Below, in pieces: positions 1-64,000 of a stretch of DNA of 64,000 bases. Under the pieces are notes generated by a model that was not told the origin of the DNA, did no database searches, and saw only the letters and a list, made by a program, of their open reading frames with translations. The stretch spans positions 2,294,001 through 2,358,000 of the forward strand of contig NZ_CP047198.1 of NCBI RefSeq assembly GCF_030408635.1, in the 5' to 3' direction. The translations under genes and the position numbers were made by a program. This DNA comes from Corynebacterium coyleae. Its GTDB lineage: Bacteria; Actinomycetota; Actinomycetes; Mycobacteriales; Mycobacteriaceae. Numbering within the stretch: position 1 is the first letter of the stretch; the number at the start of each line of letters is the position of its first letter.

Positions 1-715
1 CCATCACAGATGCGATGCGCAGGGCGTAGCACTTCTTGGCCAGGATGGCGTTGCCGCCGTAGCCGGAGCCGTAGGACCAGATTTCCTTGGTCTCTGGGAA
101 CTGGGAAATGTACTTCGTGTCGTTGCACGGCCAGGCCACGTCTTCCTGGCCCGGCTCGAGCGGGGCGCCAACGGAGTGGAGGCAGTGGACGAACTTGTCG
201 CCTTGGATCTTCTCCAGCGCCTGGGTGCCCATGCGGGTCATGATGCGCATGGACATAACCACGTAAGCGGAGTCGGTGAGCTGCACGCCGAGCTTCGGGT
301 CCGGGTCGGAGATCGGGCCCATGCAGAACGGGACAACGTACATGGTGCGGCCACGCATGGATCCGGCGAAGTGCTCGAGCATTTCTTCCTTGAGCGCTTC
401 GGGCTTCATCCAGTTGTTGGTCGGGCCGGCATCTTCTTCGTTTTCGGTGGCGATGAAGGTGCGGGACTCGACGCGGGCGACGTCGGAGGGGTTGGAGCGC
501 GCCAGGTAGGAGTTGGGGCGCTTTTCCTCGTTGAGTTTGATGAGCGTGCCGGCGGTGACGAGTTCGTCGGCCAGGCGGTTCCATTCCTCGTCGGAGCCGT
601 CTGCGAAGACCACCTTCTCCGGCTCAAACAGGTCGACGGCTTCGTTAATCCAGTCGATGAGGTGTTCGTTGTCGGTGGGCGCTTGGCCCTCCAGGCGCTT
701 GACTTCGGCGGTCAT
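1..715 (-). CDS. pckG: Phosphoenolpyruvate carboxykinase (GTP), 5' part only
   Basis: This is the amino-terminal part (about 238 residues) of a GTP-dependent PEP carboxykinase, which converts oxaloacetate and GTP to phosphoenolpyruvate, GDP and CO2 in gluconeogenesis. The minus-strand reading from the ATG at 715 begins [19 protein letters not shown]. It contains the family features [20 protein letters not shown] and [17 protein letters not shown]. The gene runs off the left edge, so the kinase P-loop and C-terminus are not seen. An in-frame GTG two codons upstream is a possible alternative start. It is divergent from trmB, as in M. tuberculosis, where pckA lies near trmB and mmpL3. Identity is confident. 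Confidence 0.95.
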
Positions 716-1009
716 GTGCACTCCTTGTGTAACTGGTTATTGCCAGTGCGTGGCGCACGGCAACCCCAATAATCGTTGCGTTTTGTCCCAAGAGTATCGA
801 AATGTGTGTTCTTCAAGCCAAACCTTGGGCACTTCCACAGCATAGTGGATATAACCAGTACGCCCGAGCACTCATAATACTTTGGGCGGGGGTAACGCGC
901 TACCCCCGACAGGGGTGCATGCGTATCGACGACACGGGGGTGACAACCCGGCCCCTCACCCCTCGCCGGGACACTTGCGTTTGACCTGTTCATATGGACA
1001 ATAAACACG
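716..1009. promoter_or_regulatory. pckG/trmB divergent intergenic region
   Basis: This 294-bp non-coding stretch must hold the promoters of both divergent genes. A perfect 7-bp inverted repeat, GGGGGTA at 888-894 and TACCCCC at 901-907, may be a regulatory or hairpin element. A TTGACC hexamer at 981-986 could be a -35 element for trmB, but no well-spaced -10 is obvious. A sequence close to the recurrent window motif (TATCGACGAC) lies at about 924-933. No ORF or RNA gene is visible. Confidence 0.4.
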
Positions 1010-1780
1010 ATGAATAATTCTGAAAACACGCGGTCGGGCACGGGCGAGTTGCCCGCTGGCCGCCCATTGCAAACTGATTTTGAAACCGGTCTGGACTACC
1101 CGCGCCTGGGCTCCGTGACCTTTCGCCGCGGCACGCTGACCGATAACCAGGAGGCTCTGTTCAACGAGCATTGGCCGCGCCTGGGCAAGGTGCTGGCGGA
1201 GGGCTCGGACGAGCGCATTGATATCGACGGCTGGTTTGGCCGCGCCGGCCACCCCACCATCGTGGAGATCGGCTCCGGCACCGGCACGTCCACCGCGGCG
1301 ATGGCCCCGCTCGAGGCGGACACCAATGTGGTTGCCGTGGAGCTGTACAAGCCGGGGTTGGCGAAGTTGCTGGGCGCGGTGGTGCGCGGCGGCATCGACA
1401 ACATTCGTATGGTGCGCGGCGACGGCGTGGAGGTGCTGGCCCGCATGTTCGGCGAGGAATCCCTCGACGGCGTGCGCATCTTCTTCCCGGACCCGTGGCC
1501 GAAGGCGCGCCACCACAAGCGCCGCATCATCCAGTCCGGCACCCTCAACCTCATTGCCACGCGCCTGAAGCCGGGCGGCGTGCTGCACGTGGCCACCGAC
1601 CACGCCGACTACGCCGAGTGGATCGACGAACTGGTCAATGTGGAGCCGATGCTGGAGTACAAGGGCTGGCCGTGGGACGAGGCGCCGATGCTGACGGACC
1701 GCCAGGTGATCACCAAGTTCGAAGGCAAAGGCCTGGACAAGGATCACGTGATCCGCGAGTACCTGTGGGAGAAGAAGTAA
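1010..1780 (+). CDS. trmB: tRNA (guanine-N7-)-methyltransferase
   Basis: The 256-residue protein is a SAM-dependent methyltransferase that makes m7G46 in the tRNA variable loop. The SAM-binding motif [15 protein letters not shown] and the TrmB signature [15 protein letters not shown] are both present. The N-terminus is an unconserved extension rich in Ser, Asn and Gly before the conserved [12 protein letters not shown] segment, so a slightly later start is possible. The stop codon overlaps the start of the NYN gene by one base (TAATG), indicating translational coupling. The order trmB, NYN gene, mmpL3-like gene matches Rv0208c-Rv0206c. Confidence 0.95.
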
Positions 1781-2454
1781 TGGACCTGCAGGCAATGACC
1801 CACCCCTACACCCCGGGTGCGCCGGCCGGTCCGGATAGCTACCTGCTGGTGTGGGACGCCCCGAACCTTGACATGGGCCTCGGCGCCATCCTGGGTGGTC
1901 GCCCGACTGCAGCGCACCGCCCGCGTTTCGACGCCATCGGCCGCTGGCTCATCGACCTTGCCGCCGACCGCTCCGACGAACTCGGCTACGACGTCGAGCC
2001 GGAAGCCACCGTGTTCACCAACGTCTCCCCCGCCGGCGCCGACTCGATCCGCCCGTGGGTGGAAGCGCTGCGCAACGTCGGTTTCGCCGTCTTTGCTAAG
2101 CCGAAGAGCGAGGAAGACTCGGATGTGGACGGTGACATGATCGACCACATAGAGCGTCGTCGTAAAGAAGGCGTGCTCCAAGGCGTTGTCGTCGCATCCG
2201 CAGACGGACAGAACTTCCAAGAACTCCTGCAAGAACTTATCGACGACAACATCCCCGTCACCGTCCTCGGCTTCCACGAACACGCCTCCTGGGCCGTGAA
2301 CTCCCCCGACGTCACCTTCGTGGACCTCGAAGACATCCCGGGCGTGTTCCAAAACCCACTGCCGCGCGTCCACCTGGACAAACTGCCGGACGAGGGCGCC
2401 TGGCTGCAGCCGTTCCGCCCGCTCAAGGCGCTTGTGCACAACCCGAAAGACTAG
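1780..2454 (+). CDS. NYN-domain (PIN-like) putative ribonuclease
   Basis: The 224-residue protein is of the NYN/LabA type (Rv0207c-like). The N-terminal strand LLVWDAPNLDMGLGAILGG carries the acidic metal-site residues typical of NYN domains. The central VDGDMIDHIERR and VVVASADGQNFQELLQELI match the second and third conserved NYN segments. NYN proteins are PIN-fold relatives thought to act on RNA; the substrate here is unknown. The start is the ATG overlapping the trmB stop; the frame is open further upstream inside trmB, but that part is not expected to be translated. It lies ten bases before the CmpL-type exporter, a conserved arrangement in mycolate-producing bacteria. Confidence 0.85.
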   Translation: MDLQAMTHPYTPGAPAGPDSYLLVWDAPNLDMGLGAILGGRPTAAHRPRFDAIGRWLIDLAADRSDELGYDVEPEATVFTNVSPAGADSIRPWVEALRNVGFAVFAKPKSEEDSDVDGDMIDHIERRRKEGVLQGVVVASADGQNFQELLQELIDDNIPVTVLGFHEHASWAVNSPDVTFVDLEDIPGVFQNPLPRVHLDKLPDEGAWLQPFRPLKALVHNPKD

Positions 2455-2463
2455 GAGCCCGCC

Positions 2464-4755
2464 GTGTTTTACAAGTGGGGCCACTTCGCCTACCGCCACC
2501 GCCGCATCATCCCGGTCATCGTCATCGCGCTGATCCTGCTGATGCAAGTGCTGTTCGGATCCAAACTCGCCGACCGCCTCTCCCAGGAAGGCTGGGAGGA
2601 CCCGGGCGCAGATTCGACGACGGCGGCGCAGATCGAATACGACACGTTCGGCCGCGACAACTCCGGCGACGTGATCCTGCTGGTGGCGGCGCCGGATGGG
2701 GTGGACAGGCCGGAGGTCGTCGATAAGGTGAATGCGCAGTTGGGGGAGCTCAAGGCGCAGCACCCTAACCAGATCGCGCACATCACCAGTTACTTCGAGC
2801 GTCCCAACCCGCAACTGGTCAACGCCGATCACACCAAGGCGTTCGCCGCGATCGGGCTGAAGGGCGACGGCGAGCAGACGCTGAAGGACTTCCGCACCAT
2901 CCAGCCCGCGCTCGAGGCGCTGGAGGTCCCTGGCGGCACCGCCCAGATCGCCGGCGCCACCGCCGTGGCCGACGCGTTGGACACCGGCATGGCCGACGAC
3001 ATCGCGCGCGCCGAAAAGATCGGCCTGGTGTTCGTCGCCATCATCTTGCTGTTTGTGTTCGGCGGCGTGGTGGCCGCGGCGATGCCACTGATCGTGGGCA
3101 TCCTGTCCATCATCGGCTCACTGTCGCTGCTGGCGGTGCTGGCGCAGTTCCAGCAGGTCAACATCTTCTCCCAGTCGATCATTACGCTGCTCGGCCTGGG
3201 TCTTGCCATCGACTACGGGCTGTTCATGGTGTCGCGCTTCCGCGAGGAACTCGACCGCGGCCTGGACACCGAAGAGGCCGTCGCCGTGACCACCAACACG
3301 GCCGGCAAGACGGTGTTCTTCTCCGCCCTCATGGTCGGCGTCGCGCTGTCCGGCCTGCTTATGTTCCCGCAGGCCTTCCTCAAATCGGTGGCCTACGGCG
3401 CGATCAGCGCGGTCGTGCTCGCCGCCGTGATTTCGGTGGCGGTGCTGCCGGCGCTATTCGGCATGCTCGGCCCCAAGATCGATTTCCTGTCCGTGCGTCG
3501 TCGCAAAGAGCGCAGCATGGAAGATACGGTCTGGTACAAGATCCCCGCCTGGGCGATGCGCCACGCCCGCCCCGTCGTCGTCGGGGTGGCGGCGCTACTC
3601 ATCGCCCTGACCGTGCCGATTGTCGGCATCGCGTTCGGCGGCATCAACGAAACCTACCTGCCGCCCAACCAGGTCACCCGCCAAGCGCAGGACGAGTTCA
3701 ACGAAGAGTTCCCCGCCTTCCGCACCGACCCGGTGAAACTCGTGGTCCAGGGCGCCGACAACGCGCAGCTCGGCCAGATCGTCATGCAGACCCGCGCCAT
3801 CGACGGCTTCACCCGCCCGCTCAAGCCCGACTACCCCACCGAAGGCGACATCACGGTGCTGTCGGCGCCGTTGGAGAACAGGGACGGTGGGGCGGACGTC
3901 GTCAAGCAATTGCGTGAGATTGACGTGCCGGAGGGCGTGACCACCTACGTCGGTGGCACCCCCGCCATGGAAGTCGAATCCATCGAAGCGCTGCTGGAGC
4001 GCCTGCCGTGGATGGGCGTCTACATGGTGCTGGCAACGTTTTTGCTCATGGCACTCGTGTTCGGGTCGCTGATCCTGCCGGCGAAGGCCGTGATCATGAA
4101 CATCCTCGGCATCGGCGCCACCCTCGGCTTCCTCACCGCCGTGTTCGTCGACGGGCTCGGCGCCGGGGTGCTCAACTTCACGCCGGGCCCGCTGATGAGC
4201 CCGATCCTGGTGCTCATCGTCGCCATCCTCTACGGCCTATCCACCGATTACGAAGTGTTCCTGGTCTCCCGCATGGTGGAGGCCCGCCAAGACGGCGCAC
4301 GTACCGACGACGCCATCAAGGACGGCACCGCGCATACCGGTGGGATTATCACCGCCGCGGCCGCCATCATGATCGTGGTCGCCGCCGCGTTCGCCCTGTC
4401 GGACATTGTGATGATGAAGTACATCGCCTACGGCATGATCTTCTCGCTCGCCCTCGACGCGACAATCATCCGCCTCCTGCTCGTGCCGGGTGTCATGCAC
4501 CTGCTGCGCGAGGACAACTGGTGGGCGCCGCGCTGGGTCAAACGTGCCGCGGGTGCGCTCGGCGAGGGCTCTGGCGTATCGACGACACCACCCACCGAAA
4601 CCCCCATCGAGCACATGGTCGTTGACACCCTGCCCGGCCGCGCCGGCGTCTCCGTCGAAGAGGACGCGACGCTGGTGCCGTTTAGCGAACTCATGCGCGA
4701 CATCGAGCAGCGCCGCGCCCTCGAGCAGCTGAAGAAGAAAGAACTTGAACGCTAG
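2464..4755 (+). CDS. cmpL1: MmpL3/CmpL1-type RND transporter of trehalose monomycolate
   Basis: The 763-residue inner-membrane protein has MMPL architecture: one N-terminal transmembrane segment, a periplasmic porter domain, five helices, a second porter domain, then five more helices. The two proton-relay Asp-Tyr pairs expected of MmpL3 proteins are present at D250-Y251 (LAIDYGLFMVSRF) and D595-Y596 (LSTDYEVFLVSRM). The C-terminal cytoplasmic tail is short (about 80 residues) compared with mycobacterial MmpL3, as is usual in corynebacteria. The family moves trehalose monomycolate across the inner membrane, so it serves the pks13 and mycoloyltransferase genes downstream. The start is GTG, ten bases after the NYN stop. 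The gene symbol rests on synteny and length. Confidence 0.88.
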   Translation: MFYKWGHFAYRHRRIIPVIVIALILLMQVLFGSKLADRLSQEGWEDPGADSTTAAQIEYDTFGRDNSGDVILLVAAPDGVDRPEVVDKVNAQLGELKAQHPNQIAHITSYFERPNPQLVNADHTKAFAAIGLKGDGEQTLKDFRTIQPALEALEVPGGTAQIAGATAVADALDTGMADDIARAEKIGLVFVAIILLFVFGGVVAAAMPLIVGILSIIGSLSLLAVLAQFQQVNIFSQSIITLLGLGLAIDYGLFMVSRFREELDRGLDTEEAVAVTTNTAGKTVFFSALMVGVALSGLLMFPQAFLKSVAYGAISAVVLAAVISVAVLPALFGMLGPKIDFLSVRRRKERSMEDTVWYKIPAWAMRHARPVVVGVAALLIALTVPIVGIAFGGINETYLPPNQVTRQAQDEFNEEFPAFRTDPVKLVVQGADNAQLGQIVMQTRAIDGFTRPLKPDYPTEGDITVLSAPLENRDGGADVVKQLREIDVPEGVTTYVGGTPAMEVESIEALLERLPWMGVYMVLATFLLMALVFGSLILPAKAVIMNILGIGATLGFLTAVFVDGLGAGVLNFTPGPLMSPILVLIVAILYGLSTDYEVFLVSRMVEARQDGARTDDAIKDGTAHTGGIITAAAAIMIVVAAAFALSDIVMMKYIAYGMIFSLALDATIIRLLLVPGVMHLLREDNWWAPRWVKRAAGALGEGSGVSTTPPTETPIEHMVVDTLPGRAGVSVEEDATLVPFSELMRDIEQRRALEQLKKKELER

Positions 4756-5710
4756 GACCTGGCTGCGCTGGCTCGCCCCGGTCGTTCTGGTTGTGGTGGT
4801 GCTGGTAGTACTCCGCGACCAGATGCCGTTCTTCGGCGACGCCTGGCGCGCCGTTCGGTCCGCTTCGCCGCTGCCACTGTTGGGCACGGTGGTCACCGCC
4901 TTGCTGGCGCTGGTGGCGATGGCCGGGGTGATGCAGATCCTGCTCAACGTCGAAGGCCGCATCACGGGGGTGGCGCGCACGAACGCGATCGTGTTCGCCT
5001 CCAACGCGTGGTCCACCACCGTGCCGGGCGGGCCGGCACTATCGGCGTGGCTGACGTACCGGGTGCACCGCTCGTGGGGCGCGTCGACGGGCCTGTGCGG
5101 GTGGTTCTTCGTCGTCTCCGGTGCGCTGTCCACGGTGTGGCTGGTGCTCATCGGCATCGTCGCCGTGGTGCTGCTGGGTGCCGACCTGTCGGTGACGTCG
5201 CTCGTGCTGTCGCTGGTGGCGGCCGCGCTGACCATCGCCGCAGTGTTCTGGGCGACGCTCAACCCTGCGGTGCTCAAACGCTGGGTGCGCTTCCTGCCCT
5301 CGCGCGTGCACGAGCGCGCCGTGGCGGTAATCGACCAGGTTGCCGCCATCCGCATCTCCGCCCCAGCCTTCGCGGGGGCGGCCGGACTGTCGCTGTGTAA
5401 CCGGCTGCTCGACTTGGCGACGATGGTGTGTGCGGTGTGGGCGGTGTCGTCGTCAAGCATTTCGCTATCGGGTATTTGCTTGGCGTTCATCATGACCAAA
5501 CTCGCGGGATCCGCCCAGGTCACGCCCGGCGGCCTGGGCACGGTGGAGCCCGTTGCGGTGGGCATGCTCGTCGCCGGAGGCCTTTCGCTTGCCGACGCCA
5601 CCGCCGCTACCGTCATCTACCGCGCCATCTCGTTTGCGCTCGTGACCGCCATCGGCTGGATCGTCTATTCCGCCGTCTACCTGGGACGTGTGGATAAACC
5701 AACGGCATAA
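4745..5710 (+). CDS. Flippase-like integral membrane protein (LPG synthase TM / UPF0104 type)
   Basis: The 321-residue protein has about eight hydrophobic segments and resembles the lysylphosphatidylglycerol synthase transmembrane/UPF0104 family. Visible family-like elements are FASNAWSTTVPGGPALSAWLTYR and the PGGLGTVEPVAVGML loop near the C-terminus. It starts at a TTG overlapping the last 11 bases of cmpL1, with AAGAAAG upstream as ribosome-binding site, so the two are probably co-translated. A membrane gene also sits next to mmpL3 in M. tuberculosis. A role in lipid or lipid-linked precursor movement is inference. Whether it works with the exporter is not known. Confidence 0.75.
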   Translation: MNARTWLRWLAPVVLVVVVLVVLRDQMPFFGDAWRAVRSASPLPLLGTVVTALLALVAMAGVMQILLNVEGRITGVARTNAIVFASNAWSTTVPGGPALSAWLTYRVHRSWGASTGLCGWFFVVSGALSTVWLVLIGIVAVVLLGADLSVTSLVLSLVAAALTIAAVFWATLNPAVLKRWVRFLPSRVHERAVAVIDQVAAIRISAPAFAGAAGLSLCNRLLDLATMVCAVWAVSSSSISLSGICLAFIMTKLAGSAQVTPGGLGTVEPVAVGMLVAGGLSLADATAATVIYRAISFALVTAIGWIVYSAVYLGRVDKPTA

Positions 5711-5768
5711 TCGCGAGTTATCCACAGGGCCGTTGCGCAAGTTTGGCCGGCGCTTTAGGTTGAAATGC

Positions 5769-6842
5769 ATGACTTCATTTACTGCTCTCGTGGACACGCT
5801 GGCCAGCGCCGTTGATGCGCTCGCCGGTTTCGACGAGCAGTACGCTCTCCAGGCAGGCCTCGACCCGGCGCAGGTGTCCGCGTGGGCGGGGCTGCGCGAG
5901 GTGTACTTCGGCCGCACCGCCTACACCCGCAAGCAGGCCGTGGCGCTGGAGCGGGCGCGGGGGTTCTCGCTGCACCAGTTGGTGGCCATCGAGCGCCGCC
6001 TGAAGCGCCTGCCAGTCAACGAGCGTTGGGCGCCGCGGCTTGCGCTGCTGGAGGTGCGCGGCGACTACCGGGCGGTGCAGAAAGCCGCACGCGAATTGCT
6101 TCCCGACGACGACCGCACCCCCGAAGACGCCTTCCGCTTCTCTGCCTCACGCGGCGGGAAGCGGAAGTTCTCCGGCTGCGGCGACGAACACGTGCTGGCA
6201 GCACTGGAAAAGCAGTTGCGCTCCGGGCTGGACGCGTCGAAGCCGGCGGGCCCGCAAATGTTCGCCCGGTTCGCCGACATGCTCACCGCGGGCGGCGGGG
6301 TGCAGGTGCAGGCGCCGCGCCCGATCGTGGCGGTGCCGGCGGACCAGCACGTGACAATCCTCGCCGACCACGGCGACGACGTCCTGCTCGCACTTTCCGA
6401 CGGCACCACCATCACCGGCGCCGAATACGTCGCGGCATTGTTAGGCGAGACGTTTCCGACCGAGGTCGCGCTCGTGCACCCGGAGGCCGGGCCGGTGAAC
6501 CTGTATCGCACGCAACGCGTGGCCAATGCGAAACAGCGCGACCTGGCCCGCATGGCCACCCCGATGTGCCCCGTGCCCGGGTGCCGGATAGCTGCAGATC
6601 TGTGCGAGTTCCACCACATCACGGCGTGGTCCCAGGGTGGCGAGACCAACCTGGCCAACCTGGTGCCGCTGTGCAGGTACCACAACCGGGTCAACCACGA
6701 CGATCCCCGCCACACCAACCGGCGCGGAAGGATCGAACGGATCCGGGGCCGGCCGGTGTGGGTTTCACCGCGCGGGTACCCGGTGTTTAGGCCCGGCGGA
6801 ATCATGGACGCGCTGTTCGGGCGCTACCATCTGCGAGTATGA
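5769..6842 (+). CDS. HNH endonuclease domain protein (DUF222-like)
   Basis: The 357-residue protein has an N-terminal helical, DUF222-like region and a C-terminal HNH nuclease domain. The latter reads CPVPGCRIAADLCEFHH, then NLANLVPLCRYHNRVNH, with the Cys pair and His residues of the HNH fold. Such genes are very common and multicopy in actinobacteria; their biology is poorly defined and some are tied to mobile elements. The ATG at 5769 is preferred; the frame is open from 5688, but that would overlap the previous gene. The stop overlaps the next gene (ATGA). Confidence 0.85.
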   Translation: MTSFTALVDTLASAVDALAGFDEQYALQAGLDPAQVSAWAGLREVYFGRTAYTRKQAVALERARGFSLHQLVAIERRLKRLPVNERWAPRLALLEVRGDYRAVQKAARELLPDDDRTPEDAFRFSASRGGKRKFSGCGDEHVLAALEKQLRSGLDASKPAGPQMFARFADMLTAGGGVQVQAPRPIVAVPADQHVTILADHGDDVLLALSDGTTITGAEYVAALLGETFPTEVALVHPEAGPVNLYRTQRVANAKQRDLARMATPMCPVPGCRIAADLCEFHHITAWSQGGETNLANLVPLCRYHNRVNHDDPRHTNRRGRIERIRGRPVWVSPRGYPVFRPGGIMDALFGRYHLRV

Positions 6843-7192
6843 CGAAACGAATCACACGCCCCACCGCGATCGCGGCCGACTACGTCGCCATCGCGGTATT
6901 CGCGCTGCTCGCACGCGCCGCCCACCAATCCGAAACCATGCCGTTCAACTTCACCGGCTGGCTGTCCACCCTGTGGCCGTTCGCCCTGGGTGTGACGCTG
7001 GGATGGCTGATCGCCCGTGACAACAAGGGCGGCATCATCTGGCCGGTCACCGTGATCACCGGCCTGGTCATCTGGGGCATCCGCAACGGCTCGATCCCCC
7101 ACTGGTCGTTCATCATCGTGGCGACGACCATGTCCGCGCTGCTCATGCTCGGCTGGCGCGGAATCGCAAAACTCTGGGCGAAGAAAGCCTAG
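6839..7192 (+). CDS. DUF3054 family membrane protein
   Basis: The 117-residue protein has four predicted transmembrane helices. The segment FNFTGWLSTLWPFALGVTLG and the pattern of helices are typical of DUF3054 proteins of actinobacteria, whose function is unknown. The start ATG overlaps the HNH gene stop by four bases, indicating translational coupling. Its own stop overlaps the stop of the convergent 36-codon ORF on the other strand (7189-7192). No regulatory site is visible. Confidence 0.8.
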   Translation: MTKRITRPTAIAADYVAIAVFALLARAAHQSETMPFNFTGWLSTLWPFALGVTLGWLIARDNKGGIIWPVTVITGLVIWGIRNGSIPHWSFIIVATTMSALLMLGWRGIAKLWAKKA

Positions 7193-7299
7193 AAGCTCGA
7201 ACCGAAGTTCCAGAGCGGATCACCCGTCTGGATGCCGTTGATGAACCAGATGACCATGCTGACAAGGTCGCCGAACAGGTCGAGGGTGGAGGAAAGCAT
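7189..7299 (-). CDS. Small amphipathic peptide, candidate PorA/PorH-type porin subunit
   Basis: A 36-residue ORF starts at the ATG at 7299, 16 bases after the accD3 stop and in the same direction. The peptide MLSSTLDLFGDLVSMV continues into IWFINGIQTGDPLWNFGSSF. It lacks basic residues, has Asp residues spaced among hydrophobics and ends in Ser-Ser-Phe. Corynebacterial PorA/PorH porins are 40-60-residue helices without signal peptides, some O-mycoloylated on Ser; the resemblance is in size and character, not proven homology. AGAAAGG lies about ten bases before the ATG. The frame is open 33 codons further upstream into accD3. A chance ORF cannot be excluded. Confidence 0.5.
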   Translation of the reverse strand: MLSSTLDLFGDLVSMVIWFINGIQTGDPLWNFGSSF

Positions 7300-7315
7300 A
7301 GAAGAAGGGCCTTTC

Positions 7316-8857
7316 TTACAGGGGGCTGATGGTGTGCTTCTTAGGAAGGTCGAATTCTTGTTTGGTGACCAATTGGCGAAGGGCTCGTCGTAAAGCAATG
7401 CGTGTTTGATTGGGCTCGATCATCTGGTCGATGTAACCCCGCTCAGCAGCCACGTACGGGGAAGTCATCTCCTGGTCATAGAAGTCCATGAACATCTTCT
7501 TCATGGCCTCGCGCTGATCAGGGTCCTCGATGGCGGCGAGCTGCTTGCCCTGCAGCATCACCACCGCCGCCGCCGAACCCATCACGGCGATCTGGGCGGT
7601 GGGCCAGGCGAGGTTGATGTCGCCGTTGAGGTTCTTCGACCCCATCACCGCATACGCGCCGCCGTAGGCTTTGCGCACGACCAGCGTCACCTTAGGCACG
7701 GTGGCCTCCACGCCGGCGAAGGCGAACTTCGCGCCACGGTGGATCAGGCCTTCGCGCTCCTGCTCCACGCCGGGCAGGTAGCCGGGGGTGTCCACGACAT
7801 AGACGATGGGGATGTTGTAGGCGTCGCAGGTGCGGATGAAGCGCGCGCCCTTGTCGGCGGCGTCCGCGTCGATGCAGCCAGCGGCGTACATCGGGTTATT
7901 GGCGACGAAGCCGACCGCCTTGCCGTCGATGCGGCCGAAGGCACAGATGAGGTTTTCGGCGTAGCCGCCTTGGATTTCGACGAGGTCTTCGTCGTCGCCA
8001 AGTTGCACGAGCAGATCCATCATGTCGTAGCCGGCGTTGGTGTCGTCGGGCATGAAGGAATCGAGTGCGGAGTCGTCCAACTCCTCGTCCGCGGGGGCCG
8101 TCACGACGGGGGCCGCGTCGAAGGTGGAGGTGGGCAGGTGGGCCAGCAGGTCCTTGACGTAGTCGAAGGCGTCCTCCTCCGTAGCCACCACGGCCTGGAT
8201 GTTGCCGGCCTGCTCCTGTACGCGCGCACCGCCGAGTTCGGCGGACGTGATGTCTTCGCCGGTGACCTCGCGGATCACGTTCGGGCCGGTGACGTACATC
8301 TCGGACTCGCCGTCAACGGCGATGACAAAGTCCGTGGTCACCGGGGCGTAGACGGCGCCGCCGGCGGACTTGCCCAGCATGATCGAGATCTGCGGGACGC
8401 GGCCCGACAGCGGCAGCTGGCGCTTGGCAATCTCGGAGTACATGGCCAGCGACGTCACCGCGTCCTGGATGCGGGCGCCGCCGGAGTCCTGAATGCCGAT
8501 CACGGGACACGAGATCTTGATGGCGAACTCCATGACCTCGGTGACCTTGCGACCGAACGTCACGCCGACGGAGCCGCCGTAGACGGTTTTGTCGTGGGCG
8601 TAGACGGCGACGGGGCGGCCGTCGATGCGCCCGTAGCCGGTGACCACACCGTCGGAGTAGACGGCGTCCGGGTCGCCGGGGGTGCGGGCGAGCGCGCCGA
8701 TTTCGACGAAGGATCCCTCGTCGAGCAGGGCGTCGATGCGTTGGCGCGGGGTGGTGCGGCCGGCGTCGTCGCGACGCTTGCGCGAGCGTTCCGAGCCCGG
8801 GTCCTGCGCTTTGTCTAGCCGTTCGCGCAGGTCGGCGAGTTTGTCGGCGGTACTCAT
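7316..8857 (-). CDS. accD3: Acyl-CoA carboxylase beta subunit (mycolate pathway)
   Basis: The 513-residue carboxyltransferase subunit of an acyl-CoA carboxylase is the AccD4/AccD3 protein that carboxylates the long acyl chain before Pks13 condensation. Visible family parts include RIDALLDEGSFVEIGALA, the oxyanion-hole region CPVIGIQDSGGARIQDAV and, in the second half, PIVYVVDTPGYLPGVEQE and VVRKAYGGAYAVMGSK. The ATG at 8857 overlaps the pks13 stop (ATGA) and is preferred over an in-frame start six codons upstream. The biotinylated alpha subunit is not in this window. The operon order fadD32-pks13-accD3 is diagnostic for mycolic acid synthesis. Confidence 0.93.
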   Translation of the reverse strand: MSTADKLADLRERLDKAQDPGSERSRKRRDDAGRTTPRQRIDALLDEGSFVEIGALARTPGDPDAVYSDGVVTGYGRIDGRPVAVYAHDKTVYGGSVGVTFGRKVTEVMEFAIKISCPVIGIQDSGGARIQDAVTSLAMYSEIAKRQLPLSGRVPQISIMLGKSAGGAVYAPVTTDFVIAVDGESEMYVTGPNVIREVTGEDITSAELGGARVQEQAGNIQAVVATEEDAFDYVKDLLAHLPTSTFDAAPVVTAPADEELDDSALDSFMPDDTNAGYDMMDLLVQLGDDEDLVEIQGGYAENLICAFGRIDGKAVGFVANNPMYAAGCIDADAADKGARFIRTCDAYNIPIVYVVDTPGYLPGVEQEREGLIHRGAKFAFAGVEATVPKVTLVVRKAYGGAYAVMGSKNLNGDINLAWPTAQIAVMGSAAAVVMLQGKQLAAIEDPDQREAMKKMFMDFYDQEMTSPYVAAERGYIDQMIEPNQTRIALRRALRQLVTKQEFDLPKKHTISPL

Positions 8858-11800
8858 CGCTTCCCTTCGATCCATGCGTTCATGTGCTTACCGACGATGC
8901 CCACCGCCGGCTCGTCCACAACCGCCAAGTGGTCACCGGGCAGGTGGACGATGGTCAAGTCGCTCACGATAGCGCCCCAGCCGCCGTCCTCGTCAATGTG
9001 GGCGTAGTTCGGCTCGAGCTGGATGGCGCCGTCGTGCATGCGCTCGGCGCGGAACAGCAGCACCGGCACGTCGACGTCGGCCCAGCGGGTGAAGTCGAGG
9101 TGGTTGAGGATCTGGTTGTCCACGAACGATGCCCGCTGGTGCTCCAGGACACCGGCGGCCAGGCCGTGTTCGGAGGCGTCGGTGCTGGCCAGGAACTCAG
9201 TGAGCATGGTCAGCAGCGCTTCTTCGCCGGCGGTTTCGAGCAGCTCGTAAGGCACCTCGAAGTCCAGGCCGTAGGTTTCCTTGGCAAAGGCGGCGTAGCG
9301 GCCCCAGCGCGCCTTGGTCTCCTCGAGCGTGTCGGGGATCGGCTCAGACGGCTGGGTGGTGTCCAAAAGCGCGATGAAGTCGATCTTGTCGTTGCCCAAC
9401 TGGGATGCGACCTCGTAGGCCAGGGCGCCGCCGAAGGACCAGCCGGCGAGGATGACCTTGCGCTCGCCTGCGATGCGCTCGATGTCCTTGACGTACTCGG
9501 CAGCACGCTCCTGGAGGGAGCCCTCCAGGCGTTCGACGCCGTAGACCGGGACGTTCTTATTCAGGCGGCGGGCCAGCGGCGCGTACACCGACGACGACCC
9601 GCCCGCCGGGTGGAAAATAAAGACAGGGTTCTTGGCGGCGTCGCCATCTCGGAAGACGCGGATGTTGCCGTCGACCGGGGTCTCCAGGCCCTCGCGGACC
9701 TTGTTCGCAAGCGGTTCGAGCGTCTCGGCGCCCAGCACATCCTCGGCGGTGACCTCGATGCCGGAGCGCTCGGTCAGGTGCGCGGCGATCTCGCCCGCCT
9801 GCTCCTTACTAATCTCCGGCAAATCCGACGTCACACCAGCAGCCGCCGCACCGGCGTACTTCGCCCAGGCACCGAACACCATGCGTTCGGACGCGTCGCG
9901 CGGGGCGACGCCCACGCCCTGGGTCTTTTCGGCAGCAGCGGCCGGGTCGCGCGCCTCGTCGTTGACAGCCATCGGCTGAGGCGCATCGGTGCGGCCTGCG
10001 ACGGCGTCTTCGACGATGCGGATGACATCGGCGACGGAGGCGTCGCGAAGCGTTTGCACCTGCAGCGGTGGGATCTGGAAGTCGTTTTCCACCCGGTTTT
10101 TGATGCGCATGCCCATCAGGGAGTCAAGGCCCAAGTCGATGAGCGGCAGTTCGTCGGGCAGGTCCTCGGGGTCGTAGCCCATGGATTCGGAAACGATGCC
10201 GCGCAGGCGCTCGGCAACGGTCTCGCCGGAGGTCGGGTCCCAGCGCACGGCGTCGATGTCGTCCTGGTCCTCGTCGGAGGCGGCGGCCGGGGTGTCGTCG
10301 ATACGCGTGGGCTCCATGACGCCCTGAACCGGGGCGCGGTCGATGGTGGAGGCGAAACCCTCCGCGACCAGCACAGAACCGTCGTACACCTTGACGGACA
10401 CGCCGCCGAGCGAGGACGCCACCACAGTGGTCACCTCGCCGTCGGCGGGCAGGTAGCCGTGCTCTTCCGTAGCGACGACACGCGCCCCCTCGGCTACCTC
10501 GGCCGCAGCGGACTCGATGAGTTGGTGCGGGCTGAAGACCTGGTCGGCGGCGGTCGCGAACGCAACCTCGCCGCTCGGCAGCGTCACACGGGAGCCCAAA
10601 AGCGACGTGCTTGCCGACGACGGCCTCGCCGGCGTCCAGTGATCCACCTGCTTAAACGCCATACCCGGCGCGTCGATGACCTTGCCTGCGCCGTAGAAGG
10701 CGCCGAAGTCCACCGGCACGCCGCCGGCGTAGAGCTTCGCGGCGAGGTCCAAAAGCGACTCGAGCTCGTCGACCTTGCGCTTGGTGGTGAACAGCAGCTG
10801 CGCATCCGGCTGGCCGGCGGCGAACGCGGTGTTCATCATGCCCATCAGTGCAACCGGGTTCGGGGTGATCTCCACAAGCGTGGTGTGGCCGGCGGCAAAC
10901 GCGGCTTCGGTGGCGTCCTGGAAGTAGACCGGCTGGCGGGTCATGCGCAGGAAGTAGGCGTCGTCGTGGATGGTCTGGCCGGGCTGGTAGACCTCGCCGC
11001 GGTCGACGGAGGTAAACAGTGGCACCGTGAGCGGGCGCGGGGTGATGCCTGCGATTTCGCCGGCGAGCTCGCCCATGATCGGGTCGAGCGCGCTGGTGTG
11101 GCCGGCGCCGCGCACGTTGAGTTTGCGGGCGAACTTCTCCTCAGCGGTGAGTGCCTCGACGATGTAGTCGACGGCCTTCGACGGCCCGCCGACGGTGGTC
11201 ATGCCGGGGCCCGCGTAGACGGCTGGCTCAACGCCTGCAGCCTGCTCATGCTTATCGACGAACTCCGCCAGCTCCTCGCGCGACAACTCCACAACTGCCA
11301 TCGCGCCTTCTTGGTCGGTGCCGGCGATCATTTCTTCGCCTTCACCCATGAGGCGGGCGCGGGCGGTGGCGATGAGGATGCAGTCCTCGTCGCTCAGCCC
11401 GCCGGCACCGTAGGCTGCGGCAATCTCACCCATGGACATGCCCATGGTGGCGGCCGGGGTGATGCCGGCGGAGGCCAGCAGGTCGGTCTGGGCGATCTGG
11501 ATGGCGGTGATGGTGACCTGGCCGGTTTCGGTGTCGTAGGTCAGCTCGTCGTTTTCAATGATCTCGAGCATGGACCAGCCGGCCTGGAACTTGACCATCT
11601 CGTCGAGTTCGCGCATACGGCGGGCGAACAGCGGCGAGCGGGCGATGAGTTCCTTGGCCATCTTGCGGTGCTGGGAGCCGAAGCCGGAGTAGACGAAGAC
11701 GGGGCCCATCGGGGTCGGTGCGTCGGCGGATGCGATGCCGGGGCCGATCTTGCCGGCAGCGACCTGGCGTAGGCGCTTGACGGCGTCTTCGGTGGTGGTG

Positions 11801-13572
11801 GCCTGGACGACGGCGGCGGAGCGGCCGTGGTTGCGCTTGGCCAGGGAGCGCGCCACCGGGATCAGGTCGGTGTCGGGGCGGCCTTCGAGGAAGTCGGCGA
11901 GCGCGCCGGCAGCTTCCTTGCGACGAGAGGGCAGCAGGCCCGACACCGGCAACGCCGCCGCAGCCACGCCCTCGAAGGATGGCTCGGTTTCGGGTGCCTG
12001 GGTGTCGTAGTCGGCCGGGTCGAAGTCGGCGACGACCACGTGCGCGTTCGTGCCGCCGAAGCCGAAGCCGGACACGCCGGCGATGCGGCGGCCGGAGTAG
12101 CGCGGCCACTCGCGCGGGTCCTGGACGACCTCGATGCGCTCGGTGTCGAAGTCGACGTAGCGGTTTGGGGCGGTGAAGTTAATGGACTCCGGAATCGTGT
12201 CGTGCTTGAGCGCCTCGATCACCTTGATCAGCGCGACGACGCCGGCGGCGGATTCGGAGTGGCCGATGTTGGACTTCGCCGACCCCAGCAGCAGCGGCGA
12301 GCCAGCGTCGCGTCCGCGGCCGAGGACTTCGCCGAGTGCGGTGGCCTCGATCGGGTCGCCGAGGATGGTGCCGGTGCCGTGGGCTTCGACCACGTCGACC
12401 TGCAGCGGGTCCACGCCGGCGTCGTCGTAGGCGCGGCGCAGCACGTCTACCTGGGCGTCTGGGTTGGGGGCGGTCAGGCCGTTGGAGTGGCCGTCGGAGT
12501 TGGTGGCCGAGCCTTTGATTACGCCGAGGATGTTGTCGCCGTCGGCGATGGCGTCGTCGACACGCTTGAGCACGATGAAGCCTGCGGCGTCGGCTCGGAC
12601 GATGCCGTCGGCGTCGTCGGAAAACGCGTGGATGCGCCCGGTCGGCGAGATCACGCCCAACTCCGAAAACGCAAGCGAGGCAAACGGGTTGGCCAGGATG
12701 TTCACGCCGCCGGCTAGGGCGACGTCGGCTTCGCCGTCGCGAAGCGCGCGCACCGCGTGGTGCACCGACACCAGCGACGAGGAGCAGGCGGTGTCCACGT
12801 TCATGGACGGGCCGCGGAAGTCGTAGGCATAAGAGATGCGGTTCGGGATGACCGCGGAGGATGCGCCGGTTAGCGCGTACGGGTGCGCCTCGGCGGGGTC
12901 GGCGACGATGAGCATGCCGTAGTCGTTGTTGGACGAGCCAACGAACACGCCGACGGGTTCGCCGCGCAGCTTGCTGGGTGCGAGGCCTGCGTCTTCGAGG
13001 GCTTCCCACGCAACTTCGAGCATGATGCGTTGCTGCGGGTCCATGTTTTGGGCCTCGAGTGGGGAGACGCCGAAGAATTCGTGGTCGAAGGAGGCGATGC
13101 CGTCCATGTAGCCGCCGTCGGTGTTTTCTTCCGACATTTTGGTGCGGACGACGGGGTCGCCGAGGTATTCGTCCCAGCGTGGTGCGGGAAGTGGGCCGGT
13201 GCCGGAGCGGCCTTCGATGAGCATTTGCCAGAATTCGGCGTTGTTTTTGGCGCCTGGGAAGCGGCCGGCGGAGCCGATGATGGCGATGTCGTGGGTTCCC
13301 GGGGTGGCATTTGCTTGACGACGACGCCTCACCGGCCCCTCCGTCTTCACCGCCGTCAGCGCTGCGGCGAGCGCGGCGACGGTCGGGTACTGGTAGGCGA
13401 TGGTCGGGTCTACGCGGCGGCCGAGGAGCGTTTCCAGTTCGCCGGAGAGGATCACGGCGTCGCGGGATGCGAGGCCGTAGGTCTCCAGCGGCGTGGTCGG
13501 GTCGACGTTATCTACGCCGGTGGCGCGCTCAACCCAGCTGGTGAGCCACTGAATCAGATCATGCTCGTTCAT
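8854..13572 (-). CDS. pks13: Polyketide synthase Pks13, mycolic acid condensase
   Basis: The 1572-residue multidomain enzyme condenses two activated fatty acyl chains into the alpha-alkyl beta-keto ester precursor of mycolates. Domains in order: N-terminal carrier domain (Ser36 in GLASRDAV); ketosynthase with Cys263 in VDTACSSSLVSVHHA and the HGTGT and NIGHSE motifs; acyltransferase with Ser713 in GMSMGEIAAAYG; second carrier domain with Ser1151 in LGLDSLMGM; and C-terminal thioesterase with Ser1379 in LAGWSFGGALAYE, which hands the product to trehalose. All catalytic residues are present. Length is close to corynebacterial Pks13 and shorter than the mycobacterial protein. It sits 35 bp after fadD32 and overlaps accD3. 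Confidence 0.97.
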   Translation of the reverse strand: MNEHDLIQWLTSWVERATGVDNVDPTTPLETYGLASRDAVILSGELETLLGRRVDPTIAYQYPTVAALAAALTAVKTEGPVRRRRQANATPGTHDIAIIGSAGRFPGAKNNAEFWQMLIEGRSGTGPLPAPRWDEYLGDPVVRTKMSEENTDGGYMDGIASFDHEFFGVSPLEAQNMDPQQRIMLEVAWEALEDAGLAPSKLRGEPVGVFVGSSNNDYGMLIVADPAEAHPYALTGASSAVIPNRISYAYDFRGPSMNVDTACSSSLVSVHHAVRALRDGEADVALAGGVNILANPFASLAFSELGVISPTGRIHAFSDDADGIVRADAAGFIVLKRVDDAIADGDNILGVIKGSATNSDGHSNGLTAPNPDAQVDVLRRAYDDAGVDPLQVDVVEAHGTGTILGDPIEATALGEVLGRGRDAGSPLLLGSAKSNIGHSESAAGVVALIKVIEALKHDTIPESINFTAPNRYVDFDTERIEVVQDPREWPRYSGRRIAGVSGFGFGGTNAHVVVADFDPADYDTQAPETEPSFEGVAAAALPVSGLLPSRRKEAAGALADFLEGRPDTDLIPVARSLAKRNHGRSAAVVQATTTEDAVKRLRQVAAGKIGPGIASADAPTPMGPVFVYSGFGSQHRKMAKELIARSPLFARRMRELDEMVKFQAGWSMLEIIENDELTYDTETGQVTITAIQIAQTDLLASAGITPAATMGMSMGEIAAAYGAGGLSDEDCILIATARARLMGEGEEMIAGTDQEGAMAVVELSREELAEFVDKHEQAAGVEPAVYAGPGMTTVGGPSKAVDYIVEALTAEEKFARKLNVRGAGHTSALDPIMGELAGEIAGITPRPLTVPLFTSVDRGEVYQPGQTIHDDAYFLRMTRQPVYFQDATEAAFAAGHTTLVEITPNPVALMGMMNTAFAAGQPDAQLLFTTKRKVDELESLLDLAAKLYAGGVPVDFGAFYGAGKVIDAPGMAFKQVDHWTPARPSSASTSLLGSRVTLPSGEVAFATAADQVFSPHQLIESAAAEVAEGARVVATEEHGYLPADGEVTTVVASSLGGVSVKVYDGSVLVAEGFASTIDRAPVQGVMEPTRIDDTPAAASDEDQDDIDAVRWDPTSGETVAERLRGIVSESMGYDPEDLPDELPLIDLGLDSLMGMRIKNRVENDFQIPPLQVQTLRDASVADVIRIVEDAVAGRTDAPQPMAVNDEARDPAAAAEKTQGVGVAPRDASERMVFGAWAKYAGAAAAGVTSDLPEISKEQAGEIAAHLTERSGIEVTAEDVLGAETLEPLANKVREGLETPVDGNIRVFRDGDAAKNPVFIFHPAGGSSSVYAPLARRLNKNVPVYGVERLEGSLQERAAEYVKDIERIAGERKVILAGWSFGGALAYEVASQLGNDKIDFIALLDTTQPSEPIPDTLEETKARWGRYAAFAKETYGLDFEVPYELLETAGEEALLTMLTEFLASTDASEHGLAAGVLEHQRASFVDNQILNHLDFTRWADVDVPVLLFRAERMHDGAIQLEPNYAHIDEDGGWGAIVSDLTIVHLPGDHLAVVDEPAVGIVGKHMNAWIEGKR
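13311..13325 (+). repeat. Perfect copy of sister word TTGCTTGACGACGAC
   Basis: It lies inside pks13, in the linker between the first carrier domain and the ketosynthase, read on the minus strand as RRRQA. It is the same word as at 53816-53830. Confidence 0.65.
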
Positions 13573-13607
13573 AACAGCTCAGACTATCGCCCACCGGCGG
13601 GGTTTTG

Positions 13608-15425
13608 TTACTGCGTTGCAGCGTGTTCGCGATCGGTGAATCGCTTCGCGTTGACGCGGCGGGCGATCTTGCCTGCCGAGGAGCGTGCGATCTCGCCCGG
13701 ACCGTAGAACTCGACGACCTCCGGGGCGATGCCGTGCTTGGCGGTGACGGCGGAGCGGATGGCGTCGATGGCGGCTGCGTCGCCGTCGGCGGAGGCGTTG
13801 TCGGCGCGTTCGACCATGATGATGAGGCGCTCGACGTCGTCGCCAGGCACTGCGAATGCGGCGACGGAGTCCTTGCGCACGTGGTCGGTGGCCTCCATGA
13901 CGGTGGCTTCGATGTCCTGCGGGTAGTGGTTGCGTCCCGCCACGACCACGAGGTCCTTGACGCGGCCGGTGATGTACAGGTGGCCGTCGAGCATGGTGCC
14001 CAGGTCGCCGGTGGCGCACCAGTTGTCCTTCGGCATGCCGTCCTGGATGGTTTCGCCGATGGTGTTGTGGAACGTTGCGGCGGTCTCTTCCGGGCGGTCG
14101 AGGTAGCCGGCGGCGACGTTTTTGCCGTGGACCCAGATTTCGCCGATGGTGCCGTCTTCGACCTCGTTGCGGGTCTCCGGGTCGACGATGGCGAAGTGCA
14201 TCCAGTTCACCGGCTGGCCGTTCGACGCGGTAGCCACGCCGCCTTCGGCCGGGACGGCCTTGCCCTCTGCGAGTGCGTCGCGGTCGAACTCGATGAACTT
14301 CGGGCGCTCATCGGTGCGGTCGGTGGATACCAGCAGGGTGGTCTCGGCCAGGCCGTAGGACGGGCGCAGCACGGAGCGGTCGAGCCCGGAGGCGCTGAAC
14401 GCGTCGATAAACGCGGTCACGCCCGCGCGGGTAACCGGCTCGGAGCCAATGATGATGCACTCCACGGCGGAGAAGTCGTACTGGTCCGCAGATTCCGGCG
14501 CGGCGTAGCGGGCGGCGAGGTCCAGCGCGAAGTTGGGGATCACGGTGTAGACGTGGATGTCGGCGAGGTCGTCGTCGCGACGCGACAGGCGCTCCACCCA
14601 ACGCTTCGGCTGCTGGATGAAGTCGCGCGGGGCGAAGATCTCAATCTCCTGGCCCAGCACGACGCCGAGCATGGCCACGATCATGCCCATGTCGTGGTGC
14701 AGCGGCAGCCAGGTCGGGATGCGCATCGGCGTTTCGAACTTCACCGCGTCGTTGATCTGCAGAACGTCGGTGACCAGCGCCTCGTTGGTGATCATCACGC
14801 CTGCCGGGTTGCGGGTGGAGCCGGAGGTGTACTGCAGGAAGCAGATCTGGTTCGCGGTGTCCTCGCCCGGCACCGGCGGGATTGGCTGGTAGGACTCGGC
14901 GAGCGTGTCCGGCAGGGAGTCCACGGCGATGACGCGGGGACGCTCGGTGCCGGGCAGGTCGGCGAAGTAGCGGCGCACAGCGGGGGCGGCGGCGGAGTTG
15001 GTGAGCACGATCTGGACGCCGGCGTCGCCAAGCACTGCGCGCAGGTGGCCCTCGTGGCCCGGCTCGGTCGGGTCGTACAGCGGCACCGGCACCTGGCCCG
15101 CGTAGAGCGCACCCATGAAGCCGAAGACGTACTCGGCGGAGTTCGGCGCCATCAGCGCGACGCGTGCGCCCGGCTCGCCGACCTGGGCGAGGCGTGCTGC
15201 GACGGCCTTGATGCGGGTGTTGACCTCGGAGCGGGTGAACGTTGTTTCCACACCAGCTGGGTCGGTGGAAAAGTCCCACGCGCGGACGTTGATCGCGTCG
15301 CCGCCGCCGGCCTGCAGTTGGGCCTGGTGGATCATTTCGGCGAGTCGGGGCAGGGTGAAGTGTTCTGGCAGGGCGATGTCGCCGTCGGGGCCGATGAATT
15401 GGGCGGTCAGTTGCTGAAGATCCAT
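13608..15425 (-). CDS. fadD32: Long-chain fatty acyl-AMP ligase FadD32
   Basis: The 605-residue adenylate-forming enzyme activates the meromycolate-type acyl chain as acyl-AMP and loads it on the Pks13 N-terminal carrier domain. Visible motifs are the AMP-binding loop YTSGSTRNPAGV, the core YGLAETTLLVS, the hinge-region TGDLGTM, and the C-terminal GKIARRVNAKRF with the catalytic-type Lys. It starts at an ATG with AGGAG six bases upstream. The position directly before pks13 and the N-terminal MDLQQLTAQFI fit FadD32 and not a general fatty acyl-CoA ligase. Confident call. Confidence 0.95.
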   Translation of the reverse strand: MDLQQLTAQFIGPDGDIALPEHFTLPRLAEMIHQAQLQAGGGDAINVRAWDFSTDPAGVETTFTRSEVNTRIKAVAARLAQVGEPGARVALMAPNSAEYVFGFMGALYAGQVPVPLYDPTEPGHEGHLRAVLGDAGVQIVLTNSAAAPAVRRYFADLPGTERPRVIAVDSLPDTLAESYQPIPPVPGEDTANQICFLQYTSGSTRNPAGVMITNEALVTDVLQINDAVKFETPMRIPTWLPLHHDMGMIVAMLGVVLGQEIEIFAPRDFIQQPKRWVERLSRRDDDLADIHVYTVIPNFALDLAARYAAPESADQYDFSAVECIIIGSEPVTRAGVTAFIDAFSASGLDRSVLRPSYGLAETTLLVSTDRTDERPKFIEFDRDALAEGKAVPAEGGVATASNGQPVNWMHFAIVDPETRNEVEDGTIGEIWVHGKNVAAGYLDRPEETAATFHNTIGETIQDGMPKDNWCATGDLGTMLDGHLYITGRVKDLVVVAGRNHYPQDIEATVMEATDHVRKDSVAAFAVPGDDVERLIIMVERADNASADGDAAAIDAIRSAVTAKHGIAPEVVEFYGPGEIARSSAGKIARRVNAKRFTDREHAATQ

Positions 15426-15458
15426 CGAAAAACTCCTTGTTTTACACCTGTATTCGAG

Positions 15459-16400
15459 TTACAAACTCTCTACCACGTCACGGACCCAATTGACAGCCCA
15501 CTCGGGCACTGTCGAGCCCGGAATCACGTCCGGATTTGTGGCATATAGTGCATGATTGCCGTTGGCCGAAATGAGTGCGTTTGCGCGTTCGATCGCGTTG
15601 CCTACACCCAGTGGGGCGTCGCAAACGGTGTCGTTCGGCGCGCAGATTTCGTAGGCACGGTCCTCCACGAGACCGAAGCCGCCGGGGCGTGGTCCGGTCA
15701 TGGTGGCGCCGGGGGTGACGGCGTCGGCGACGCGCTGCAGCGGCTGCAGGACGATCTCCGCGCCGGTGCCGTGCACTTCGGCGCCGGGGTTGATGCCCAC
15801 GCCGTTTTCTCGGCGTCCGTCGGCGATCATCATCGCGCCGAGCAGACGGTCCGGGTTGATCGGACCCTCGCTATTGCCTATCGACGACGCCACGTCCCCC
15901 ACAATCACCGCACCCTGCGAAAAGCCCGCAATGATGAACTTTGTCGACGAGCAGGTGCGCGCCACGAAGTCCAGTTCGCCTCGCAGTTTCGCGGTGCCCT
16001 CGGCGCGGGAGTCGTCGTAGGTCATCTCGGCGCGGCCGTGCGCGGTTTGGATGTTGCGGAACTGCGCGGTGTACGGGACGGTGAACACACGCACGTGGTT
16101 GATGTCGTACATCTCCTGCAGCGGGCGCGTGATGGACAGCATGAAGCTGGCCGGGTTGGCCTGGGGGTTGAACGGGTCGTCGTCTGCCGCGGATTCCCAG
16201 GTGCCCGGCACGGAGATGACTTCGACGGCGGGGCACCAGTCGGGCTCGTCGACACGCTCGGGCGCGCTCGACTCTGGTGGCTTGCTCGCCGACGGCAGGT
16301 CGCTGTCGGTGGTGGTGCGCCACTGGTAGATACCTAGGCCGATTAGCGCAAGCACCACAATCACGGCAGCGACGACGACAACGTTGCGCGATCGGCGCAT
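15459..16400 (-). CDS. Membrane-anchored cutinase-like serine esterase (Culp6/Rv3802c type)
   Basis: The 313-residue protein has an N-terminal uncleaved-looking transmembrane segment (about residues 5-25) and an exported alpha/beta-hydrolase domain of the cutinase-like family. The nucleophile elbow is GFSQGAVIVGD, with Ser161. Two Cys residues (CAPNDTVCD) bracket the acidic region, and a C-terminal His follows in NGNHALYATN. The Rv3802c homologue at the same locus is an envelope phospholipase/thioesterase essential in mycobacteria. It lies between fadD32 and a small lipoprotein with gaps of 33 and 23 bp, so probably in one operon. The substrate in this organism is inferred. Confidence 0.85.
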   Translation of the reverse strand: MRRSRNVVVVAAVIVVLALIGLGIYQWRTTTDSDLPSASKPPESSAPERVDEPDWCPAVEVISVPGTWESAADDDPFNPQANPASFMLSITRPLQEMYDINHVRVFTVPYTAQFRNIQTAHGRAEMTYDDSRAEGTAKLRGELDFVARTCSSTKFIIAGFSQGAVIVGDVASSIGNSEGPINPDRLLGAMMIADGRRENGVGINPGAEVHGTGAEIVLQPLQRVADAVTPGATMTGPRPGGFGLVEDRAYEICAPNDTVCDAPLGVGNAIERANALISANGNHALYATNPDVIPGSTVPEWAVNWVRDVVESL

Positions 16401-16423
16401 GAAAACTCCTTACACGTGCGGGG

Positions 16424-16900
16424 TTAGCCGCACAGGTTGGCGCGGGCGGTGTCGCTGAGCAGGGTCGCTACGGTGCCTGCGTCCATGTCGGTGCGGCGTT
16501 GTTCGACCAGTTGCCCGGCGACGGCGTCGCGGGTGATCGTATCGTCGTCGCACACGGTAAACCCGGTTGCTGTGAGTTGGTCTTCAAGACCGTCGACGTT
16601 CACCCCGTTTTGCCTGAGGTGATCCAGAAACGCCTGCTCCTCCGGCGCGTATGAAGGCACCTGGGTGGGCACGGTTTCCACTTCCCGTGCGGGTTGGTCG
16701 CCGGCGCCATTGCGTGACGACGACCCCGTCGCGGATTCCGTCGCGGACGCGGTACCCGACTCAGTGGCCGAGGTGGCCGTTTCCGTGGCTGAGGTGGCCG
16801 CAGTTTCGGTGACGTCCTCGGAGTCCACGGTGGCTCCACCGCAGGCGGTGAGGGCGGCGGTGCAGGTGATCGTCGTCAAGCAAAGGGCGAATTTGCGCAT
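16424..16900 (-). CDS. DUF732-type lipoprotein
   Basis: The 158-residue exported lipoprotein has a signal peptide ending in a lipobox, LTAC, with Cys20. A Thr/Ser/Glu/Ala-rich linker (about residues 28-70) follows. The C-terminal domain APEEQAFLDHLRQNGV with later paired Cys residues (TGFTVCDD and ARANLCG) fits DUF732, a small secreted domain common in mycobacteria and corynebacteria. The function is unknown. The start overlaps the cop1 stop by one base (TAATG), so it is translated with the mycoloyltransferase. Copies of the recurrent 15-bp motif lie in its signal-peptide codons (16870-16883) and, in variant form, in the linker. Confidence 0.8.
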   Translation of the reverse strand: MRKFALCLTTITCTAALTACGGATVDSEDVTETAATSATETATSATESGTASATESATGSSSRNGAGDQPAREVETVPTQVPSYAPEEQAFLDHLRQNGVNVDGLEDQLTATGFTVCDDDTITRDAVAGQLVEQRRTDMDAGTVATLLSDTARANLCG

Positions 16901-18843
16901 TACTTCTTCCTTACGTTGACCACGCCGTTGACCTGCTCAACCGTGCCGTGCTGGAAGTCGATGGTCAGACCGCCAGCCGGGATCTTCGCCATGTCCTTCA
17001 CAGGCCAGCCGAGCTCGCCCTGCTCGTAGCCGCGCTTGCCCCACTCGTTGAAGATGTCGCCCTTGAGAATCGTGTGGGCGCCGGTGGCAGCGGACCAGTA
17101 GATGTTGCCGTGCTCGAACTCCTGGAAGAAGCCGCCCTTGATGGCGATCTCGTTGGACTTCGGGTAGCCGAGCTCGGAGGTGGCGGTGCCGATCTCGCCG
17201 TACTTCTCGCCGATCGCACCGTGGACGATGTAGTGCTTGCCGTCCGGGTTGCGGGTGAGGTAGCCGCCCTGGAACTTCTGCACGTAGCCGTCGCCGACCT
17301 TGTTGGCCTCGGCGACCGGGTACTTCAGGTCGCCGGTCTCGTAGCCGTTGGCGCCCCATGCCTTGAACATGTCGCCCGGGATGGCGTAGGCGCCGGTGTT
17401 CGCGGTCCAGTAGACGGAGCCGTTTTCGAAGTGGACGAAGCGGCCCTGTCCGTCCGGTGCCTGGAGCTCGCCGGTGGTGGGGAAGCCGAGCCAGCCAGCG
17501 GCGCCGCCGAGCGCGTTGTACTTGGCCAGGATTGCGCCGTACAGGGCGTGCGCGCCGGTGTTCGGGGACCAGAACGCAGTACCGCCGCGGAAGTCCTGGG
17601 CCTTGCCCTTGCCGTCCTTGCCCGCGTTGTACTCGTCGTTGACACAGGTGCCGATGACGCCGGACTTGGTCTCTTCTGCGATCGCACCGATCGGGTTGCA
17701 CTTGGAGCCACGGTCAGCCTCCGGCACGTCGAGGGCGTTAGCGATGTACGGCCATGCCTGTGCCATCTCGAACTGCCAGTACTCCCACGAGTGCACGCCA
17801 GAGGGGCGGAAGCGCACGATCGGCTTGACGGAGGTGCGCGAGGCGTAGTCCACGAACGTCTGGGTGGACAGGCGCGAGATGACCTCCAAGCCCATGCCGG
17901 CAGCGTTCGCGCGGCCCTTGGCCACGGATTCGGCGTTGCCGTAGTCGTCGCGGCCCGAACCGGAGGAGACGTACACCGTCATGTCCTTCAGGTTCTCAAT
18001 GCCCAGCTTCGGGTCGTGGTCGATCCAGTCCTGGGAGCCCAGCGGGCCCCACATGGCCTCGGCGCTGTAGCCGCCGGCATCCAGCTGCGCGGCCTTGATC
18101 GCGGACGGCATGCCGGTGGTCGTGGTGTCCAGGTAGCCGGAGAACGAGCCGACGAAGTTAAACAGGTGCGGGTTGCGCTCAGCCAGGTTGACTGCGGCGG
18201 TGCCACCCATGGACAGGCCGACAACGGCGCGCTTGCCGTTGGAGCGGAACTCGTTGTTCAGCACCGGGACGAGCTCCTTGGTCAGGAACGTCTCCCACTT
18301 GTAGTGCTTGCCGTTGTTCTCCCGCTGCCAGTCGGAGTAGAAGGAGGACTCGCCGCCGACCGGGAGGATGACGTTGACGTTCTTGTCGGCGTAGAACTGC
18401 TCGATGTTGGTTTCGATGGTCCAGCCGTTTTCGTCGTCACGCGCGCGCAGGCCGTCGAGCGCCCACACTTCCGGGAACTTCGCGGTCGGGTTGGAGTGCC
18501 AGTCACGTGCCAGCAGGATCTGCACCTGGATGAGTTCCTTCGGCATGGCCGCGGACTTGATAAACACGGCTACGCGACGGCTGGTGATCCACTCGATGCG
18601 GTCCACCTTCACGCCCTCCGGCAGGCCGGGGATCTCGGGGTTCTTCTCCACCTCGATCGGAGTGCGCTTTGGCGGGTCGGACGGGCGCAGGCCGTCGGAG
18701 ATGCCGCGGTTCGACGACAGCGACGACAGGTCCGAGGACTGTGCTTGGGCGGTGACTGCGGCCGACGGCGCCAGCGTGAGAGCCAGCGCGGCAGGCAGCA
18801 GGGCTGCGGTGAGCCTGGTGGGGGTGATCCGGTTGTCTCGCAT
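16900..18843 (-). CDS. cop1: Trehalose mycoloyltransferase with C-terminal LGFP repeats (Cop1/PS1-like)
   Basis: The 647-residue secreted enzyme transfers mycolates from trehalose monomycolate to arabinogalactan or another trehalose. It has a signal peptide (AALLPAALALTLAPSAAVTAQAQ region), an antigen-85-type esterase domain with nucleophile Ser211 in VGLSMGGTAAVN and the catalytic-His region GVHSWEYWQFEMAQAW, and about four C-terminal LGFP repeats (AGWLGFPTTGE, TSELGYPKSN, GELGWPVKD) that bind the cell wall. Length and architecture match Cop1 (PS1) of C. glutamicum. The ATG at 18843 follows GGAGA by five bases and is preferred to an upstream in-frame codon. It has its own upstream region after the cmt2 terminator. 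Confidence 0.93.
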   Translation of the reverse strand: MRDNRITPTRLTAALLPAALALTLAPSAAVTAQAQSSDLSSLSSNRGISDGLRPSDPPKRTPIEVEKNPEIPGLPEGVKVDRIEWITSRRVAVFIKSAAMPKELIQVQILLARDWHSNPTAKFPEVWALDGLRARDDENGWTIETNIEQFYADKNVNVILPVGGESSFYSDWQRENNGKHYKWETFLTKELVPVLNNEFRSNGKRAVVGLSMGGTAAVNLAERNPHLFNFVGSFSGYLDTTTTGMPSAIKAAQLDAGGYSAEAMWGPLGSQDWIDHDPKLGIENLKDMTVYVSSGSGRDDYGNAESVAKGRANAAGMGLEVISRLSTQTFVDYASRTSVKPIVRFRPSGVHSWEYWQFEMAQAWPYIANALDVPEADRGSKCNPIGAIAEETKSGVIGTCVNDEYNAGKDGKGKAQDFRGGTAFWSPNTGAHALYGAILAKYNALGGAAGWLGFPTTGELQAPDGQGRFVHFENGSVYWTANTGAYAIPGDMFKAWGANGYETGDLKYPVAEANKVGDGYVQKFQGGYLTRNPDGKHYIVHGAIGEKYGEIGTATSELGYPKSNEIAIKGGFFQEFEHGNIYWSAATGAHTILKGDIFNEWGKRGYEQGELGWPVKDMAKIPAGGLTIDFQHGTVEQVNGVVNVRKK

Positions 18844-19034
18844 GAGTCTCCTACCTCGTCGGGCTACTTGTGTCACAAGAGTATCGCCCTAAATCTTAAG
18901 TTTCACTTGAGGGTTTAATCGAGCGCGACACGCGGGGCGTTACTGCAAACACTTCCGCAAACACCTCTACAAACAACAAAAGGCGCGTGCGGAACACATC
19001 CGCACGCGCCCTCACCTGGCTGGAAATCCGGGAA
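18844..19034. promoter_or_regulatory. cop1 upstream region
   Basis: This 191-bp non-coding stretch between cop1 and cmt2 contains the cmt2 terminator (18982-19010). The cop1 promoter is therefore expected between about 18850 and 18980. The sequence is AT-richer than its surroundings. No known operator is recognised. Confidence 0.45.
18982..19010 (-). terminator. Rho-independent terminator of cmt2
   Basis: A perfect 11-bp inverted repeat, GGCGCGTGCGG and CCGCACGCGCC, has a 7-base loop. Reading on the minus strand it is followed by TTTTGTTGTTTGT. It begins 24 bases after the cmt2 stop and separates cmt2 from cop1 transcription. Confidence 0.9.
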
Positions 19035-20033
19035 CTACCAGGCGTTCATCACATTCAGGATGCGCGGCTTGGTGGCCTCGAGCTGGCTGCCAAACTGATC
19101 CCAGTTGTGCAGGCCGGTCGGGGTGAACACGGCAGTGTGCTTCACGCCGGTCACGGTGGCCTTGGCGGACCAGGCGCGCGTCGTCGCGTTGGCAACGCCC
19201 TCGAGCGCGATGCCGGAGGCGCGGTGCTGCGGCAGGTACTTCTCGTCGGCCGGGCCCGGCACGGCGGAGCCTGCGGAGACGTACACGTCCTTGCCGCGCA
19301 GGTTGCCCATGTTCAGGAACGGGTCGTTTTCAAAGCGGCGCGGGTTCAGCGAGGAGCCCCACATGGCGTTGACGTTGTACATGCCGCCGTCGAGAAGCGC
19401 GGCGCGCAGCGCGGTCTGACCACCCGGGATGGTGGTGGCCAGGTAGCCCGAGTAGGACAGCACCTGACGGAACTGGTTCGGGTGCAGCGCAGCCAGGTTG
19501 ACCGCGGCGGTGCCACCCATGGACAGGCCGAGGATGGAGTTGTTCGTCGGCGACACGCCGAAGTGCTGCTGCAGGTACGGCGGCAGCTCCTTGGTCAGGA
19601 ACGTGTCCCACTTGTAGGTCACCGGGTTGTTGAAGTCGTAGGTCGCCGGGGCGTTCCAGTCGGTGTAGAACGACGACTGTCCACCCACCGGCAGCACGAG
19701 GGTGATGTTGTGGTTAACAAAGGTGCGTGCCGCGTTGACGTCGTTGAGCCACGCGTTGGTGCGCTCCGTCGCACGCAGGCCGTCGAGCATGTACAGGCCC
19801 GCGTTGCCGCCGCGCTGTGCGGGCTGGATCTGTACCGGGATGTGGCGGTTCATTGCGGCCGACCACACGTTGCAGCGCTGGACCCAGTAGCCGACCCGGT
19901 CCCAGGTGCAGCCGGGGCGCAGCCAGTCGCGGTTGGCCGCGGCGGCCTGTGGCGCGCTCACGATGGAGATCGCGCTGAGGATCGCGACCAGCACCGCGGT
20001 GAGTTTGCGGCGCACGGAGGTTCGAGTGTTCAT
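19035..20033 (-). CDS. cmt2: Trehalose mycoloyltransferase (antigen 85 / Cmt2-like)
   Basis: The 332-residue secreted mycoloyltransferase is without LGFP repeats. After the signal peptide (LTAVLVAILSAISIVSAPQAAAA) comes the esterase fold with MLDGLRATERTNAWL, VLPVGGQSSFYTDW and nucleophile Ser171 in LGLSMGGTAAVN. The catalytic-His region is GLHNWDQFGSQL. It is a compact antigen 85 homologue, and the pair cop1/cmt2 corresponds to the fbpD/fbpA pair of M. tuberculosis at this locus. The ATG at 20033 is chosen for its signal peptide; an in-frame start ten codons upstream exists. The numbered symbol follows C. glutamicum synteny and is less certain than the function. Confidence 0.92.
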   Translation of the reverse strand: MNTRTSVRRKLTAVLVAILSAISIVSAPQAAAANRDWLRPGCTWDRVGYWVQRCNVWSAAMNRHIPVQIQPAQRGGNAGLYMLDGLRATERTNAWLNDVNAARTFVNHNITLVLPVGGQSSFYTDWNAPATYDFNNPVTYKWDTFLTKELPPYLQQHFGVSPTNNSILGLSMGGTAAVNLAALHPNQFRQVLSYSGYLATTIPGGQTALRAALLDGGMYNVNAMWGSSLNPRRFENDPFLNMGNLRGKDVYVSAGSAVPGPADEKYLPQHRASGIALEGVANATTRAWSAKATVTGVKHTAVFTPTGLHNWDQFGSQLEATKPRILNVMNAW

Positions 20034-20104
20034 GCATTCCCCTCGAGACGTGTTTTCAGGCAAAAGACACGTTCACGTTACCAACCCGAAACATAGTCCG
20101 CTAT

Positions 20105-21868
20105 TCACTCGGTCGGCCAGGCGATTTGTCGGGTGGGGCTGGTGTGACTGAGGTAGTGCGTGGGGTCGTCGTCAAGCGTGAGCGTGCGGCCCGGGCCCAA
20201 CGAGTAGCGGACGTTGGCCCAGAAGCGGTCCCAGCTCATGGGTTCGCGGGAGGTGGCCAGCAGGTCGGCGATGTCGTCGCTACGCAATGCTTCGCGCGCG
20301 TCCTGCGCTTTTTGCTTATCGACGAACTGCGGCAACTTGTCCAGATCCGCATCCGTGTCCGCCACCTGCCACTCCAGGCCCAGTTCCTTGTCGTGGCCGA
20401 TGCGCCCGTCCGGCACCCGCGGCATGCGCGCGGCAATCGGGGTGGCCAGGCCGACCGTGTCCAGGATGCGCGTGTTCAGCGGCGAGTTCATGCTGGTCAT
20501 GCCAAGGTTGACCATGTAGGCGGTCAGTTCCAGATCGCGCTGGTCGGTTGCGTCGGGCTGGCGCTCGCGCACAAACCACTTGTAGCGCGTTGGATCAGAG
20601 CTCACGACGGCCAGGCTGATCTGGGCGGCGTCCTCGTCGAGGCCTTGCTCGATGGCCTCGTTCCAGTCCCCCATGAGTTTCGAGCCGAGGAAGTCTTCGG
20701 CGTACAGGGGTGGGTCGCCGGCGTCGCGGCCGACGGCCATGGTCCAGAAGTCGCGCTCGTCGACAATGCCGAGTTCCTTTTCGCCGTTGTTGTATGGCTC
20801 CCAGTCGATGGGATGCGCGCGCAGGACGATCACGCTGGCCCACACGACAAGCGCGGTGCCCACTGATGCGGTCACCTTGGTGTACGGCACCGCCATCACT
20901 GGCAGCAGCAGCGCGAACAGGGGCAGCAGCCACATGCGGCCGTGCATGAAGTCGCCGCCGACGCGCAGCACGTACAGCATGTGCGCGAGTGCAACGCCGG
21001 TGGTCAAACACACAATTGCTAATCGACGCCCCCTCGCCCCCCACAACAACCACACCGCCACCGCAGCAGCGCCGAGGAGAGGCAGGGCCAGCCAGTAGTA
21101 GCCGAAAAAGTCGGCGAAGTACTCCCAACCGCGGGCCCATTCAGAGCCGCTGGCGGACTTGGCCACCGCGGTGTGCGGGGTGATCAGGCCGTAGTAGCCC
21201 ATGCGGAACAGTTGGTAGCCGGCGGGAACCGGCAGCGCTACGGCGAGGATGCCTAGCGTTTTGCGGGGGCTAAACGCGATGAGCATGATGCCTGCCACCC
21301 CGCCGTAGAGCGCGAGTTCGGGGCGAACCAGCCAGGACAGGCCGGACCAGAACGCGAGGAAGTAGCCGGTGTAGGGCGCGCGGCGCTTGACCGGGTCCTC
21401 GGCCCAGGCGACGAGTGCCGCCCACCAGATGGAGATCCACAGCAGCGACATGCCCCACTCCAGCCCGGAGGTGGCAAAGTCGCGCGCGGGCGGCAGCGCA
21501 ATATAGATGATGATGCCGAACGGGATGACGGGGCCGACCCTGCCCCAGAACGTGCCGGAGGCGTACGCGGCGGTGGCTGCTGCTGCGGCGGTGCACAGCA
21601 GCGCCAGCCACATGGCGATGCTTTCCAGGCGGGCATCCGTGAGCCACCCGAACAGCGTGATCAGGTACTGCCACAGGGTGGAGGTGTTGGCCTCGACGCG
21701 CTCGCCGGCGTTGAACACGGGACCGTTGCCGGCCAACAGGTTGCGCACGGTGCGCAGGACGATCAGGCCGTCGTCGGACACCCAGCGGCGGGTCCAACCG
21801 CCCCAGAATGCGGCAACGCCCGCCACCACGGCTGCGGCGAGCGCGGAGATACGGGCGTTTTTGGTCAT
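20105..21868 (-). CDS. aftB: Terminal beta-(1->2) arabinofuranosyltransferase AftB
   Basis: The 587-residue GT-C membrane glycosyltransferase adds terminal beta-1,2-arabinofuranose to arabinan from decaprenyl-phospho-arabinose. The N-terminal half has about ten transmembrane helices, with the GT-C acidic pair Asp32-Asp33 (WVSDDGLIVLRT) in the first extracytoplasmic loop. The C-terminal part (about 380-587) is a soluble periplasmic domain. Identity also rests on position between the mycoloyltransferases and ubiA, as for Rv3805c. It starts with ATG, 25 bp after the ubiA stop. Two motif copies (20165-20177 and 20312-20326) fall in the C-terminal domain. Confidence 0.92.
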   Translation of the reverse strand: MTKNARISALAAAVVAGVAAFWGGWTRRWVSDDGLIVLRTVRNLLAGNGPVFNAGERVEANTSTLWQYLITLFGWLTDARLESIAMWLALLCTAAAAATAAYASGTFWGRVGPVIPFGIIIYIALPPARDFATSGLEWGMSLLWISIWWAALVAWAEDPVKRRAPYTGYFLAFWSGLSWLVRPELALYGGVAGIMLIAFSPRKTLGILAVALPVPAGYQLFRMGYYGLITPHTAVAKSASGSEWARGWEYFADFFGYYWLALPLLGAAAVAVWLLWGARGRRLAIVCLTTGVALAHMLYVLRVGGDFMHGRMWLLPLFALLLPVMAVPYTKVTASVGTALVVWASVIVLRAHPIDWEPYNNGEKELGIVDERDFWTMAVGRDAGDPPLYAEDFLGSKLMGDWNEAIEQGLDEDAAQISLAVVSSDPTRYKWFVRERQPDATDQRDLELTAYMVNLGMTSMNSPLNTRILDTVGLATPIAARMPRVPDGRIGHDKELGLEWQVADTDADLDKLPQFVDKQKAQDAREALRSDDIADLLATSREPMSWDRFWANVRYSLGPGRTLTLDDDPTHYLSHTSPTRQIAWPTE

Positions 21869-21893
21869 TGCGCAGATGTTACTGCGTTTTGTC

Positions 21894-22889
21894 CTACCAA
21901 CCTAAGTTCGGCACAACGTAGACCGCCATGACGATGCAGAAGATCCAAGCTGCGGCGAGAAGCTGCAGCACTCGGTCCTCGAGGGCGATCTCGTCGGGTG
22001 CACCGCCCTGGCCGCCGTCGACCACGGAGGCGTAGCGCAGGATCGCGATCACGAACGGCACCATGGATACCTGGTACCAGATGGCGGCGGTGCCCTCGAC
22101 GGAGTTGGAAAGCTGGAAGCCCCACAGTGCGTAGGACATGACCACGGCGGTGGCGGACAGGGTCCAGACGAAGCGCAGGTAGGTTTCGGTGTAGCCCTGC
22201 AGCGAGCGGCGGATCTCCGCGCCGGTTTCCTTGACCAGCAGCAGTTCTGCATAGCGCTTGCCGGAAGCCATGAACAAGGAACCGAACGCGGCGACCAGCA
22301 GGAACCACTGCGACAGCTCGATGTCGGCAGCGACACCGCCGGCCATGGTGCGCAGCATGAAGCCGGAGGACACCAGGGCGATGTCAATCACCGGGATGTG
22401 CTTCCAGCCGAAGCAGTAGCCCAGCTGCAGCGCAATATAAATACCGATGACCCAGGCCAGTGCAGCGCCGTCGGTGGCCAGCAGCGACAGGCCGAGCGCC
22501 GCCACGATAAGCAGCGCGGCCATGGCATAGGCCAGGTTGATCGGCAGCATGCCGGAGGCGATCGGGCGGAAACGCTTCGTCGGGTGGCGTCGGTCCGACT
22601 CGACGTCGCGGGCGTCGTTGATCAGGTAGATCGAGGACGCACCGAAGCAAAACACGATGAACGCCAGCAGGATGTCCACCACGGTGTGGCGGGTGAACGC
22701 TTCCGCGCCGGCAGCCAACGGTGCCGCCAGCACGAGGACGTTTTTCACCCACTGCTTGGGGCGCAGCCCCTTGATCATCGCGTCGACGAGGTTCTTCGGT
22801 GGGGTTTTCTTCATCACCTGGTCCACACCTGAGGTGTGGGGTTCAGACTTCAGCAGCGGCTCGTCGATAGGTTCTTGCGTGTGTGCCAC
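21894..22889 (-). CDS. ubiA: Decaprenyl-phosphate phosphoribosyltransferase (UbiA family)
   Basis: The 331-residue polytopic prenyltransferase-fold enzyme makes decaprenylphosphoryl-5-phosphoribose from PRPP, the first committed step of arabinan donor synthesis. The Mg-binding motif NDARDVESD is at residues 91-99, followed by RRHPTKRFRPIASG. The second conserved loop carries LGYCFGWKHIPVID. About nine transmembrane helices follow a 35-residue hydrophilic N-terminus. The start is GTG and immediately abuts the stop of the PAP2 gene, so the genes are co-translated. It is homologous in position to Rv3806c. Confidence 0.93.
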   Translation of the reverse strand: MAHTQEPIDEPLLKSEPHTSGVDQVMKKTPPKNLVDAMIKGLRPKQWVKNVLVLAAPLAAGAEAFTRHTVVDILLAFIVFCFGASSIYLINDARDVESDRRHPTKRFRPIASGMLPINLAYAMAALLIVAALGLSLLATDGAALAWVIGIYIALQLGYCFGWKHIPVIDIALVSSGFMLRTMAGGVAADIELSQWFLLVAAFGSLFMASGKRYAELLLVKETGAEIRRSLQGYTETYLRFVWTLSATAVVMSYALWGFQLSNSVEGTAAIWYQVSMVPFVIAILRYASVVDGGQGGAPDEIALEDRVLQLLAAAWIFCIVMAVYVVPNLGW

Positions 22890-23390
22890 TTAAATCCTCT
22901 TCTCCGCTTCAATCACGGCCTTCGCCGTCCCCGCGCCAAGCAGTGCGCCGGCGAGGGTGTCGGTCGGGTAATGGACGCCGAGCACGTTACGCGACAGCAT
23001 CATTACGGGCACCAGCAGCCACGGCCACTTCTTGCCGGTGATGTTAGCCAGGTGCGCGGCGGCAGCACCCGTGTTCGCGGCGTGCGAGGACGGGAACGAC
23101 AGTTGCGACGGCGTTCCCACCCCGATCTTCACCCGCGGGTCGTTCGGGCGTGGGCGTCGCACGATGCGTTTGAGCACCACGGTTGCGGCGTGCGCGGCGA
23201 AGGTGCCAACGCCCAGTGCGAGCCACTTTGAGCGCCGTTGCTTATCGACGACCGCCCCCGCCGTTGCAACACCCATCCATCCGAGGTCGTGCTCACCGAA
23301 GTATGAGAGCACACGGGCGCCTTTGGCGGTGGCGGGAGAATACAGCGCGTCCTGGATGGCGACGAGCAGGTCTGTTTCCTTACTGGGCAT
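22890..23390 (-). CDS. PAP2-family phosphatase, probable DPPR phosphatase
   Basis: The 166-residue PAP2 (phosphatidic acid phosphatase 2) protein has the three signature blocks KRIVRRPRPNDPR, SFPSSHAANTGAA and SRNVLGVHYPTDTLAG. At this locus (Rv3807c) the enzyme is thought to remove the 5-phosphate of decaprenylphosphoryl-5-phosphoribose, the step after UbiA. The start overlaps the glfT2 end by 11 bp. A perfect 15-bp recurrent motif (23238-23252) encodes VVDKQ between the N-terminal helix and the first block. Confidence 0.88.
   Translation of the reverse strand: MPSKETDLLVAIQDALYSPATAKGARVLSYFGEHDLGWMGVATAGAVVDKQRRSKWLALGVGTFAAHAATVVLKRIVRRPRPNDPRVKIGVGTPSQLSFPSSHAANTGAAAAHLANITGKKWPWLLVPVMMLSRNVLGVHYPTDTLAGALLGAGTAKAVIEAEKRI
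23238..23252 (+). repeat. Perfect copy of recurrent word TTGCTTATCGACGAC
   Basis: An exact 15-bp match lies inside the PAP2 gene and is read there as VVDKQ on the minus strand. See the finding on the recurrent word for the full list of copies. Confidence 0.7.
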
Positions 23391-25338
23391 CGAACACCTT
23401 CCCCCAGTTGTCGTGGCTGGTCAGGTCTTCGCGCGCGTCGCGGTAGATGCGCTTGAGTTCCGGCCAGCGCTGCTTGATGTCGGCGCGCAGCTGCTTTTGC
23501 TCTTCAACAAGTTTGTCGGCGAGGGCCTTGTCGCGCTTGCGGAAGGCCACGCCGGTGCCGCCGGCGGTAGACACGGTTGCCGAGTCCACGCGTGCCAGGG
23601 TGTACCAGCGGGCTTCCTCCGCGGTGAGGTTCAGCTGCGGGGCATCCCAGTGGGCGCGGTCTTCGTCCTTACGCAGGTGCAGCAGCGCCTTGACGGCCCA
23701 CGGGATCTTCTTCACCCTGGCCAGGCGGCCGCCCATTTTGTTGGTCGGCACACCCGGCGCGCCGGTGGGTGCGGGCAGTTCGGTCGCGGACGGCAGGACC
23801 TGCGCGTCGGAGTACTCGCTGCGGATCTTCTGGATGCGCGGCAACGAGGATTCGAGGATGTCGAAGAGTTGGTCCGGGCCTGCCAGGAAGTCACGCATTG
23901 CCTCGTTTTGGATCGCGATGGTGGAGTACTCCATGCAGAAGTAGTGCTTCGCGGTGGACTTCTGCATGTTCTTCAGCATCGCCTCTGGGTTGTCCGGCCC
24001 GTAGATGGAAGCGACGATGAGGCGGTTGCGCATGTGGAAGTAAGCCTGCCAATCGATGGCGTCGTCCTTGTCGGCCCAGGCCATGTGCCAGATGGCAACG
24101 CCCGGCCAGGTGACGGTTGGGAAGCCCGCTTCCTTGGCGCGCAGGGCGTACTCGTTGTCGTCCCACTTAATAAACAGCGGCAGCGGCAGACCCATCTTCT
24201 CTGCGACGACGCGCGGGAACAGGTTCATCCACCAGCCGTTGTAGTCCACGTCGATGCGGCGGTGCAGCGGACGCGAGGTGGTCTTACGCGGATCCAGATC
24301 CTCTTCCTCAGTGCCCACGTAGCCGAGTGGGTACTTGGCAAAGTCGTGGTCGTACACGGCGTGCTTGGCTGCAGAGAACATGAAGATGTTCGGGTCGACG
24401 GTCTCGCCGGTGGTGCGCAGCTGGCTCCGGTCCTGCAGGTTCAGCATCTGGCCGCCGACCAGGATCGGCTGCTTGGCGTAGCGCGCAGCCTGCACGGAGC
24501 GCACGATGGAGTCCGGCTCGATGGCGATGTCGTCGTCCATGTACAGGATGAACGGAGCGTCGGTGCTGTTGAGCGCCTCGTACATGATGCGCGAGTAGCC
24601 GCCGGAGCCGCCCAGGTTGCCCTGGTGGAAAATCTGTAGTTTGCCATTGAGGTTGCGCTCGGCCTCGGCGAAGTCCGGCTCGTCCGCCGGGTGCTGGTTG
24701 CCCTGGTCGGGCATGAGCACATTGCTAATCGACGCCTCCACGTACGGGTCCTCAGCCAACGCATGCAACGCGTTGACCGCATCCCGGGGACGGTTAAACG
24801 TGGGGATGCCAACGGCGACCTGTTTGGGTTGGGGTGGGACCACGGTGCCGTCGTCAAGCACTTGCTCCTTAGGCTCCTGCGGGGAGCACCACGCCGCATC
24901 GCTGATGCGCGTGTCCTCCTCGGCGGTGATGTCGAACCACAGCCAGCCGCCGTCCTCGAAGTTGCTGAGCTTCAGCGGGATCTCCGTGTAGCCGGTCGCG
25001 TCCACATTGGTCACGCTGATGCGGGTGCCGTCGTGCTTCGAGCGGTACACCGAAATCGTCGCGCGGCCCTGAACCGTCATCGCCAGGACGACGGTGTCCA
25101 GCTGCGACCAGCGGCGCCAGTAGCTCGCCGGGAACGCATTGAAGTAGGTCTCGAAGGAAACCTCGTTGCCCGCAGGAACCTCAAAACTCGTCCGGTCCGA
25201 CCAGCGCAGGCGCTGCTTGTTCTGCTCCTGCTCGATCAGGTACAGCATGCGCACGTCGTGCGGCTCGCCCTTCTTCGGCATCAGCACACGCGCAAGCGTG
25301 TCTACCGCGAGGTTGTTGCTCGTTTCCACAGCTCTCAC
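23380..25338 (-). CDS. glfT2: Galactofuranosyltransferase GlfT2 (galactan polymerase)
   Basis: The 652-residue GT-A enzyme polymerises the galactan with alternating beta-1,5 and beta-1,6 galactofuranose from UDP-Galf. The N-terminal beta-sandwich precedes the GT-A core VGIPTFNRPRDAVNALHALA, the metal-binding triad FILYMDDDIAIEPDS (Asp268-270) and the acceptor-site WHMAWADKDDAIDW. The C-terminal helical domain supports oligomerisation in the mycobacterial enzyme. The GTG at 25338 is taken as start; another GTG at 25329 is equally plausible. It heads the run glfT2, PAP2, ubiA, aftB. Confidence 0.93.
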   Translation of the reverse strand: MRAVETSNNLAVDTLARVLMPKKGEPHDVRMLYLIEQEQNKQRLRWSDRTSFEVPAGNEVSFETYFNAFPASYWRRWSQLDTVVLAMTVQGRATISVYRSKHDGTRISVTNVDATGYTEIPLKLSNFEDGGWLWFDITAEEDTRISDAAWCSPQEPKEQVLDDGTVVPPQPKQVAVGIPTFNRPRDAVNALHALAEDPYVEASISNVLMPDQGNQHPADEPDFAEAERNLNGKLQIFHQGNLGGSGGYSRIMYEALNSTDAPFILYMDDDIAIEPDSIVRSVQAARYAKQPILVGGQMLNLQDRSQLRTTGETVDPNIFMFSAAKHAVYDHDFAKYPLGYVGTEEEDLDPRKTTSRPLHRRIDVDYNGWWMNLFPRVVAEKMGLPLPLFIKWDDNEYALRAKEAGFPTVTWPGVAIWHMAWADKDDAIDWQAYFHMRNRLIVASIYGPDNPEAMLKNMQKSTAKHYFCMEYSTIAIQNEAMRDFLAGPDQLFDILESSLPRIQKIRSEYSDAQVLPSATELPAPTGAPGVPTNKMGGRLARVKKIPWAVKALLHLRKDEDRAHWDAPQLNLTAEEARWYTLARVDSATVSTAGGTGVAFRKRDKALADKLVEEQKQLRADIKQRWPELKRIYRDAREDLTSHDNWGKVFDAQ

Positions 25339-25416
25339 TTTCTATTGTGGGCAGTCGGAGTTAAGCGTAATCGCTTCAAAGGTGATTCCTTGGTGTGGCT
25401 CGCGGGGTGGCGCGGG
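25339..25416 (-). promoter_or_regulatory. Presumed promoter region of the glfT2-aftB operon
   Basis: This is the only gap upstream of the tightly packed glfT2-PAP2-ubiA-aftB run. It contains a small inverted repeat, AAGCG-TAAT-CGCTT, at about 25363-25376. No terminator for the tetR gene that ends at 25417 is evident, so read-through from tetR is possible. Confidence 0.35.
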
Positions 25417-25989
25417 TTAGCCGGCGAAGAGGAGGCGCAGGCCCTCACGGAGGTCAGCCAGGATGCGGTCGGCCTCCGATTCGGGAACCCGCAGGTTGTC
25501 TAGAGTGAGGCCGTTGACCAGCGCGGTAACCAGGCGCGCTTTGGGCTTTGCGTCCTCCTCACCGCCCATCGCAGCGACAACGCTGTCCTGAAAGTCTTCG
25601 AGGACCTCGGTATAGAGATTCGCAATCCAGTCCCGGGTTGCAGAGGCGGAGCCGTACGTGACCCAGATTGCGGCGTCTTCGGAACGCACACCTCCGATCG
25701 GGAGGAGCTCTGCAAGCCTCGCCACCCAGGTTTCGAGCTCGCCTTCCCTTTCAGGCACCGCCGCCACCCGCTCGCTCTGGCGCTGGATGGAGCGGATGAA
25801 CGCGTGAGCCATCAGGGTGTCCCTGTTCGGAGCGTGGTACTGCACAGAGCCGGCGGCGAACCCGGATTCCTTCGCCACCTCCCGCACGCTCACGGCATCG
25901 AGCCCCCGCGACGCAATGATGCGGATGGTCGCGTCGGCGACGGTCGCGGCCGATTCTGAGAACTGATGGTCCAGGGAAAAATCATTCAT
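25417..25989 (-). CDS. TetR-family transcriptional regulator
   Basis: The 190-residue TetR-type repressor has a helix-turn-helix in residues about 20-60 (ATIRIIASRGLDAVSVREVAKESGFAAGSVQYH) and a C-terminal ligand domain. The ATG at 25989 is preferred; the frame stays open upstream across the operator but would run into the divergent gene. It is divergently oriented to the GAP-family gene with a 73-bp gap that contains two copies of an operator-like sequence (26015-26026 and 26033-26044). Autoregulation and control of the GAP-family gene are therefore likely. The ligand is unknown. Confidence 0.88.
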   Translation of the reverse strand: MNDFSLDHQFSESAATVADATIRIIASRGLDAVSVREVAKESGFAAGSVQYHAPNRDTLMAHAFIRSIQRQSERVAAVPEREGELETWVARLAELLPIGGVRSEDAAIWVTYGSASATRDWIANLYTEVLEDFQDSVVAAMGGEEDAKPKARLVTALVNGLTLDNLRVPESEADRILADLREGLRLLFAG

Positions 25990-26010
25990 GGTTGCGCCCC
26001 AGTCTAGATT

Positions 26011-26046
26011 CTCGTACGTTCGTACGGTGTAATACGTTCGTACGAG
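26011..26046. promoter_or_regulatory. Double operator between tetR and GAP-family gene
   Basis: TACGTTCGTACG occurs at 26015-26026 and again at 26033-26044, centres 18 bp apart. The outer bases form an inverted repeat, CTCGTACG (26011-26018) with CGTACGAG (26039-26046). The left copy is itself nearly palindromic (CGTACG-TT-CGTACG). Position and symmetry fit binding by the adjacent TetR protein. Confidence 0.75.
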
Positions 26047-26062
26047 AGATCCGGAGATCCGC

Positions 26063-26752
26063 ATGGGTTCAGTCATCGCCGTTGTTGGCTTGGCGCTGCT
26101 CGACAGCCTGAGCTTGGGCACCCTTGTCATCCCCCTTGCGCTTATCGTCCACTGGCGCGCCGTCCGCGTGCCGGCGCTGACCACCTACCTGCTTACCGTT
26201 GCGGCGGTGTACTTCCTCCTCGGACTAGGGATCCTCCTCGGGTTCGCCGGCCTGGGCTCAATTGCCGAACGGGCCACGCAGACCGACGTCTTCCCATGGA
26301 TCACGTTGATACTGGGCGCGGTCCTCGCGCTTTTCGGCATCTTCGGCCCCAACCCCAAGAAGCCCGAACCCGGGCAGTTGCCGAAACGCGCAGCCGGAGC
26401 CACAAGCAGTGTGCCAAGCATGGTCGCCCTGGGCCTCGGCGCATCACTTACCGAGGCGGCGACGATGCTGCCGTACATCGCAGCGATGGGCATCATCGGC
26501 AGCTGGGAAATCCCCTCCGCGGCAAAAGCCGGGGCCGTGGGCGTCTACTGTCTCGTCATGATCTTGCCGACGGTCATCCTCGCCACCTTGGCGCTGCTCT
26601 TCGGCCAGAAGTTCTTCCCGCAGCTCGAGCGCCTCATCCCCCGCCTCGAGTACGAGGCAAAAGTGACACTTCTCTGGATCGCCGCCATCGTCGGCATCTA
26701 CATGGTGGCGTACAGCTTTGCGACGATCCGCGGCGACCTCCCCGCCTCGTAA
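26063..26752 (+). CDS. GAP-family (Sap/SfLAP-type) membrane protein
   Basis: The 229-residue protein has six hydrophobic segments and resembles the actinobacterial GAP family (mycobacterial Gap, linked to export of glycopeptidolipids). Characteristic parts are GLALLDSLSLGTLVIPLALI at the N-terminus and MVALGLGASLTEAATMLPYIAAMGI in the middle, with a hydrophilic linker between. The ATG at 26063 follows GGAGATCC. It is controlled, by inference, by the divergent TetR protein. The substrate is unknown; the family links to export of envelope lipids or small molecules. Confidence 0.75.
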   Translation: MGSVIAVVGLALLDSLSLGTLVIPLALIVHWRAVRVPALTTYLLTVAAVYFLLGLGILLGFAGLGSIAERATQTDVFPWITLILGAVLALFGIFGPNPKKPEPGQLPKRAAGATSSVPSMVALGLGASLTEAATMLPYIAAMGIIGSWEIPSAAKAGAVGVYCLVMILPTVILATLALLFGQKFFPQLERLIPRLEYEAKVTLLWIAAIVGIYMVAYSFATIRGDLPAS

Positions 26753-26876
26753 CAAGGACCGTTTTCGCGCGGCGGCTGCATTGGCGATCGCCTCCCCGGA
26801 ACCGTTACGGTAGCTACGATTTCCACCCCTCACCTGCTCGAGGGAAACCATCTAACGCATTGAAAACGGTATACCT
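26753..26876. promoter_or_regulatory. Intergenic region upstream of sulP with ACCGT boxes
   Basis: In this 124-bp gap three related boxes are seen: ACCGTTTTC (26758-26766), the palindrome ACCGTTACGGT (26801-26811) and GAAAACGGT (26862-26870). The last is the reverse complement of the first and ends seven bases before the sulP ATG. Their spacing suggests an operator set, but no regulator is assigned. Confidence 0.35.
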
Positions 26877-28409
26877 ATGGCTGCCCCTCACACCGAGACC
26901 ACTCGCGAACCGCTCGCCCCGACGGGCGTTGTGGAATCCTTCCGCTACGCATTTAGCTCCGCCGCGCGGCTTCGTCGTGAAGTACTCGCCGGGCTCACCG
27001 TCGCGCTCGCTCTGATCCCCGAGGCCATCGCATTTTCGATCCTCGCCGGCGTCGACCCCGCACTCGGGCTGTTCGCCTCGGTAATCATGGCGATCACCAT
27101 CGCGTTCACGGGTGGTCGCCCGGCGATGATCTCCGCCGCGACCGGAGCTGTCGCGCTCGTCATCGCCCCGGTCGCACGGGAGTACGGTCTGGATTATTTC
27201 GTCGCCACGGTCATCCTCGCCGGCGTGCTCCAGATCGTGCTCGCGGCGCTTGGCGTGGCCAAACTGCAGCGCTTCATCCCACGCTCGGTGATGGTCGGCT
27301 TTGTCAATGCGCTGGGCATTTTGATTTTCTCCGCACAGCTCGAGCACCTTATCGACGTCCCGTGGCCGGTCTACCCGCTCGTCGCCGCCGGCATCGCGAT
27401 CATGATCTTTTGGCCCAAGGTCACCGGCGCGATCCCGGGCCCGCTGATTACGATCATCCTGCTCACCGGCGTCGTCGTCGCTGCTGGCATCCGCGTGCCG
27501 ACGGTCTCCGACATGGGCGAGCTGCCCCACTCCCTGCCCAGCCTGTTCATCCCGGACGTGCCGCTGACGCTAGAAACACTGCGCATCATCGGCCCGTACG
27601 CCCTCGGCATGGCGGTCGTTGGCCTGATGGAATCGCTCATGACCGCAAAACTTGTCGACGACATCACCGACACCCACTCCAACAAAACCCGCGAATCCTG
27701 GGGCCAGGGCGTCGCCAACATCGCCTCCGGTTTCTTCGGCGGCATGGGCGGGTGCGCGATGATCGGCCAGACGATGATCAACGTCAAAGAGTCCGGGGCC
27801 CGCACCCGCCTGTCCACCCTGCTTGCCGGTGTTTTCCTGCTGGCGCTAATCCTGGTGCTTGGAGACGTCGTCGGCATGATCCCGATGGCCGCGCTGGTGG
27901 CAATCATGATCATGGTCTCCGTCGGCACCATTGACTGGCACTCCATCCACCCGCGCACCCTGAAACTCATGCCGGTGTCCGAAACCATCGTCATGGTGGT
28001 CACCGTTGCCGCCACCTTGATCACCAGCAACCTCGCCGTCGGAGTGGTGCTCGGCGTGGTCACCGCCATGATCATGTTTGCCCGCCGCGTCGCCCACCTC
28101 GCGTCGGTAGAGAAGGTGGCGGAGCTCGACACTGATGGCGACGGCCGCATCGACACCCGCACCTACCGCATCCACGGCCAACTCTTCTGGGCATCCAGCA
28201 ACGACCTGGTCTACGCCTTCGACTACGCCGACGACGCCGACCACATCATCATCGACCTCAGCCACGCCGAAATCTGGGATGCCTCCACCGTGGCGACCCT
28301 GGACTCCATCACCCAGAAGTTCCGTGACCGCGGCAAAACCGTCACCATCACTGGCCTCGACGGCCCCAGCAAAGACCGACTCGACCGCCTCACCGGCCAA
28401 CTCCCGTAG
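26877..28409 (+). CDS. SulP-family anion transporter with STAS domain
   Basis: The 510-residue SulP/SLC26-type transporter starts with a helix carrying VLAGLTVALALIPEAIAFSI, the conserved first transport-domain segment. It continues with FTGGRPAMISAATGAVALV and GGMGGCAMIGQTMINVKESG. A cytoplasmic STAS domain occupies about 410-510 (IDLSHAEIWDASTVATLDSI). Family members carry sulfate, bicarbonate or other anions. The sequence resembles the BicA-like bacterial branch at its N-terminus, but the substrate cannot be read from sequence. It stands alone between a GAP-family gene and a small membrane protein. Confidence 0.88.
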   Translation: MAAPHTETTREPLAPTGVVESFRYAFSSAARLRREVLAGLTVALALIPEAIAFSILAGVDPALGLFASVIMAITIAFTGGRPAMISAATGAVALVIAPVAREYGLDYFVATVILAGVLQIVLAALGVAKLQRFIPRSVMVGFVNALGILIFSAQLEHLIDVPWPVYPLVAAGIAIMIFWPKVTGAIPGPLITIILLTGVVVAAGIRVPTVSDMGELPHSLPSLFIPDVPLTLETLRIIGPYALGMAVVGLMESLMTAKLVDDITDTHSNKTRESWGQGVANIASGFFGGMGGCAMIGQTMINVKESGARTRLSTLLAGVFLLALILVLGDVVGMIPMAALVAIMIMVSVGTIDWHSIHPRTLKLMPVSETIVMVVTVAATLITSNLAVGVVLGVVTAMIMFARRVAHLASVEKVAELDTDGDGRIDTRTYRIHGQLFWASSNDLVYAFDYADDADHIIIDLSHAEIWDASTVATLDSITQKFRDRGKTVTITGLDGPSKDRLDRLTGQLP

Positions 28410-28419
28410 GCTCTTCGCC

Positions 28420-28830
28420 ATGAAGCCTTACAACTACAACGGCGATTACGACGCCGACGGCCTCCCCATCGGGGGATCTGGAGACCGTAATGGAGCTGGC
28501 GGCGGACAGGGTGGCGGATGTCTCGGGGGAAACTCGGTTGATCGCTCGCCACTCGGCGCCCCCAATGAACACCGCACCCCCGGCACGCCCGCCCGCAACT
28601 ACACCATCGGCGCAGTCCTCATCGCCATCTGCGTGCTGTCCTTTTCGTTCCTTTCCGGCGCAACCGCCGTGTTCGTTGGCATCTTCGGCGCCATCGCCGG
28701 TGCCGTGTTCCTGATCATGGGAGTTCAAGGCAGCAACGACGCACCCAACCTGGAGCAGCACTACTTCGACTCCCAACCCGAGGTGGACTGGGACGACAAC
28801 TTCAAGCGCGAGTTCGGCGACGGCCGGTAG
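28420..28830 (+). CDS. Small membrane protein of unknown function
   Basis: The 136-residue protein is not assigned to a family. A Gly/Asn/Asp-rich hydrophilic N-terminus (about 1-60) is followed by two adjacent transmembrane helices (YTIGAVLIAICVLSFSFL and AVFVGIFGAIAGAVFLIMGV) and an acidic C-terminus. The ATG at 28420 lies ten bases after the sulP stop; the frame is open upstream but inside sulP. It may be co-transcribed with sulP. Similar small proteins with a soluble glycine-rich head and a helical pair are common in corynebacteria. Confidence 0.65.
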   Translation: MKPYNYNGDYDADGLPIGGSGDRNGAGGGQGGGCLGGNSVDRSPLGAPNEHRTPGTPARNYTIGAVLIAICVLSFSFLSGATAVFVGIFGAIAGAVFLIMGVQGSNDAPNLEQHYFDSQPEVDWDDNFKREFGDGR

Positions 28831-28839
28831 GTGGTCGGC

Positions 28840-30060
28840 CTATGGGCCTAGCGCCCCGATCGGCACAACCACCACACCGTCCGCTCGACGGTGTGCAGGC
28901 CCACCAGAGGTGACAACGAGCAACACGGTGTCCTGTTCAAGCTGTTCGTCAAACCTCTTAAGGGTGTCTGCCGCGTGATCGAGAATTTCCGGCGTGTACC
29001 CAAGCTTGACCTCAACCAGGATGTCGACGCCTTCGTAGTTCACCACCGCATCAACCTCAAGCTTCGTGTTTAGCCGCGCGTGGTACACCGTCTTGCCAGT
29101 CAGCGCGCGAAGCTCGTGGAAAACGAGCGACTCGAAAAGCTGCCCAAAGTAACGCGGATCCTGCAACAGTTGCTGAGGGCCGCGTTCAAGTGCAGCCATC
29201 GCAAAGGACGGGTCCGCGAGGTGACGCCTGGGTGACTTGCGCAAGGTTGCTTTCGACCGCAGGTGCGTAGACCACGCTGGCTGATCCACCGAAATAAAGA
29301 TCCGCGATAACGCGTCGAGATAATCACGTGCGGTTTCACGATGCATGTCGATATCAGTCGCAATTGTTTGCAGATCAACCTCTGTAGCAACCGCGCGAGA
29401 GATGGACTGCATTATCCTGCGCACACGCTCCGAGTCTCGCGAGACTTCACCCACAGTGTGGATATCCACATCGGCGACCGTCTGCACGTAATCACGGACG
29501 TTCTCTATCGCGTCATCCAAGGAAAGGTCCGCGTTGTAAGGAAGGCCTCCGCGACACATTCGCTCAGCAAGCTCAGCCAGAGTCAAGGCAGGAGTTGCAA
29601 AATCAGGAGCACTGCCCGCAGCAATCTTGCTGAGGGATGCAGAACCGTCTGACTCTCCCGACTCGAACAGGGTCATCGTCGACATCGTTAGGCGCGCAAA
29701 TCTTCCAGCACCAGAATGGCGGGTTGTGTCCACTCCCGGAGCGGTGGAACCCGTAAAGATGAACTGTCCCTTCGCCTTACGAGAATCAATCTCGTGCCGC
29801 GCAAAATCCCAAAGACGCGGTTGCAATTGCCACTCATCAACAAGGCGCGGGACCCCGCCGTCGAGCAGTACACGTGGATCGGTCGCCATCGCCAGCGGGA
29901 CGCTCGGATCAGTTTCAACATTCAAGACACTCCCCGCTTGCCGACTCGCGGTTTCCGTTTTCCCGCAACCCTTCGGCCCATGAATGAGCACGCCACCTTG
30001 GCGGCGAAGAGCGCTTTCGAGTTGGCCATCCGCAAGCCTTGGAATGTATGAGTTTGACAT
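28840..30060 (-). CDS. AAA-type ATPase with DUF4143 domain
   Basis: The 406-residue protein is of the widespread ATPase/DUF4143 family. The Walker A motif is IHGPKGCGKTETASR, Walker B is about PRLVDEWQ, and a sensor-like IFTGSTAPG follows. The C-terminal DUF4143 region contains EVDAVVNYEGVDILVEVKLG, a PD-(D/E)xK-like strand pattern. These proteins are frequent in accessory genome and have no settled function. The ATG at 30060 is preferred; the frame is open to 30174, but that part is made of the upstream 23-bp repeats. It is divergent from a TetR gene and convergent with the small membrane gene. Confidence 0.85.
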   Translation of the reverse strand: MSNSYIPRLADGQLESALRRQGGVLIHGPKGCGKTETASRQAGSVLNVETDPSVPLAMATDPRVLLDGGVPRLVDEWQLQPRLWDFARHEIDSRKAKGQFIFTGSTAPGVDTTRHSGAGRFARLTMSTMTLFESGESDGSASLSKIAAGSAPDFATPALTLAELAERMCRGGLPYNADLSLDDAIENVRDYVQTVADVDIHTVGEVSRDSERVRRIMQSISRAVATEVDLQTIATDIDMHRETARDYLDALSRIFISVDQPAWSTHLRSKATLRKSPRRHLADPSFAMAALERGPQQLLQDPRYFGQLFESLVFHELRALTGKTVYHARLNTKLEVDAVVNYEGVDILVEVKLGYTPEILDHAADTLKRFDEQLEQDTVLLVVTSGGPAHRRADGVVVVPIGALGP

Positions 30061-30089
30061 GCCAAAACTATACCTCCCACCAGCACATT

Positions 30090-30150
30090 CGACACTTTGA
30101 AACGGTTTTGTTCGACATTTTGAAACGGTTTCACTTTGCACTTTGAAATT
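30090..30150. promoter_or_regulatory. Triple 23-bp-spaced repeat upstream of the DUF4143 ATPase
   Basis: The element TTTGAAA recurs at 30096, 30119 and 30142, exactly 23 bp apart. Two full 19-bp units, CGACAyTTTGAAACGGTTT, lie at 30090-30108 and 30113-30131, and a shorter third unit follows. The second unit contains the palindrome TGAAACGGTTTCA (30121-30133). The array lies in the divergent promoter region between the ATPase and a TetR gene and probably binds a regulator on one DNA face. Confidence 0.65.
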
Positions 30151-30215
30151 CTGCGAGATAGTCGGCGGAAACATGTCTCACCGAAACGAAATAACCACTC
30201 CGTAGACTCAGGGGC

Positions 30216-30779
30216 ATGCCGAAGATTACTGAGGACACCGTCGCCGAGCACCGCGCCGTACAGCACCGCGCGGTGCTTGACGCCGCCGAGCGCCTCATCG
30301 TCGAAAACCACGGCAAGGTGCCCACCCTGGCGGAGGTGGCTGCCGCGGTCGGTCTCGCGCGACCCAGCGTGTACCGGTATGCAAAATCCCAGCACGACCT
30401 GCTGGTCCAGCTCCTCATCGCGGCCACCGACGAGTGGAACGCCGAACTCGAGGCCAAGATTAAAAACGCGCCGCCGGAGCCTCATCAGCGCATGCGTGCC
30501 TACGTGGACGCCACCCTGGACCTCTTCGCGCATGGTGGCCACGGCCCACTCATGGCGGCGGCGAAGAACTTCCCGGAGGCGTTTGCCGACGACAACGTGC
30601 AACGCTCCCACGCCGGATTCCGCACCATCGTGGCGGACTTTTGCCCTGGCGTATCAGCCGTGGATATCGCGCTGCTCAACTCCGCCATTGCGCGTGCAGC
30701 CGAGTTCGCCGCCACACCGGAGGCGTTCAAGGCGGCGCGGGAGACGTTATATGCGATGGCGGATGTGGTCGTCGATTAG
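30216..30779 (+). CDS. TetR-family transcriptional regulator
   Basis: The 187-residue regulator has an N-terminal helix-turn-helix (VLDAAERLIVENHGKVPTLAEVAAAVGLARPSVYRY, about residues 20-55) and an all-helical ligand domain. It is divergent from the DUF4143 ATPase, with a repeat array between them, and converges on a Na+/H+ antiporter gene with a 3-bp gap. It could bind the TGAAACGGTTTCA palindrome upstream, but this is inference. The stop codon lies within a copy of the window motif (GTCGTCGATTAGCAA at 30768-30782). Confidence 0.85.
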   Translation: MPKITEDTVAEHRAVQHRAVLDAAERLIVENHGKVPTLAEVAAAVGLARPSVYRYAKSQHDLLVQLLIAATDEWNAELEAKIKNAPPEPHQRMRAYVDATLDLFAHGGHGPLMAAAKNFPEAFADDNVQRSHAGFRTIVADFCPGVSAVDIALLNSAIARAAEFAATPEAFKAARETLYAMADVVVD

Positions 30780-30782
30780 CAA

Positions 30783-32375
30783 CTAGGACTCCCACTTCAC
30801 CATCTGGCTTGGGCGTGCGAGCACGTTGCGCTTGCTGGCCACGATAAGACGGTCCAGGTCAGCCTGCACCGCGTCCACATCCGCCGGGTTGTACTGGCGC
30901 TCCCTGCGCGCCCGGTGCAACTCGGAGCTCGCCGCCTTAAGCGCAACCTTCTGCATTTCAATCGCGCTTTCGCGAGCGCGCTCGAAAGCTGCCATGCGCT
31001 CGTCAGTGCTTTCCGGATCCTGCAGGCGCTGCTCCGTAATCGAGTTCAACCACTCCTGCACCATCGTGTACGCCTCCGGCGCATGCTCCTCGCCGTGTTC
31101 GCGCACCGCCTTGTGCGCCGCCGCGTACGCCCGCTGGTTCAATTCTTCAATTGCCCGGTCTGCTTCTGGGCCTTTTTGCAGGTCCATCTTCCGCACCAGC
31201 CATGGCAGCATGAGGCCGGGGATCACCATCGTGCAGGTCAGCACCGTCAACGCGATGACGGACAGTTCGTGGTGGTACTCGGTTGCCGACGGCGGGATAG
31301 CCAACACCAGCGCCAACGTGACCAAACCGCGCATGCCAGACCACGCCATCAGGAGCACCTCCTGCAGGCGCAGTGGCGACACGTGCGTGCGACCCTTGCG
31401 CACGTTCAACTTGTACAGCACCCACATCCAGGCCAGACGCACCACAAATGCGACGACGGAGAGCACCACGCCGACTTGTACGGCGGGCCAAATGTAGGTG
31501 CCGGCGGTGTCGATAGCATCACGCACGCTCATGCCGATCAACCCGAACGCCACGCCCGTGAACAGCAGCTCCACTGTTTCCCAGAACGAGTGACCGGTCA
31601 GGCGGTCCTCCGCTGTCATCGTGGAGCGCGACGACAACTCCACCGCGGCGATCACGATCGCGATCACGCCCGAAGCGTGGATCGCCTCACAACCCGCATA
31701 GATGGCGAACGGCAGCACCCACGTAAACGCGGTACGGATCACGGAATCTGGCACCGAGTTTGCAAACAGCGCAGCTAGCCTGCCGACGATCAACCCCACC
31801 ACCACAGCAACCGCCGCGGCATAAAGGAACTCAACGAATCCCTTGGTGAAGTCCACTTCACCCTCTGCAATCACCGCAGCCATGGCGATGTTGAAGGTGA
31901 CAATCGAGGCGGCGTCGTTAAACAGCCCCTCCGTCTGCAACGTTCCGGTGATGCGCTTCGGAATGCCAGCCGGTCCCGCCACCGCGTCGACCGCGACTGG
32001 GTCCGGCGGGGCGATCGCCGCCGCCAACACCATCGCGGTAGCCAGACTCACACCCGGCAGGATCCACATCGCCGTCGCCGTCAGCGCCGCGATAGTAAGG
32101 AACACCAGGATGACCGACATGGTCAGCACCACGTTGAGCTGCGAGCCGATCTGACCCCAACTCGTGCGCCTGGCCAGCGACCACAGCAGTGGCGGCAGGA
32201 AGATCGGCAAGATCAGGTGTGTGTCAATGGACACCGTGTCAATGCCTGGAATGAAAATCACCGGCGCCACCACGATGGTCAGCAGCGCCGGCCACGGAAT
32301 GCCCGTGCGCTCACCAACCGCAGCGACAATGACGGTGGCCAGCAACAATCCGATTAGCGCAATAAACGTTCCCAC
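30783..32375 (-). CDS. CPA1-family Na+/H+ antiporter
   Basis: The 530-residue cation:proton antiporter has about 12 transmembrane helices (residues 1-395) and a cytoplasmic C-terminal helical tail rich in Glu, Arg and Gln. Conserved CPA1 elements are IFLPPLLWSLARRTSW, AAAIAPPDPVAVDAVAG and TEGLFNDAASIVTFNIA, which contains the ion-site Asn-Asp. The family keeps pH and sodium balance. It stands alone, convergent with the TetR gene. The ATG at 32375 follows GGGAACG only loosely, and the upstream region merges with a gene remnant. Confidence 0.9.
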   Translation of the reverse strand: MGTFIALIGLLLATVIVAAVGERTGIPWPALLTIVVAPVIFIPGIDTVSIDTHLILPIFLPPLLWSLARRTSWGQIGSQLNVVLTMSVILVFLTIAALTATAMWILPGVSLATAMVLAAAIAPPDPVAVDAVAGPAGIPKRITGTLQTEGLFNDAASIVTFNIAMAAVIAEGEVDFTKGFVEFLYAAAVAVVVGLIVGRLAALFANSVPDSVIRTAFTWVLPFAIYAGCEAIHASGVIAIVIAAVELSSRSTMTAEDRLTGHSFWETVELLFTGVAFGLIGMSVRDAIDTAGTYIWPAVQVGVVLSVVAFVVRLAWMWVLYKLNVRKGRTHVSPLRLQEVLLMAWSGMRGLVTLALVLAIPPSATEYHHELSVIALTVLTCTMVIPGLMLPWLVRKMDLQKGPEADRAIEELNQRAYAAAHKAVREHGEEHAPEAYTMVQEWLNSITEQRLQDPESTDERMAAFERARESAIEMQKVALKAASSELHRARRERQYNPADVDAVQADLDRLIVASKRNVLARPSQMVKWES

Positions 32376-32400
32376 GCTGGCTCAGCTTACGACGCTGACG

Positions 32401-32654
32401 CTGGTTCCTCGCCCATCTGCTGAATTCACAGAAATCCGATATCGGCTTCCGCCGGCGACGTGTTGGACGTCATCGGCGACTCCGTCCCGGCCTTCACCAC
32501 CCCATATGCACTGCTTGCCCACAACGACTCGGCCGAGTTCGGCACCGATGACGACACGGTGGTTGGCATCATCAACCGCCCTGACATCAACCGGTACCTC
32601 GTCTCGACGTTCGTCACCCCGGTCCCGAGCGCCCAGACAAGGATTGTCACTTAG
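32401..32654 (+). pseudogene. 3' fragment of an unidentified gene (first copy of a duplicated end)
   Basis: An open frame without a proper start encodes SASAGDVLDVIGDSVPAF, then TPYALLAHNDSAEFGTDDDT and VGIINRPDINRYLVSTF-VTPVPSAQ before a stop at 32652-32654. It looks like the C-terminal part of a larger, probably exported protein whose front half is gone; the family is not recognised. The last part (32565-32633) is repeated at 37528-37596, with 38 bases identical at the start, on the far side of the siderophore cassette. A GTG at 32460 could in principle start a 64-residue peptide, but no ribosome-binding site is apparent. Confidence 0.6.
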
Positions 32655-32669
32655 GTAAGGCATGCCTTA
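32651..32669. promoter_or_regulatory. DtxR-type iron box 1
   Basis: TTAGGTAAGGCATGCCTTA is a 19-bp near-palindrome close to the DtxR consensus TTAGGTTAGGCTAACCTAA. It is 67 bp before the siderophore-binding-protein start, so iron-dependent repression is expected. Confidence 0.85.
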
Positions 32670-32680
32670 GAGTAATCACG

Positions 32681-32699
32681 TTAGGTCAGGGAGACCTAA
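32681..32699. promoter_or_regulatory. DtxR-type iron box 2
   Basis: TTAGGTCAGGGAGACCTAA is a second DtxR-like palindrome, with its centre 30 bp (about three helical turns) from box 1. The two boxes probably act together on the promoter of the binding-protein gene. Confidence 0.8.
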
Positions 32700-32735
32700 C
32701 GTGAAACTTTTTGACCACCTACGAAAGGTGCAACC

Positions 32736-33689
32736 TTGGCACTCTTTACCTCTCGCGCCCTGAAGGGGATCGCAGCCACGTTCACTGCGGCGCTCATGCT
32801 TGCCAGCTGCTCCAGCGGATCAAGCGATTCAACAACCGCTCCCGAAACTTCCGATGCCAACGGGTCAGAGGAGCGCATTGTGACAATGGGCCTCGGCGAC
32901 GTCGATACGGTCCTTGCCCTGGGCGAACAACCGGTTGGTTACGCCACCTGGCAACAGGAAGGTACGGGGGACCCTTCCGGACTTGGACCGTGGGCCAAGG
33001 ACAAGCTCACAGTCGAACCAAACCCGCTCCGGGACACGACCACCGAGTTCAGTACTGACACTGCCGAACAAGTTGCCTCGCTCAACCCGACAAAGATCAT
33101 TGCAGTGAATAGCGGCCTCGAAGCCGATAAGAGGGCATTACTCGAGCAGATTGCACCAACCACCTTCCACTCGGATGAGTACCAAGATTGGCAGGTGCCA
33201 TGGGACGAACAGATTAAGGAAATCTCCAAGGCGTTGAATAAGGAGGCCGAAGGCGAAAAGCTCATCGCCGACTCCGAGAAGGCCTTCCAGGATTTCCGTG
33301 AAGCGCACCCCGAGTTGCAAGGCAAAACAGCGGTAATCGGCATGCCTTACGACGGAAAGTTTGGCGTCTACACCTCGGGCGACGGCCGCGGCTCCTTCAT
33401 CGAAAAACTAGGGTTCAAGATCCCGGAGAAGTTCAACGGCGATGGCTCCAGCTTCTTCCTTGACTGGTCCCCCGAGAACTACGCCGACTTCAACGACGTG
33501 GATTACCTCTTCGTGCTGGACTACTACGGCGCAATCGATGCTCTGAAGAACGACGCCACCTTCATGGACCTCGATGTGAATAAGCGTGGCGGGGTCTACT
33601 GGTTAGACACAGATACCGCCAACGCAATGAGCATGCCGAACCCCCTCACGATCCCGTACGCAATCGATCAAATCAAAAAGTCGCTCTAG
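32736..33689 (+). CDS. Iron-siderophore ABC transporter substrate-binding lipoprotein
   Basis: The 317-residue class III periplasmic-binding-type lipoprotein (FecB/FepB family) has a signal peptide ending at lipobox LASC with Cys25. A Ser/Thr-rich linker follows, then the two-lobed binding fold joined by a long helix (about 180-205). The start is a TTG with GAAAGG eight bases upstream; no better start is present. Two DtxR-type boxes lie directly upstream. The partner permeases and ATPase are encoded on the other strand, converging on this gene. The substrate is a ferric siderophore or related iron complex; the exact ligand is not readable. Confidence 0.88.
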   Translation: MALFTSRALKGIAATFTAALMLASCSSGSSDSTTAPETSDANGSEERIVTMGLGDVDTVLALGEQPVGYATWQQEGTGDPSGLGPWAKDKLTVEPNPLRDTTTEFSTDTAEQVASLNPTKIIAVNSGLEADKRALLEQIAPTTFHSDEYQDWQVPWDEQIKEISKALNKEAEGEKLIADSEKAFQDFREAHPELQGKTAVIGMPYDGKFGVYTSGDGRGSFIEKLGFKIPEKFNGDGSSFFLDWSPENYADFNDVDYLFVLDYYGAIDALKNDATFMDLDVNKRGGVYWLDTDTANAMSMPNPLTIPYAIDQIKKSL

Positions 33690-33710
33690 AACACCAGGCG
33701 GAAGTGGTGC

Positions 33711-34481
33711 TTACCGGGGGACAACCAGTGGGCCCCCATTTACTGGGTCTGTTGTCACGACAGCAGGCAGATGAAAAACGCGGTCCAGTAAAGACTCGGT
33801 AAGCACCTCAGCGGGCGCACCGACCGCGTCTACCTCGCCACGCTGCATCACGATGAGTTGATCCGAATAGCGTGCTGCGAGGTTCAAATCATGCAGCACC
33901 ATAAGCACGGTTCTACCCTCCTGATCGGCGAGTTGACGTACGAGCGACAAGACTTCGACAGAGTGAGACAAGTCTAGGTAAGTCGTCGGCTCGTCCAAGA
34001 ACACGAGCGGAGTCTCCTGAGCTAAGACCATCGCAATCCAAGCGCGCTGACGCTGACCACCAGAAAGTCGCTCGAGCGGACGGTTTGCAAACTCCGTGAT
34101 ATTGGTCAGTTCCATCACCTCATCGACCACACGTGAATCCTCAGCCGAGCTCTGTCGCAACCAAGATCGATGTGGGTGGCGTCCACGGCCAACCAAATCA
34201 TGCACTGTCAGCCCCTCGGGAGCCACCGGAGTCTGTGGCAACACTGCAAGCTGACGCGCAATCTCGCGGCGCTTCAGATTCGCCATGTCCACGCCGTTCA
34301 GCGTTACCGTGCCGCAGTCACGCGTAAGAAGCCCTGCCACAGCACGCAACAGCGTTGACTTGCCACAACCGTTTGGGCCGATGATTGTGGTGATTCCGCC
34401 TTTGGACACGTCGAAATCAATGCCCTTGAGGATGACGGAAGCGCCATAACTTACCTTAAGATTTCGGACCTGAAGCATCAT
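33711..34481 (-). CDS. Iron-siderophore ABC transporter ATP-binding protein
   Basis: The 256-residue FepC-type ATPase has Walker A IGPNGCGKSTLLRAVAG, signature LSGGQRQRAWIAMVLAQE, Walker B LVFLDEPTTYLDLSH and the switch His in VLMVLHDLN. It powers the two FecCD permeases encoded just upstream. Two consecutive ATG codons start the gene, overlapping the permease stop by four bases (ATGA). It ends 21 bp from the convergent binding-protein gene. Gene order permease-permease-ATPase is typical of siderophore importers. Confidence 0.92.
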   Translation of the reverse strand: MMLQVRNLKVSYGASVILKGIDFDVSKGGITTIIGPNGCGKSTLLRAVAGLLTRDCGTVTLNGVDMANLKRREIARQLAVLPQTPVAPEGLTVHDLVGRGRHPHRSWLRQSSAEDSRVVDEVMELTNITEFANRPLERLSGGQRQRAWIAMVLAQETPLVFLDEPTTYLDLSHSVEVLSLVRQLADQEGRTVLMVLHDLNLAARYSDQLIVMQRGEVDAVGAPAEVLTESLLDRVFHLPAVVTTDPVNGGPLVVPR

Positions 34482-35473
34482 ATGGACACCTTTCGTGTTG
34501 CACGCAACAGCGTGTAAAGCAGCACTGCGCCACCAATTGCAGTTGTGGCTATTCCCACCGGCAGATTCCCCGGCACCAGGGTTCGCACCGCCAAGTCAGC
34601 GACGGATACGATCGCCGCGCCAGTAAGCATCGCGGTTCCTAATGGCGGCGTTGCTGCATGTGTGATCTTGCGTCCGATCTGTGGTGCGACAAACGCCACG
34701 AAGGCTATCGGCCCAGATGCCGCAATGCCCATCGATGCCAGCATTACAGCCATTAGCATGAGGATCAGCTGGGTACGCCGGGGCTCTACCCCGAGACCAG
34801 CAGCAGTGTCCTCCCCCAAAGAGAGTGCCTCAAGCTTGAAGGCCACCCACCGCAATAGTGGAATGACGACCGCCAGTGCAATGAGTACCGCGATGGCGTC
34901 GTGCCAACTAGAAGAACCCACCGAACCGGTCACCCACGCCTGGGCCTTGCCTACATCTCGATAGTCAGCACGAACAAGCAGGAACGAGTTGTAGGCCATC
35001 GCCAGCGCATTGATGATGATGCCGGCGAAGACAAGCTGGAAAGACCCTAGTCCAGCACCACGACTCAGCCACCAGATTGCCGCAGATACGGTCAGTCCCC
35101 CGAGGAATGCACTGAGCGGCACGCCCAATACACGCAGCATCATCCCGGCACTTCCACCAGCGAGTAGCGCGGTCAACGCGAAAGCGGAGGCACCCGAGGT
35201 GACCCCCAAGATGTCCGGACTCGCCAGTGGGTTCCTTGTAATGGTCTGGAAAATTGCCCCGGCAAAGCCCAGCGCAGCACCTACCCCCAGCGCCGTGACC
35301 ACTCGTGGCAGGCGCCACTCGAGAACTACAGTCCGGGTCAACTCTGCCGTTTGGCCCATGAGAGCGGAAACTACGTCTCGAACCGATAGCTCGAAATCTC
35401 CAACCATCACGCCCCCGAGGGCAGCGGCTAGGGCCAGCACCGCAAGAGCAGTGTTTATCGCGAAAACCCGCAT
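34478..35473 (-). CDS. FecCD-family iron-siderophore permease
   Basis: The 331-residue permease has about ten transmembrane helices and the FecCD signature features WRLPRVVTALGVGAALGFAGAIFQ, the NPLASPDILGVTSGASAFAL segment and GPIAFVAFVAPQIGRKITH, which contacts the ATPase. It forms a heterodimer with the neighbouring permease. The start overlaps the upstream permease stop by one base, and the stop overlaps the ATPase start, so the operon is translationally coupled. Confidence 0.92.
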   Translation of the reverse strand: MRVFAINTALAVLALAAALGGVMVGDFELSVRDVVSALMGQTAELTRTVVLEWRLPRVVTALGVGAALGFAGAIFQTITRNPLASPDILGVTSGASAFALTALLAGGSAGMMLRVLGVPLSAFLGGLTVSAAIWWLSRGAGLGSFQLVFAGIIINALAMAYNSFLLVRADYRDVGKAQAWVTGSVGSSSWHDAIAVLIALAVVIPLLRWVAFKLEALSLGEDTAAGLGVEPRRTQLILMLMAVMLASMGIAASGPIAFVAFVAPQIGRKITHAATPPLGTAMLTGAAIVSVADLAVRTLVPGNLPVGIATTAIGGAVLLYTLLRATRKVSI

Positions 35474-36495
35474 CAGAGTTTCGTCCCCTTCCGCAAGATA
35501 TGCAGTGCAAATGGGGCCCCAACGAAGGCGAGTGTGATGCCCACCTGTAATTCTCCAGGGCGCGCGATGACGCGACCAATAACGTCAGCAAACAAGAGCA
35601 ACGTCGCCCCAGCCAGCGCGGAACACGGCAGCACCCAGCGGTAGTCCGGGCCGGTGAGGCTACGCACGAGGTGCGGAACAACCAGGCCAACGAACCCGAT
35701 CGGTCCGGCTCCAGCCACCGCTGCGCCAGTAAGCAATGCAACCAGGACGATACCCAAGGTCCGCGCGATAGAAACTCGGACGCCAAGTGCATTTGCAACG
35801 TCATCCCCCAAGTTCAGGAGGTTTAGCTGATTCGCTGAAGCAAAGGCGCCCACGAGCCCAAGAACAATCACGGGAGCAAGGACCGTGACCACCTGCATAT
35901 CGCGTCCGGCGATAGCACCCGCTGTCCAAAACCGCATCTCATTAAGGCTTCGCGTATGCGTCAGTACGATGCCGCTCGTCAGCGCAGAACAAACCGCACC
36001 CAACGCGGAACCACCAAGCACCACCGTGATCGGCGTAGATCCCAGGCTTCTCATGCTGAGCACGAACACAAGCGCTACCGCAAGTATCGCCCCGAGAAAT
36101 CCCACCCCGACAGTGCCCAATACCGTCATTGACCCATAAAAGGAAATGGCTGCTGCCACAGCAAGCGCCGCGCCAGGCCCGACGCCCAGCAGGTTTGTGT
36201 CTGCTAACGGGTTTCGGGTGTGTCCCTGCAGCAGTGCGCCCGCAGTGCCCAGCGCTGCTCCCACCAGCAGACCAAGCAGAGTGCGCGGAACACGGAGCTG
36301 CGCGATGATCTTCGCCTCATCGCTGGACGCCTCAGACTGTTCGTCTGCATCCGAGAACGCCAGCATGAGTCCATCACGAACCGCGCTCACCGTCGCCTCG
36401 AAACCCATTTCGCGCGCCCCGATCAACAGCGACACCAGCGCTGCACACACAGTGGAAATCACAAGGAGGGCGACAAGCCCAACACGTTTAGTCAC
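35473..36495 (-). CDS. FecCD-family iron-siderophore permease
   Basis: The 340-residue permease is paralogous to its neighbour. RVPRTLLGLLVGAALGTAGALLQGH, NPLADTNLLGVGPGAALAVA and GPIGFVGLVVPHLVRSLTGPDY are the conserved blocks. An insertion after the first helix (about residues 38-62, rich in Glu, Ser and Ala) is hydrophilic. It starts 12 bp after the siderophore-interacting-protein stop, so it is in the same iron-regulated operon led by the box at 37422-37440. Confidence 0.92.
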   Translation of the reverse strand: MTKRVGLVALLVISTVCAALVSLLIGAREMGFEATVSAVRDGLMLAFSDADEQSEASSDEAKIIAQLRVPRTLLGLLVGAALGTAGALLQGHTRNPLADTNLLGVGPGAALAVAAAISFYGSMTVLGTVGVGFLGAILAVALVFVLSMRSLGSTPITVVLGGSALGAVCSALTSGIVLTHTRSLNEMRFWTAGAIAGRDMQVVTVLAPVIVLGLVGAFASANQLNLLNLGDDVANALGVRVSIARTLGIVLVALLTGAAVAGAGPIGFVGLVVPHLVRSLTGPDYRWVLPCSALAGATLLLFADVIGRVIARPGELQVGITLAFVGAPFALHILRKGTKL

Positions 36496-36507
36496 GCTGT
36501 AACTCCG

Positions 36508-37410
36508 TTACCGCCAGTACCCCATGAACGACACGTGATGACGAGGCACTCCCGCCTCCCCCACCAGAAGCCGCCGCATGGCCGTCACAGCCGTATTCTT
36601 CCCAGCGATCCAGTAATAGGTATGTCCCACGGTATCCGGCGTGGAAGCTATGGACTCACCACTGCTGGAATACGTGGGTGTCTCCCAGACTTCATCGAGC
36701 TGGGCTTCATCCACAAAACCAGGCTTTCCAGTTTCCAACGAAGCGGAGACACAACGGGATCCAACTTCCTGTTTCAGCTGCGCGAGAAGCAAGCCTCCGT
36801 AGTCGAAGTCACCCTCTTCACGAAAGTGCCAACGGATATCAACCTGTGAAGGGGAGTCGATGGGCAGATGATTGCCGGCGGGCACCTCAATATCAACCGA
36901 ACCGGCGAGCCCCTCGGGCCAATCCCCCAAGATACGAGCCATTGCAGGCAACGCGGTTTCATCGCCGTAAAGACGCACAATCGCAGCAGATCCGGGGTCA
37001 AACTCAATACCAACACCGGAATCATCGTCGCGGGTTGGTCCAATAATCAGCAGCTGCTGCCCAGGGTGTGCGTCCTGCGCCCACGCCGAGGCGGGACCGG
37101 GACTATCGCTGTGCAAAACAAAATCCACATCCAATTCGTCAGGACCTTCAGCACTTCGCCGGAACTCCCGAATGGAATAGGTACGCAGGTGTCCGCGCAT
37201 ATGCTCCGGCATCGCACGCCACGTCTCCCACCACCCCTCTTCCGGAAGCTCGAACAGACCACTGACAGGCGGGATCAGTAGCTTGATACGCAAATCCCTG
37301 ATAGGAACGGCGGGTCCCATGTCGTCGACCCCGGTGAACGTCACCCGCTGGAAACTCGGCGCAATGCGTTCACTGCGGACGACGGTTGCAAGGAAAGGTC
37401 TAAAACTCAC
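36508..37410 (-). CDS. Siderophore-interacting protein (FAD-dependent ferric-siderophore reductase)
   Basis: The 300-residue SIP/ViuB-type flavin reductase releases iron from imported ferric siderophore by reduction in the cytoplasm. The FAD-binding domain holds HLRTYSIREFRR (the RxYS-type flavin motif). The C-terminal nucleotide/substrate domain has LLIIGPTRDDDSG, AIVRLYGDETALPAMARIL and YYWIAGKNTAVTAMRRLLV. The start is GTG at 37410, 12 bp after a DtxR-like box, and it heads the operon with the permeases and ATPase. Confidence 0.92.
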   Translation of the reverse strand: MSFRPFLATVVRSERIAPSFQRVTFTGVDDMGPAVPIRDLRIKLLIPPVSGLFELPEEGWWETWRAMPEHMRGHLRTYSIREFRRSAEGPDELDVDFVLHSDSPGPASAWAQDAHPGQQLLIIGPTRDDDSGVGIEFDPGSAAIVRLYGDETALPAMARILGDWPEGLAGSVDIEVPAGNHLPIDSPSQVDIRWHFREEGDFDYGGLLLAQLKQEVGSRCVSASLETGKPGFVDEAQLDEVWETPTYSSSGESIASTPDTVGHTYYWIAGKNTAVTAMRRLLVGEAGVPRHHVSFMGYWR

Positions 37411-37421
37411 CCCGCAAACTA

Positions 37422-37440
37422 TATAGGCTTGCCTATCCTA
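37422..37440. promoter_or_regulatory. DtxR-type iron box 3, SIP-ABC operon
   Basis: TATAGGCTTGCCTATCCTA, read on the minus strand as TAGGATAGGCAAGCCTATA, matches the DtxR consensus at most conserved positions. It lies 12 bp upstream of the SIP start codon, so it overlaps the likely promoter. Confidence 0.75.
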
Positions 37441-37527
37441 AGGAAAGCATTGAGGTGAGCAGTCCCGGCGCCCGTGTAGCCGGCCAAACGGCTAGTCGCC
37501 TTTAAGACCGGTGACGGCACGGGCGCG
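37441..37527. other. Non-coding stretch between the iron operon and gene remnant
   Basis: No gene is visible. There is a hairpin, TAGCCG (37477-37482) with CGGCTA (37489-37494). A wider inverted repeat, GCGCCCGTG (about 37468-37476) with CACGGGCGC (37518-37526), encloses it. It may be remodelled coding sequence of the remnant that follows. Confidence 0.35.
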
Positions 37528-37599
37528 GGCATCATCAACCGCCCTGACATCAACCGGTACCTCGTGTCCGCCTTCGTCGCCCCGGTCCCGAGCGCCTAG
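37528..37599 (+). pseudogene. 3' fragment of an unidentified gene (second copy of a duplicated end)
   Basis: The frame encodes GIINRPDINRYLVSAF-VAPVPSA and a stop (TAG at 37597-37599). It duplicates the end of the fragment at 32565-32633: the first 38 bases are identical and the rest has five mismatches. Upstream the frame continues only as a short divergent stretch (LVAFKTGDGTGA). There is no start codon or ribosome-binding site. The two copies bracket the siderophore cassette in direct orientation. Confidence 0.6.
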
Positions 37600-37613
37600 C
37601 CACCCGGCTGCGG

Positions 37614-37718
37614 AGTTGTTTGAAACAACTATGAAACAACTCGCTATAAAACTGACCCGAAATTAAACCATCGCCGCAGGTCACAATAGTTGTTTCGAGT
37701 TGTTTTGAGTTGTTTATA
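37614..37718. repeat. 105-bp direct repeat, left copy, with GTTGTTT boxes
   Basis: This copy aligns base for base over 105 bp with 39455-39559; by hand count 85 positions are identical. It opens with the perfect 17-bp palindrome AGTTGTTTGAAACAACT, then GAAACAACT, and closes with three direct GTTGTTT boxes about 10-11 bp apart. Its right end contains the stop codon of the AlbA_2-type gene (37714-37716). Confidence 0.85.
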
Positions 37719-39426
37719 CCGAAACCCAACGGACACTCGGGCCTCGCGTTGGGCTCCCGTCGGCGATTTTCGCTTTCCCTAGGTCCCGAAGGTGGCGAAG
37801 GATTCGGCTCACTGATTCACGCTCGACGCCGAGTTCATTCGCAACCTCACGAGCGTTCAGGGACTTCCCCTCGCGCAACTGAGCAACGATCCAGTCCTCG
37901 GTAGTCACGGATGCAATCGCAGTAGATTCGTTCCCCCCAAAAGCCGTCCGTGCTCGAGCAGACAATATCCACTCGGGGGCATCCCGCAAAGGTTCTAGGA
38001 AGCCCTGACTTGCGTACCACCCCAAGTATTCTTGGGCCTGCGCTTCCGGGACTTGCATGAGTCGGGCCGCCGTGGACGTCATCAAAATCTGGTTGTTCGC
38101 CAGATGACGCGCCACTAAGAGCCCATTTACGCTATTGAATATCGCCTCTCCGAACTCAGCACGCAGCAGGTACAGCGACTTAATAAAAGCCGAATCGACG
38201 TTTCCGGCGGGCAACGTGACCTCCACAAACGGTCCATCGGCATTCAGACTAGGCGCTTGTCTACCACTGGCGAGCATGGAGACCCACATGCGATCGAAGC
38301 CTCGCGAAGACTCTTCAGCGAGGCCCAACCGCCGCAATGCACCCATCAGAATCGGGTTACGCGGGATCGATTGGGTGGTCAGAATCCTTTCCTCAGGCAC
38401 GCCGACAGGGAGACCACCAGGAGACCAAACGGTCAGACTGGTCGGAGACTGATCAACAACGATTGCAGTGGTCGCTCCCCAGTCGCGGTGCGCGAATGCG
38501 TTGGAAACAATTTCGTCTACAGCAGCCGCAGGAAACGCCGGAATGGGAAACTCTTGCCCGTTCGGGAGTTGCACTCGCGCAATTTCCTGCGACGTGTGAG
38601 CCTTAATCAACGCACGAAGCTGTTCTGATGCAGTAATCAACGGTGCGGAGATCTCGGTGACTTTCGGATCGCCACTGGGCACGTCGCGAAGCAAGTGTCG
38701 CACGACCGTCCGGTTGCGCAGCGGCTGCATGAAGAGAATTTCTGCCGCAAAGGTCAGCGCGCCATGGGGCGTAAACAATCCCAACTCACTGCAGAGTTCA
38801 AGACTCGTCTGGGGTACAGGAGAGTCATCACCCAAGGCATGCTTCCGGTTGGCAAGGAGTGCTTTAGCCTGCTCGATTGCCTTAGGGTCGAGATCTTCAG
38901 GGCTTCGTCGAGACGCAGTAGCGCTCAGGTCGGGGTTCGATCGGGAAAGGTGAATACTGCGACGCTCATCCTCCCCCAGAGGGACGCAGTTTTTCCCGAC
39001 ACGTTTACTGGCCTGGCCTTTGGAACGCTGATACAACGCCATCCCCCGCGGGATGCGCAACGCAATCAAACGCTTGCCGCAGCGCTCGATTTCAGAAGCT
39101 TCGACCTGAATATGAGGCTGCGTCTTGCTGTAAATCTTTTCCACCAACCAGTCGCATGAGCGATCGGTACCGGTGAACGCAGCAGGGCCTGTCTTCTTGT
39201 CGTTGACGCCAAGGACGATGTAGGCGACACCGCCGTCGGCGTTGGAGAAACAAATGACCTCGTCGACAAGAAACTCCACAAGCCCCGCATCGGGGTTCTT
39301 GTTCATCGGGTGGACAGCAGGATCTTCCTTGAAATCCAGTACCTGGGATTCCCAGCTCCCAGCGCTATCTCCGGCCTCGATTGCCGACAGCGCTTCCTCC
39401 ACACCCTCAAAACCCGAATCGAGCAT
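37714..39426 (-). CDS. Schlafen AlbA_2-domain ATP-binding protein with C-terminal HTH
   Basis: The 570-residue protein is of the COG2865-like group. The N-terminal AlbA_2 domain (about 28-150) has QVLDFKEDP, FSNADGGVAYIVLGV and ALRIPRGMALYQRSKG. The central GHKL-type ATP-binding fold (about 280-400) has N-box VDEIVSNAFAHRDW, WSPGGLPVGVP and SSRGFDRM. A C-terminal winged helix (about 515-550) reads SLNAREVANELGVERESVSRIL. The group is often annotated as transcriptional regulator; some members occur in defence islands. GTTGTTT-rich 105-bp repeats lie just upstream of its start and across its stop, suggesting autoregulation or a mobile history. The gene is a likely acquisition. Confidence 0.85.
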   Translation of the reverse strand: MLDSGFEGVEEALSAIEAGDSAGSWESQVLDFKEDPAVHPMNKNPDAGLVEFLVDEVICFSNADGGVAYIVLGVNDKKTGPAAFTGTDRSCDWLVEKIYSKTQPHIQVEASEIERCGKRLIALRIPRGMALYQRSKGQASKRVGKNCVPLGEDERRSIHLSRSNPDLSATASRRSPEDLDPKAIEQAKALLANRKHALGDDSPVPQTSLELCSELGLFTPHGALTFAAEILFMQPLRNRTVVRHLLRDVPSGDPKVTEISAPLITASEQLRALIKAHTSQEIARVQLPNGQEFPIPAFPAAAVDEIVSNAFAHRDWGATTAIVVDQSPTSLTVWSPGGLPVGVPEERILTTQSIPRNPILMGALRRLGLAEESSRGFDRMWVSMLASGRQAPSLNADGPFVEVTLPAGNVDSAFIKSLYLLRAEFGEAIFNSVNGLLVARHLANNQILMTSTAARLMQVPEAQAQEYLGWYASQGFLEPLRDAPEWILSARARTAFGGNESTAIASVTTEDWIVAQLREGKSLNAREVANELGVERESVSRILRHLRDLGKAKIADGSPTRGPSVRWVSV

Positions 39427-39454
39427 GGGCTCAGAATAACAAAAGTTGTTTCAA

Positions 39455-39559
39455 AGTTGTTTGAAACAACTCCGAAACAACTTACCGCAAAACTCGCCCA
39501 AAATCAGCCCATCCGAGCAGGTCAGCATAGTTGTTTGGAGTTGTTTTGGGTTGTTTATA
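39455..39559. repeat. 105-bp direct repeat, right copy, with GTTGTTT boxes
   Basis: This copy lies 28 bp upstream of the AlbA_2-type gene start and so in its promoter region. It has the same palindrome AGTTGTTTGAAACAACT and triple GTTGTTT tail as the left copy. A further GTTGTTTC box lies at about 39445-39452. Its end contains the stop codon of the glutaredoxin-like gene (39555-39557). Confidence 0.85.
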
Positions 39560-39791
39560 ACTCGACCGTCGTGCCGTCGATCACCTTGGACGGCACACCG
39601 ATCTTGCCGGCGGCGCGCACGTCAGCGAACCCGTCAAGCGAGTCGCGCAGGGTGAGGAAGCGTTTGAGGTTGCGCAGGTTGGTGACGTCGAGAAGTTCGG
39701 CGTCGCCGAAGGCCTGCGGGTCTGCCTTAAACTGCGCGATCACGTCGGTGCAGTCGGGGCAGTCGGGGTGAACGAAAATCTCAGCGCTCAC
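39555..39791 (-). CDS. Glutaredoxin-like small redox protein
   Basis: The 78-residue thioredoxin-fold protein has an N-terminal CPDC motif (FVHPDCPDCTDVIAQF) and the cis-Pro region KIGVPSKVIDGTTV. It is probably a glutaredoxin/NrdH-like or DUF-type redox protein; the partner is unknown. The start is GTG with a strong AGGAGGT five bases upstream, and that ribosome-binding site overlaps the glf stop region. It is nine bases downstream of glf and likely co-transcribed. The stop codon is embedded in the right 105-bp repeat. Confidence 0.8.
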   Translation of the reverse strand: MSAEIFVHPDCPDCTDVIAQFKADPQAFGDAELLDVTNLRNLKRFLTLRDSLDGFADVRAAGKIGVPSKVIDGTTVEL

Positions 39792-39800
39792 AAGTACCTC

Positions 39801-41081
<1,281 letters not shown>

Positions 41082-41141
41082 CTACACTGCGTTCCAGTCA
41101 CAATTGCCACTATTTTCACAAGAAGTGTCAGGAGTTTTACC

Positions 41142-43025
41142 GTGCAACAACGCCGTAGTCTTCAGGGCGGTGCGGTCCGACCACGCCGGGCCGTAGTCCT
41201 GCCTGCCGTGGTGTCCGTTCTCCTCGTGGTGGCTCTCGTCGCTACGCAAGTGTTCAGCGGCAACCGCATCCTCCACGTCCAATCCCTCGGCGCCGGCGCA
41301 CCCGAGGTGTACACCGCGTCCGAGTCCTTCGCGTCCGGCGCGAACATCACTGTCGACGACGCCGCCATCCGCACCCAAGGCGGCGAAGAAGGCGAAGTAC
41401 GCCGCGTGGTCAAGGAGTTCACCAACGACCGCGACTTCTCCATCGTCGGCCTGACCTGGACCGGCGACCGCGACATCGCCGCCTTCGTCCGCTCCCAGCA
41501 GGCCGACGGCACCTGGTCAGAATGGTTCGAAATGGACCCGATCGACCCGCCGAAGGGCAGCGACAAGTTCGGCACCGAACCGATCTTCGTGGGCAAAACC
41601 AAGCGCGTCCAGGTCTCCACCGGCGGCGTCGACCTTCTCGACGGCGGCCGCACCGAATCCGGCGCCCCCACCACCGCCAAGGACCTCAACGCCGTCTTCC
41701 TCGACGGCGGCGAAGGCCAAACCCAAGGCGGCATCAACCCGGTCGCGGACTCCTACACCTGGGGCATGCCCAAGGTGATCACCCGCGCACAGTGGGGTGC
41801 AGGCTCCAGCCAGGCCCCGTACTACTCCGAACCAACCACCGCAGCGACCGTGCACCACACCGCAGGCTCCAACAACTACACCGAGGCCCAGGCACCGGGC
41901 ATCGTCCGCGGTATCTGGACCTACCACGCCCGCAACCTGGGCTGGGGTGACATTGGCTACCACGCGCTCGTGGATAAGTACGGCAACATCTACGAAGGCC
42001 GCGCAGGCGGCATGGACCGCAGCCCACAAGGCGCACACGTCGGCGGATTCAACCAAAACACCTGGGGCGTATCCATGCTTGGCGATTACCAAAGCGCCCA
42101 GCCCACCACCGCAGCACTGCGCGCCATGGGCGAAATCATCGGCTGGAAGGCAGCCGTCGCCGACTTCAACCCAATGGGCTACAGCTACCACCAGGCAGAA
42201 TTCAGCTTCAAGGGCTCCAAGTACTCGGCTGGCCAGGGTGCATCGTTTAGCAACATCAACGCTCACCGTGACTTCCACTACAGCACCTGCCCAGGCGACA
42301 ACCTGTACTCCAAACTGCCCATGATCCGCGCCACCGCCGCAGCGAAGTACCGCACGCTCAAGGCCGGCAACCGCGCAGGCCTGGGCAACCGCGGCACCGA
42401 GTCGACCGCTGTCACCACCACGGCGCAGTCCCCGGCATTGCCAGGCGACACCGGCAATCAGGGCAACACCGGCAACAACGCCACAGGCGTTCTCACCGGC
42501 CTGACCTCCGGCGACCCGATCGCCATCGCCACCGCGGCCGGCACCGTCATCGGCGCAGTCCTGCTGTTCCTGGCGGCACGCGACATGCTCCCCGGCGTCA
42601 GCGAGCGCCAGGGGTTGGAGGTCTTCCAAGGGCTCAACCTCGCACAGGTCTCGGAGTTGGCCCAAAAGATCGGCCCAGCTGTCGGCCCAGCACTGAACGC
42701 CTTCGGCGCCACCGAGGCCGCCGCCGTCTGGACCGCTCTTGAGCCCACCCTGGGCAAACTCATCGCAGGCGTTGGCGGACCGACCGGCCCGGCAATCACC
42801 TTCTACTCCAACGGCATCGCCGCGCGTAATGACCAGGGCGAGATCATCGCGCTCGTCGGCAAGATTGCGGAGGCCTGGCTGCAGCAAGGCCTCGACGCAG
42901 GCCCACTCGGCATGCCGATCACCCGCGAGTACTACCCGACCAGCGACGTCGTCCGCATCGACTTCGAAGGCGGCAGCATCACCTACAACCCGACCACCAA
43001 CGCGCTGGACATCACCACGCGCTAG
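41142..43025 (+). CDS. Secreted PGRP-type N-acetylmuramoyl-L-alanine amidase
   Basis: The 627-residue exported protein has an N-terminal transmembrane/signal segment (about 19-38), a beta-rich domain, and an amidase_2/PGRP domain (about 200-395). The Zn-site region is VHHTAGSNNY (His238-His239), with His375 and Cys383 in NAHRDFHYSTCPGD. A Gly/Asn/Thr linker and hydrophobic segment (about 455-475) precede a C-terminal LGFP-like unit (LGMPITREYY). Homologous proteins (Rv3811) sit next to glf in M. tuberculosis. It cleaves the muramyl-alanine bond of peptidoglycan, by family inference. The ATG follows AGGAG. Confidence 0.88.
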   Translation: MQQRRSLQGGAVRPRRAVVLPAVVSVLLVVALVATQVFSGNRILHVQSLGAGAPEVYTASESFASGANITVDDAAIRTQGGEEGEVRRVVKEFTNDRDFSIVGLTWTGDRDIAAFVRSQQADGTWSEWFEMDPIDPPKGSDKFGTEPIFVGKTKRVQVSTGGVDLLDGGRTESGAPTTAKDLNAVFLDGGEGQTQGGINPVADSYTWGMPKVITRAQWGAGSSQAPYYSEPTTAATVHHTAGSNNYTEAQAPGIVRGIWTYHARNLGWGDIGYHALVDKYGNIYEGRAGGMDRSPQGAHVGGFNQNTWGVSMLGDYQSAQPTTAALRAMGEIIGWKAAVADFNPMGYSYHQAEFSFKGSKYSAGQGASFSNINAHRDFHYSTCPGDNLYSKLPMIRATAAAKYRTLKAGNRAGLGNRGTESTAVTTTAQSPALPGDTGNQGNTGNNATGVLTGLTSGDPIAIATAAGTVIGAVLLFLAARDMLPGVSERQGLEVFQGLNLAQVSELAQKIGPAVGPALNAFGATEAAAVWTALEPTLGKLIAGVGGPTGPAITFYSNGIAARNDQGEIIALVGKIAEAWLQQGLDAGPLGMPITREYYPTSDVVRIDFEGGSITYNPTTNALDITTR

Positions 43026-43047
43026 GCCCTCGCAGGCTCGGGCCTAG
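43022..43047. terminator. Palindrome across the amidase and glpK stop codons
   Basis: The inverted repeat CTAGGCCC (43022-43029) with GGGCCTAG (43040-43047) contains both convergent stop codons. There is no clear T-run on either strand, so it may be a bidirectional hairpin and not a strong intrinsic terminator. Confidence 0.5.
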
Positions 43048-44504
43048 GCAAGATCTAGACAGCGCTCCACCGCGTCTTCCCACGCGGTGACCAGCCGGTC
43101 CCGTTCGGGGCCGGCCATTTCGCTTTCCCAGGTGGTGGAGGTGCCGAGCGACAAGGGTTCGTCGATAAGCGAAATGCCCATCGCAGCCGCCGACGCCGCC
43201 CCCATCACGGTCGTCTCCGTGTTCGCGGGCCGCTCCACCGTCACGCCGAGGATGTCGGCCTGCATCTGCATCAACAGGTTGTTCTCCGTCATGCCGCCAT
43301 CGACCTTCAGCGTCGTCGGGTCGCCGCCCATCGCACACACCACCTCACGCGCCTGCAAGCATGTCGCCTCCAGCGCAGCGCGAGCAATGTGCCGCTTATC
43401 GACGAACCGCGTCAACCCCACAATCACACCCCGCGCATCCGGACGCCACCGCGGCGCGAACAGGCCGGAAAACGCGGGCACGATCACCACTCCCCCACTG
43501 TCTTCGACCTGCTCCGCGAGGGTTTCCGATTCTGCGGCGGTGCTCAGGATGCCGAGCTGGTCGCGCAGCCACTGAATCAACGACCCGCCCACGGCCACCG
43601 AGCCCTCCTGCGCGTACACCGGCGGCTGGCCCTGCACCTGGTAGGCGACGGTGGTCAGCAGGCCGCGGTCGCTAAACTTCGGCTCGGCACCCGTGTTGAG
43701 CAGCATGAACAGGCCGGTGCCGTACGTCATTTTCGCGTCGTTCTCGTGCAGGCCACCCTGGCCGAACAGCGCGGCCTGCTGGTCGCCGAGCACGCCCGTG
43801 ATCGGCACGCCCGCCAGCGGACCCCGCGGACGGATCTTGCCAAAGTTGCCCACAGACGGCCGGATCTCGGGAAGGATTCGGGGCGGGATGCGGAGGTCGT
43901 CGCAAAGTTGCTCGTCCCAATCGAGGGTTTCCAAATCCATGAGCAACGTACGCGACGCGTTGGTCACATCCGTCAGATGCAACGCCTCGTCCTTGTCCTT
44001 CGCCCCGCCCGTGAGGTTCCAGATCAGCCACGTATCCATCGTGCCCGCCAGGAGTTCGCCCTTTTCGGCGCGCTCGCGAGCGCCTTCGACATTGTCCAGA
44101 ATCCACGCCCACTTCGGCGCCGCAGGATACGAATTGTGCAAAAGCCCGGTCTTGTCCAGGTACTTCGTGGCGTCCCCATCGTGGTTCGTGCGGGTGTCCT
44201 GCCACACGATCGCGTTGTAGATCGGCTTGCCGGTTGCTTTGTCCCAAATCACGGCAGTCTCGCGCTGGTTGGTCAGCCCGAGAGCGTAAATGTCCTGCTC
44301 AGCGATGTCCTTGTCAGCAAGTGCTTCGCTGAGCGCCCGGCGTGTGTTACGCCAGATCTCCATCGGGTCGTGCTCCACCCACCCCTTGCGCGGCATGATC
44401 TGCTCGTGCTCAAACTGCGCCTGGGTGATGACCTTCCCGTCCGTGCGCGTGATGCACACACGTGTCGACGTCGTACCCTGGTCAATCGCCGCAATCAAAG
44501 CCAT
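43044..44504 (-). CDS. glpK: Glycerol kinase
   Basis: The 486-residue FGGY-family kinase phosphorylates glycerol to glycerol-3-phosphate. It has the N-terminal phosphate-binding [26 protein letters not shown], the loop [18 protein letters not shown] and [15 protein letters not shown], and the C-terminal [17 protein letters not shown]. The ATG at 44504 places the phosphate loop at residues 5-17 as usual; the frame is open 33 codons upstream without support. No glpF or glpD is adjacent. The promoter must lie in the repeat-rich stretch upstream. Confidence 0.95.
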
Positions 44505-44858
44505 GCGCGTGATTCTACGGTGGGCGGTGGTGCCCGTTGGGTTGTTGTGGCGCTTTCTGGCTCGTTTCCGGTGCTTTCCTGGCGCTTTCTGACTCGTTTC
44601 CACTGCTTATCGTCTAGTTTCCGCTGATCGTCTAGCTGCATTTTTGTCGAACCAGACGATCAGCTAATTACTGAAAACCGTGTTCATCATCACCTGGGGA
44701 AATACCCGGTCCTCCCCGAGGCCGTCTAGCTGGATTCGAGGCGGAGCTAGACGATGAGCCGAACTAGACGATCAGCGCGCCCCGGTTCCCTCAAAATGCA
44801 CAATATATTGCGCAAAGACCCCCTTTACAGCGCAGCAGTCGGGTGCAATATTGCCTAC
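44505..44858. promoter_or_regulatory. Repeat-rich intergenic region glpK / nuclease-like gene
   Basis: This 354-bp divergent region has no convincing gene. Two structures are visible. A direct repeat, TGGCGCTTTCTGrCTCGTTTCC, lies at about 44548-44569 and 44580-44601, period 32 bp. A cluster of TCGTCTAG/CTAGACGA boxes lies at 44610-44617, 44628-44635, 44747-44754 and 44764-44771, with variants at about 44652 and 44722. The frame of the next gene is open back to 44754, but that would run through the boxes. The region is the only place for the glpK promoter. Confidence 0.6.
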
Positions 44859-45740
44859 ATGGGGGATTTACAGAAGAAACGCGAAGCAGAACTCGAACTC
44901 ATTCAAGACGTCGCAGCAAAGTCCAGATCTGCAGTAATCACAGGTCCAGCCGCGGCCAGGTGGCTAGGACTCTCGACATATAACTGGGTCACCAAAGTCG
45001 ACCTTGCACTACCAGGAGAAACGAGGCCGTGGAAGCGCGGCGATGCCCATCGCATCTACAGAAGTGGAATCCTCACCGACCAGGAGTACCTCGTACACAA
45101 GGGGGTTCGCACGGCGACGGCGATCAGGGCGATGTTCGACTCGTTCAGGTACCACGGGCGCACTGAAGCGCTGGTGCAGATCGAGTCGGCGAGGTGGAAG
45201 CACCGCCACCTGACCACGGAATACCTACTGGATAAAACGGGAGCGCTGCCGAAAGCACGCGGGATCGCGGGGTTCCGGAAACTCATCGAATACGCGACGG
45301 ATACGTCAGCGAGTGTGTTGGAGACGATTGTGCGCGACGCAATCCTGCGTGCGATCGCAGACGGAACGCTTTCCGGGGTGGTCACGCTCGAGTTCCAGGT
45401 TGGCCTGCGGATTCGGGAACGTGACGGCCGCCCGATGATGGCCTGGGCGGACATACTGATCAATGGGTTTCTCGTTGTGGAGGCCGACGGTCTCGAGAAG
45501 ACGAGCGGGGTAATGGGAGATGCAGCGAGCATGCTTCGCGACGAACGCGAGCGCGAAACCCAGCTTCAAAACCAGGGCGCAGTTGTCAGGCGGGTGAGGT
45601 GGGACCGTGCAACGTCCACCGAGTTCATCGCGTCGCTGCAGACTGTGATCGACAGCAGCCCCGGCGTGAGAGAGTTGCCGAATCGGGTGGACGTGAACTA
45701 TCGCGACTGGTTGGAGGAGTTAGAACAACGCGCGGCATAA
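44859..45740 (+). CDS. DUF559/Vsr-like nuclease-fold protein with AbiEi-like N-terminus
   Basis: The 293-residue protein is of a type common in actinobacteria. The N-terminal part (SAVITGPAAARWLGLSTYN) resembles the winged helix of AbiEi-like proteins. The C-terminal part carries a PD-(D/E)xK-like pattern: ETIVRDAILRA, MAWADILINGFLVVEADG and RDERERETQLQNQGAVVRRV. Such proteins may cut DNA, but their function is not established and no partner toxin is adjacent. The ATG at 44859 follows a GC-poor stretch; a longer start at 44754 exists. It stands alone. Confidence 0.65.
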   Translation: MGDLQKKREAELELIQDVAAKSRSAVITGPAAARWLGLSTYNWVTKVDLALPGETRPWKRGDAHRIYRSGILTDQEYLVHKGVRTATAIRAMFDSFRYHGRTEALVQIESARWKHRHLTTEYLLDKTGALPKARGIAGFRKLIEYATDTSASVLETIVRDAILRAIADGTLSGVVTLEFQVGLRIRERDGRPMMAWADILINGFLVVEADGLEKTSGVMGDAASMLRDERERETQLQNQGAVVRRVRWDRATSTEFIASLQTVIDSSPGVRELPNRVDVNYRDWLEELEQRAA

Positions 45741-45750
45741 CAGAACAGAC

Positions 45751-46590
45751 CTAGTACCAGCGCTCGAGGACTGCGGCGACGCCGTGTTCGTCGTTGGTGT
45801 TGGTGACGTGGTCGGCGGCGTCTTTGAGTTCGGGTTTGGCGTTAGCCATGGCCACGCCGGTGCCCGCCCACTGGAGCATCTCCAGGTCGTTGGGCATGTC
45901 GCCGAACGCGATTGTCTCGGCGGCGGTAAGCCCGTAGCGGTCGGCGAGGTATTGGGCGCCGGTGGCTTTGTTGGCGCCGGGTCGGGAGATTTCGATGAGG
46001 CCTTCGTCCATGGAGTAGGTGACGTGGGCGACGGTGTCGTCGATAAGCGGTGCGATGATGTCGTACATCTCGGCGGAGGTCATGTCGGGGCAGCGGACCA
46101 GCAGTTTCGCGGCGGGCACCTCGATGAGCGTTTGCTTATCGACGACACCAAACCGACTATCCCACGCATCCGGGTTGTACTCCGGCGTGATCAGGAAGCA
46201 TTCGTCCTCCGGGTCGAGGGCTGAGGAGCCGACGCGTTCGACGCCGTAGCCGTGGTAAACGTCGGCAAGCGCCCGTTCGACGTCGTGGAGGATTTCGCCC
46301 ATGGTGTCGGGGCTGAGTTCGTGGGCGTGGAGGACGCGGTCCTCGGTGGGGTCGTAAACCACGGCACCGTTGGCGCACACGCATACGGGTGCGACCGGGA
46401 GCTGCTCGAGCACCGGGATGAGCCAACGGTGGGGACGGCCGGTGGCCAGGCCGAAATGAGCGCCGCTGGAAATCGCACGGGTTACCACGTTGCGCAGGCG
46501 CGGGGTGACGCGGCCGGCGGAGGTGATGAAGGTGCCGTCGATGTCAGAGATGATCAGGCGGGGTGCGGTGTCCGGCAGCGAGGTGGTCAT
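45751..46590 (-). CDS. HAD-superfamily (Cof-type, IIB) phosphatase
   Basis: The 279-residue HAD hydrolase has motif I IISDIDGTF (Asp16, Asp18), motif II about LATGRPHRW, a C2B cap domain (about 85-185) and motif IV AFGDMPNDLEML. The family dephosphorylates sugar phosphates and related metabolites; the substrate is unknown. The stop lies 10 bp from the convergent nuclease-like gene. The start overlaps the acyltransferase stop by four bases (ATGA), so it belongs to the serS-led run. One perfect and one near copy of the recurrent word lie inside. Confidence 0.9.
   Translation of the reverse strand: MTTSLPDTAPRLIISDIDGTFITSAGRVTPRLRNVVTRAISSGAHFGLATGRPHRWLIPVLEQLPVAPVCVCANGAVVYDPTEDRVLHAHELSPDTMGEILHDVERALADVYHGYGVERVGSSALDPEDECFLITPEYNPDAWDSRFGVVDKQTLIEVPAAKLLVRCPDMTSAEMYDIIAPLIDDTVAHVTYSMDEGLIEISRPGANKATGAQYLADRYGLTAAETIAFGDMPNDLEMLQWAGTGVAMANAKPELKDAADHVTNTNDEHGVAAVLERWY
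46132..46146 (+). repeat. Perfect copy of recurrent word TTGCTTATCGACGAC
   Basis: An exact 15-bp match lies inside the HAD phosphatase gene (VVDKQ on the minus strand). Another 12-bp core copy in opposite orientation lies at 46036-46047, read as LIDD. Confidence 0.7.
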
Positions 46591-47417
46591 GGTTTCCGGC
46601 CCTTCTTCGCGGCTTTCTCGGCGCGTTCCTCGGCGTGGATCCGGTCGGCCTCCTCAATAGTGGGTGCGGTGCCGCCGAGGGCGGCGGGCAGCCAGGGCTC
46701 ACCTGTGCCGGGGCCGGCGAGTGCGGTGTATTCGGTGCGGGATTCGTCGAGAAGCAATTGCATCTGGCGTTTGAGTTCCGCGGTGTCGGCCTCGGCGTCA
46801 CCGGTGAGTTCGACGGGTGCGCCGTAGCGGACGATGACCGGCACATTGCGGAAGTGTTTCGGCAGGTCCTTGGTCCAAATACGTTGCGATCCCCAGATCA
46901 CGCACGGGATGAGCGGCACACCGGCCTGATGGGCGATGCGCGCGGCGCCGGTTTTGAAACTGGCAAGTTCGAACGAGCGGGAGATGGTCGCTTCCGGGAA
47001 GATGCCCACCAGGTTGCCGCTGCGAAGTCGCTCCACGGCGGGCGCGATGGCGGTGCTGCCGTGGGCGCGGTTGACCGGCACGTGATGCATCTTACGCAGC
47101 AGGCGTCCGAGGACGGGTACGTCGAAGACTTCCTGTTTGGCCATGAAGCGCACGAGGCGCTCGCCGCGCAGGTAGGGGCCGGTGCCCATGAGGATGAAGT
47201 CGGCGTAACCGGTGTGGTTACCGGCGATAAGCGCGCCGCCCTCGGTGGGGACGTGTTCGGCGCCGATGACGGTCACGTCGATGTTCAACGCCCGCATCAC
47301 GCGCCGTAGCGTACCCACGAGCCCCTGGTAGAAGCGCTCCACCGCCTCCTCACGGTGGGCTGGGCTTTCAGTAAAGCGTTGCGGGACGTTGAATCCACGG
47401 TAGGCGCGCAGTTTCAT
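46587..47417 (-). CDS. 1-acyl-sn-glycerol-3-phosphate acyltransferase (PlsC-like)
   Basis: The 276-residue LPLAT-family acyltransferase adds an acyl chain to lysophosphatidate or a similar lipid. The catalytic HX4D motif is NHTGYAD (His68, Asp73). GIFPEATISRS corresponds to the EGTR-type phosphate-binding block, and VPLIPCVIWGSQRIW is the fourth block. The C-terminal 60 residues are charged and rich in Ala and Lys. The ATG at 47417 overlaps the serS stop by one base (TAATG). In related genomes an acyltransferase and a HAD gene also follow serS. Confidence 0.88.
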   Translation of the reverse strand: MKLRAYRGFNVPQRFTESPAHREEAVERFYQGLVGTLRRVMRALNIDVTVIGAEHVPTEGGALIAGNHTGYADFILMGTGPYLRGERLVRFMAKQEVFDVPVLGRLLRKMHHVPVNRAHGSTAIAPAVERLRSGNLVGIFPEATISRSFELASFKTGAARIAHQAGVPLIPCVIWGSQRIWTKDLPKHFRNVPVIVRYGAPVELTGDAEADTAELKRQMQLLLDESRTEYTALAGPGTGEPWLPAALGGTAPTIEEADRIHAEERAEKAAKKGRKP

Positions 47418-48670
47418 TAGGGCGTGAGCACTTCCTTGCCAACCCACGGACGCAGCGCCTCAGGGACGCGCACGGAACCGTCGGCCTGCTGGTTGTTCTC
47501 CAGGATGGCGACGAGCCAGCGGGTGGTGGCCAAGGTGCCGTTGAGGGTTGCGGCAATCTGGGTCTTGCCGTCGGCGTCGCGGTAGCGCGTCTGCAGACGA
47601 CGAGCCTGGAAGGTGGTGCAGTTCGAGGTAGACGTCAGTTCGCGGTAGGTGTTTTGCGACGGCACCCACGCTTCCGTGTCGTACTTACGGGCTGCCGAGG
47701 AGCCGAGGTCGCCGGCTGCGACGTCGATGATGCGGTACGGCACCTCAACGGCGGCGAGCATGTCGCGCTCCAGGCCAAGGAGCTTCTGGTGCATCTCCTC
47801 TGCGTCTTCCGGCTTGCAGTAGGCAAACATTTCGAGTTTGTCGAACTGGTGGACGCGCAAAATGCCCTTCGTGTCCTTGCCGTAGGAGCCGGCCTCGCGG
47901 CGGAAGCAGGAGGACCAGCCGGCGTAGAGCAGCGGGCCGTCGGACAGGTCGATGATCTCGTCCTGGTGCAGGCCGGCAAGCGCGACCTCGGAGGTGCCGA
48001 CGAGGTACATATCGTCGCGCTCCAGGTAGTAAATCTCCTCGTCGTGCGCGTCGAGGAAGCCCGTGCCCTGCATAATGTCCGGGCGTACCAGCACCGGCGG
48101 AATCATGAGCTTGAAGCCAGCCTCGCGTGCCTTCTGAGCTGCGAGCATGAGCATGCCCAGCTGCATCCAGGCGCCGTCGCCGGTGAGGTAGTAGAAGCGC
48201 GCGCCGCCGACCTTGGTGCCGCGCTTCATGTCGATCAGGCCGAGCGGCTCGGCGAGGTCCAGGTGGTCCTTGACCTCAAAGTCGAACTCGGGGACCTCGC
48301 CGACGTGCTCGAGGACCACGAAATCCTCTTCGCCGCCAGCCGGGGCGCCCTCGATGACGTTGGCGATGGAGTACTGCAGCTTCTCCAGCTTCTCCTGCGC
48401 CTCGGCTTCCGCAGCTTCGGCTTCCTTCACGCGGGCCTTCAACTCGTTAGAGCCTTCCAGCAGTGCCGGGCGGTCCTCCGGAGCGGCCTGGCCAATCTTT
48501 TTACCGAACGCTTTTTGCTCGGCGCGCAGCTCATCTGCTGCTTGGATCGCAGAGCGTCGGGCTTCGTCGGCGGCCAAGAGCTCGTCGACAAGCGCTGGGT
48601 CCTCTCCGCGAGCTCGCTGGGACTCGCGGACTGCCTCGGGGTTTTCGCGCACACGCTTCAGATCAATCAC
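47417..48670 (-). CDS. serS: Seryl-tRNA synthetase
   Basis: The 417-residue class II synthetase charges tRNA-Ser. The N-terminal coiled-coil arm (about 28-105, rich in Ala, Glu and Lys) binds the tRNA. Motif 2 is [23 protein letters not shown], and motif 3 reads [19 protein letters not shown]. Glu/Thr residues for serine binding are in [13 protein letters not shown]. It starts with ATG at 48670, divergent from the farR-like gene with an 80-bp gap. It leads the operon with the acyltransferase and HAD genes. Confidence 0.97.
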
Positions 48671-48750
48671 AGTTGCATACCTTACCTTGTTCCCCGACGC
48701 GCGTACGCCGATCCGCTATCCGGTCATAACCAGTGCGCTATGGTGGCCTT

Positions 48751-49479
48751 ATGCCCACCCGCATCACTGACGGCCCCGTGCCCAAGCATGAGCAGCTGCG
48801 CGCGATTATCGACGAGCTGATCTCCACCGAGCTCTCCCCCGGCGACCCCCTGCCTGGCGAGCGGGCATTAGAAGAGGCCTACGGCGTGTCTCGCATCACG
48901 GTGCGTCGCGCGATCGGAGATCTTGTGTCCGCTGGCCGTTTGCGCAGGGTGCGCGGCAAAGGCACGTTTGTGGCGCCTGCCCCGCTGGTGAGCCGTCTGC
49001 ACCTGGCGAGTTTTTCGGACGAGATGCGAGCGCAGCGGGTGGAGGCGTCGTCGAGAATCTTGCTCTCTGAGCGCACGACTCCGCCGGACGCGGTGGCCAC
49101 GTTCTTTGGCACCCCGCCCACGACTGAGCACATCCGCCTGCGGCGCTTAAGGCTTGGCGACGGCGAACCGTACGCCGTCGACGACGCCTGGTACAACTCC
49201 ATCCTTGTGCCTGACCTGCTGGAAAACGACGTCTACCACTCCGTGTACACCCTGCTGGAAAACGAATACGGGCTGGGCATCACAGAAGCGGAGCAGACCG
49301 TCACCGCCGTCACGGCAGGCCCCGACAACGCACCGCTTCTCGACGTCACCCCGGACACCGCCCTGCTCCACATCCTGCGCTACGCCCGCAGTGGCGGCAG
49401 CAACGTGGAGTATTGCTCCTCGGTGTACCGCACGGACCGCTACCGGCTGACTACACGGGTCGCCCGCGAAGTGGAATAA
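48751..49479 (+). CDS. farR: GntR/HutC-family regulator, FarR-like
   Basis: The 242-residue regulator has an N-terminal winged helix (KHEQLRAIIDELISTELSPGDPLPGERALEEAYGVSRITVRRAI, residues about 9-55) and a C-terminal UTRA ligand domain. FarR of C. glutamicum (cg3202) is the GntR/HutC-type regulator next to serS, so synteny supports the name; its effector here is unknown. The ATG at 48751 is preferred over an open frame starting at 48733. The next gene starts nine bases after the stop. Confidence 0.8.
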   Translation: MPTRITDGPVPKHEQLRAIIDELISTELSPGDPLPGERALEEAYGVSRITVRRAIGDLVSAGRLRRVRGKGTFVAPAPLVSRLHLASFSDEMRAQRVEASSRILLSERTTPPDAVATFFGTPPTTEHIRLRRLRLGDGEPYAVDDAWYNSILVPDLLENDVYHSVYTLLENEYGLGITEAEQTVTAVTAGPDNAPLLDVTPDTALLHILRYARSGGSNVEYCSSVYRTDRYRLTTRVAREVE

Positions 49480-49488
49480 TGGTGCGCC

Positions 49489-50580
49489 ATGGCTTCGAAA
49501 CAGACCGCGCTGCGCGCCTTTCTCATCGCCACTCTGGCGGGCACGGTGGGCGCTGGCACCTACGGACTGACCGCCGATAGTTCCGGCTCCGCGAACCCGG
49601 CGGACGGCTCGTCTACCTCGAGTTCTGTTGCGGAGGCGGCGTCGTTCACCACCGCCGACGCCGGCTCGTGTTTGACGTGGCAGGTTGCCGAAGATGGCAC
49701 CCATACCAACTTTGAGCAGGCGGATTGCGCCGGCGAGCACCGCTTCGAGGTTGCCGCGCGCGAGGACCTGGCCACCTACCCCACCTCCGAGTTCGGGCCC
49801 GAGGCGCCGCTGCCAAACCAGACCCGCCAGGCGCAACTGCGCGAGGAACTCTGTGGCGCGGCAACCCTGCGCTACCTGGACGGCAAGTACGACCCGAACG
49901 GGCGTTACTCCATCGCTCCGATCCTGCCGCCGGCCGACGCGTGGCAAAACGGGGACCGCACCATGCTGTGCGGCCTGCAGGAAACCGACAGCAACGGCGA
50001 GCCGGTGCTGACCTCCGGCCGAGTTGCGGAGGCGGACCAGGCCCGCGTGTTTGAGGCCGGCGAGTGCGTGGCCATCGACGCCGCCAACTCCCTGTCGGTG
50101 GTGCCATGCGACAAGCCGCACCAGTTGGAGATCACCAGCCGCGTCAACCTGGCAAAACACTTCGCGGACCACACCCCGTCCGTCGAGGAGCAGGACAAGT
50201 ACCTCGGCGACGTGTGCACTCAGGCCGCGCAGGATTACCTGGGCAGCGAGGAAGCGCTCTACCAGATCGCGCTGCGCCCCTTCTGGACCTCGCAGACCCC
50301 GGCCGCCTGGGAGGGCGGTTCCCGCAGCGCCAATTGTGCGTTGATGTTCTCGCGCCCGGAGGGCCAGTTTGCCAACCTCACCGGGTCTGCGACGCAGGGC
50401 CGCGAGCATTTGCTTATCGACGACGCCCCGCCACCCGCACGCCCCGAACGCCGCCCGTTACGCTCTGAGCAGCAGGCGAACCAGTCGCAGGCTCCAGCCC
50501 CCGAGGCACCAGCCCCGGCCCCTGAGGCCCCAGCCCCCGAAGCGCCAGCCCCGGCTCCTGCGGCTCCGGTGCAGTTCTGA
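49489..50580 (+). CDS. Exported septum-formation-domain protein with Pro/Ala-rich tail
   Basis: The 363-residue protein is related to Rv3835. A signal or transmembrane segment (about 8-28) is followed by a Ser-rich linker and two units of a septum-formation-type domain with regularly spaced Cys residues (GSCLTWQ, QADCAGEHRFEV, EELCGAATL; then GECVAIDA, VPCDKPHQLEI, DVCTQAAQDYL). The C-terminal 45 residues are a PAPEAP-type low-complexity tail. Gene order serS, regulator, this gene, zincin matches Rv3834c-Rv3836. The function is not established. A perfect motif copy (50410-50424) encodes LLIDD just before the tail. Confidence 0.8.
   Translation: MASKQTALRAFLIATLAGTVGAGTYGLTADSSGSANPADGSSTSSSVAEAASFTTADAGSCLTWQVAEDGTHTNFEQADCAGEHRFEVAAREDLATYPTSEFGPEAPLPNQTRQAQLREELCGAATLRYLDGKYDPNGRYSIAPILPPADAWQNGDRTMLCGLQETDSNGEPVLTSGRVAEADQARVFEAGECVAIDAANSLSVVPCDKPHQLEITSRVNLAKHFADHTPSVEEQDKYLGDVCTQAAQDYLGSEEALYQIALRPFWTSQTPAAWEGGSRSANCALMFSRPEGQFANLTGSATQGREHLLIDDAPPPARPERRPLRSEQQANQSQAPAPEAPAPAPEAPAPEAPAPAPAAPVQF
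50410..50424 (+). repeat. Perfect copy of recurrent word TTGCTTATCGACGAC
   Basis: An exact 15-bp match lies in the septum-formation-domain gene, read in the forward frame as LLIDD, opposite in coding sense to the VVDKQ copies elsewhere. Confidence 0.7.
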
Positions 50581-50930
50581 TGATGGCCCCGGTCAGCGAC
50601 GAGCTGTTCGAGGAGATGATCAACGACGCGTTGGACACCATCCCGGACCGCTTCGCCGAACACATGCAGAACATGGTGATTTTGGCCCGCGACTTCAACC
50701 CCGACGACCCCACATTGCTTGGCCTGTTCGAGGGCGTGCCGCTGACCGAGCAGCACTCCAACCATTCCGGGTTCCTTCCCGATGCGGTGTTCATCTACAA
50801 AAACGCACTCGAAGCCATCTGCGCTGACGAGGAGCAGTTGCGCCACGAGGTGAAGGTGACTGTCCTGCACGAGGTCGGCCACTACTTCGGGCTAGAGGAA
50901 CACGAGCTGCACGCCCTCGGCTGGGGTTAG
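50580..50930 (+). CDS. Small zincin metallopeptidase-like protein (Rv3836 type)
   Basis: The 116-residue protein of the short metallopeptidase family has the HEVGH zinc motif (His97, Glu98, His101) in VTVLHEVGHYFGLEEHEL; the third ligand is probably in the ELHALG region. The N-terminus is acidic (DELFEEMINDALDTIPDRF). Such minizincins are cytosolic and of unknown substrate. The start ATG overlaps the previous stop (TGATG), so they are translated together. It converges on pheA with a 4-bp overlap. Confidence 0.85.
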   Translation: MMAPVSDELFEEMINDALDTIPDRFAEHMQNMVILARDFNPDDPTLLGLFEGVPLTEQHSNHSGFLPDAVFIYKNALEAICADEEQLRHEVKVTVLHEVGHYFGLEEHELHALGWG

Positions 50931-51751
50931 GCCTTCGGCCAGCTCCCGAGCATGCGTATCTGCGTCGTCTGCTCCCCCACGGCGGCAATCGCCTGGGCGA
51001 TGGGGTCGTCGTCAATGTGGCCCACAAGGTCGACGAAGAAGTTGTACGTGTTGGGCTCTTTGCGGGTCGGGCGCGACTCGATGCGCGACATGTCCACCCC
51101 GCGCACCGCGAACTCTTGTAGCGCGCCGACCAGGGTGCCTGGTTTGTTGGGGGTGCGAAAGACGATGGCGGTGCGGTCGTTGCCTGTTGCGGCCGGTACC
51201 TTGCCTTGCTTACCGACGAGCACAAACCGCGTCCGCGCCGTCTCCATATCCGCCACCCCACGGGCGTGAACGTCCAGGCCGAACAGGTCCGCGGCGCGCT
51301 CGGGCGCGGCCGCCACGTCCGCCTCGCCGTCCGCGACCATCTTCGCCGCGGCCGCGTTCGAGGACGCCGGGACGAACTCCACGCCCGGCGCGTGCTCACC
51401 AACCCAGCGTTTGACCTGGCTGTACGCCACCGGATGGGTGGCCAAGCGGCGGGCGCTGCCCAGTGTTTCGCCCGCGCGTGTCATGATGGCGAACGCGATG
51501 GACAGTTCCGTCTCGGCGTAGATCTGCACGCCGGGGGTGTCGACGAGCGCGTCGGCGGTGGTGGTCACCGCACCGTCGACGGAGTTCTCAATCGCGCACA
51601 CCGCCCAATCGGTCTTGCCTTCCGCGACCGCTTTGAGCGCCGCCGCAGGCGAGTCAACCGGGACGAACTCGGCTTGGCCTGTGGAGTCGAAGCGGCGCGC
51701 CGCCTCCTCGGTGAAGGTGCCCTCGGGTCCGAGATACGCAATTCGTGTCAT
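50927..51751 (-). CDS. pheA: Prephenate dehydratase
   Basis: The 274-residue enzyme converts prephenate to phenylpyruvate in phenylalanine synthesis. The catalytic PDT domain covers about 1-180 with IAYLGPEGTFTEEAARR, AICAIENSVDGAVTTT and the active Thr in TARTRFVLVGK. A C-terminal ACT domain (about 190-265) with KPGTLVGALQEFAVRGVDM and ESRP binds phenylalanine for feedback control. It is monofunctional, without chorismate mutase. The stop overlaps the zincin gene on the other strand. Position corresponds to Rv3838c. Confidence 0.95.
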   Translation of the reverse strand: MTRIAYLGPEGTFTEEAARRFDSTGQAEFVPVDSPAAALKAVAEGKTDWAVCAIENSVDGAVTTTADALVDTPGVQIYAETELSIAFAIMTRAGETLGSARRLATHPVAYSQVKRWVGEHAPGVEFVPASSNAAAAKMVADGEADVAAAPERAADLFGLDVHARGVADMETARTRFVLVGKQGKVPAATGNDRTAIVFRTPNKPGTLVGALQEFAVRGVDMSRIESRPTRKEPNTYNFFVDLVGHIDDDPIAQAIAAVGEQTTQIRMLGSWPKA

Positions 51752-52674
51752 TTCTTCTCCTGTGCTGTTTCTTCAGCGAGTAGCGCGTAGGTGATCAGCC
51801 AGTGTGTGGCCATGAAGTTGGTGCCGGTGAGGTGGGGCACGGTGGTGTCGATAAGCATCTGCGTGCCCTCTGGCTTACCGATGGCCCGCAGCAACCACGC
51901 CCGCGTCAGCATTAGCCCGAGCAGATGGGCCTGCTGGCCGTCCTCGGGGTCGTTGACCTGGAGGGGGGTGGCGTAGAACTCCAGCGCACCCGGAGTGAAG
52001 AAGCAGTCTAGCCAGGCGGGGAAATCCTCGCCGAGTACGCGCTGCATCAGGGCTGCCTGCGCCAGCCCGTTGGGGACGAAGTCGTGGCCGGACAGTTCCC
52101 AGGTGTGTGGGTAGGCGTGGTCGTTGTGGAACCAGGCGCGGGCGGTGTCGTCGCAAAGCAAGCGGAGCTTGTGGAGGCCGAGTGCGTCGGCGGCGTCGAT
52201 GATCAGCAGCAGCGCGAGCGCGGAGTTGCTATGCACACCGTGGCGCACCGGCAACTGCTGCGTGCCCAGCCACGCGGTGATGTTCCCCTCGAGTTGGCTG
52301 GCCAGCGGCGTCATCGCGGCCTCCCACGGGGTGCCGAGCGTGACCTTGCAGAGTTGCAGCGCCCACGCCCAGCCATACGGCCGCTCGTACAGCGGGTGCT
52401 CACGCAGGTAGACGGCCTCGGCGGCGATGTTGTCGGCGGTCAGGCGCTGGTTGAGCAGGGCGGTAAGCGAGGGGTCGCTGACTAGCTTGTGCAACTTCAC
52501 CCCACTGGCCAGCATGTGCACGCACGAATGCCAGTCGTAGGAACCCCAAAACGCCGGGTGCAGGCGACGCGGGGTGACGTCCGTGTCGGTCGGGCAGGCG
52601 CTCGCGTGGTGCATCGCCGCCGGATACTCCCGGCCGACAACCTCGACGACGGTGCGCGCCCACAATTCGTGCAT
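51748..52674 (-). CDS. DUF2891 family protein
   Basis: The 308-residue protein of the DUF2891 group is probably an all-helical toroid. Characteristic parts are FWGSYDWHSCVHMLASG, YERPYGWAWALQL, GVHSNSALALLLIIDAADALG and GHDFVPNGLAQAALM. The enzymatic role is unknown. It overlaps the pheA start by four bases, so pheA is translated after it. Start ATG at 52674. Confidence 0.8.
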   Translation of the reverse strand: MHELWARTVVEVVGREYPAAMHHASACPTDTDVTPRRLHPAFWGSYDWHSCVHMLASGVKLHKLVSDPSLTALLNQRLTADNIAAEAVYLREHPLYERPYGWAWALQLCKVTLGTPWEAAMTPLASQLEGNITAWLGTQQLPVRHGVHSNSALALLLIIDAADALGLHKLRLLCDDTARAWFHNDHAYPHTWELSGHDFVPNGLAQAALMQRVLGEDFPAWLDCFFTPGALEFYATPLQVNDPEDGQQAHLLGLMLTRAWLLRAIGKPEGTQMLIDTTVPHLTGTNFMATHWLITYALLAEETAQEKK

Positions 52675-52691
52675 GGCGCTAAAGTTACCGC

Positions 52692-53390
52692 ATGCAACGG
52701 CGCCTAAAGATAGAGATCCTGCTGGTCCTCGCCGTCACGTTCGGCACCGCGGGCCTGCGTGCAGCCCTGCGCCTGATCGACTCGCTGCTCAAAGCCCCGC
52801 TCAACCAACAAACCACCACAATTTACGACGCCACCTCCACCATCCCATGGCTCGACCTCGCCCTCCAGGCATGCTCAGCGCTGACCCTGTTCGCGTGGGG
52901 TGGACTCGCATGGTTTCTTCTCGACGAGCACTGGCGCCTACCCCGCCTCCCCGACCTCGCCCGCGGCGCCGGATTCGCCGCCCTGATCGGCCTGCCCGGG
53001 CTCGCGTTCTACGTCGCCGCCGTACACCTCGGCCTATCCAAGGTTGTCGTGCCGACCACCGAGGCCGTACAGATCCCCACCTCCCTGCTGTGGTCGTTGG
53101 CAAACGGCTTCGGCGAAGAAATCGTCGTGGTGATGTACCTCGTCACCCGCCTGCGCCAACTCGGGTGGAAGCCCTGGCAGTTCATCGCCGCCTCCGCCGT
53201 GCTGCGCGGGTCCTACCACCTGTATCAGGGCGTCTCGGCAGGCCTGGGCAACATCGTCATGGGCGTGGTGTTTGCCTGGTACTTCCACAAAACCGGGCGC
53301 ATCTGGCCGCTGATCATCGCCCACTTCCTCATCGACGCCGTGGCGTTTATCGCCTACCCGCTCCTCGACCTGTCGTGGCTCGGAATCTAA
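52692..53390 (+). CDS. CPBP-family intramembrane metalloprotease
   Basis: The 232-residue membrane protein of the CPBP/Abi group (CaaX protease-like) has about seven helices. Motif 1 is NGFGEEIVVVMYLVTRLRQ with the catalytic Glu-Glu and Arg. Motif 2 is LRGSYHLYQG with His, and IIAHFLIDAVAF is the third motif. The family cleaves within the membrane; substrates in actinobacteria are not known. It is divergent from the DUF2891 gene with a 17-bp gap and precedes the LCP gene by 31 bp. Confidence 0.88.
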   Translation: MQRRLKIEILLVLAVTFGTAGLRAALRLIDSLLKAPLNQQTTTIYDATSTIPWLDLALQACSALTLFAWGGLAWFLLDEHWRLPRLPDLARGAGFAALIGLPGLAFYVAAVHLGLSKVVVPTTEAVQIPTSLLWSLANGFGEEIVVVMYLVTRLRQLGWKPWQFIAASAVLRGSYHLYQGVSAGLGNIVMGVVFAWYFHKTGRIWPLIIAHFLIDAVAFIAYPLLDLSWLGI

Positions 53391-53421
53391 CCACACGCGT
53401 CACACTGGTTACACTGTTTTC

Positions 53422-54717
53422 ATGTCAACGACGCCCCACTCCAACGACCCCCGCGACAACGCGGGCGAGTTCGTCCTGGGCAAAGACGGAAAACCCCTCG
53501 TCGACCGCTACGGCCGGCCCGTCCGCCGCCGGCCCTCGCAGCCTGCGCGGCCTGCGGATTCCCGCACAGAGCGCCGTGTGGAGCCTCACGCGGAGCGCCG
53601 CGTCGAACCGGGCCACACCGTGTACGAGCCGCGTCCCGCCTACGAGCCGCGCCGCGCACCCCAGTACCCGCCACGCGAAGCTTCACGGCCGGTGCAGTAC
53701 CGGCCCGGACAGCGCCCAGCGCAGGGCCAGTACAGGCCCGCGCAGCGTCAGGCACCCCGTGATGAACGGCCGATGCCGCTGCAGGTGTCCAAGAGGAGGG
53801 AAAGGTCGGCGGGGCGTCGTCGTCAAGCAAAACGCCCTGGATGCGGCAGCATCATCGCCCTCATCATCGTGATCGCGCTCGCGTCCGTCCTCCTTACCGA
53901 CGCCCGCCTCAACCGCGTCGCCGCACTCCCCGACGAACAAATCGGCAATACAGCCGGCACCAACTGGCTCCTCGTCGGTTCCGACTCACGCACGGGCCTG
54001 AGCGAACGCGACGTCGAACGGCTCGGCACCGGCGGCGACATCGGCTCCACACGCACCGACACCATTATGCTGCTCCACCTGCCCCTACGCGGCAAAGCAA
54101 CCCTGATGTCCATCCCGCGCGACTCCTACCTGCCAGTACCCGGATACGGCTACGACAAAATCAACGCCGCGTTCGCCCTCGGCGGCCCCGAACTCCTCGT
54201 GCAGACCGTCGAGCAAAACACCGGGCTACACATCGACCGCTACGCCGAAATCGGCATGGGCGGCATCGCCGGCGTTGTCGACGCCGTCGGAGGCGTGGAA
54301 ATCTGCGTTGCCGAACCTATCGACGACCCCCTCGCCAACCTGTTCGTCGAGCCCGGCTGCCAAAAGATGGACGGCCCCACCGCACTCGGCTACGTACGCA
54401 CCCGCGCTACCGCCCAAGGCGACCTCGACCGCGTCGTCCGCCAACGCGAATTCCTCAGCGCATTGACCTCACGAGTGTTCTCACCTGCGGTGTTCCTCAA
54501 CCCGTTCCGTGTTGGACGCCTGCTATGGGTCGCGCCAACCCTGCTCACCGTCGGTTCCGGCGACCACGTTTGGAACCTCGCCCGCATCGCCTTCGCTATG
54601 CGCGGCGGCCTTGACACCGAGACCGTGCCCATCGGCGGCTTCGCCGACACCGAAGTGGGCAACGTGGTGCTCTGGGACGACGAGGCAGCCGAAGCCCTGT
54701 TCGCCCGGCTGCGGTAG
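53422..54717 (+). CDS. lcpB: LytR-CpsA-Psr family protein, LcpB-like
   Basis: The 431-residue LCP-family protein has a long Arg/Pro-rich cytoplasmic region (about 1-135), one transmembrane helix (GCGSIIALIIVIALASVLL) and an extracytoplasmic LCP catalytic domain. The latter contains GSTRTDTIMLLHL, SIPRDSYLPVPGYGYDKIN and ALGYVRTRATAQGDLDRVVRQ with the conserved Arg and Asp residues. LCP enzymes attach arabinogalactan to peptidoglycan in this group. C. glutamicum has two (LcpA and LcpB), and the pheA-side location matches LcpB. No C-terminal LytR_C domain is present. A motif copy lies at 53816-53830. Confidence 0.85.
   Translation: MSTTPHSNDPRDNAGEFVLGKDGKPLVDRYGRPVRRRPSQPARPADSRTERRVEPHAERRVEPGHTVYEPRPAYEPRRAPQYPPREASRPVQYRPGQRPAQGQYRPAQRQAPRDERPMPLQVSKRRERSAGRRRQAKRPGCGSIIALIIVIALASVLLTDARLNRVAALPDEQIGNTAGTNWLLVGSDSRTGLSERDVERLGTGGDIGSTRTDTIMLLHLPLRGKATLMSIPRDSYLPVPGYGYDKINAAFALGGPELLVQTVEQNTGLHIDRYAEIGMGGIAGVVDAVGGVEICVAEPIDDPLANLFVEPGCQKMDGPTALGYVRTRATAQGDLDRVVRQREFLSALTSRVFSPAVFLNPFRVGRLLWVAPTLLTVGSGDHVWNLARIAFAMRGGLDTETVPIGGFADTEVGNVVLWDDEAAEALFARLR
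53816..53830 (-). repeat. Perfect copy of sister word TTGCTTGACGACGAC
   Basis: On the plus strand it reads GTCGTCGTCAAGCAA, inside lcpB just before the transmembrane segment (codons RRRQA). It is identical to the copy in pks13 at 13311-13325. Confidence 0.65.
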
Positions 54718-54788
54718 CGGCTGGTTGGCGGCCGGTTGGCGGGTGGGCCGGCTGCGCCTCCTTTCCCCCGCCCCCGCCCCTCCCGCAC

Positions 54789-54852
54789 ATGGTGAGAACA
54801 CAACGGTGAAGACGCGTAAAAACTCGCAAGCTCTCCGTTGCGTTCTCACCAT
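54789..54852. repeat. 18-bp inverted repeat with 28-bp spacer
   Basis: ATGGTGAGAACACAACGG (54789-54806) pairs with CCGTTGCGTTCTCACCAT (54835-54852) with one mismatch. There is no T-run after it on either strand, so it is not a standard terminator. It could be a structured RNA end, an operator pair or a remnant of a small mobile element. Confidence 0.7.
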
Positions 54853-54998
54853 CTGTGGCGGTGGGGTCGGTGGGGGGCGTCGCAAAGCTAAACGGCGCCT
54901 CCTACACGGTGCATTTCGTCGAAAATCAGCGAAATGAGCTGTGTTGGATGTACCGTTTGGGGCCAGCACCCAACCGAACCACCCCGCCACGCACGAAA

Positions 54999-55034
54999 AA
55001 GCCGGCCACCGGGCGCAAACCCGGGGACCGGCTT
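54999..55034 (-). terminator. Rho-independent terminator of the AGCS symporter
   Basis: Read on the minus strand, AAGCCGG and CCGGCTT form the outer stem with an inner CCGGG/CCCGG pairing, followed by TTTTTCG. It lies 15 bp after the agcS stop. Confidence 0.85.
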
Positions 55035-55048
55035 AGAGCAGTAAGCGC

Positions 55049-56632
55049 TTACTGCTCGTCTGGTCGCACGACCGTCGAGCCAGAGCCAGCACCAGCAGCA
55101 CCTGCGGTGCCCTCAACGCCGGGCCACTTGCCAGCGGCGATGAGCTCGTTCTTGCGCTCAACCCAGAAGTCGGCGTTCTTGATGCCGAGGGCCTCGGGGT
55201 CGAAGTGCGGGTCGATACCGGCCTTCTTCTGGCGGCGGTAGTCCCACAGACACTTGAGGGCCGGGACCTGCAGGAAGAGGATGGCGACGATGTTGAGCCA
55301 TGCGGTTGCGCCCACGCCGATGTCGCCGAGTGCCCACGCGTTGCCCGGGGTAGTGGTTGCGCCGATGAACACGGCAGCGATGATCAGGACGCGTAGGCCC
55401 CAGATGATGGCCTTACGGGCGCCTTCGTTCTTTACCCAGCGGTTGAGGTAGACGGAGTTGGTTTCTGCCATGTAGTAGTACGCCAGCACGGTGGTGAAGG
55501 CGAAGAACATGATGGCCAGCGCGATGAAGGATGGGCCGAGGCCGGCGGAGAAGGAGTTCAGGCCTTCTTGGACGAAGCCGGGGCCGACGGGCACGCCGTC
55601 GGGAAGCGAGCCGTCGTAGACTACGGCGCCGTCTTCGGACTGGCCTTCGAACACCTTGTACATGTCGGTGGAGATGATGATGAAGGCGGTTGCGGAGCAG
55701 ACGAAGAGGGTGTCGATGTAGACGGCGAAGGACTGGACGAAGCCCTGCTTAGCCGGGTGGGAGACCTCGGCGGCTGCTGCGGACTGCGGTCCGGTGCCCT
55801 GGCCTGCTTCGTTGGAGTAGATGCCGCGCTTGACACCCCACATGATGGCTGCGCCGAGCATGCCGGAGAATGCTGCTTCCTTGTCAAAGGCGGAGCGGAA
55901 GATGATGCCGAAGACTTCGGGGATGTCGGAGGCGTTGGCGAAGAGGACGACGATGGCGATGATGATGTAGATGGCGGCCATGAACGGGACGACCATGGAT
56001 GCGAAGTTCGCGATGCGCTTCACGCCGCCGATGATGATGAAGGCGAGGAGGATCGCCATGACGGCTGCGGAGATCTTGACGTCGATGCCCCATGCGTTGT
56101 CCACGGCTGCGGCTACGCCGTTGGCCTGGATGCCGGGGAGGAAGTAGGAGGTTGCCAGCAGCATGCAGATTGCGAAGATGATGGCGTAGACCAGCATGAA
56201 TGGTGCGGCGGTGGTGTGCTTGTAGGCCTTTTCGATGTAGTAGGCGGGGCCACCGCGGTATTCGCCGGTGTCGCGGTCGGTTTCCTTGTAGATCTGGGCG
56301 AGGCAGCACTCGATGAACGAGGTTGCGGAGCCGAGTAGGGCGACGAGCCACATCCAGAAGACTGCGCCGGGGCCGCCGAAGGCGATGGCGGTGGCGACGC
56401 CGGCGATGTTGCCGACGCCGACACGGCCGGCCAGGGAGATCATCAGGGATTGGAACGAGGAGATGCCTTCCTCGGACTTTTCGCCGGATTTCAGTTGGCG
56501 GATCATGTCCGGCAGGCAACGGATCTGCAGGAACAGGGTGACGAGTGTGAAGTATGCGCCTGCGCCGAGGCACAGGAATACCAACCAGTTGGACCAAATG
56601 AGGCCATTGAGGGTGGCGATGAACCCTTCCAT
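55049..56632 (-). CDS. AGCS-family alanine/glycine:cation symporter
   Basis: The 527-residue transporter has about eleven transmembrane helices. Signature segments are SLAGRVGVGNIAGVATAIAF, AFGGPGAVFWMWLVALLG, YRGGPAYYIEKA and KRGIYSNEAGQGTGPQSAA, all typical of the sodium:alanine symporter family. The C-terminal tail is Gly/Ala-rich and short. It imports alanine, glycine or similar amino acids with sodium. It is divergent from the YjiH gene. No regulatory box was recognised in the 187-bp divergent region. Confidence 0.92.
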   Translation of the reverse strand: MEGFIATLNGLIWSNWLVFLCLGAGAYFTLVTLFLQIRCLPDMIRQLKSGEKSEEGISSFQSLMISLAGRVGVGNIAGVATAIAFGGPGAVFWMWLVALLGSATSFIECCLAQIYKETDRDTGEYRGGPAYYIEKAYKHTTAAPFMLVYAIIFAICMLLATSYFLPGIQANGVAAAVDNAWGIDVKISAAVMAILLAFIIIGGVKRIANFASMVVPFMAAIYIIIAIVVLFANASDIPEVFGIIFRSAFDKEAAFSGMLGAAIMWGVKRGIYSNEAGQGTGPQSAAAAEVSHPAKQGFVQSFAVYIDTLFVCSATAFIIISTDMYKVFEGQSEDGAVVYDGSLPDGVPVGPGFVQEGLNSFSAGLGPSFIALAIMFFAFTTVLAYYYMAETNSVYLNRWVKNEGARKAIIWGLRVLIIAAVFIGATTTPGNAWALGDIGVGATAWLNIVAILFLQVPALKCLWDYRRQKKAGIDPHFDPEALGIKNADFWVERKNELIAAGKWPGVEGTAGAAGAGSGSTVVRPDEQ

Positions 56633-56819
56633 GGCGCCCTCCTTTTGTTTGTGTGCTGGGGTTTTCTTGAACGTCGCTTCAAGTAACTAGAGAATCTAGA
56701 CCATTACTTTGTGCCGTGTGTCACTTTTTGTGTAAAAATTATTCTTCGGCACCAAAAATATTCGGCCCCAATTGTTGGGCAGACGTTGCGGACGCCGCTG
56801 CAGTATTGAAAGGATGTTT
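56633..56819. promoter_or_regulatory. Divergent promoter region AGCS / YjiH
   Basis: This 187-bp non-coding stretch is notably AT-rich around 56690-56770 (TTTGTGTAAAAATTATTC), in contrast to the flanking genes. It should hold both promoters. GAAAGG at 56808-56813 is the ribosome-binding site that selects the 56820 start of the YjiH gene. Confidence 0.45.
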
Positions 56820-58262
56820 ATGGAACCCGCTGGTAAGCGCACGAATCGCTTGCGTAAGTACTCGCCTGCTTGGCCGGTAAAGGACTTGCCCGCAAGTTCG
56901 CATGTGCTTGTCGACGACTCCACCCAACCGGCTGATCCCGATCCCGACTTCACCCCCGATGCGGATGTGAAGCCTCAGGCGGTGTGGCGTTTCTTTGTGT
57001 ACAGCGCCATCGGCATTTTTGCGTTCTTCGTGCCGTTTTCGGTAAATGGTTCGAAGTCGACGATTTTGTTGGATCACATCGTCACGTGGATCACGACGAC
57101 GCTCGGCGAGGGCACCCGTTTCCTGGCGCTGGCGGCGATCATCGCTGGCACGATCTACCAGTTCGTCACTGGACGCTGGAAAGAGGACTACGCACGCATG
57201 GCGTTTGCGGCACTGTCTGTGCTGGCGATTGTGCTGTGCGCGATGCTGACGTTTGGGTTCGGCCCGGAGTGGTTGTTCAACCCGGATATTGGTCCGTTCA
57301 TCCTGGATAAGTTGGTGATCTCGGTCGGCCTGCTGATTCCGGTCGGCGCGATCTTCTTGGGTTTGCTGGTGGGCTTTGGCCTGATGGAGTTCATTGGCGT
57401 GATGGTGCAGCCGATCATGCGCCCGGTGTTCCGCACTCCGGGCAAGTCTGCGGTGGATGCGGTGGCGTCATTCCTTGGTTCCTACTCGCTGGGCCTGTTG
57501 ATCACGGATCGTATGTATAAGAACGGCAGCTATAACGGGCGTGAGGCGTCGATTGTTGCTGCAGGTTTTTCTACGGTGTCGGCCACGTTTATGGTGATCG
57601 TCGCTAAGACGCTCGACATCATGGAGCACTGGATCGCGTACTTCTTTATCGCCTTCATCATCACGTTTATCGTGACGGCGATTACGGTGCGCATCCCTCC
57701 GATTTCGCGCATTCCGGAGGATTATTACCCGGGGGCGACGCCGCATCCGGAGAAGGAGATCACCGGTAACCGTTTCAAGGCGGCATGGCGTGAGGCGAAG
57801 ATTGAGCTCAACCGTGCGGATTCGTTGGGCAAGGTGTTGTGGACGAACTTCCGCGACGGTTTGGTCATGGCGGTGCAGGTCACGCCGGGCATCATGTCGG
57901 TTGGCGTGATTGGCCTGGTGCTGGCGACGTACACCCCGGTGTTCAAGGCCGTTGGCGTGGTGTTCTATCCGGTGGTGTGGTTGCTGCGCCTGCCGGATCC
58001 GTGGGCAACGTCGGGTGCGCTGGCGACCGGCTTGGCGGAGATGTTCCTGCCGGCCACGCTGACGGCGGGTTCGGATGACATGGTGTTGAAGTTCACCATT
58101 GCTGTGGTGTGCGTGAGCCAGATTTTCTTCTTCTCGGCGATGGTGCCGGCGGTGTTGGCGACGGACATTCCGCTGAACATCGTGAAGATGGTCATCATTT
58201 GGTTCATCCGCGTGGTGCTCACCGTGATCATTACGGTGCCCGTCGCCTACCTGCTGTTCTAA
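56820..58262 (+). CDS. YjiH-family (nucleoside-recognition/GATE domain) transporter
   Basis: The 480-residue membrane protein has a hydrophilic N-terminus (about 1-55) and eleven or so helices. Conserved parts are FFVPFSVNGSKSTILLDHIV, FGLMEFIGVMVQPIMRPVF, GKSAVDAVASFLGSYSLGLLITD and LPATLTAGSDDMVLKFTIAVV. Such GATE-domain proteins are predicted transporters of unknown substrate. The stop overlaps the convergent hutG gene by four bases. Placement next to hut genes suggests import of histidine or a related compound, as inference only. The ATG at 56820 has GAAAGG seven bases upstream; a nearer ATG at 56814 lacks spacing. Confidence 0.8.
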   Translation: MEPAGKRTNRLRKYSPAWPVKDLPASSHVLVDDSTQPADPDPDFTPDADVKPQAVWRFFVYSAIGIFAFFVPFSVNGSKSTILLDHIVTWITTTLGEGTRFLALAAIIAGTIYQFVTGRWKEDYARMAFAALSVLAIVLCAMLTFGFGPEWLFNPDIGPFILDKLVISVGLLIPVGAIFLGLLVGFGLMEFIGVMVQPIMRPVFRTPGKSAVDAVASFLGSYSLGLLITDRMYKNGSYNGREASIVAAGFSTVSATFMVIVAKTLDIMEHWIAYFFIAFIITFIVTAITVRIPPISRIPEDYYPGATPHPEKEITGNRFKAAWREAKIELNRADSLGKVLWTNFRDGLVMAVQVTPGIMSVGVIGLVLATYTPVFKAVGVVFYPVVWLLRLPDPWATSGALATGLAEMFLPATLTAGSDDMVLKFTIAVVCVSQIFFFSAMVPAVLATDIPLNIVKMVIIWFIRVVLTVIITVPVAYLLF

Positions 58263-59203
58263 GCTGCCGTCGCCGTTACCGCATCGTCGATAAGCCGTGC
58301 TGCGGCTTTGGCGGTGCGGTTATCTACGTCGAAATCGGGGTTGAGTTCGACAACATCCAGCAGCGCGACGCGGCCGGTGGCGGCGACGGCGGAGACCATG
58401 GCGCGCAGTTTCGCGTAGTCCACGCCGAAGCCCGCGGGGGCGGACACACCCGGCGCGACGGCGGCGGGAAGGACGTCGAGGTCGATGGAGAGGTGGATCG
58501 GCAGGTCGCCGTCGACGGAGGCGAGGGCGCGGTAGACGGCTTCGCGCATCGACATTTCAGCAAGTTCGGTGTCCAGCACGGTGGTCACACCGAGGTCGTC
58601 GGCGGTGTCGAAGAGCACCTTGGTGTTGTTGGGCTGGGAGATGCCGAAGACGGAGTAGTCGAAGTCGCTGCCCGCTAGGTCGGCGATCTGGCGGAAGGGT
58701 GTGCCGGAGGTGGGTCGGCTGGCGGTGCGCAGGTCGAAGTGGGCGTCGAAGTTGATGATGTGCATCGGGCCGATGGCCTCGTAGGCGCCGCGGTGGGTGG
58801 CAAAGGAGGTTTCGTGTCCGCCGCCAAGCACGACGGTCATGCCGTCTACGCCTTGCATGGTGACGAGGTCATACACCTTGTCTGAAAGGGTCCGTTGCGC
58901 GGATTCGAGGTCGTCGTTTTGGGTGGTGACGGTGCCGGCGTCGATAAGCGTGCGCTCGTGGTGAATAGCGAGCGAGCCGAGTGCGGCGCGCAACGCCTCG
59001 GGGCCTTGGGCGGCGCCTTGGCGGCCGCCGTTGCGCTCAACGCCTTCGTCGGAGGCAAAGCCGATGAGGTGCACGGCACCTTCCTGTGGTTCGGCGTTGG
59101 TGGAGATCACGCTGTGCCAGCGGGCGTGCTCGGCTCCGGGGCCGTCGTCGCGGCCGGTCCAGTCGGGTGCGGGTGCGAAAAGTGGTGCTGTGACTGTATT
59201 CAT
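58259..59203 (-). CDS. hutG: Formimidoylglutamase
   Basis: The 314-residue ureohydrolase-fold enzyme hydrolyses N-formimidoyl-glutamate to glutamate and formamide in histidine degradation. The Mn-binding motifs are GGGHETSFATH, INFDAHFDLRT and SIDLDVLPAAVAPGVSAP. The ATG at 59203 is preferred; the frame is open 33 codons upstream over the divergent gene. It is divergent from hutR with a 37-bp gap and overlaps the YjiH stop. The hutG-type assignment over agmatinase or arginase rests on the hut context and the APGVSAP end. Confidence 0.88.
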   Translation of the reverse strand: MNTVTAPLFAPAPDWTGRDDGPGAEHARWHSVISTNAEPQEGAVHLIGFASDEGVERNGGRQGAAQGPEALRAALGSLAIHHERTLIDAGTVTTQNDDLESAQRTLSDKVYDLVTMQGVDGMTVVLGGGHETSFATHRGAYEAIGPMHIINFDAHFDLRTASRPTSGTPFRQIADLAGSDFDYSVFGISQPNNTKVLFDTADDLGVTTVLDTELAEMSMREAVYRALASVDGDLPIHLSIDLDVLPAAVAPGVSAPAGFGVDYAKLRAMVSAVAATGRVALLDVVELNPDFDVDNRTAKAAARLIDDAVTATAA

Positions 59204-59240
59204 GCCACACGAGCCTAGCGTCGAGGCATACTGAGAGGCG

Positions 59241-59975
59241 ATGAATAAGCCCCAGGTTCCCGCTGCGCACAATGTGCTGCGCATCCTGTCGCTGCTGTCC
59301 ACTACAGATGCGCCGATTTCTGCGACCCGTATTCAACGCGAGTTGGAGCTGCCCCGTTCGACGACGTACCACTTGCTGCGCGAGTTGGAGGATTCCGGCT
59401 TTGTGGTGCACTTGAAAAACCCGGGCACGTACGGGTTGGGGTTGGCGGCGTACCGGATGTCGCAGGCGTACACCACGCAGCAGCCGCTGGTGCGGCTCGC
59501 GACGAAGCCTCTCGCCCGTATTGCTGCGTTTGCTGGGGGTTCGGCTCACCTGACGCGCCTGGCCGGGTCGGAGATTGTGTACCTGCACGAGGTGCGTGCT
59601 CCGGGGGCGGTGTCGTTGGTGACGGAGGTTGGTGTGCGTTTGCCGGCGTTGGCTACGGCGTCGGGTCGCATCATGCTCGCGTATTTGCCGGACGCGGAGT
59701 TGCGCGCGGTGTTCACGTCGTCCGGCGAGCGTCGTCGGTACAGCGAGGTCAAAGCGCAGCTTATCGACGTCCGCGAGCACGGCTGGGAAAGCGAATGCGA
59801 GGAAGTCTCGCGCGGGCAGGAGTCCGTGGCGGTTGCGGTGCTGGACCATCTGGAGCGACCGGCGGCGGCGCTTGCGGCGACGTTCCCGGTGGGAAGCACC
59901 GATAAGCAGGCACTTTTGGGGGCTTTGGAGGATGCCTCGGCACGCTTGCGCACGCAGTTTTTTGGTAATCGTTGA
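59241..59975 (+). CDS. hutR: IclR-family regulator, HutR-like
   Basis: The 244-residue IclR regulator has a helix-turn-helix (VLRILSLLSTTDAPISATRIQRELELPRSTTYHLLREL, about residues 8-45) and an IclR ligand domain with VRLPALATASGRIMLAYLPD and CEEVSRGQESVAVAVLDH. In corynebacteria an IclR protein next to hut genes (HutR of C. resistens) acts in histidine utilisation. It sits between divergent hutG and co-directional hutH, both plausible targets. The operator was not located. Confidence 0.85.
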   Translation: MNKPQVPAAHNVLRILSLLSTTDAPISATRIQRELELPRSTTYHLLRELEDSGFVVHLKNPGTYGLGLAAYRMSQAYTTQQPLVRLATKPLARIAAFAGGSAHLTRLAGSEIVYLHEVRAPGAVSLVTEVGVRLPALATASGRIMLAYLPDAELRAVFTSSGERRRYSEVKAQLIDVREHGWESECEEVSRGQESVAVAVLDHLERPAAALAATFPVGSTDKQALLGALEDASARLRTQFFGNR

Positions 59976-60007
59976 GCACTACACCGGTGTGATCTAGCAT
60001 CGCACGC

Positions 60008-61555
60008 ATGACAACTATTACCCCCGTCACAGTAGGCATCGGCGCGCTGTCCGTTGAGGACGTCGTCGCCGTCGCGCGCTACGGCGCAAACGTTGAGATC
60101 GATCCGGCGGCGCTCGAGGAAATCGCCGCTACCCGTGAGCGCATCGAGGAGCTCGCTGCGGACCCGACCCCGGTCTACGGCGTCTCCACTGGCTTTGGCG
60201 CCCTGGCCACGAAGCACATCCCGGAAGATATGCGCGCGCAGCTGCAGGTATCGCTGGTGCGCTCCCACGCCGCGGGCTCCGGCCCGGAGGTGGAAGAAGA
60301 GGTCATTCGCGCGCTGATGCTGCTGCGCCTGTCCACGCTGTGCACGGGCCGCACGGGTGTGCGCCCGGTGGTGGCGGAGACCTACGCCGCCGCGCTGAAC
60401 GCTGGGATCACGCCGGTGGTGCGCGAGTACGGTTCACTGGGTTGCTCCGGCGACTTGGCGCCGCTGGCCCACTGCGCCTTGGCCCTGCTGGGCGAGGGTG
60501 AGGTCCGCGTCAAGGGTGGTGAGATCATCCCGGCCGCTGACGCCCTGTCCCAGGCGGGCATCGAGCCGCTGGTCCTGCGCGAAAAAGAAGGCTTGGCGCT
60601 GATCAACGGCACCGACGGTATGCTTGGCATGCTGTGCCTGGCCATCGCAGATCTGCGCGAGGCCGCCAAGGTTTCGGACATCGCAACCGCGATGAGCGTG
60701 GAGGGCCTCAACGGCACGCTGTCCGTTTTCGACGACGACCTGCAGCAGCTGCGCCCGCACCCGGGCCAGGCGGATGCCGCGTACAACATCCGCACCGTGG
60801 CGGCGGATTCGCCGATCCTGGCGGCCGCACTCGAGGACTTCAAGGCTAACGACGTGCAGGATGCGTACTCGATCCGTTGCACCCCGCAGGTCGCCGGCGG
60901 TTTCCGCGACACACTGACGTACGTGACCACGGTGGCCGACCGCGAGCTCGCCGCCGCGAACGATAACCCGGTGGTGGCCAAGGACGGCCGTGTTGCCTCG
61001 AACGGCAACTTCCACGGCGCACCGGTGGCGTACGTGTTGGACTTTTTGGCGATTGTGGTGGCGGATTTGGCGTCGATTAGCGAGCGCCGCACGGACCGCT
61101 TCCTCGACCCGGCGCGCAACCGCGGCCTCAACGCGTTCCTCGCGGGCGACCCGGGCGTGGATTCCGGCCACATGATCGCCCAGTACACGCAGGCAGGCAT
61201 TGTCGGCGAGCTCAAGCGCAACGCGGTGCCGGCGTCTGCGGATTCGATCCCGTCGTCCGCGATGCAGGAGGACCACGTTTCCATGGGCTGGTCGGCGGGC
61301 CGCAAGCTGCGCCGCAGCATCGATGGCCTGCAGCGCGTGCTTGCGGTGGAGATCCTCACCGCCGCGCGTGCGCTGGACATGCGCGAGAGTGAGCCGTCCG
61401 TCGGCACCGGTGCAGCTCTGGCCACGCTGCGTAAGCATGTGGAGGGCCCGGGCACCGATCGTTTCCTGGCCCCGGAGATTGAGCATTCCGTGCATTTGGT
61501 CAAGGGCGGCGATTACGTCAAGGCCGTTGAAGCGGTTGTGGGCACACTTCGCTAA
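60008..61555 (+). CDS. hutH: Histidine ammonia-lyase
   Basis: The 515-residue MIO-type lyase converts histidine to trans-urocanate and ammonia. The MIO tripeptide is Cys146-Ser147-Gly148 in GSLGCSGDLAPLAH, in place of the more usual Ala-Ser-Gly; the catalytic Tyr region is VYGVSTGFGAL. Other conserved parts are RCTPQVAGGFRDTL and PSSAMQEDHVSMGW. It lies 32 bp after hutR. A strong terminator follows (61569-61600). hutU and hutI are not in this window, so the rest of the pathway must be elsewhere. Confidence 0.95.
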   Translation: MTTITPVTVGIGALSVEDVVAVARYGANVEIDPAALEEIAATRERIEELAADPTPVYGVSTGFGALATKHIPEDMRAQLQVSLVRSHAAGSGPEVEEEVIRALMLLRLSTLCTGRTGVRPVVAETYAAALNAGITPVVREYGSLGCSGDLAPLAHCALALLGEGEVRVKGGEIIPAADALSQAGIEPLVLREKEGLALINGTDGMLGMLCLAIADLREAAKVSDIATAMSVEGLNGTLSVFDDDLQQLRPHPGQADAAYNIRTVAADSPILAAALEDFKANDVQDAYSIRCTPQVAGGFRDTLTYVTTVADRELAAANDNPVVAKDGRVASNGNFHGAPVAYVLDFLAIVVADLASISERRTDRFLDPARNRGLNAFLAGDPGVDSGHMIAQYTQAGIVGELKRNAVPASADSIPSSAMQEDHVSMGWSAGRKLRRSIDGLQRVLAVEILTAARALDMRESEPSVGTGAALATLRKHVEGPGTDRFLAPEIEHSVHLVKGGDYVKAVEAVVGTLR

Positions 61556-61568
61556 ACCGCACTACTCA

Positions 61569-61600
61569 ACGGGCGGCGCCGCAGCATCGGCGCCGCCCGT
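61569..61600 (+). terminator. Rho-independent terminator of hutH
   Basis: A perfect 13-bp stem, ACGGGCGGCGCCG and CGGCGCCGCCCGT, has a 6-base loop and is followed by TTTCTATT. It starts 14 bases after the hutH stop. Confidence 0.9.
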
Positions 61601-61731
61601 TTTCTATTACGCATCACCAATAGTCTGGGAACCCAGACAACTGGCGACACTGCCCCCTTTGTTACCACGGAAAACTCCATACACTGTCGCCTACATCATT
61701 AACCCCCGCAGATTGTGATTGGAGTCTCACC

Positions 61732-62898
61732 ATGGCTGGCCGGTACCCGAATGGCGATTTCTACGACTTTGAAAGCGAACTGTCCACGGAGGAAAAGGAC
61801 ATCCTCTACAACGTCCGCGATTGGGCAAAGGAGAAGGTGCTCCCGATCGCGGTGGACTACTGGAACCGTTCGGAGTTCCCGCACGAGCTGCTGCCGTCGA
61901 TAGGCGAGCTCAACATCATCAGCCTCGTGCGCGGCCAGGGTCGCTCCCGCCTGCTGGCCGGCCTCGTCGCGGCGGAGATTCACCGCGCCGACGGTTCCGT
62001 GGGCACGTTTTTCTCCGGCCAGGACGGCCTGTTCACCGGCAGCATCGAGCTGCTCGGCTCGGAGGAGCAGAAGGAGCGCTGGCTGCCGGACCTCTACGCC
62101 GTGCGCAAGACCGGCGTGCTTGCGATCACGGAGCCGGAGGCTGGCTCCGACGTTGCCCAGGGCATGCGCACCACAGCCACCAAGGTGGATGGCGGCTGGA
62201 TCCTCAACGGCGCGAAGCGCTGGATCGGCAACGCAACCTTCTCCGACTACGTCGCCGTCTACGCCCGCGACCCGGAGGACGAGCAGGTCAAGGGCTTCAT
62301 CGTGGACACCACGTCCGAGGGCTACACGGCCACGCTGATGGAAAACCGCATTGCCATCCGCGCGGTGCAAAACGCCGACATCACGCTCGACAACGTGTTT
62401 GTTCCGGACAGCGACAAGCTCGAGGGCGCGAACTCGTTCAAGGACATCAACAAGGTGTTCAAGAGTGCACGCTCCACGGTGGGTTGGCAGGCCGTCGGTA
62501 CGCAAATGGGCGCGCTCGACGTGGCACTCGGCTACGCGGATGAGCGCATCCAGTTTGGCAAGAAGATCTCCTCGTTCCAGCTCAACCAGAACAAGCTGGC
62601 CACCATGCAGGGCAACCTCGTTGCCTCCGAGTCGATGATGGCCCAGTTGGCCCGCATGGAGGATCGCGGTTCCGCGAACAACGAGCAGTCCGCGCTGGCC
62701 AAGGCGTTCACCTCGAAGCTCATGCGTGAGACGGTCGCGCTCGGCCGCGAGATCCTCGGCGGCAACGGCCTGATCTCGGATTACCGCATGGCGAAGATCT
62801 TCAACGACGCCGAGGCCATCTACTCCTACGAGGGCACCTACGACATCAACCAGCTCATCGTCGGTCGCTCCATCACGGGCGAATCGGCCTTCGTCTAG
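61732..62898 (+). CDS. Acyl-CoA dehydrogenase (glutaryl-CoA dehydrogenase-like)
   Basis: The 388-residue flavoprotein dehydrogenates an acyl-CoA to the 2-enoyl-CoA. It has the FAD/substrate motif AITEPEAGSDVAQGMRT, GWILNGAKRWIGNA and the C-terminal REILGGNGLISDYRMAKIFND, with the catalytic-Glu region YSYEGTYDINQLIVGRSITG. The sequence pattern is closest to glutaryl-CoA dehydrogenases, but the acyl substrate is not readable with certainty. It is co-transcribed with the CoA transferase 20 bp downstream (AGGAGGAA between). Confidence 0.85.
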   Translation: MAGRYPNGDFYDFESELSTEEKDILYNVRDWAKEKVLPIAVDYWNRSEFPHELLPSIGELNIISLVRGQGRSRLLAGLVAAEIHRADGSVGTFFSGQDGLFTGSIELLGSEEQKERWLPDLYAVRKTGVLAITEPEAGSDVAQGMRTTATKVDGGWILNGAKRWIGNATFSDYVAVYARDPEDEQVKGFIVDTTSEGYTATLMENRIAIRAVQNADITLDNVFVPDSDKLEGANSFKDINKVFKSARSTVGWQAVGTQMGALDVALGYADERIQFGKKISSFQLNQNKLATMQGNLVASESMMAQLARMEDRGSANNEQSALAKAFTSKLMRETVALGREILGGNGLISDYRMAKIFNDAEAIYSYEGTYDINQLIVGRSITGESAFV

Positions 62899-62918
62899 TC
62901 CACGCAGGAGGAAACACT

Positions 62919-64000
62919 ATGAATGCACCGCTTTCCGGAATCCGCGTCCTTGACCTCTCCCGCGTACTCGCAGGCCCGTTCTGCTCCATGATCTTGGCGG
63001 ACCTCGGTGCTGAGGTGATCAAGGTGGAGTCGCCGTGGGGTGACGATTCGCGTCAGTTCGGCCCGTTCGTCGACGGCACGTCCGCCTACTACCGCCTGTT
63101 CAACCGCTCGAAGATGGGCATCACGCTGGACTTCAAGAACGACGACGACAAGGAAGTGTTGCGTGATCTGGTCCGCCGCGCTGATGTGGTCGTCGAAAAT
63201 TTCCGCCCTGGTGTGCTTGAGAAGCTCGGCCTTGCGCCGAAGGATTTGCTGGAGATCAACCCGCGCCTCGTGGTCACGAGTATCTCCGGCTTCGGCCAGA
63301 CGGGCTCGCTTGCCAAGGAACCGGCGTACGACCTGGTTGCGCAGGCGATGAGTGGCCTGATGTCGATTACGGGTTGGCCGAACAGCAAGCCGACGCGTGT
63401 GGGCATCTCGCTGGGTGATCTCATCCCGGGCCTCTACGCCGCAATCGGCACGGTTTCGGCGCTCTACCAGCGTGAATCCACCGTCACCGGCCAGCATTTG
63501 GACCTTGCTATGTACGACTCGCTCATCTCCGTCATGGAGTCCGTAGGCATGCGTGCGCTTTACGACGACACCCCGCCCACCCGCATCGGCAACGACCACG
63601 GCCTGTCAGCGCCGTTTTCCACGTATGCGACCAAGGACGGCGACGTAGTCATCGCGATCACCACGAACCGGCTGTTCGAGCGCCTGGCCAACGCGCTGGG
63701 CATCCCGGAGATGGCCACCGACCATCGCTTTGCAGAGCCGGTGGCCCGCTCCGACAACCGGGTTGCGCTGCGCGAACTGATCGAAGAAGCGCTGAGCACA
63801 AAGACACGCTCGGAGACCATCGCCCTGTTTGAAGAACATGGTGTGCCCACCGCCCGCGTGTACGACCTGGACGAGGCACTACGCAGCCCGTTCGCCCAGG
63901 AACGCGGTGTGGTGGTTGAAGAAACGGATGGGTTCCGCACCCTCGCCTCCCCGCTCAAGCTCGCCGGGATGGGCAAGCCAACGCCGGCGCCGGAGTTGGG
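62919..64000 (+). CDS. CaiB/BaiF-family CoA transferase, partial
   Basis: At least 360 residues of a class III CoA transferase are visible; it runs off the right edge. It has the N-terminal GIRVLDLSRVLAGPFCSMILADLGAEVIKVE, the catalytic Asp167 in GISLGDLIPGLYA, and STYATKDGDVVIAITTN. Class III enzymes move CoA between carboxylic acids. With the preceding dehydrogenase it suggests a dicarboxylate or branched-acid catabolic step such as glutarate activation; that is inference. The ATG at 62919 has AGGAGGAA seven bases upstream. Confidence 0.88.
   Translation, partial: MNAPLSGIRVLDLSRVLAGPFCSMILADLGAEVIKVESPWGDDSRQFGPFVDGTSAYYRLFNRSKMGITLDFKNDDDKEVLRDLVRRADVVVENFRPGVLEKLGLAPKDLLEINPRLVVTSISGFGQTGSLAKEPAYDLVAQAMSGLMSITGWPNSKPTRVGISLGDLIPGLYAAIGTVSALYQRESTVTGQHLDLAMYDSLISVMESVGMRALYDDTPPTRIGNDHGLSAPFSTYATKDGDVVIAITTNRLFERLANALGIPEMATDHRFAEPVARSDNRVALRELIEEALSTKTRSETIALFEEHGVPTARVYDLDEALRSPFAQERGVVVEETDGFRTLASPLKLAGMGKPTPAPEL

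Follow-up and report, generated by a model that had tools for sequence, protein, structure and literature searches.

Recurrent dialect-forming word in Corynebacterium genomes as a putative DNA uptake sequence with a proposed link to the Tad/Flp pilus

In the Neisseriaceae, the DNA uptake sequence (DUS) is a non-palindromic 10-mer whose copy number per genome ranges from roughly one thousand to several thousand; its dialects have a common invariant core, and five genomes of the wider family are without obvious DUS (Frye et al. 2013, PMC3630211). The DUS receptor in Neisseria is ComP (PMC6370729). In the Pasteurellaceae, the corresponding word (USS) is AAGTGCGGT in Haemophilus. It has approximately 1300 copies in H. 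influenzae and is often found in inverted pairs serving as terminators (PMC5217627); for three Corynebacterium genomes, Table 2 of this spaced-motif survey gives CRISPR-derived patterns. Transformation of the actinobacterium Micrococcus luteus requires a Flp pilus with TadE/F proteins (PMC4322843), and the terms "uptake sequence" and "Corynebacteri" were absent from the searched text of that paper. Among the open-literature matches listed (titles and abstract openings; preprints absent and few subscription journals), there was no report of the word described below or of a Corynebacterium uptake sequence, and no paper on Corynebacterium competence.

The window analysed in this study is a stretch of 64,000 nucleotides from Corynebacterium coyleae (contig NZ_CP047198.1, positions 2,294,001 to 2,358,000). 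The original prediction described a recurrent 15-mer, TTGCTTATCGACGAC, and all four exact copies were present at 23238, 41011, 46132, and 50410. Its 11-base core, CTTATCGACGA, was observed at each place listed, with 13 matches on both strands compared with 0.04 expected from dinucleotide shuffles, none of 100 shuffles giving 13. The "sister" forms (13311, 53816, 16870, 5446, and 20165) and the TTGCTAATCGACG variants (21016, 24722, and 30768) were also found, with flanks agreeing within a base or two. That the 15-mer is the unit was not borne out: in 464 kb of the C. coyleae genome, the conserved unit was GCTTnnCGACGA, 12 letters including two free bases. The gap tolerates AT, GA, GT, CT, TG, and other dinucleotides, and the sister form is GCTTnnCGACGA with GA in the gap. 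A one-base variant, GCGTATCGACGA, is tolerated as well, the window containing 12 GCGT copies versus 0.77 expected. The copies in the window are as follows.

5447..5458, minus strand, GCTTGACGACGA, within a gene
6098..6109, plus strand, GCTTCCCGACGA, within a gene
7385..7396, minus strand, GCTTTACGACGA, within a gene
8886..8897, plus strand, GCTTACCGACGA, Pks13-like gene, antisense
10609..10620, plus strand, GCTTGCCGACGA, Pks13-like gene, antisense; kept in G099
11250..11261, plus strand, GCTTATCGACGA, Pks13-like gene, antisense; GCGT variant in G099
13313..13324, plus strand, GCTTGACGACGA (sister form), Pks13-like gene, antisense; other gap bases in G099
16870..16881, minus strand, GCTTGACGACGA (sister form)
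20166..20177, minus strand, GCTTGACGACGA (sister form)
20314..20325, plus strand, GCTTATCGACGA
23240..23251, plus strand, GCTTATCGACGA, within the exact 15-mer at 23238
26715..26726, plus strand, GCTTTGCGACGA, last GCTT copy before 13 kb without any
39972..39983, minus strand, GCTTATCGACGA, UDP-galactopyranose mutase gene, sense, frame YRR
41013..41024, plus strand, GCTTATCGACGA, intergenic by the gene call; exact 15-mer at 41011
43159..43170, minus strand, GCTTATCGACGA, FGGY carbohydrate kinase gene, sense
43394..43405, plus strand, GCTTATCGACGA, FGGY carbohydrate kinase gene, antisense
45533..45544, plus strand, GCTTCGCGACGA
46037..46048, minus strand, GCTTATCGACGA, HAD hydrolase gene, sense
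46134..46145, plus strand, GCTTATCGACGA, HAD hydrolase gene, antisense; exact 15-mer at 46132
46744..46755, minus strand, GCTTCTCGACGA
48582..48593, minus strand, GCTTGTCGACGA
50412..50423, plus strand, GCTTATCGACGA, Septum_form gene, sense; exact 15-mer at 50410
51208..51219, plus strand, GCTTACCGACGA
52148..52159, minus strand, GCTTTGCGACGA
53817..53828, minus strand, GCTTGACGACGA (sister form at 53816)
56906..56917, plus strand, GCTTGTCGACGA
58284..58295, minus strand, GCTTATCGACGA, arginase-family gene, sense
63557..63568, plus strand, GCTTTACGACGA
4574..4585, plus strand, GCGTATCGACGA (GCGT, one-base variant)
Starts of the other 11 GCGT copies: 921, 8766, 10295, 12554, 14572, 16246, 16712, 18431, 20274, 38905, and 41236

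The copy at 41011 is intergenic by the gene call, but would fall inside the open frame 39801-41045 if translation of that frame began at another start. In the 464-kb sample, 160 copies of GCTTnnCGACGA were counted versus 2.9 expected, a density of approximately one per 2.9 kb. In the whole genome, CTTATCGACGA occurred 251 times and its reversed control 0 times, and GCTTnnCGAYG occurred 1234 times versus 117 for the reversed control. These counts are far above those of the reversed words, and the recurrence is real and larger than first described. A motif fit by EM slid towards codon periodicity and was dropped.

Within genes, 128 copies of GCTTnnCGACGA were observed, compared with approximately 10 after synonymous shuffles, the null being synonymous codon choice. 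The use of CTT for Leu, suspected to be unusual, accounted for 12% of Leu codons in the gene set versus 21 of 26 LID[DE] codings. Both orientations and the frames LIDD, VVDK, and YRRL were confirmed, the copies being spread beyond one protein motif in one frame. In comparison with the genome of a relative, G099, all ten fixed bases were intact at 18 of 19 sites; 1 of 190 fixed bases was changed versus 9 of 38 free bases, and the flanks were 81.8% identical. The synonymous-codon controls and the fixed-base conservation strongly support selection on DNA, not protein, behind GCTTnnCGACGA, as originally proposed. Since the majority of genic 11-mer copies lie in two frames, reading LIDD and VVDK, one could suspect that codon-pair bias or a protein motif that recurs has produced the word as an artefact. 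Nevertheless, few copies survived the shuffles, LIDD was enriched in its own right (18 versus 2.2), the density was the same between genes, and fixed bases stayed while free ones changed, leaving this explanation a negligible probability; origin of the word in a protein motif or in synonymous codon choice was rejected, the shuffles refuting the latter.

Among 242 Corynebacterium genomes, 174 were motif-rich, 14 intermediate, and 54 poor, and 246 genomes outside the genus displayed no comparable excess of the word. At least five dialects (spellings) were found within the genus, the first four having TTnnCGAyG in common; GCTTnnCGATGnC is another dialect spelling. Homologous sites in the tad-linked helicase gene were re-spelled between dialects. 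Motif-poor G012 carries its own dialect; the dialect scan detected none in motif-low G042, G131, and G113, and no recognised dialect was found in the 80-kb samples of ten motif-low genomes added to the scan. Top-ranked words were parS-like in G113 and DnaA-box-like in G241 and G230, and TATTGACGCC in G080 gave 9 versus 0.18. Scanning of genome contigs by TadA alignment listed 80 records, mostly from other genera and two from Corynebacterium, L152 and L182. GCTTnnCGAYG occurred 18 times in 21 kb of L152 (1.0 expected) and 0 times in 7 kb of L182 (0.26 expected).

ComEC was found in 241 of the 242 genomes and TadA in 239 (232 over the cut-off), while ComEA (29 over the cut-off), DprA, and PDDEXK_1 (RecB-type nuclease) genes were found in all 30 genomes tested, the last equally in 20 motif-low and 10 motif-high genomes. 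The tad locus is complete, and the tad genes adjoin the helicase gene. Presence or absence of ComEC, TadA, ComEA, DprA, and PDDEXK_1 failed to separate motif-high from motif-low species; since the first four also occur in motif-low species, presence of the machinery is no predictor of the word. Among the 54 motif-low genomes, 35 gave a weak TadE1 profile match or none, compared with 4 of 174 motif-high genomes, with the cut between weak and strong chosen once the data were known and the E-values leaning because the profile was derived from 16 loci, 11 of them motif-high. In statistics that ignore phylogeny, rho with the motif count was 0.34 for TadE1, 0.33 for TadA, and 0.05 for ComEC. Divergence of Tad proteins, not of ComEC, thus appears to go with motif poverty in most motif-poor species, a relation that is correlational. 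Exceptions were observed on both sides: the TadE1 match was good in 19 of the 54 motif-low genomes, including G012, and five motif-low genomes with a good match (G042, G131, G113, G102, and G207) had the whole tad locus; the near-complete motif-high genomes G171 and G148 gave no match or a weak one.

Taking coordinate 1 as the origin and the midpoint of the genome as the terminus, 83 versus 77 copies of GCTTnnCGACGA in the 464-kb sample indicated that replication-strand bias is absent. The word is non-palindromic, and its density was equal within and between genes. Spacing of the copies was random (CV 1.07; null range 0.88 to 1.15), and even spacing was dropped as supporting evidence because this CV lies inside the null range. 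Nine pairs were less than 60 bp apart versus 6.3 expected, and all nine were inverted; the excess being unclear, terminator-like inverted pairs, a frequent but not a defining trait of uptake sequences, were likewise dropped as support. Chi and KOPS are asymmetric, frequent, chromosome-wide words oriented with replication, and Chi sites in particular usually span 5 to 8 bases with a bias that follows the direction of replication. An oriented signal of this type was rejected on the orientation count, with neither the replication bias of Chi nor the origin-to-terminus orientation of KOPS being found, and the absence of strand bias disfavours a Chi-like or segregation role.

Several other roles were considered. 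The word might be bound by a protein that organises or segregates the chromosome (nucleoid protein, SMC loader, FtsK guide, or division regulator). Its spread over the whole genome, evenly within and between genes, and its conserved positions would be consistent with this role, which is nonetheless unlikely. No KOPS-like bias was observed, and in 21 sampled segments the copies neither clustered visibly nor left a gap around the origin or mid-genome; the word is non-palindromic and randomly spaced, and it is lost or re-spelled within one genus, an uncommon behaviour in an essential system. Similarly improbable is a Chi-like recombination signal regulating a nuclease-helicase of the RecBCD/AddAB/AdnAB type: the asymmetry of the word, its density in coding and non-coding DNA alike, and the presence of PDDEXK_1 genes in all 30 genomes tested point to it, whereas ten fixed bases in balanced orientation are unlike typical Chi and the enzyme genes are as present in motif-low as in motif-high genomes. 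The bipartite appearance with a fixed gap and the species-specific spelling recall a target of methylation or restriction, or an epigenetic mark of some other kind, like HIP1. Genomes usually contain fewer restriction targets than expected, not more, type I sites have longer gaps, and HIP1 is a palindromic octamer, which GCTTnnCGACGA is not; such a role is considered very unlikely.

Of the roles originally listed, DNA uptake was the best fit and the Chi-like one was disfavoured. As with DUS and USS, there are very many copies, far over expectation, of a word within the 9 to 12 base range, non-palindromic, in either orientation and untied to replication direction, with dialects in related species and with competence machinery present, though equally in motif-low species. 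Thus GCTTnnCGACGA is probably a DUS-like uptake sequence of Corynebacterium, read by the Tad/Flp pilus; we infer uptake as the function, the Tad pilus as the machine, and a minor pilin as the reader from genome comparisons. A cell-surface protein, most likely a TadE-type minor pilin of the Tad/Flp pilus, would bind copies of the word in free DNA. The pilus would draw the marked DNA across the mycolate outer membrane, and ComEA/ComEC would then bring it into the cell. Labelled DNA of the same or related species would be preferred, and we propose that through this preference the word accumulates and is kept genome-wide, in either orientation, where codons permit. Drift of the receptor would lead to drift of the spelling and hence to dialects, and decay of the uptake system to loss of the word. 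The fuller proposal, that this is a dialect-bearing self-DNA code read by the Tad/Flp pilus, evolved independently of Proteobacteria, and lost along with pilin decay, is evenly balanced in our judgement.

Corynebacterium species include commensals of skin and mucosa as well as strains used in industry, and some are pathogens. If the word is an uptake code, most of these species would be naturally competent now or recently, gene-exchange partners would be readable from the genome, and dialects would be barriers or bridges for exchange. Sequence-specific uptake would also be extended to mycolate-bearing Gram-positives, and the Tad pilus would gain a sequence-reading part. Even without an uptake role, a strongly conserved chromosomal word that forms dialects is present in the genus.

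Compared with the Neisseriaceae DUS, GCTTnnCGACGA is alike in its ten fixed bases, lack of palindromy, many copies, and dialects with a common core (in the first four). This is different from DUS in sequence, in the two-base free gap, and in the host, a mycolate Gram-positive with a putative Tad/Flp system instead of the type IVa pilus and a candidate minor pilin as receptor in place of ComP. Like the Pasteurellaceae USS, the Corynebacterium word is short and asymmetric, but it is unrelated in sequence and displays no clear excess of pairs. With Chi and KOPS it shares asymmetry, frequency, and chromosome-wide occurrence, without their replication orientation. In machinery, the likeness is to Micrococcus luteus, which has an actinobacterial tadA-B-C-flp-tadE/F system.

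All copies of the repeated word listed in the original prediction were found by sequence search of the window. The 11-mer core CTTATCGACGA gave 13 matches in 64 kb against 0.04 expected, and the 15-mer as first proposed gave 23 with up to 2 mismatches against 0.11 expected; GCTTATCGACG and CTTATCGACGA were the top two over-represented 11-mers of the window. The window occupies positions 2,294,001-2,358,000 of the source genome, G000 (2.51 Mb, single contig), which contained 251 copies of CTTATCGACGA, 134 forward and 117 reverse, and 0 copies of its reversed control. Substitution counts over 464 kb of G000 (the window and 20 stretches) defined the unit as GCTTnnCGACGA, a 12-base word with ten fixed bases and two free middle bases, present in 160 copies against 2.9 expected and followed by C in 103 of them. 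Substitutions within CGACG were hardly accepted, T2 to G was accepted (59 versus 4.7), and some variation was seen at positions one and two and at the final A. The free dinucleotide was AT (n = 41), GT (n = 24), GA (n = 23), CT (n = 20), TG (n = 13), TT (n = 10) or one of ten others. A separate sister form, also predicted, was indeed present but proved to be this unit carrying GA at its free positions. Grouped by their first four bases, copies in the window numbered 28 for GCTT (0.41 expected) and 12 for GCGT (0.77 expected).

A simple gene caller of our own placed 344 genes on the 464-kb sample, covering 77% of it. Fifty copies of the 11-mer were distributed among the LIDD-type frame (n = 21), the VVDK-type frame (n = 13), one other frame (n = 1), gene edges (n = 2) and sequence outside called genes (n = 13), the LIDD and VVDK types being two gene frames of opposite orientation. 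Synonymous-codon shuffling within each gene left 4.2 sense and 5.3 antisense copies of GCTTnnCGACGA, compared with 83 and 45 observed (60 shuffles), and 2.1 and 0.5 copies of the 11-mer, compared with 22 and 13 (100 shuffles). Both peptides were enriched in proteins (LIDD, 18 versus 2.2; VVDK, 13 versus 2.0), as if written by the DNA word. On a gene set enlarged by long open frames, the density of GC[TG]TnnCGACGA was 0.470 per kb both in genes (198 copies) and in intergenic regions (20 copies). Judged against the synonymous-codon shuffles, selection on the word acts at the DNA level.

Site conservation was examined by aligning G000 with G099, a genome of the same genus; the five blocks that exceeded 1 kb were used, and the flanks of the sites in them were 81.8% identical. 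All ten fixed bases were kept in G099 at 18 of 19 G000 sites, versus 24% when ten of the twelve positions were chosen at random (p = 1.2e-10). Differences affected 1 of 190 fixed and 9 of 38 free bases (Fisher tests: fixed versus flank, 8e-14; fixed versus free, 4e-7). Viewed in reverse, 18 of 25 G099 sites were intact in G000.

With coordinate 1 taken as the origin and the midpoint of the genome as the terminus (GC skew changed sign near 1.2-1.3 Mb), no replication-direction bias was found among the 160 copies of GCTTnnCGACGA in the 464 kb: 83 lay with and 77 against replication, yet 71% of gene bases were leading-strand. Spacing was random (CV 1.07, null 0.88-1.15), and the 9 pairs closer than 60 bp (6.3 expected) were all inverted. 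Density climbed with GC (rho 0.64, 46 bins of 10 kb), although observed/expected was about 20 to 33 in each GC class. Copy-poor regions were stretches L007, L016 and L019 and window 26.7 to 39.9 kb. The 13 kb at window 26727-39971, lower in GC, had no GCTTnnCGACGA and a single GCGT copy at 38905, and carried genes for a sulfate permease, a DUF4143/AAA_14 protein, a Na/H exchanger, a siderophore ABC transport set and a Schlafen/AlbA_2 protein. The stretch appears accessory, yet a portion aligns to G099 at 70%. Mycolate and arabinogalactan genes (Pks13-like, LGFP-repeat esterase, GlfT2, UDP-galactopyranose mutase) were observed within window 8854-41045.

At least one copy of CTTATCGACGA occurred in 221 of 242 genomes of the genus (range 0 to 379). 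Counts of GCTTnnCGAYG were below 200 in 54 of these genomes (motif-low), 200 to 399 in 14 (intermediate) and at least 400 in 174 (motif-high), cuts that were set after the counts were known; G000 had 1234 against 117 for the reversed control, or 492 per Mb. Sampling of 249 genomes across the order found no comparable excess in the 246 outside the genus, where the top density noted was about 96 per Mb (G401, 530 versus 301) and counts of about twice the control do occur (e.g. G285, 270 versus 138). Of two Corynebacterium records, L152 (21 kb) had 18 copies against 1.0 expected and L182 (7 kb) had 0. The L152 count and the mycolate/arabinogalactan genes of the window point to Corynebacterium as the genus.

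Fourteen relatives were surveyed, with 80 or 100 kb taken from each. Nine had the word in some form, in species-specific spellings, and none was found in the sampled sequence of the other 5 (G042, G131, G007, G011 and G065).

Spellings of the word, with the genomes carrying them
GCTTnnCGACGA: G000 and G129
GCTTnnCGACGnC: G013 and G015; weaker in G014
GCTTnnCGATGnC: G001, G004 and G106
GATT or GCTTnnCGACGnC: G053
TGACGnCGCG: G012, the most divergent and a probable member

TGACGnCGCG numbered 71 in 96 kb of G012 (L049-L052 and L098; 2.9 expected) and is probably a distant spelling within this system, a kinship to the others that we infer. In the helicase gene adjacent to the tad locus, alignment column 698 held GCTTGCCGACG in G000, G099 and G010 and GCTTGCCGATG in G001 and G004, and column 72 held GCTTATCGACG in G000, G099, G010 and G129 and GCTTGCCGATG in G106. 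Other words were also seen: TATTGACGCC in G080 (L136-L139; 9 versus 0.18 expected), perhaps a dialect that is weak or in decay; the parS-like palindrome TTTCACGTGAAA in G113 (L112-L115; 11-mer inside counted 12 times, both strands, 80 kb); and the DnaA-box-like word AGTTATCCACA in G241 (L140-L143; 12 versus 0.08 expected, 80 kb).

The tad locus of G000 encodes CpaE/Ssd, TadA, TadB, TadC, a small Flp-like protein (DUF4244), two TadE-type minor-pilin-like proteins (Rv3655c type, below its cut-off; Rv3654c type, above) and a DEAH helicase. These eight genes had the same order in all 18 loci examined whole, 5 of them from motif-low genomes in which no dialect is known; by coordinates, no more than 1.5 kb separated the second TadE gene from the helicase gene in any of the 18. 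At L093:11570-13969, the helicase, with an MrfA Zn-binding domain, follows the tad locus on the opposite strand. All 18 loci checked retained the tad-helicase pairing, which invites the idea of a helicase role in handling incoming DNA.

ComEC was present in 241 of the 242 genomes and TadA in 239 (232 above cut-off); among 10 motif-high and 20 motif-low genomes, ComEA (29 above cut-off), DprA and a PDDEXK_1 nuclease were found in all 30. A profile for TadE1 was built on 16 of the 18 loci (11 motif-high) and matched 233 of 242 genomes. With weak defined afterwards as E above about 1e-14, TadE1 was weak or absent in 35/54 motif-low, 5/14 intermediate and 4/174 motif-high genomes, two of the last four being incomplete assemblies (G168, 87%; G189, 53%). 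TadA scores were lower in motif-low than in motif-high genomes (median exponent 123.5 versus 139) and ComEC scores were the same (42 versus 42); rank correlations with motif count, shared ancestry included, were 0.34 for TadE1, 0.33 for TadA and 0.05 for ComEC. Of 14 motif-low genomes picked because TadE1 or TadA matched weakly, all had both the helicase and the TadA gene, only 3 had TadE and Flp genes recognised beside the helicase (1.5 kb flanks), and 4 had Flp recognised beside TadA. This comparison of TadE, TadA and Flp between motif-high and motif-low genomes suggests that loss of the word and decay of the pilus proteins tend to go hand in hand, not strictly and with shared ancestry still contained in the signal.

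Corynebacteria possess a mycolate outer membrane, and a pilus may therefore have to carry DNA across it. Among the open-literature titles and abstracts listed, there was no report of the word or of a Corynebacterium uptake sequence. As the cited texts describe them, the DNA uptake sequence (DUS) of Neisseriaceae is an asymmetric word of about 10 bases in about a thousand or more copies, with eight dialects (PMC3630211), and the minor pilin ComP binds it (PMC6370729); the uptake signal sequence (USS) of Pasteurellaceae is a second precedent for such a word at such copy number (PMC5217627). Transformation of Micrococcus luteus, an actinobacterium, is described as dependent on Flp pili and on proteins of the TadE/F type (PMC4322843). 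These precedents, together with the mycolate membrane, lead us to favour, with moderate confidence and from sequence-level evidence, the reading that the word is a putative uptake sequence with the Tad/Flp pilus as its candidate reader. If confirmed, this would be an uptake sequence in an unexpected phylum, with a pilus other than the type IVa pilus of Neisseriaceae.
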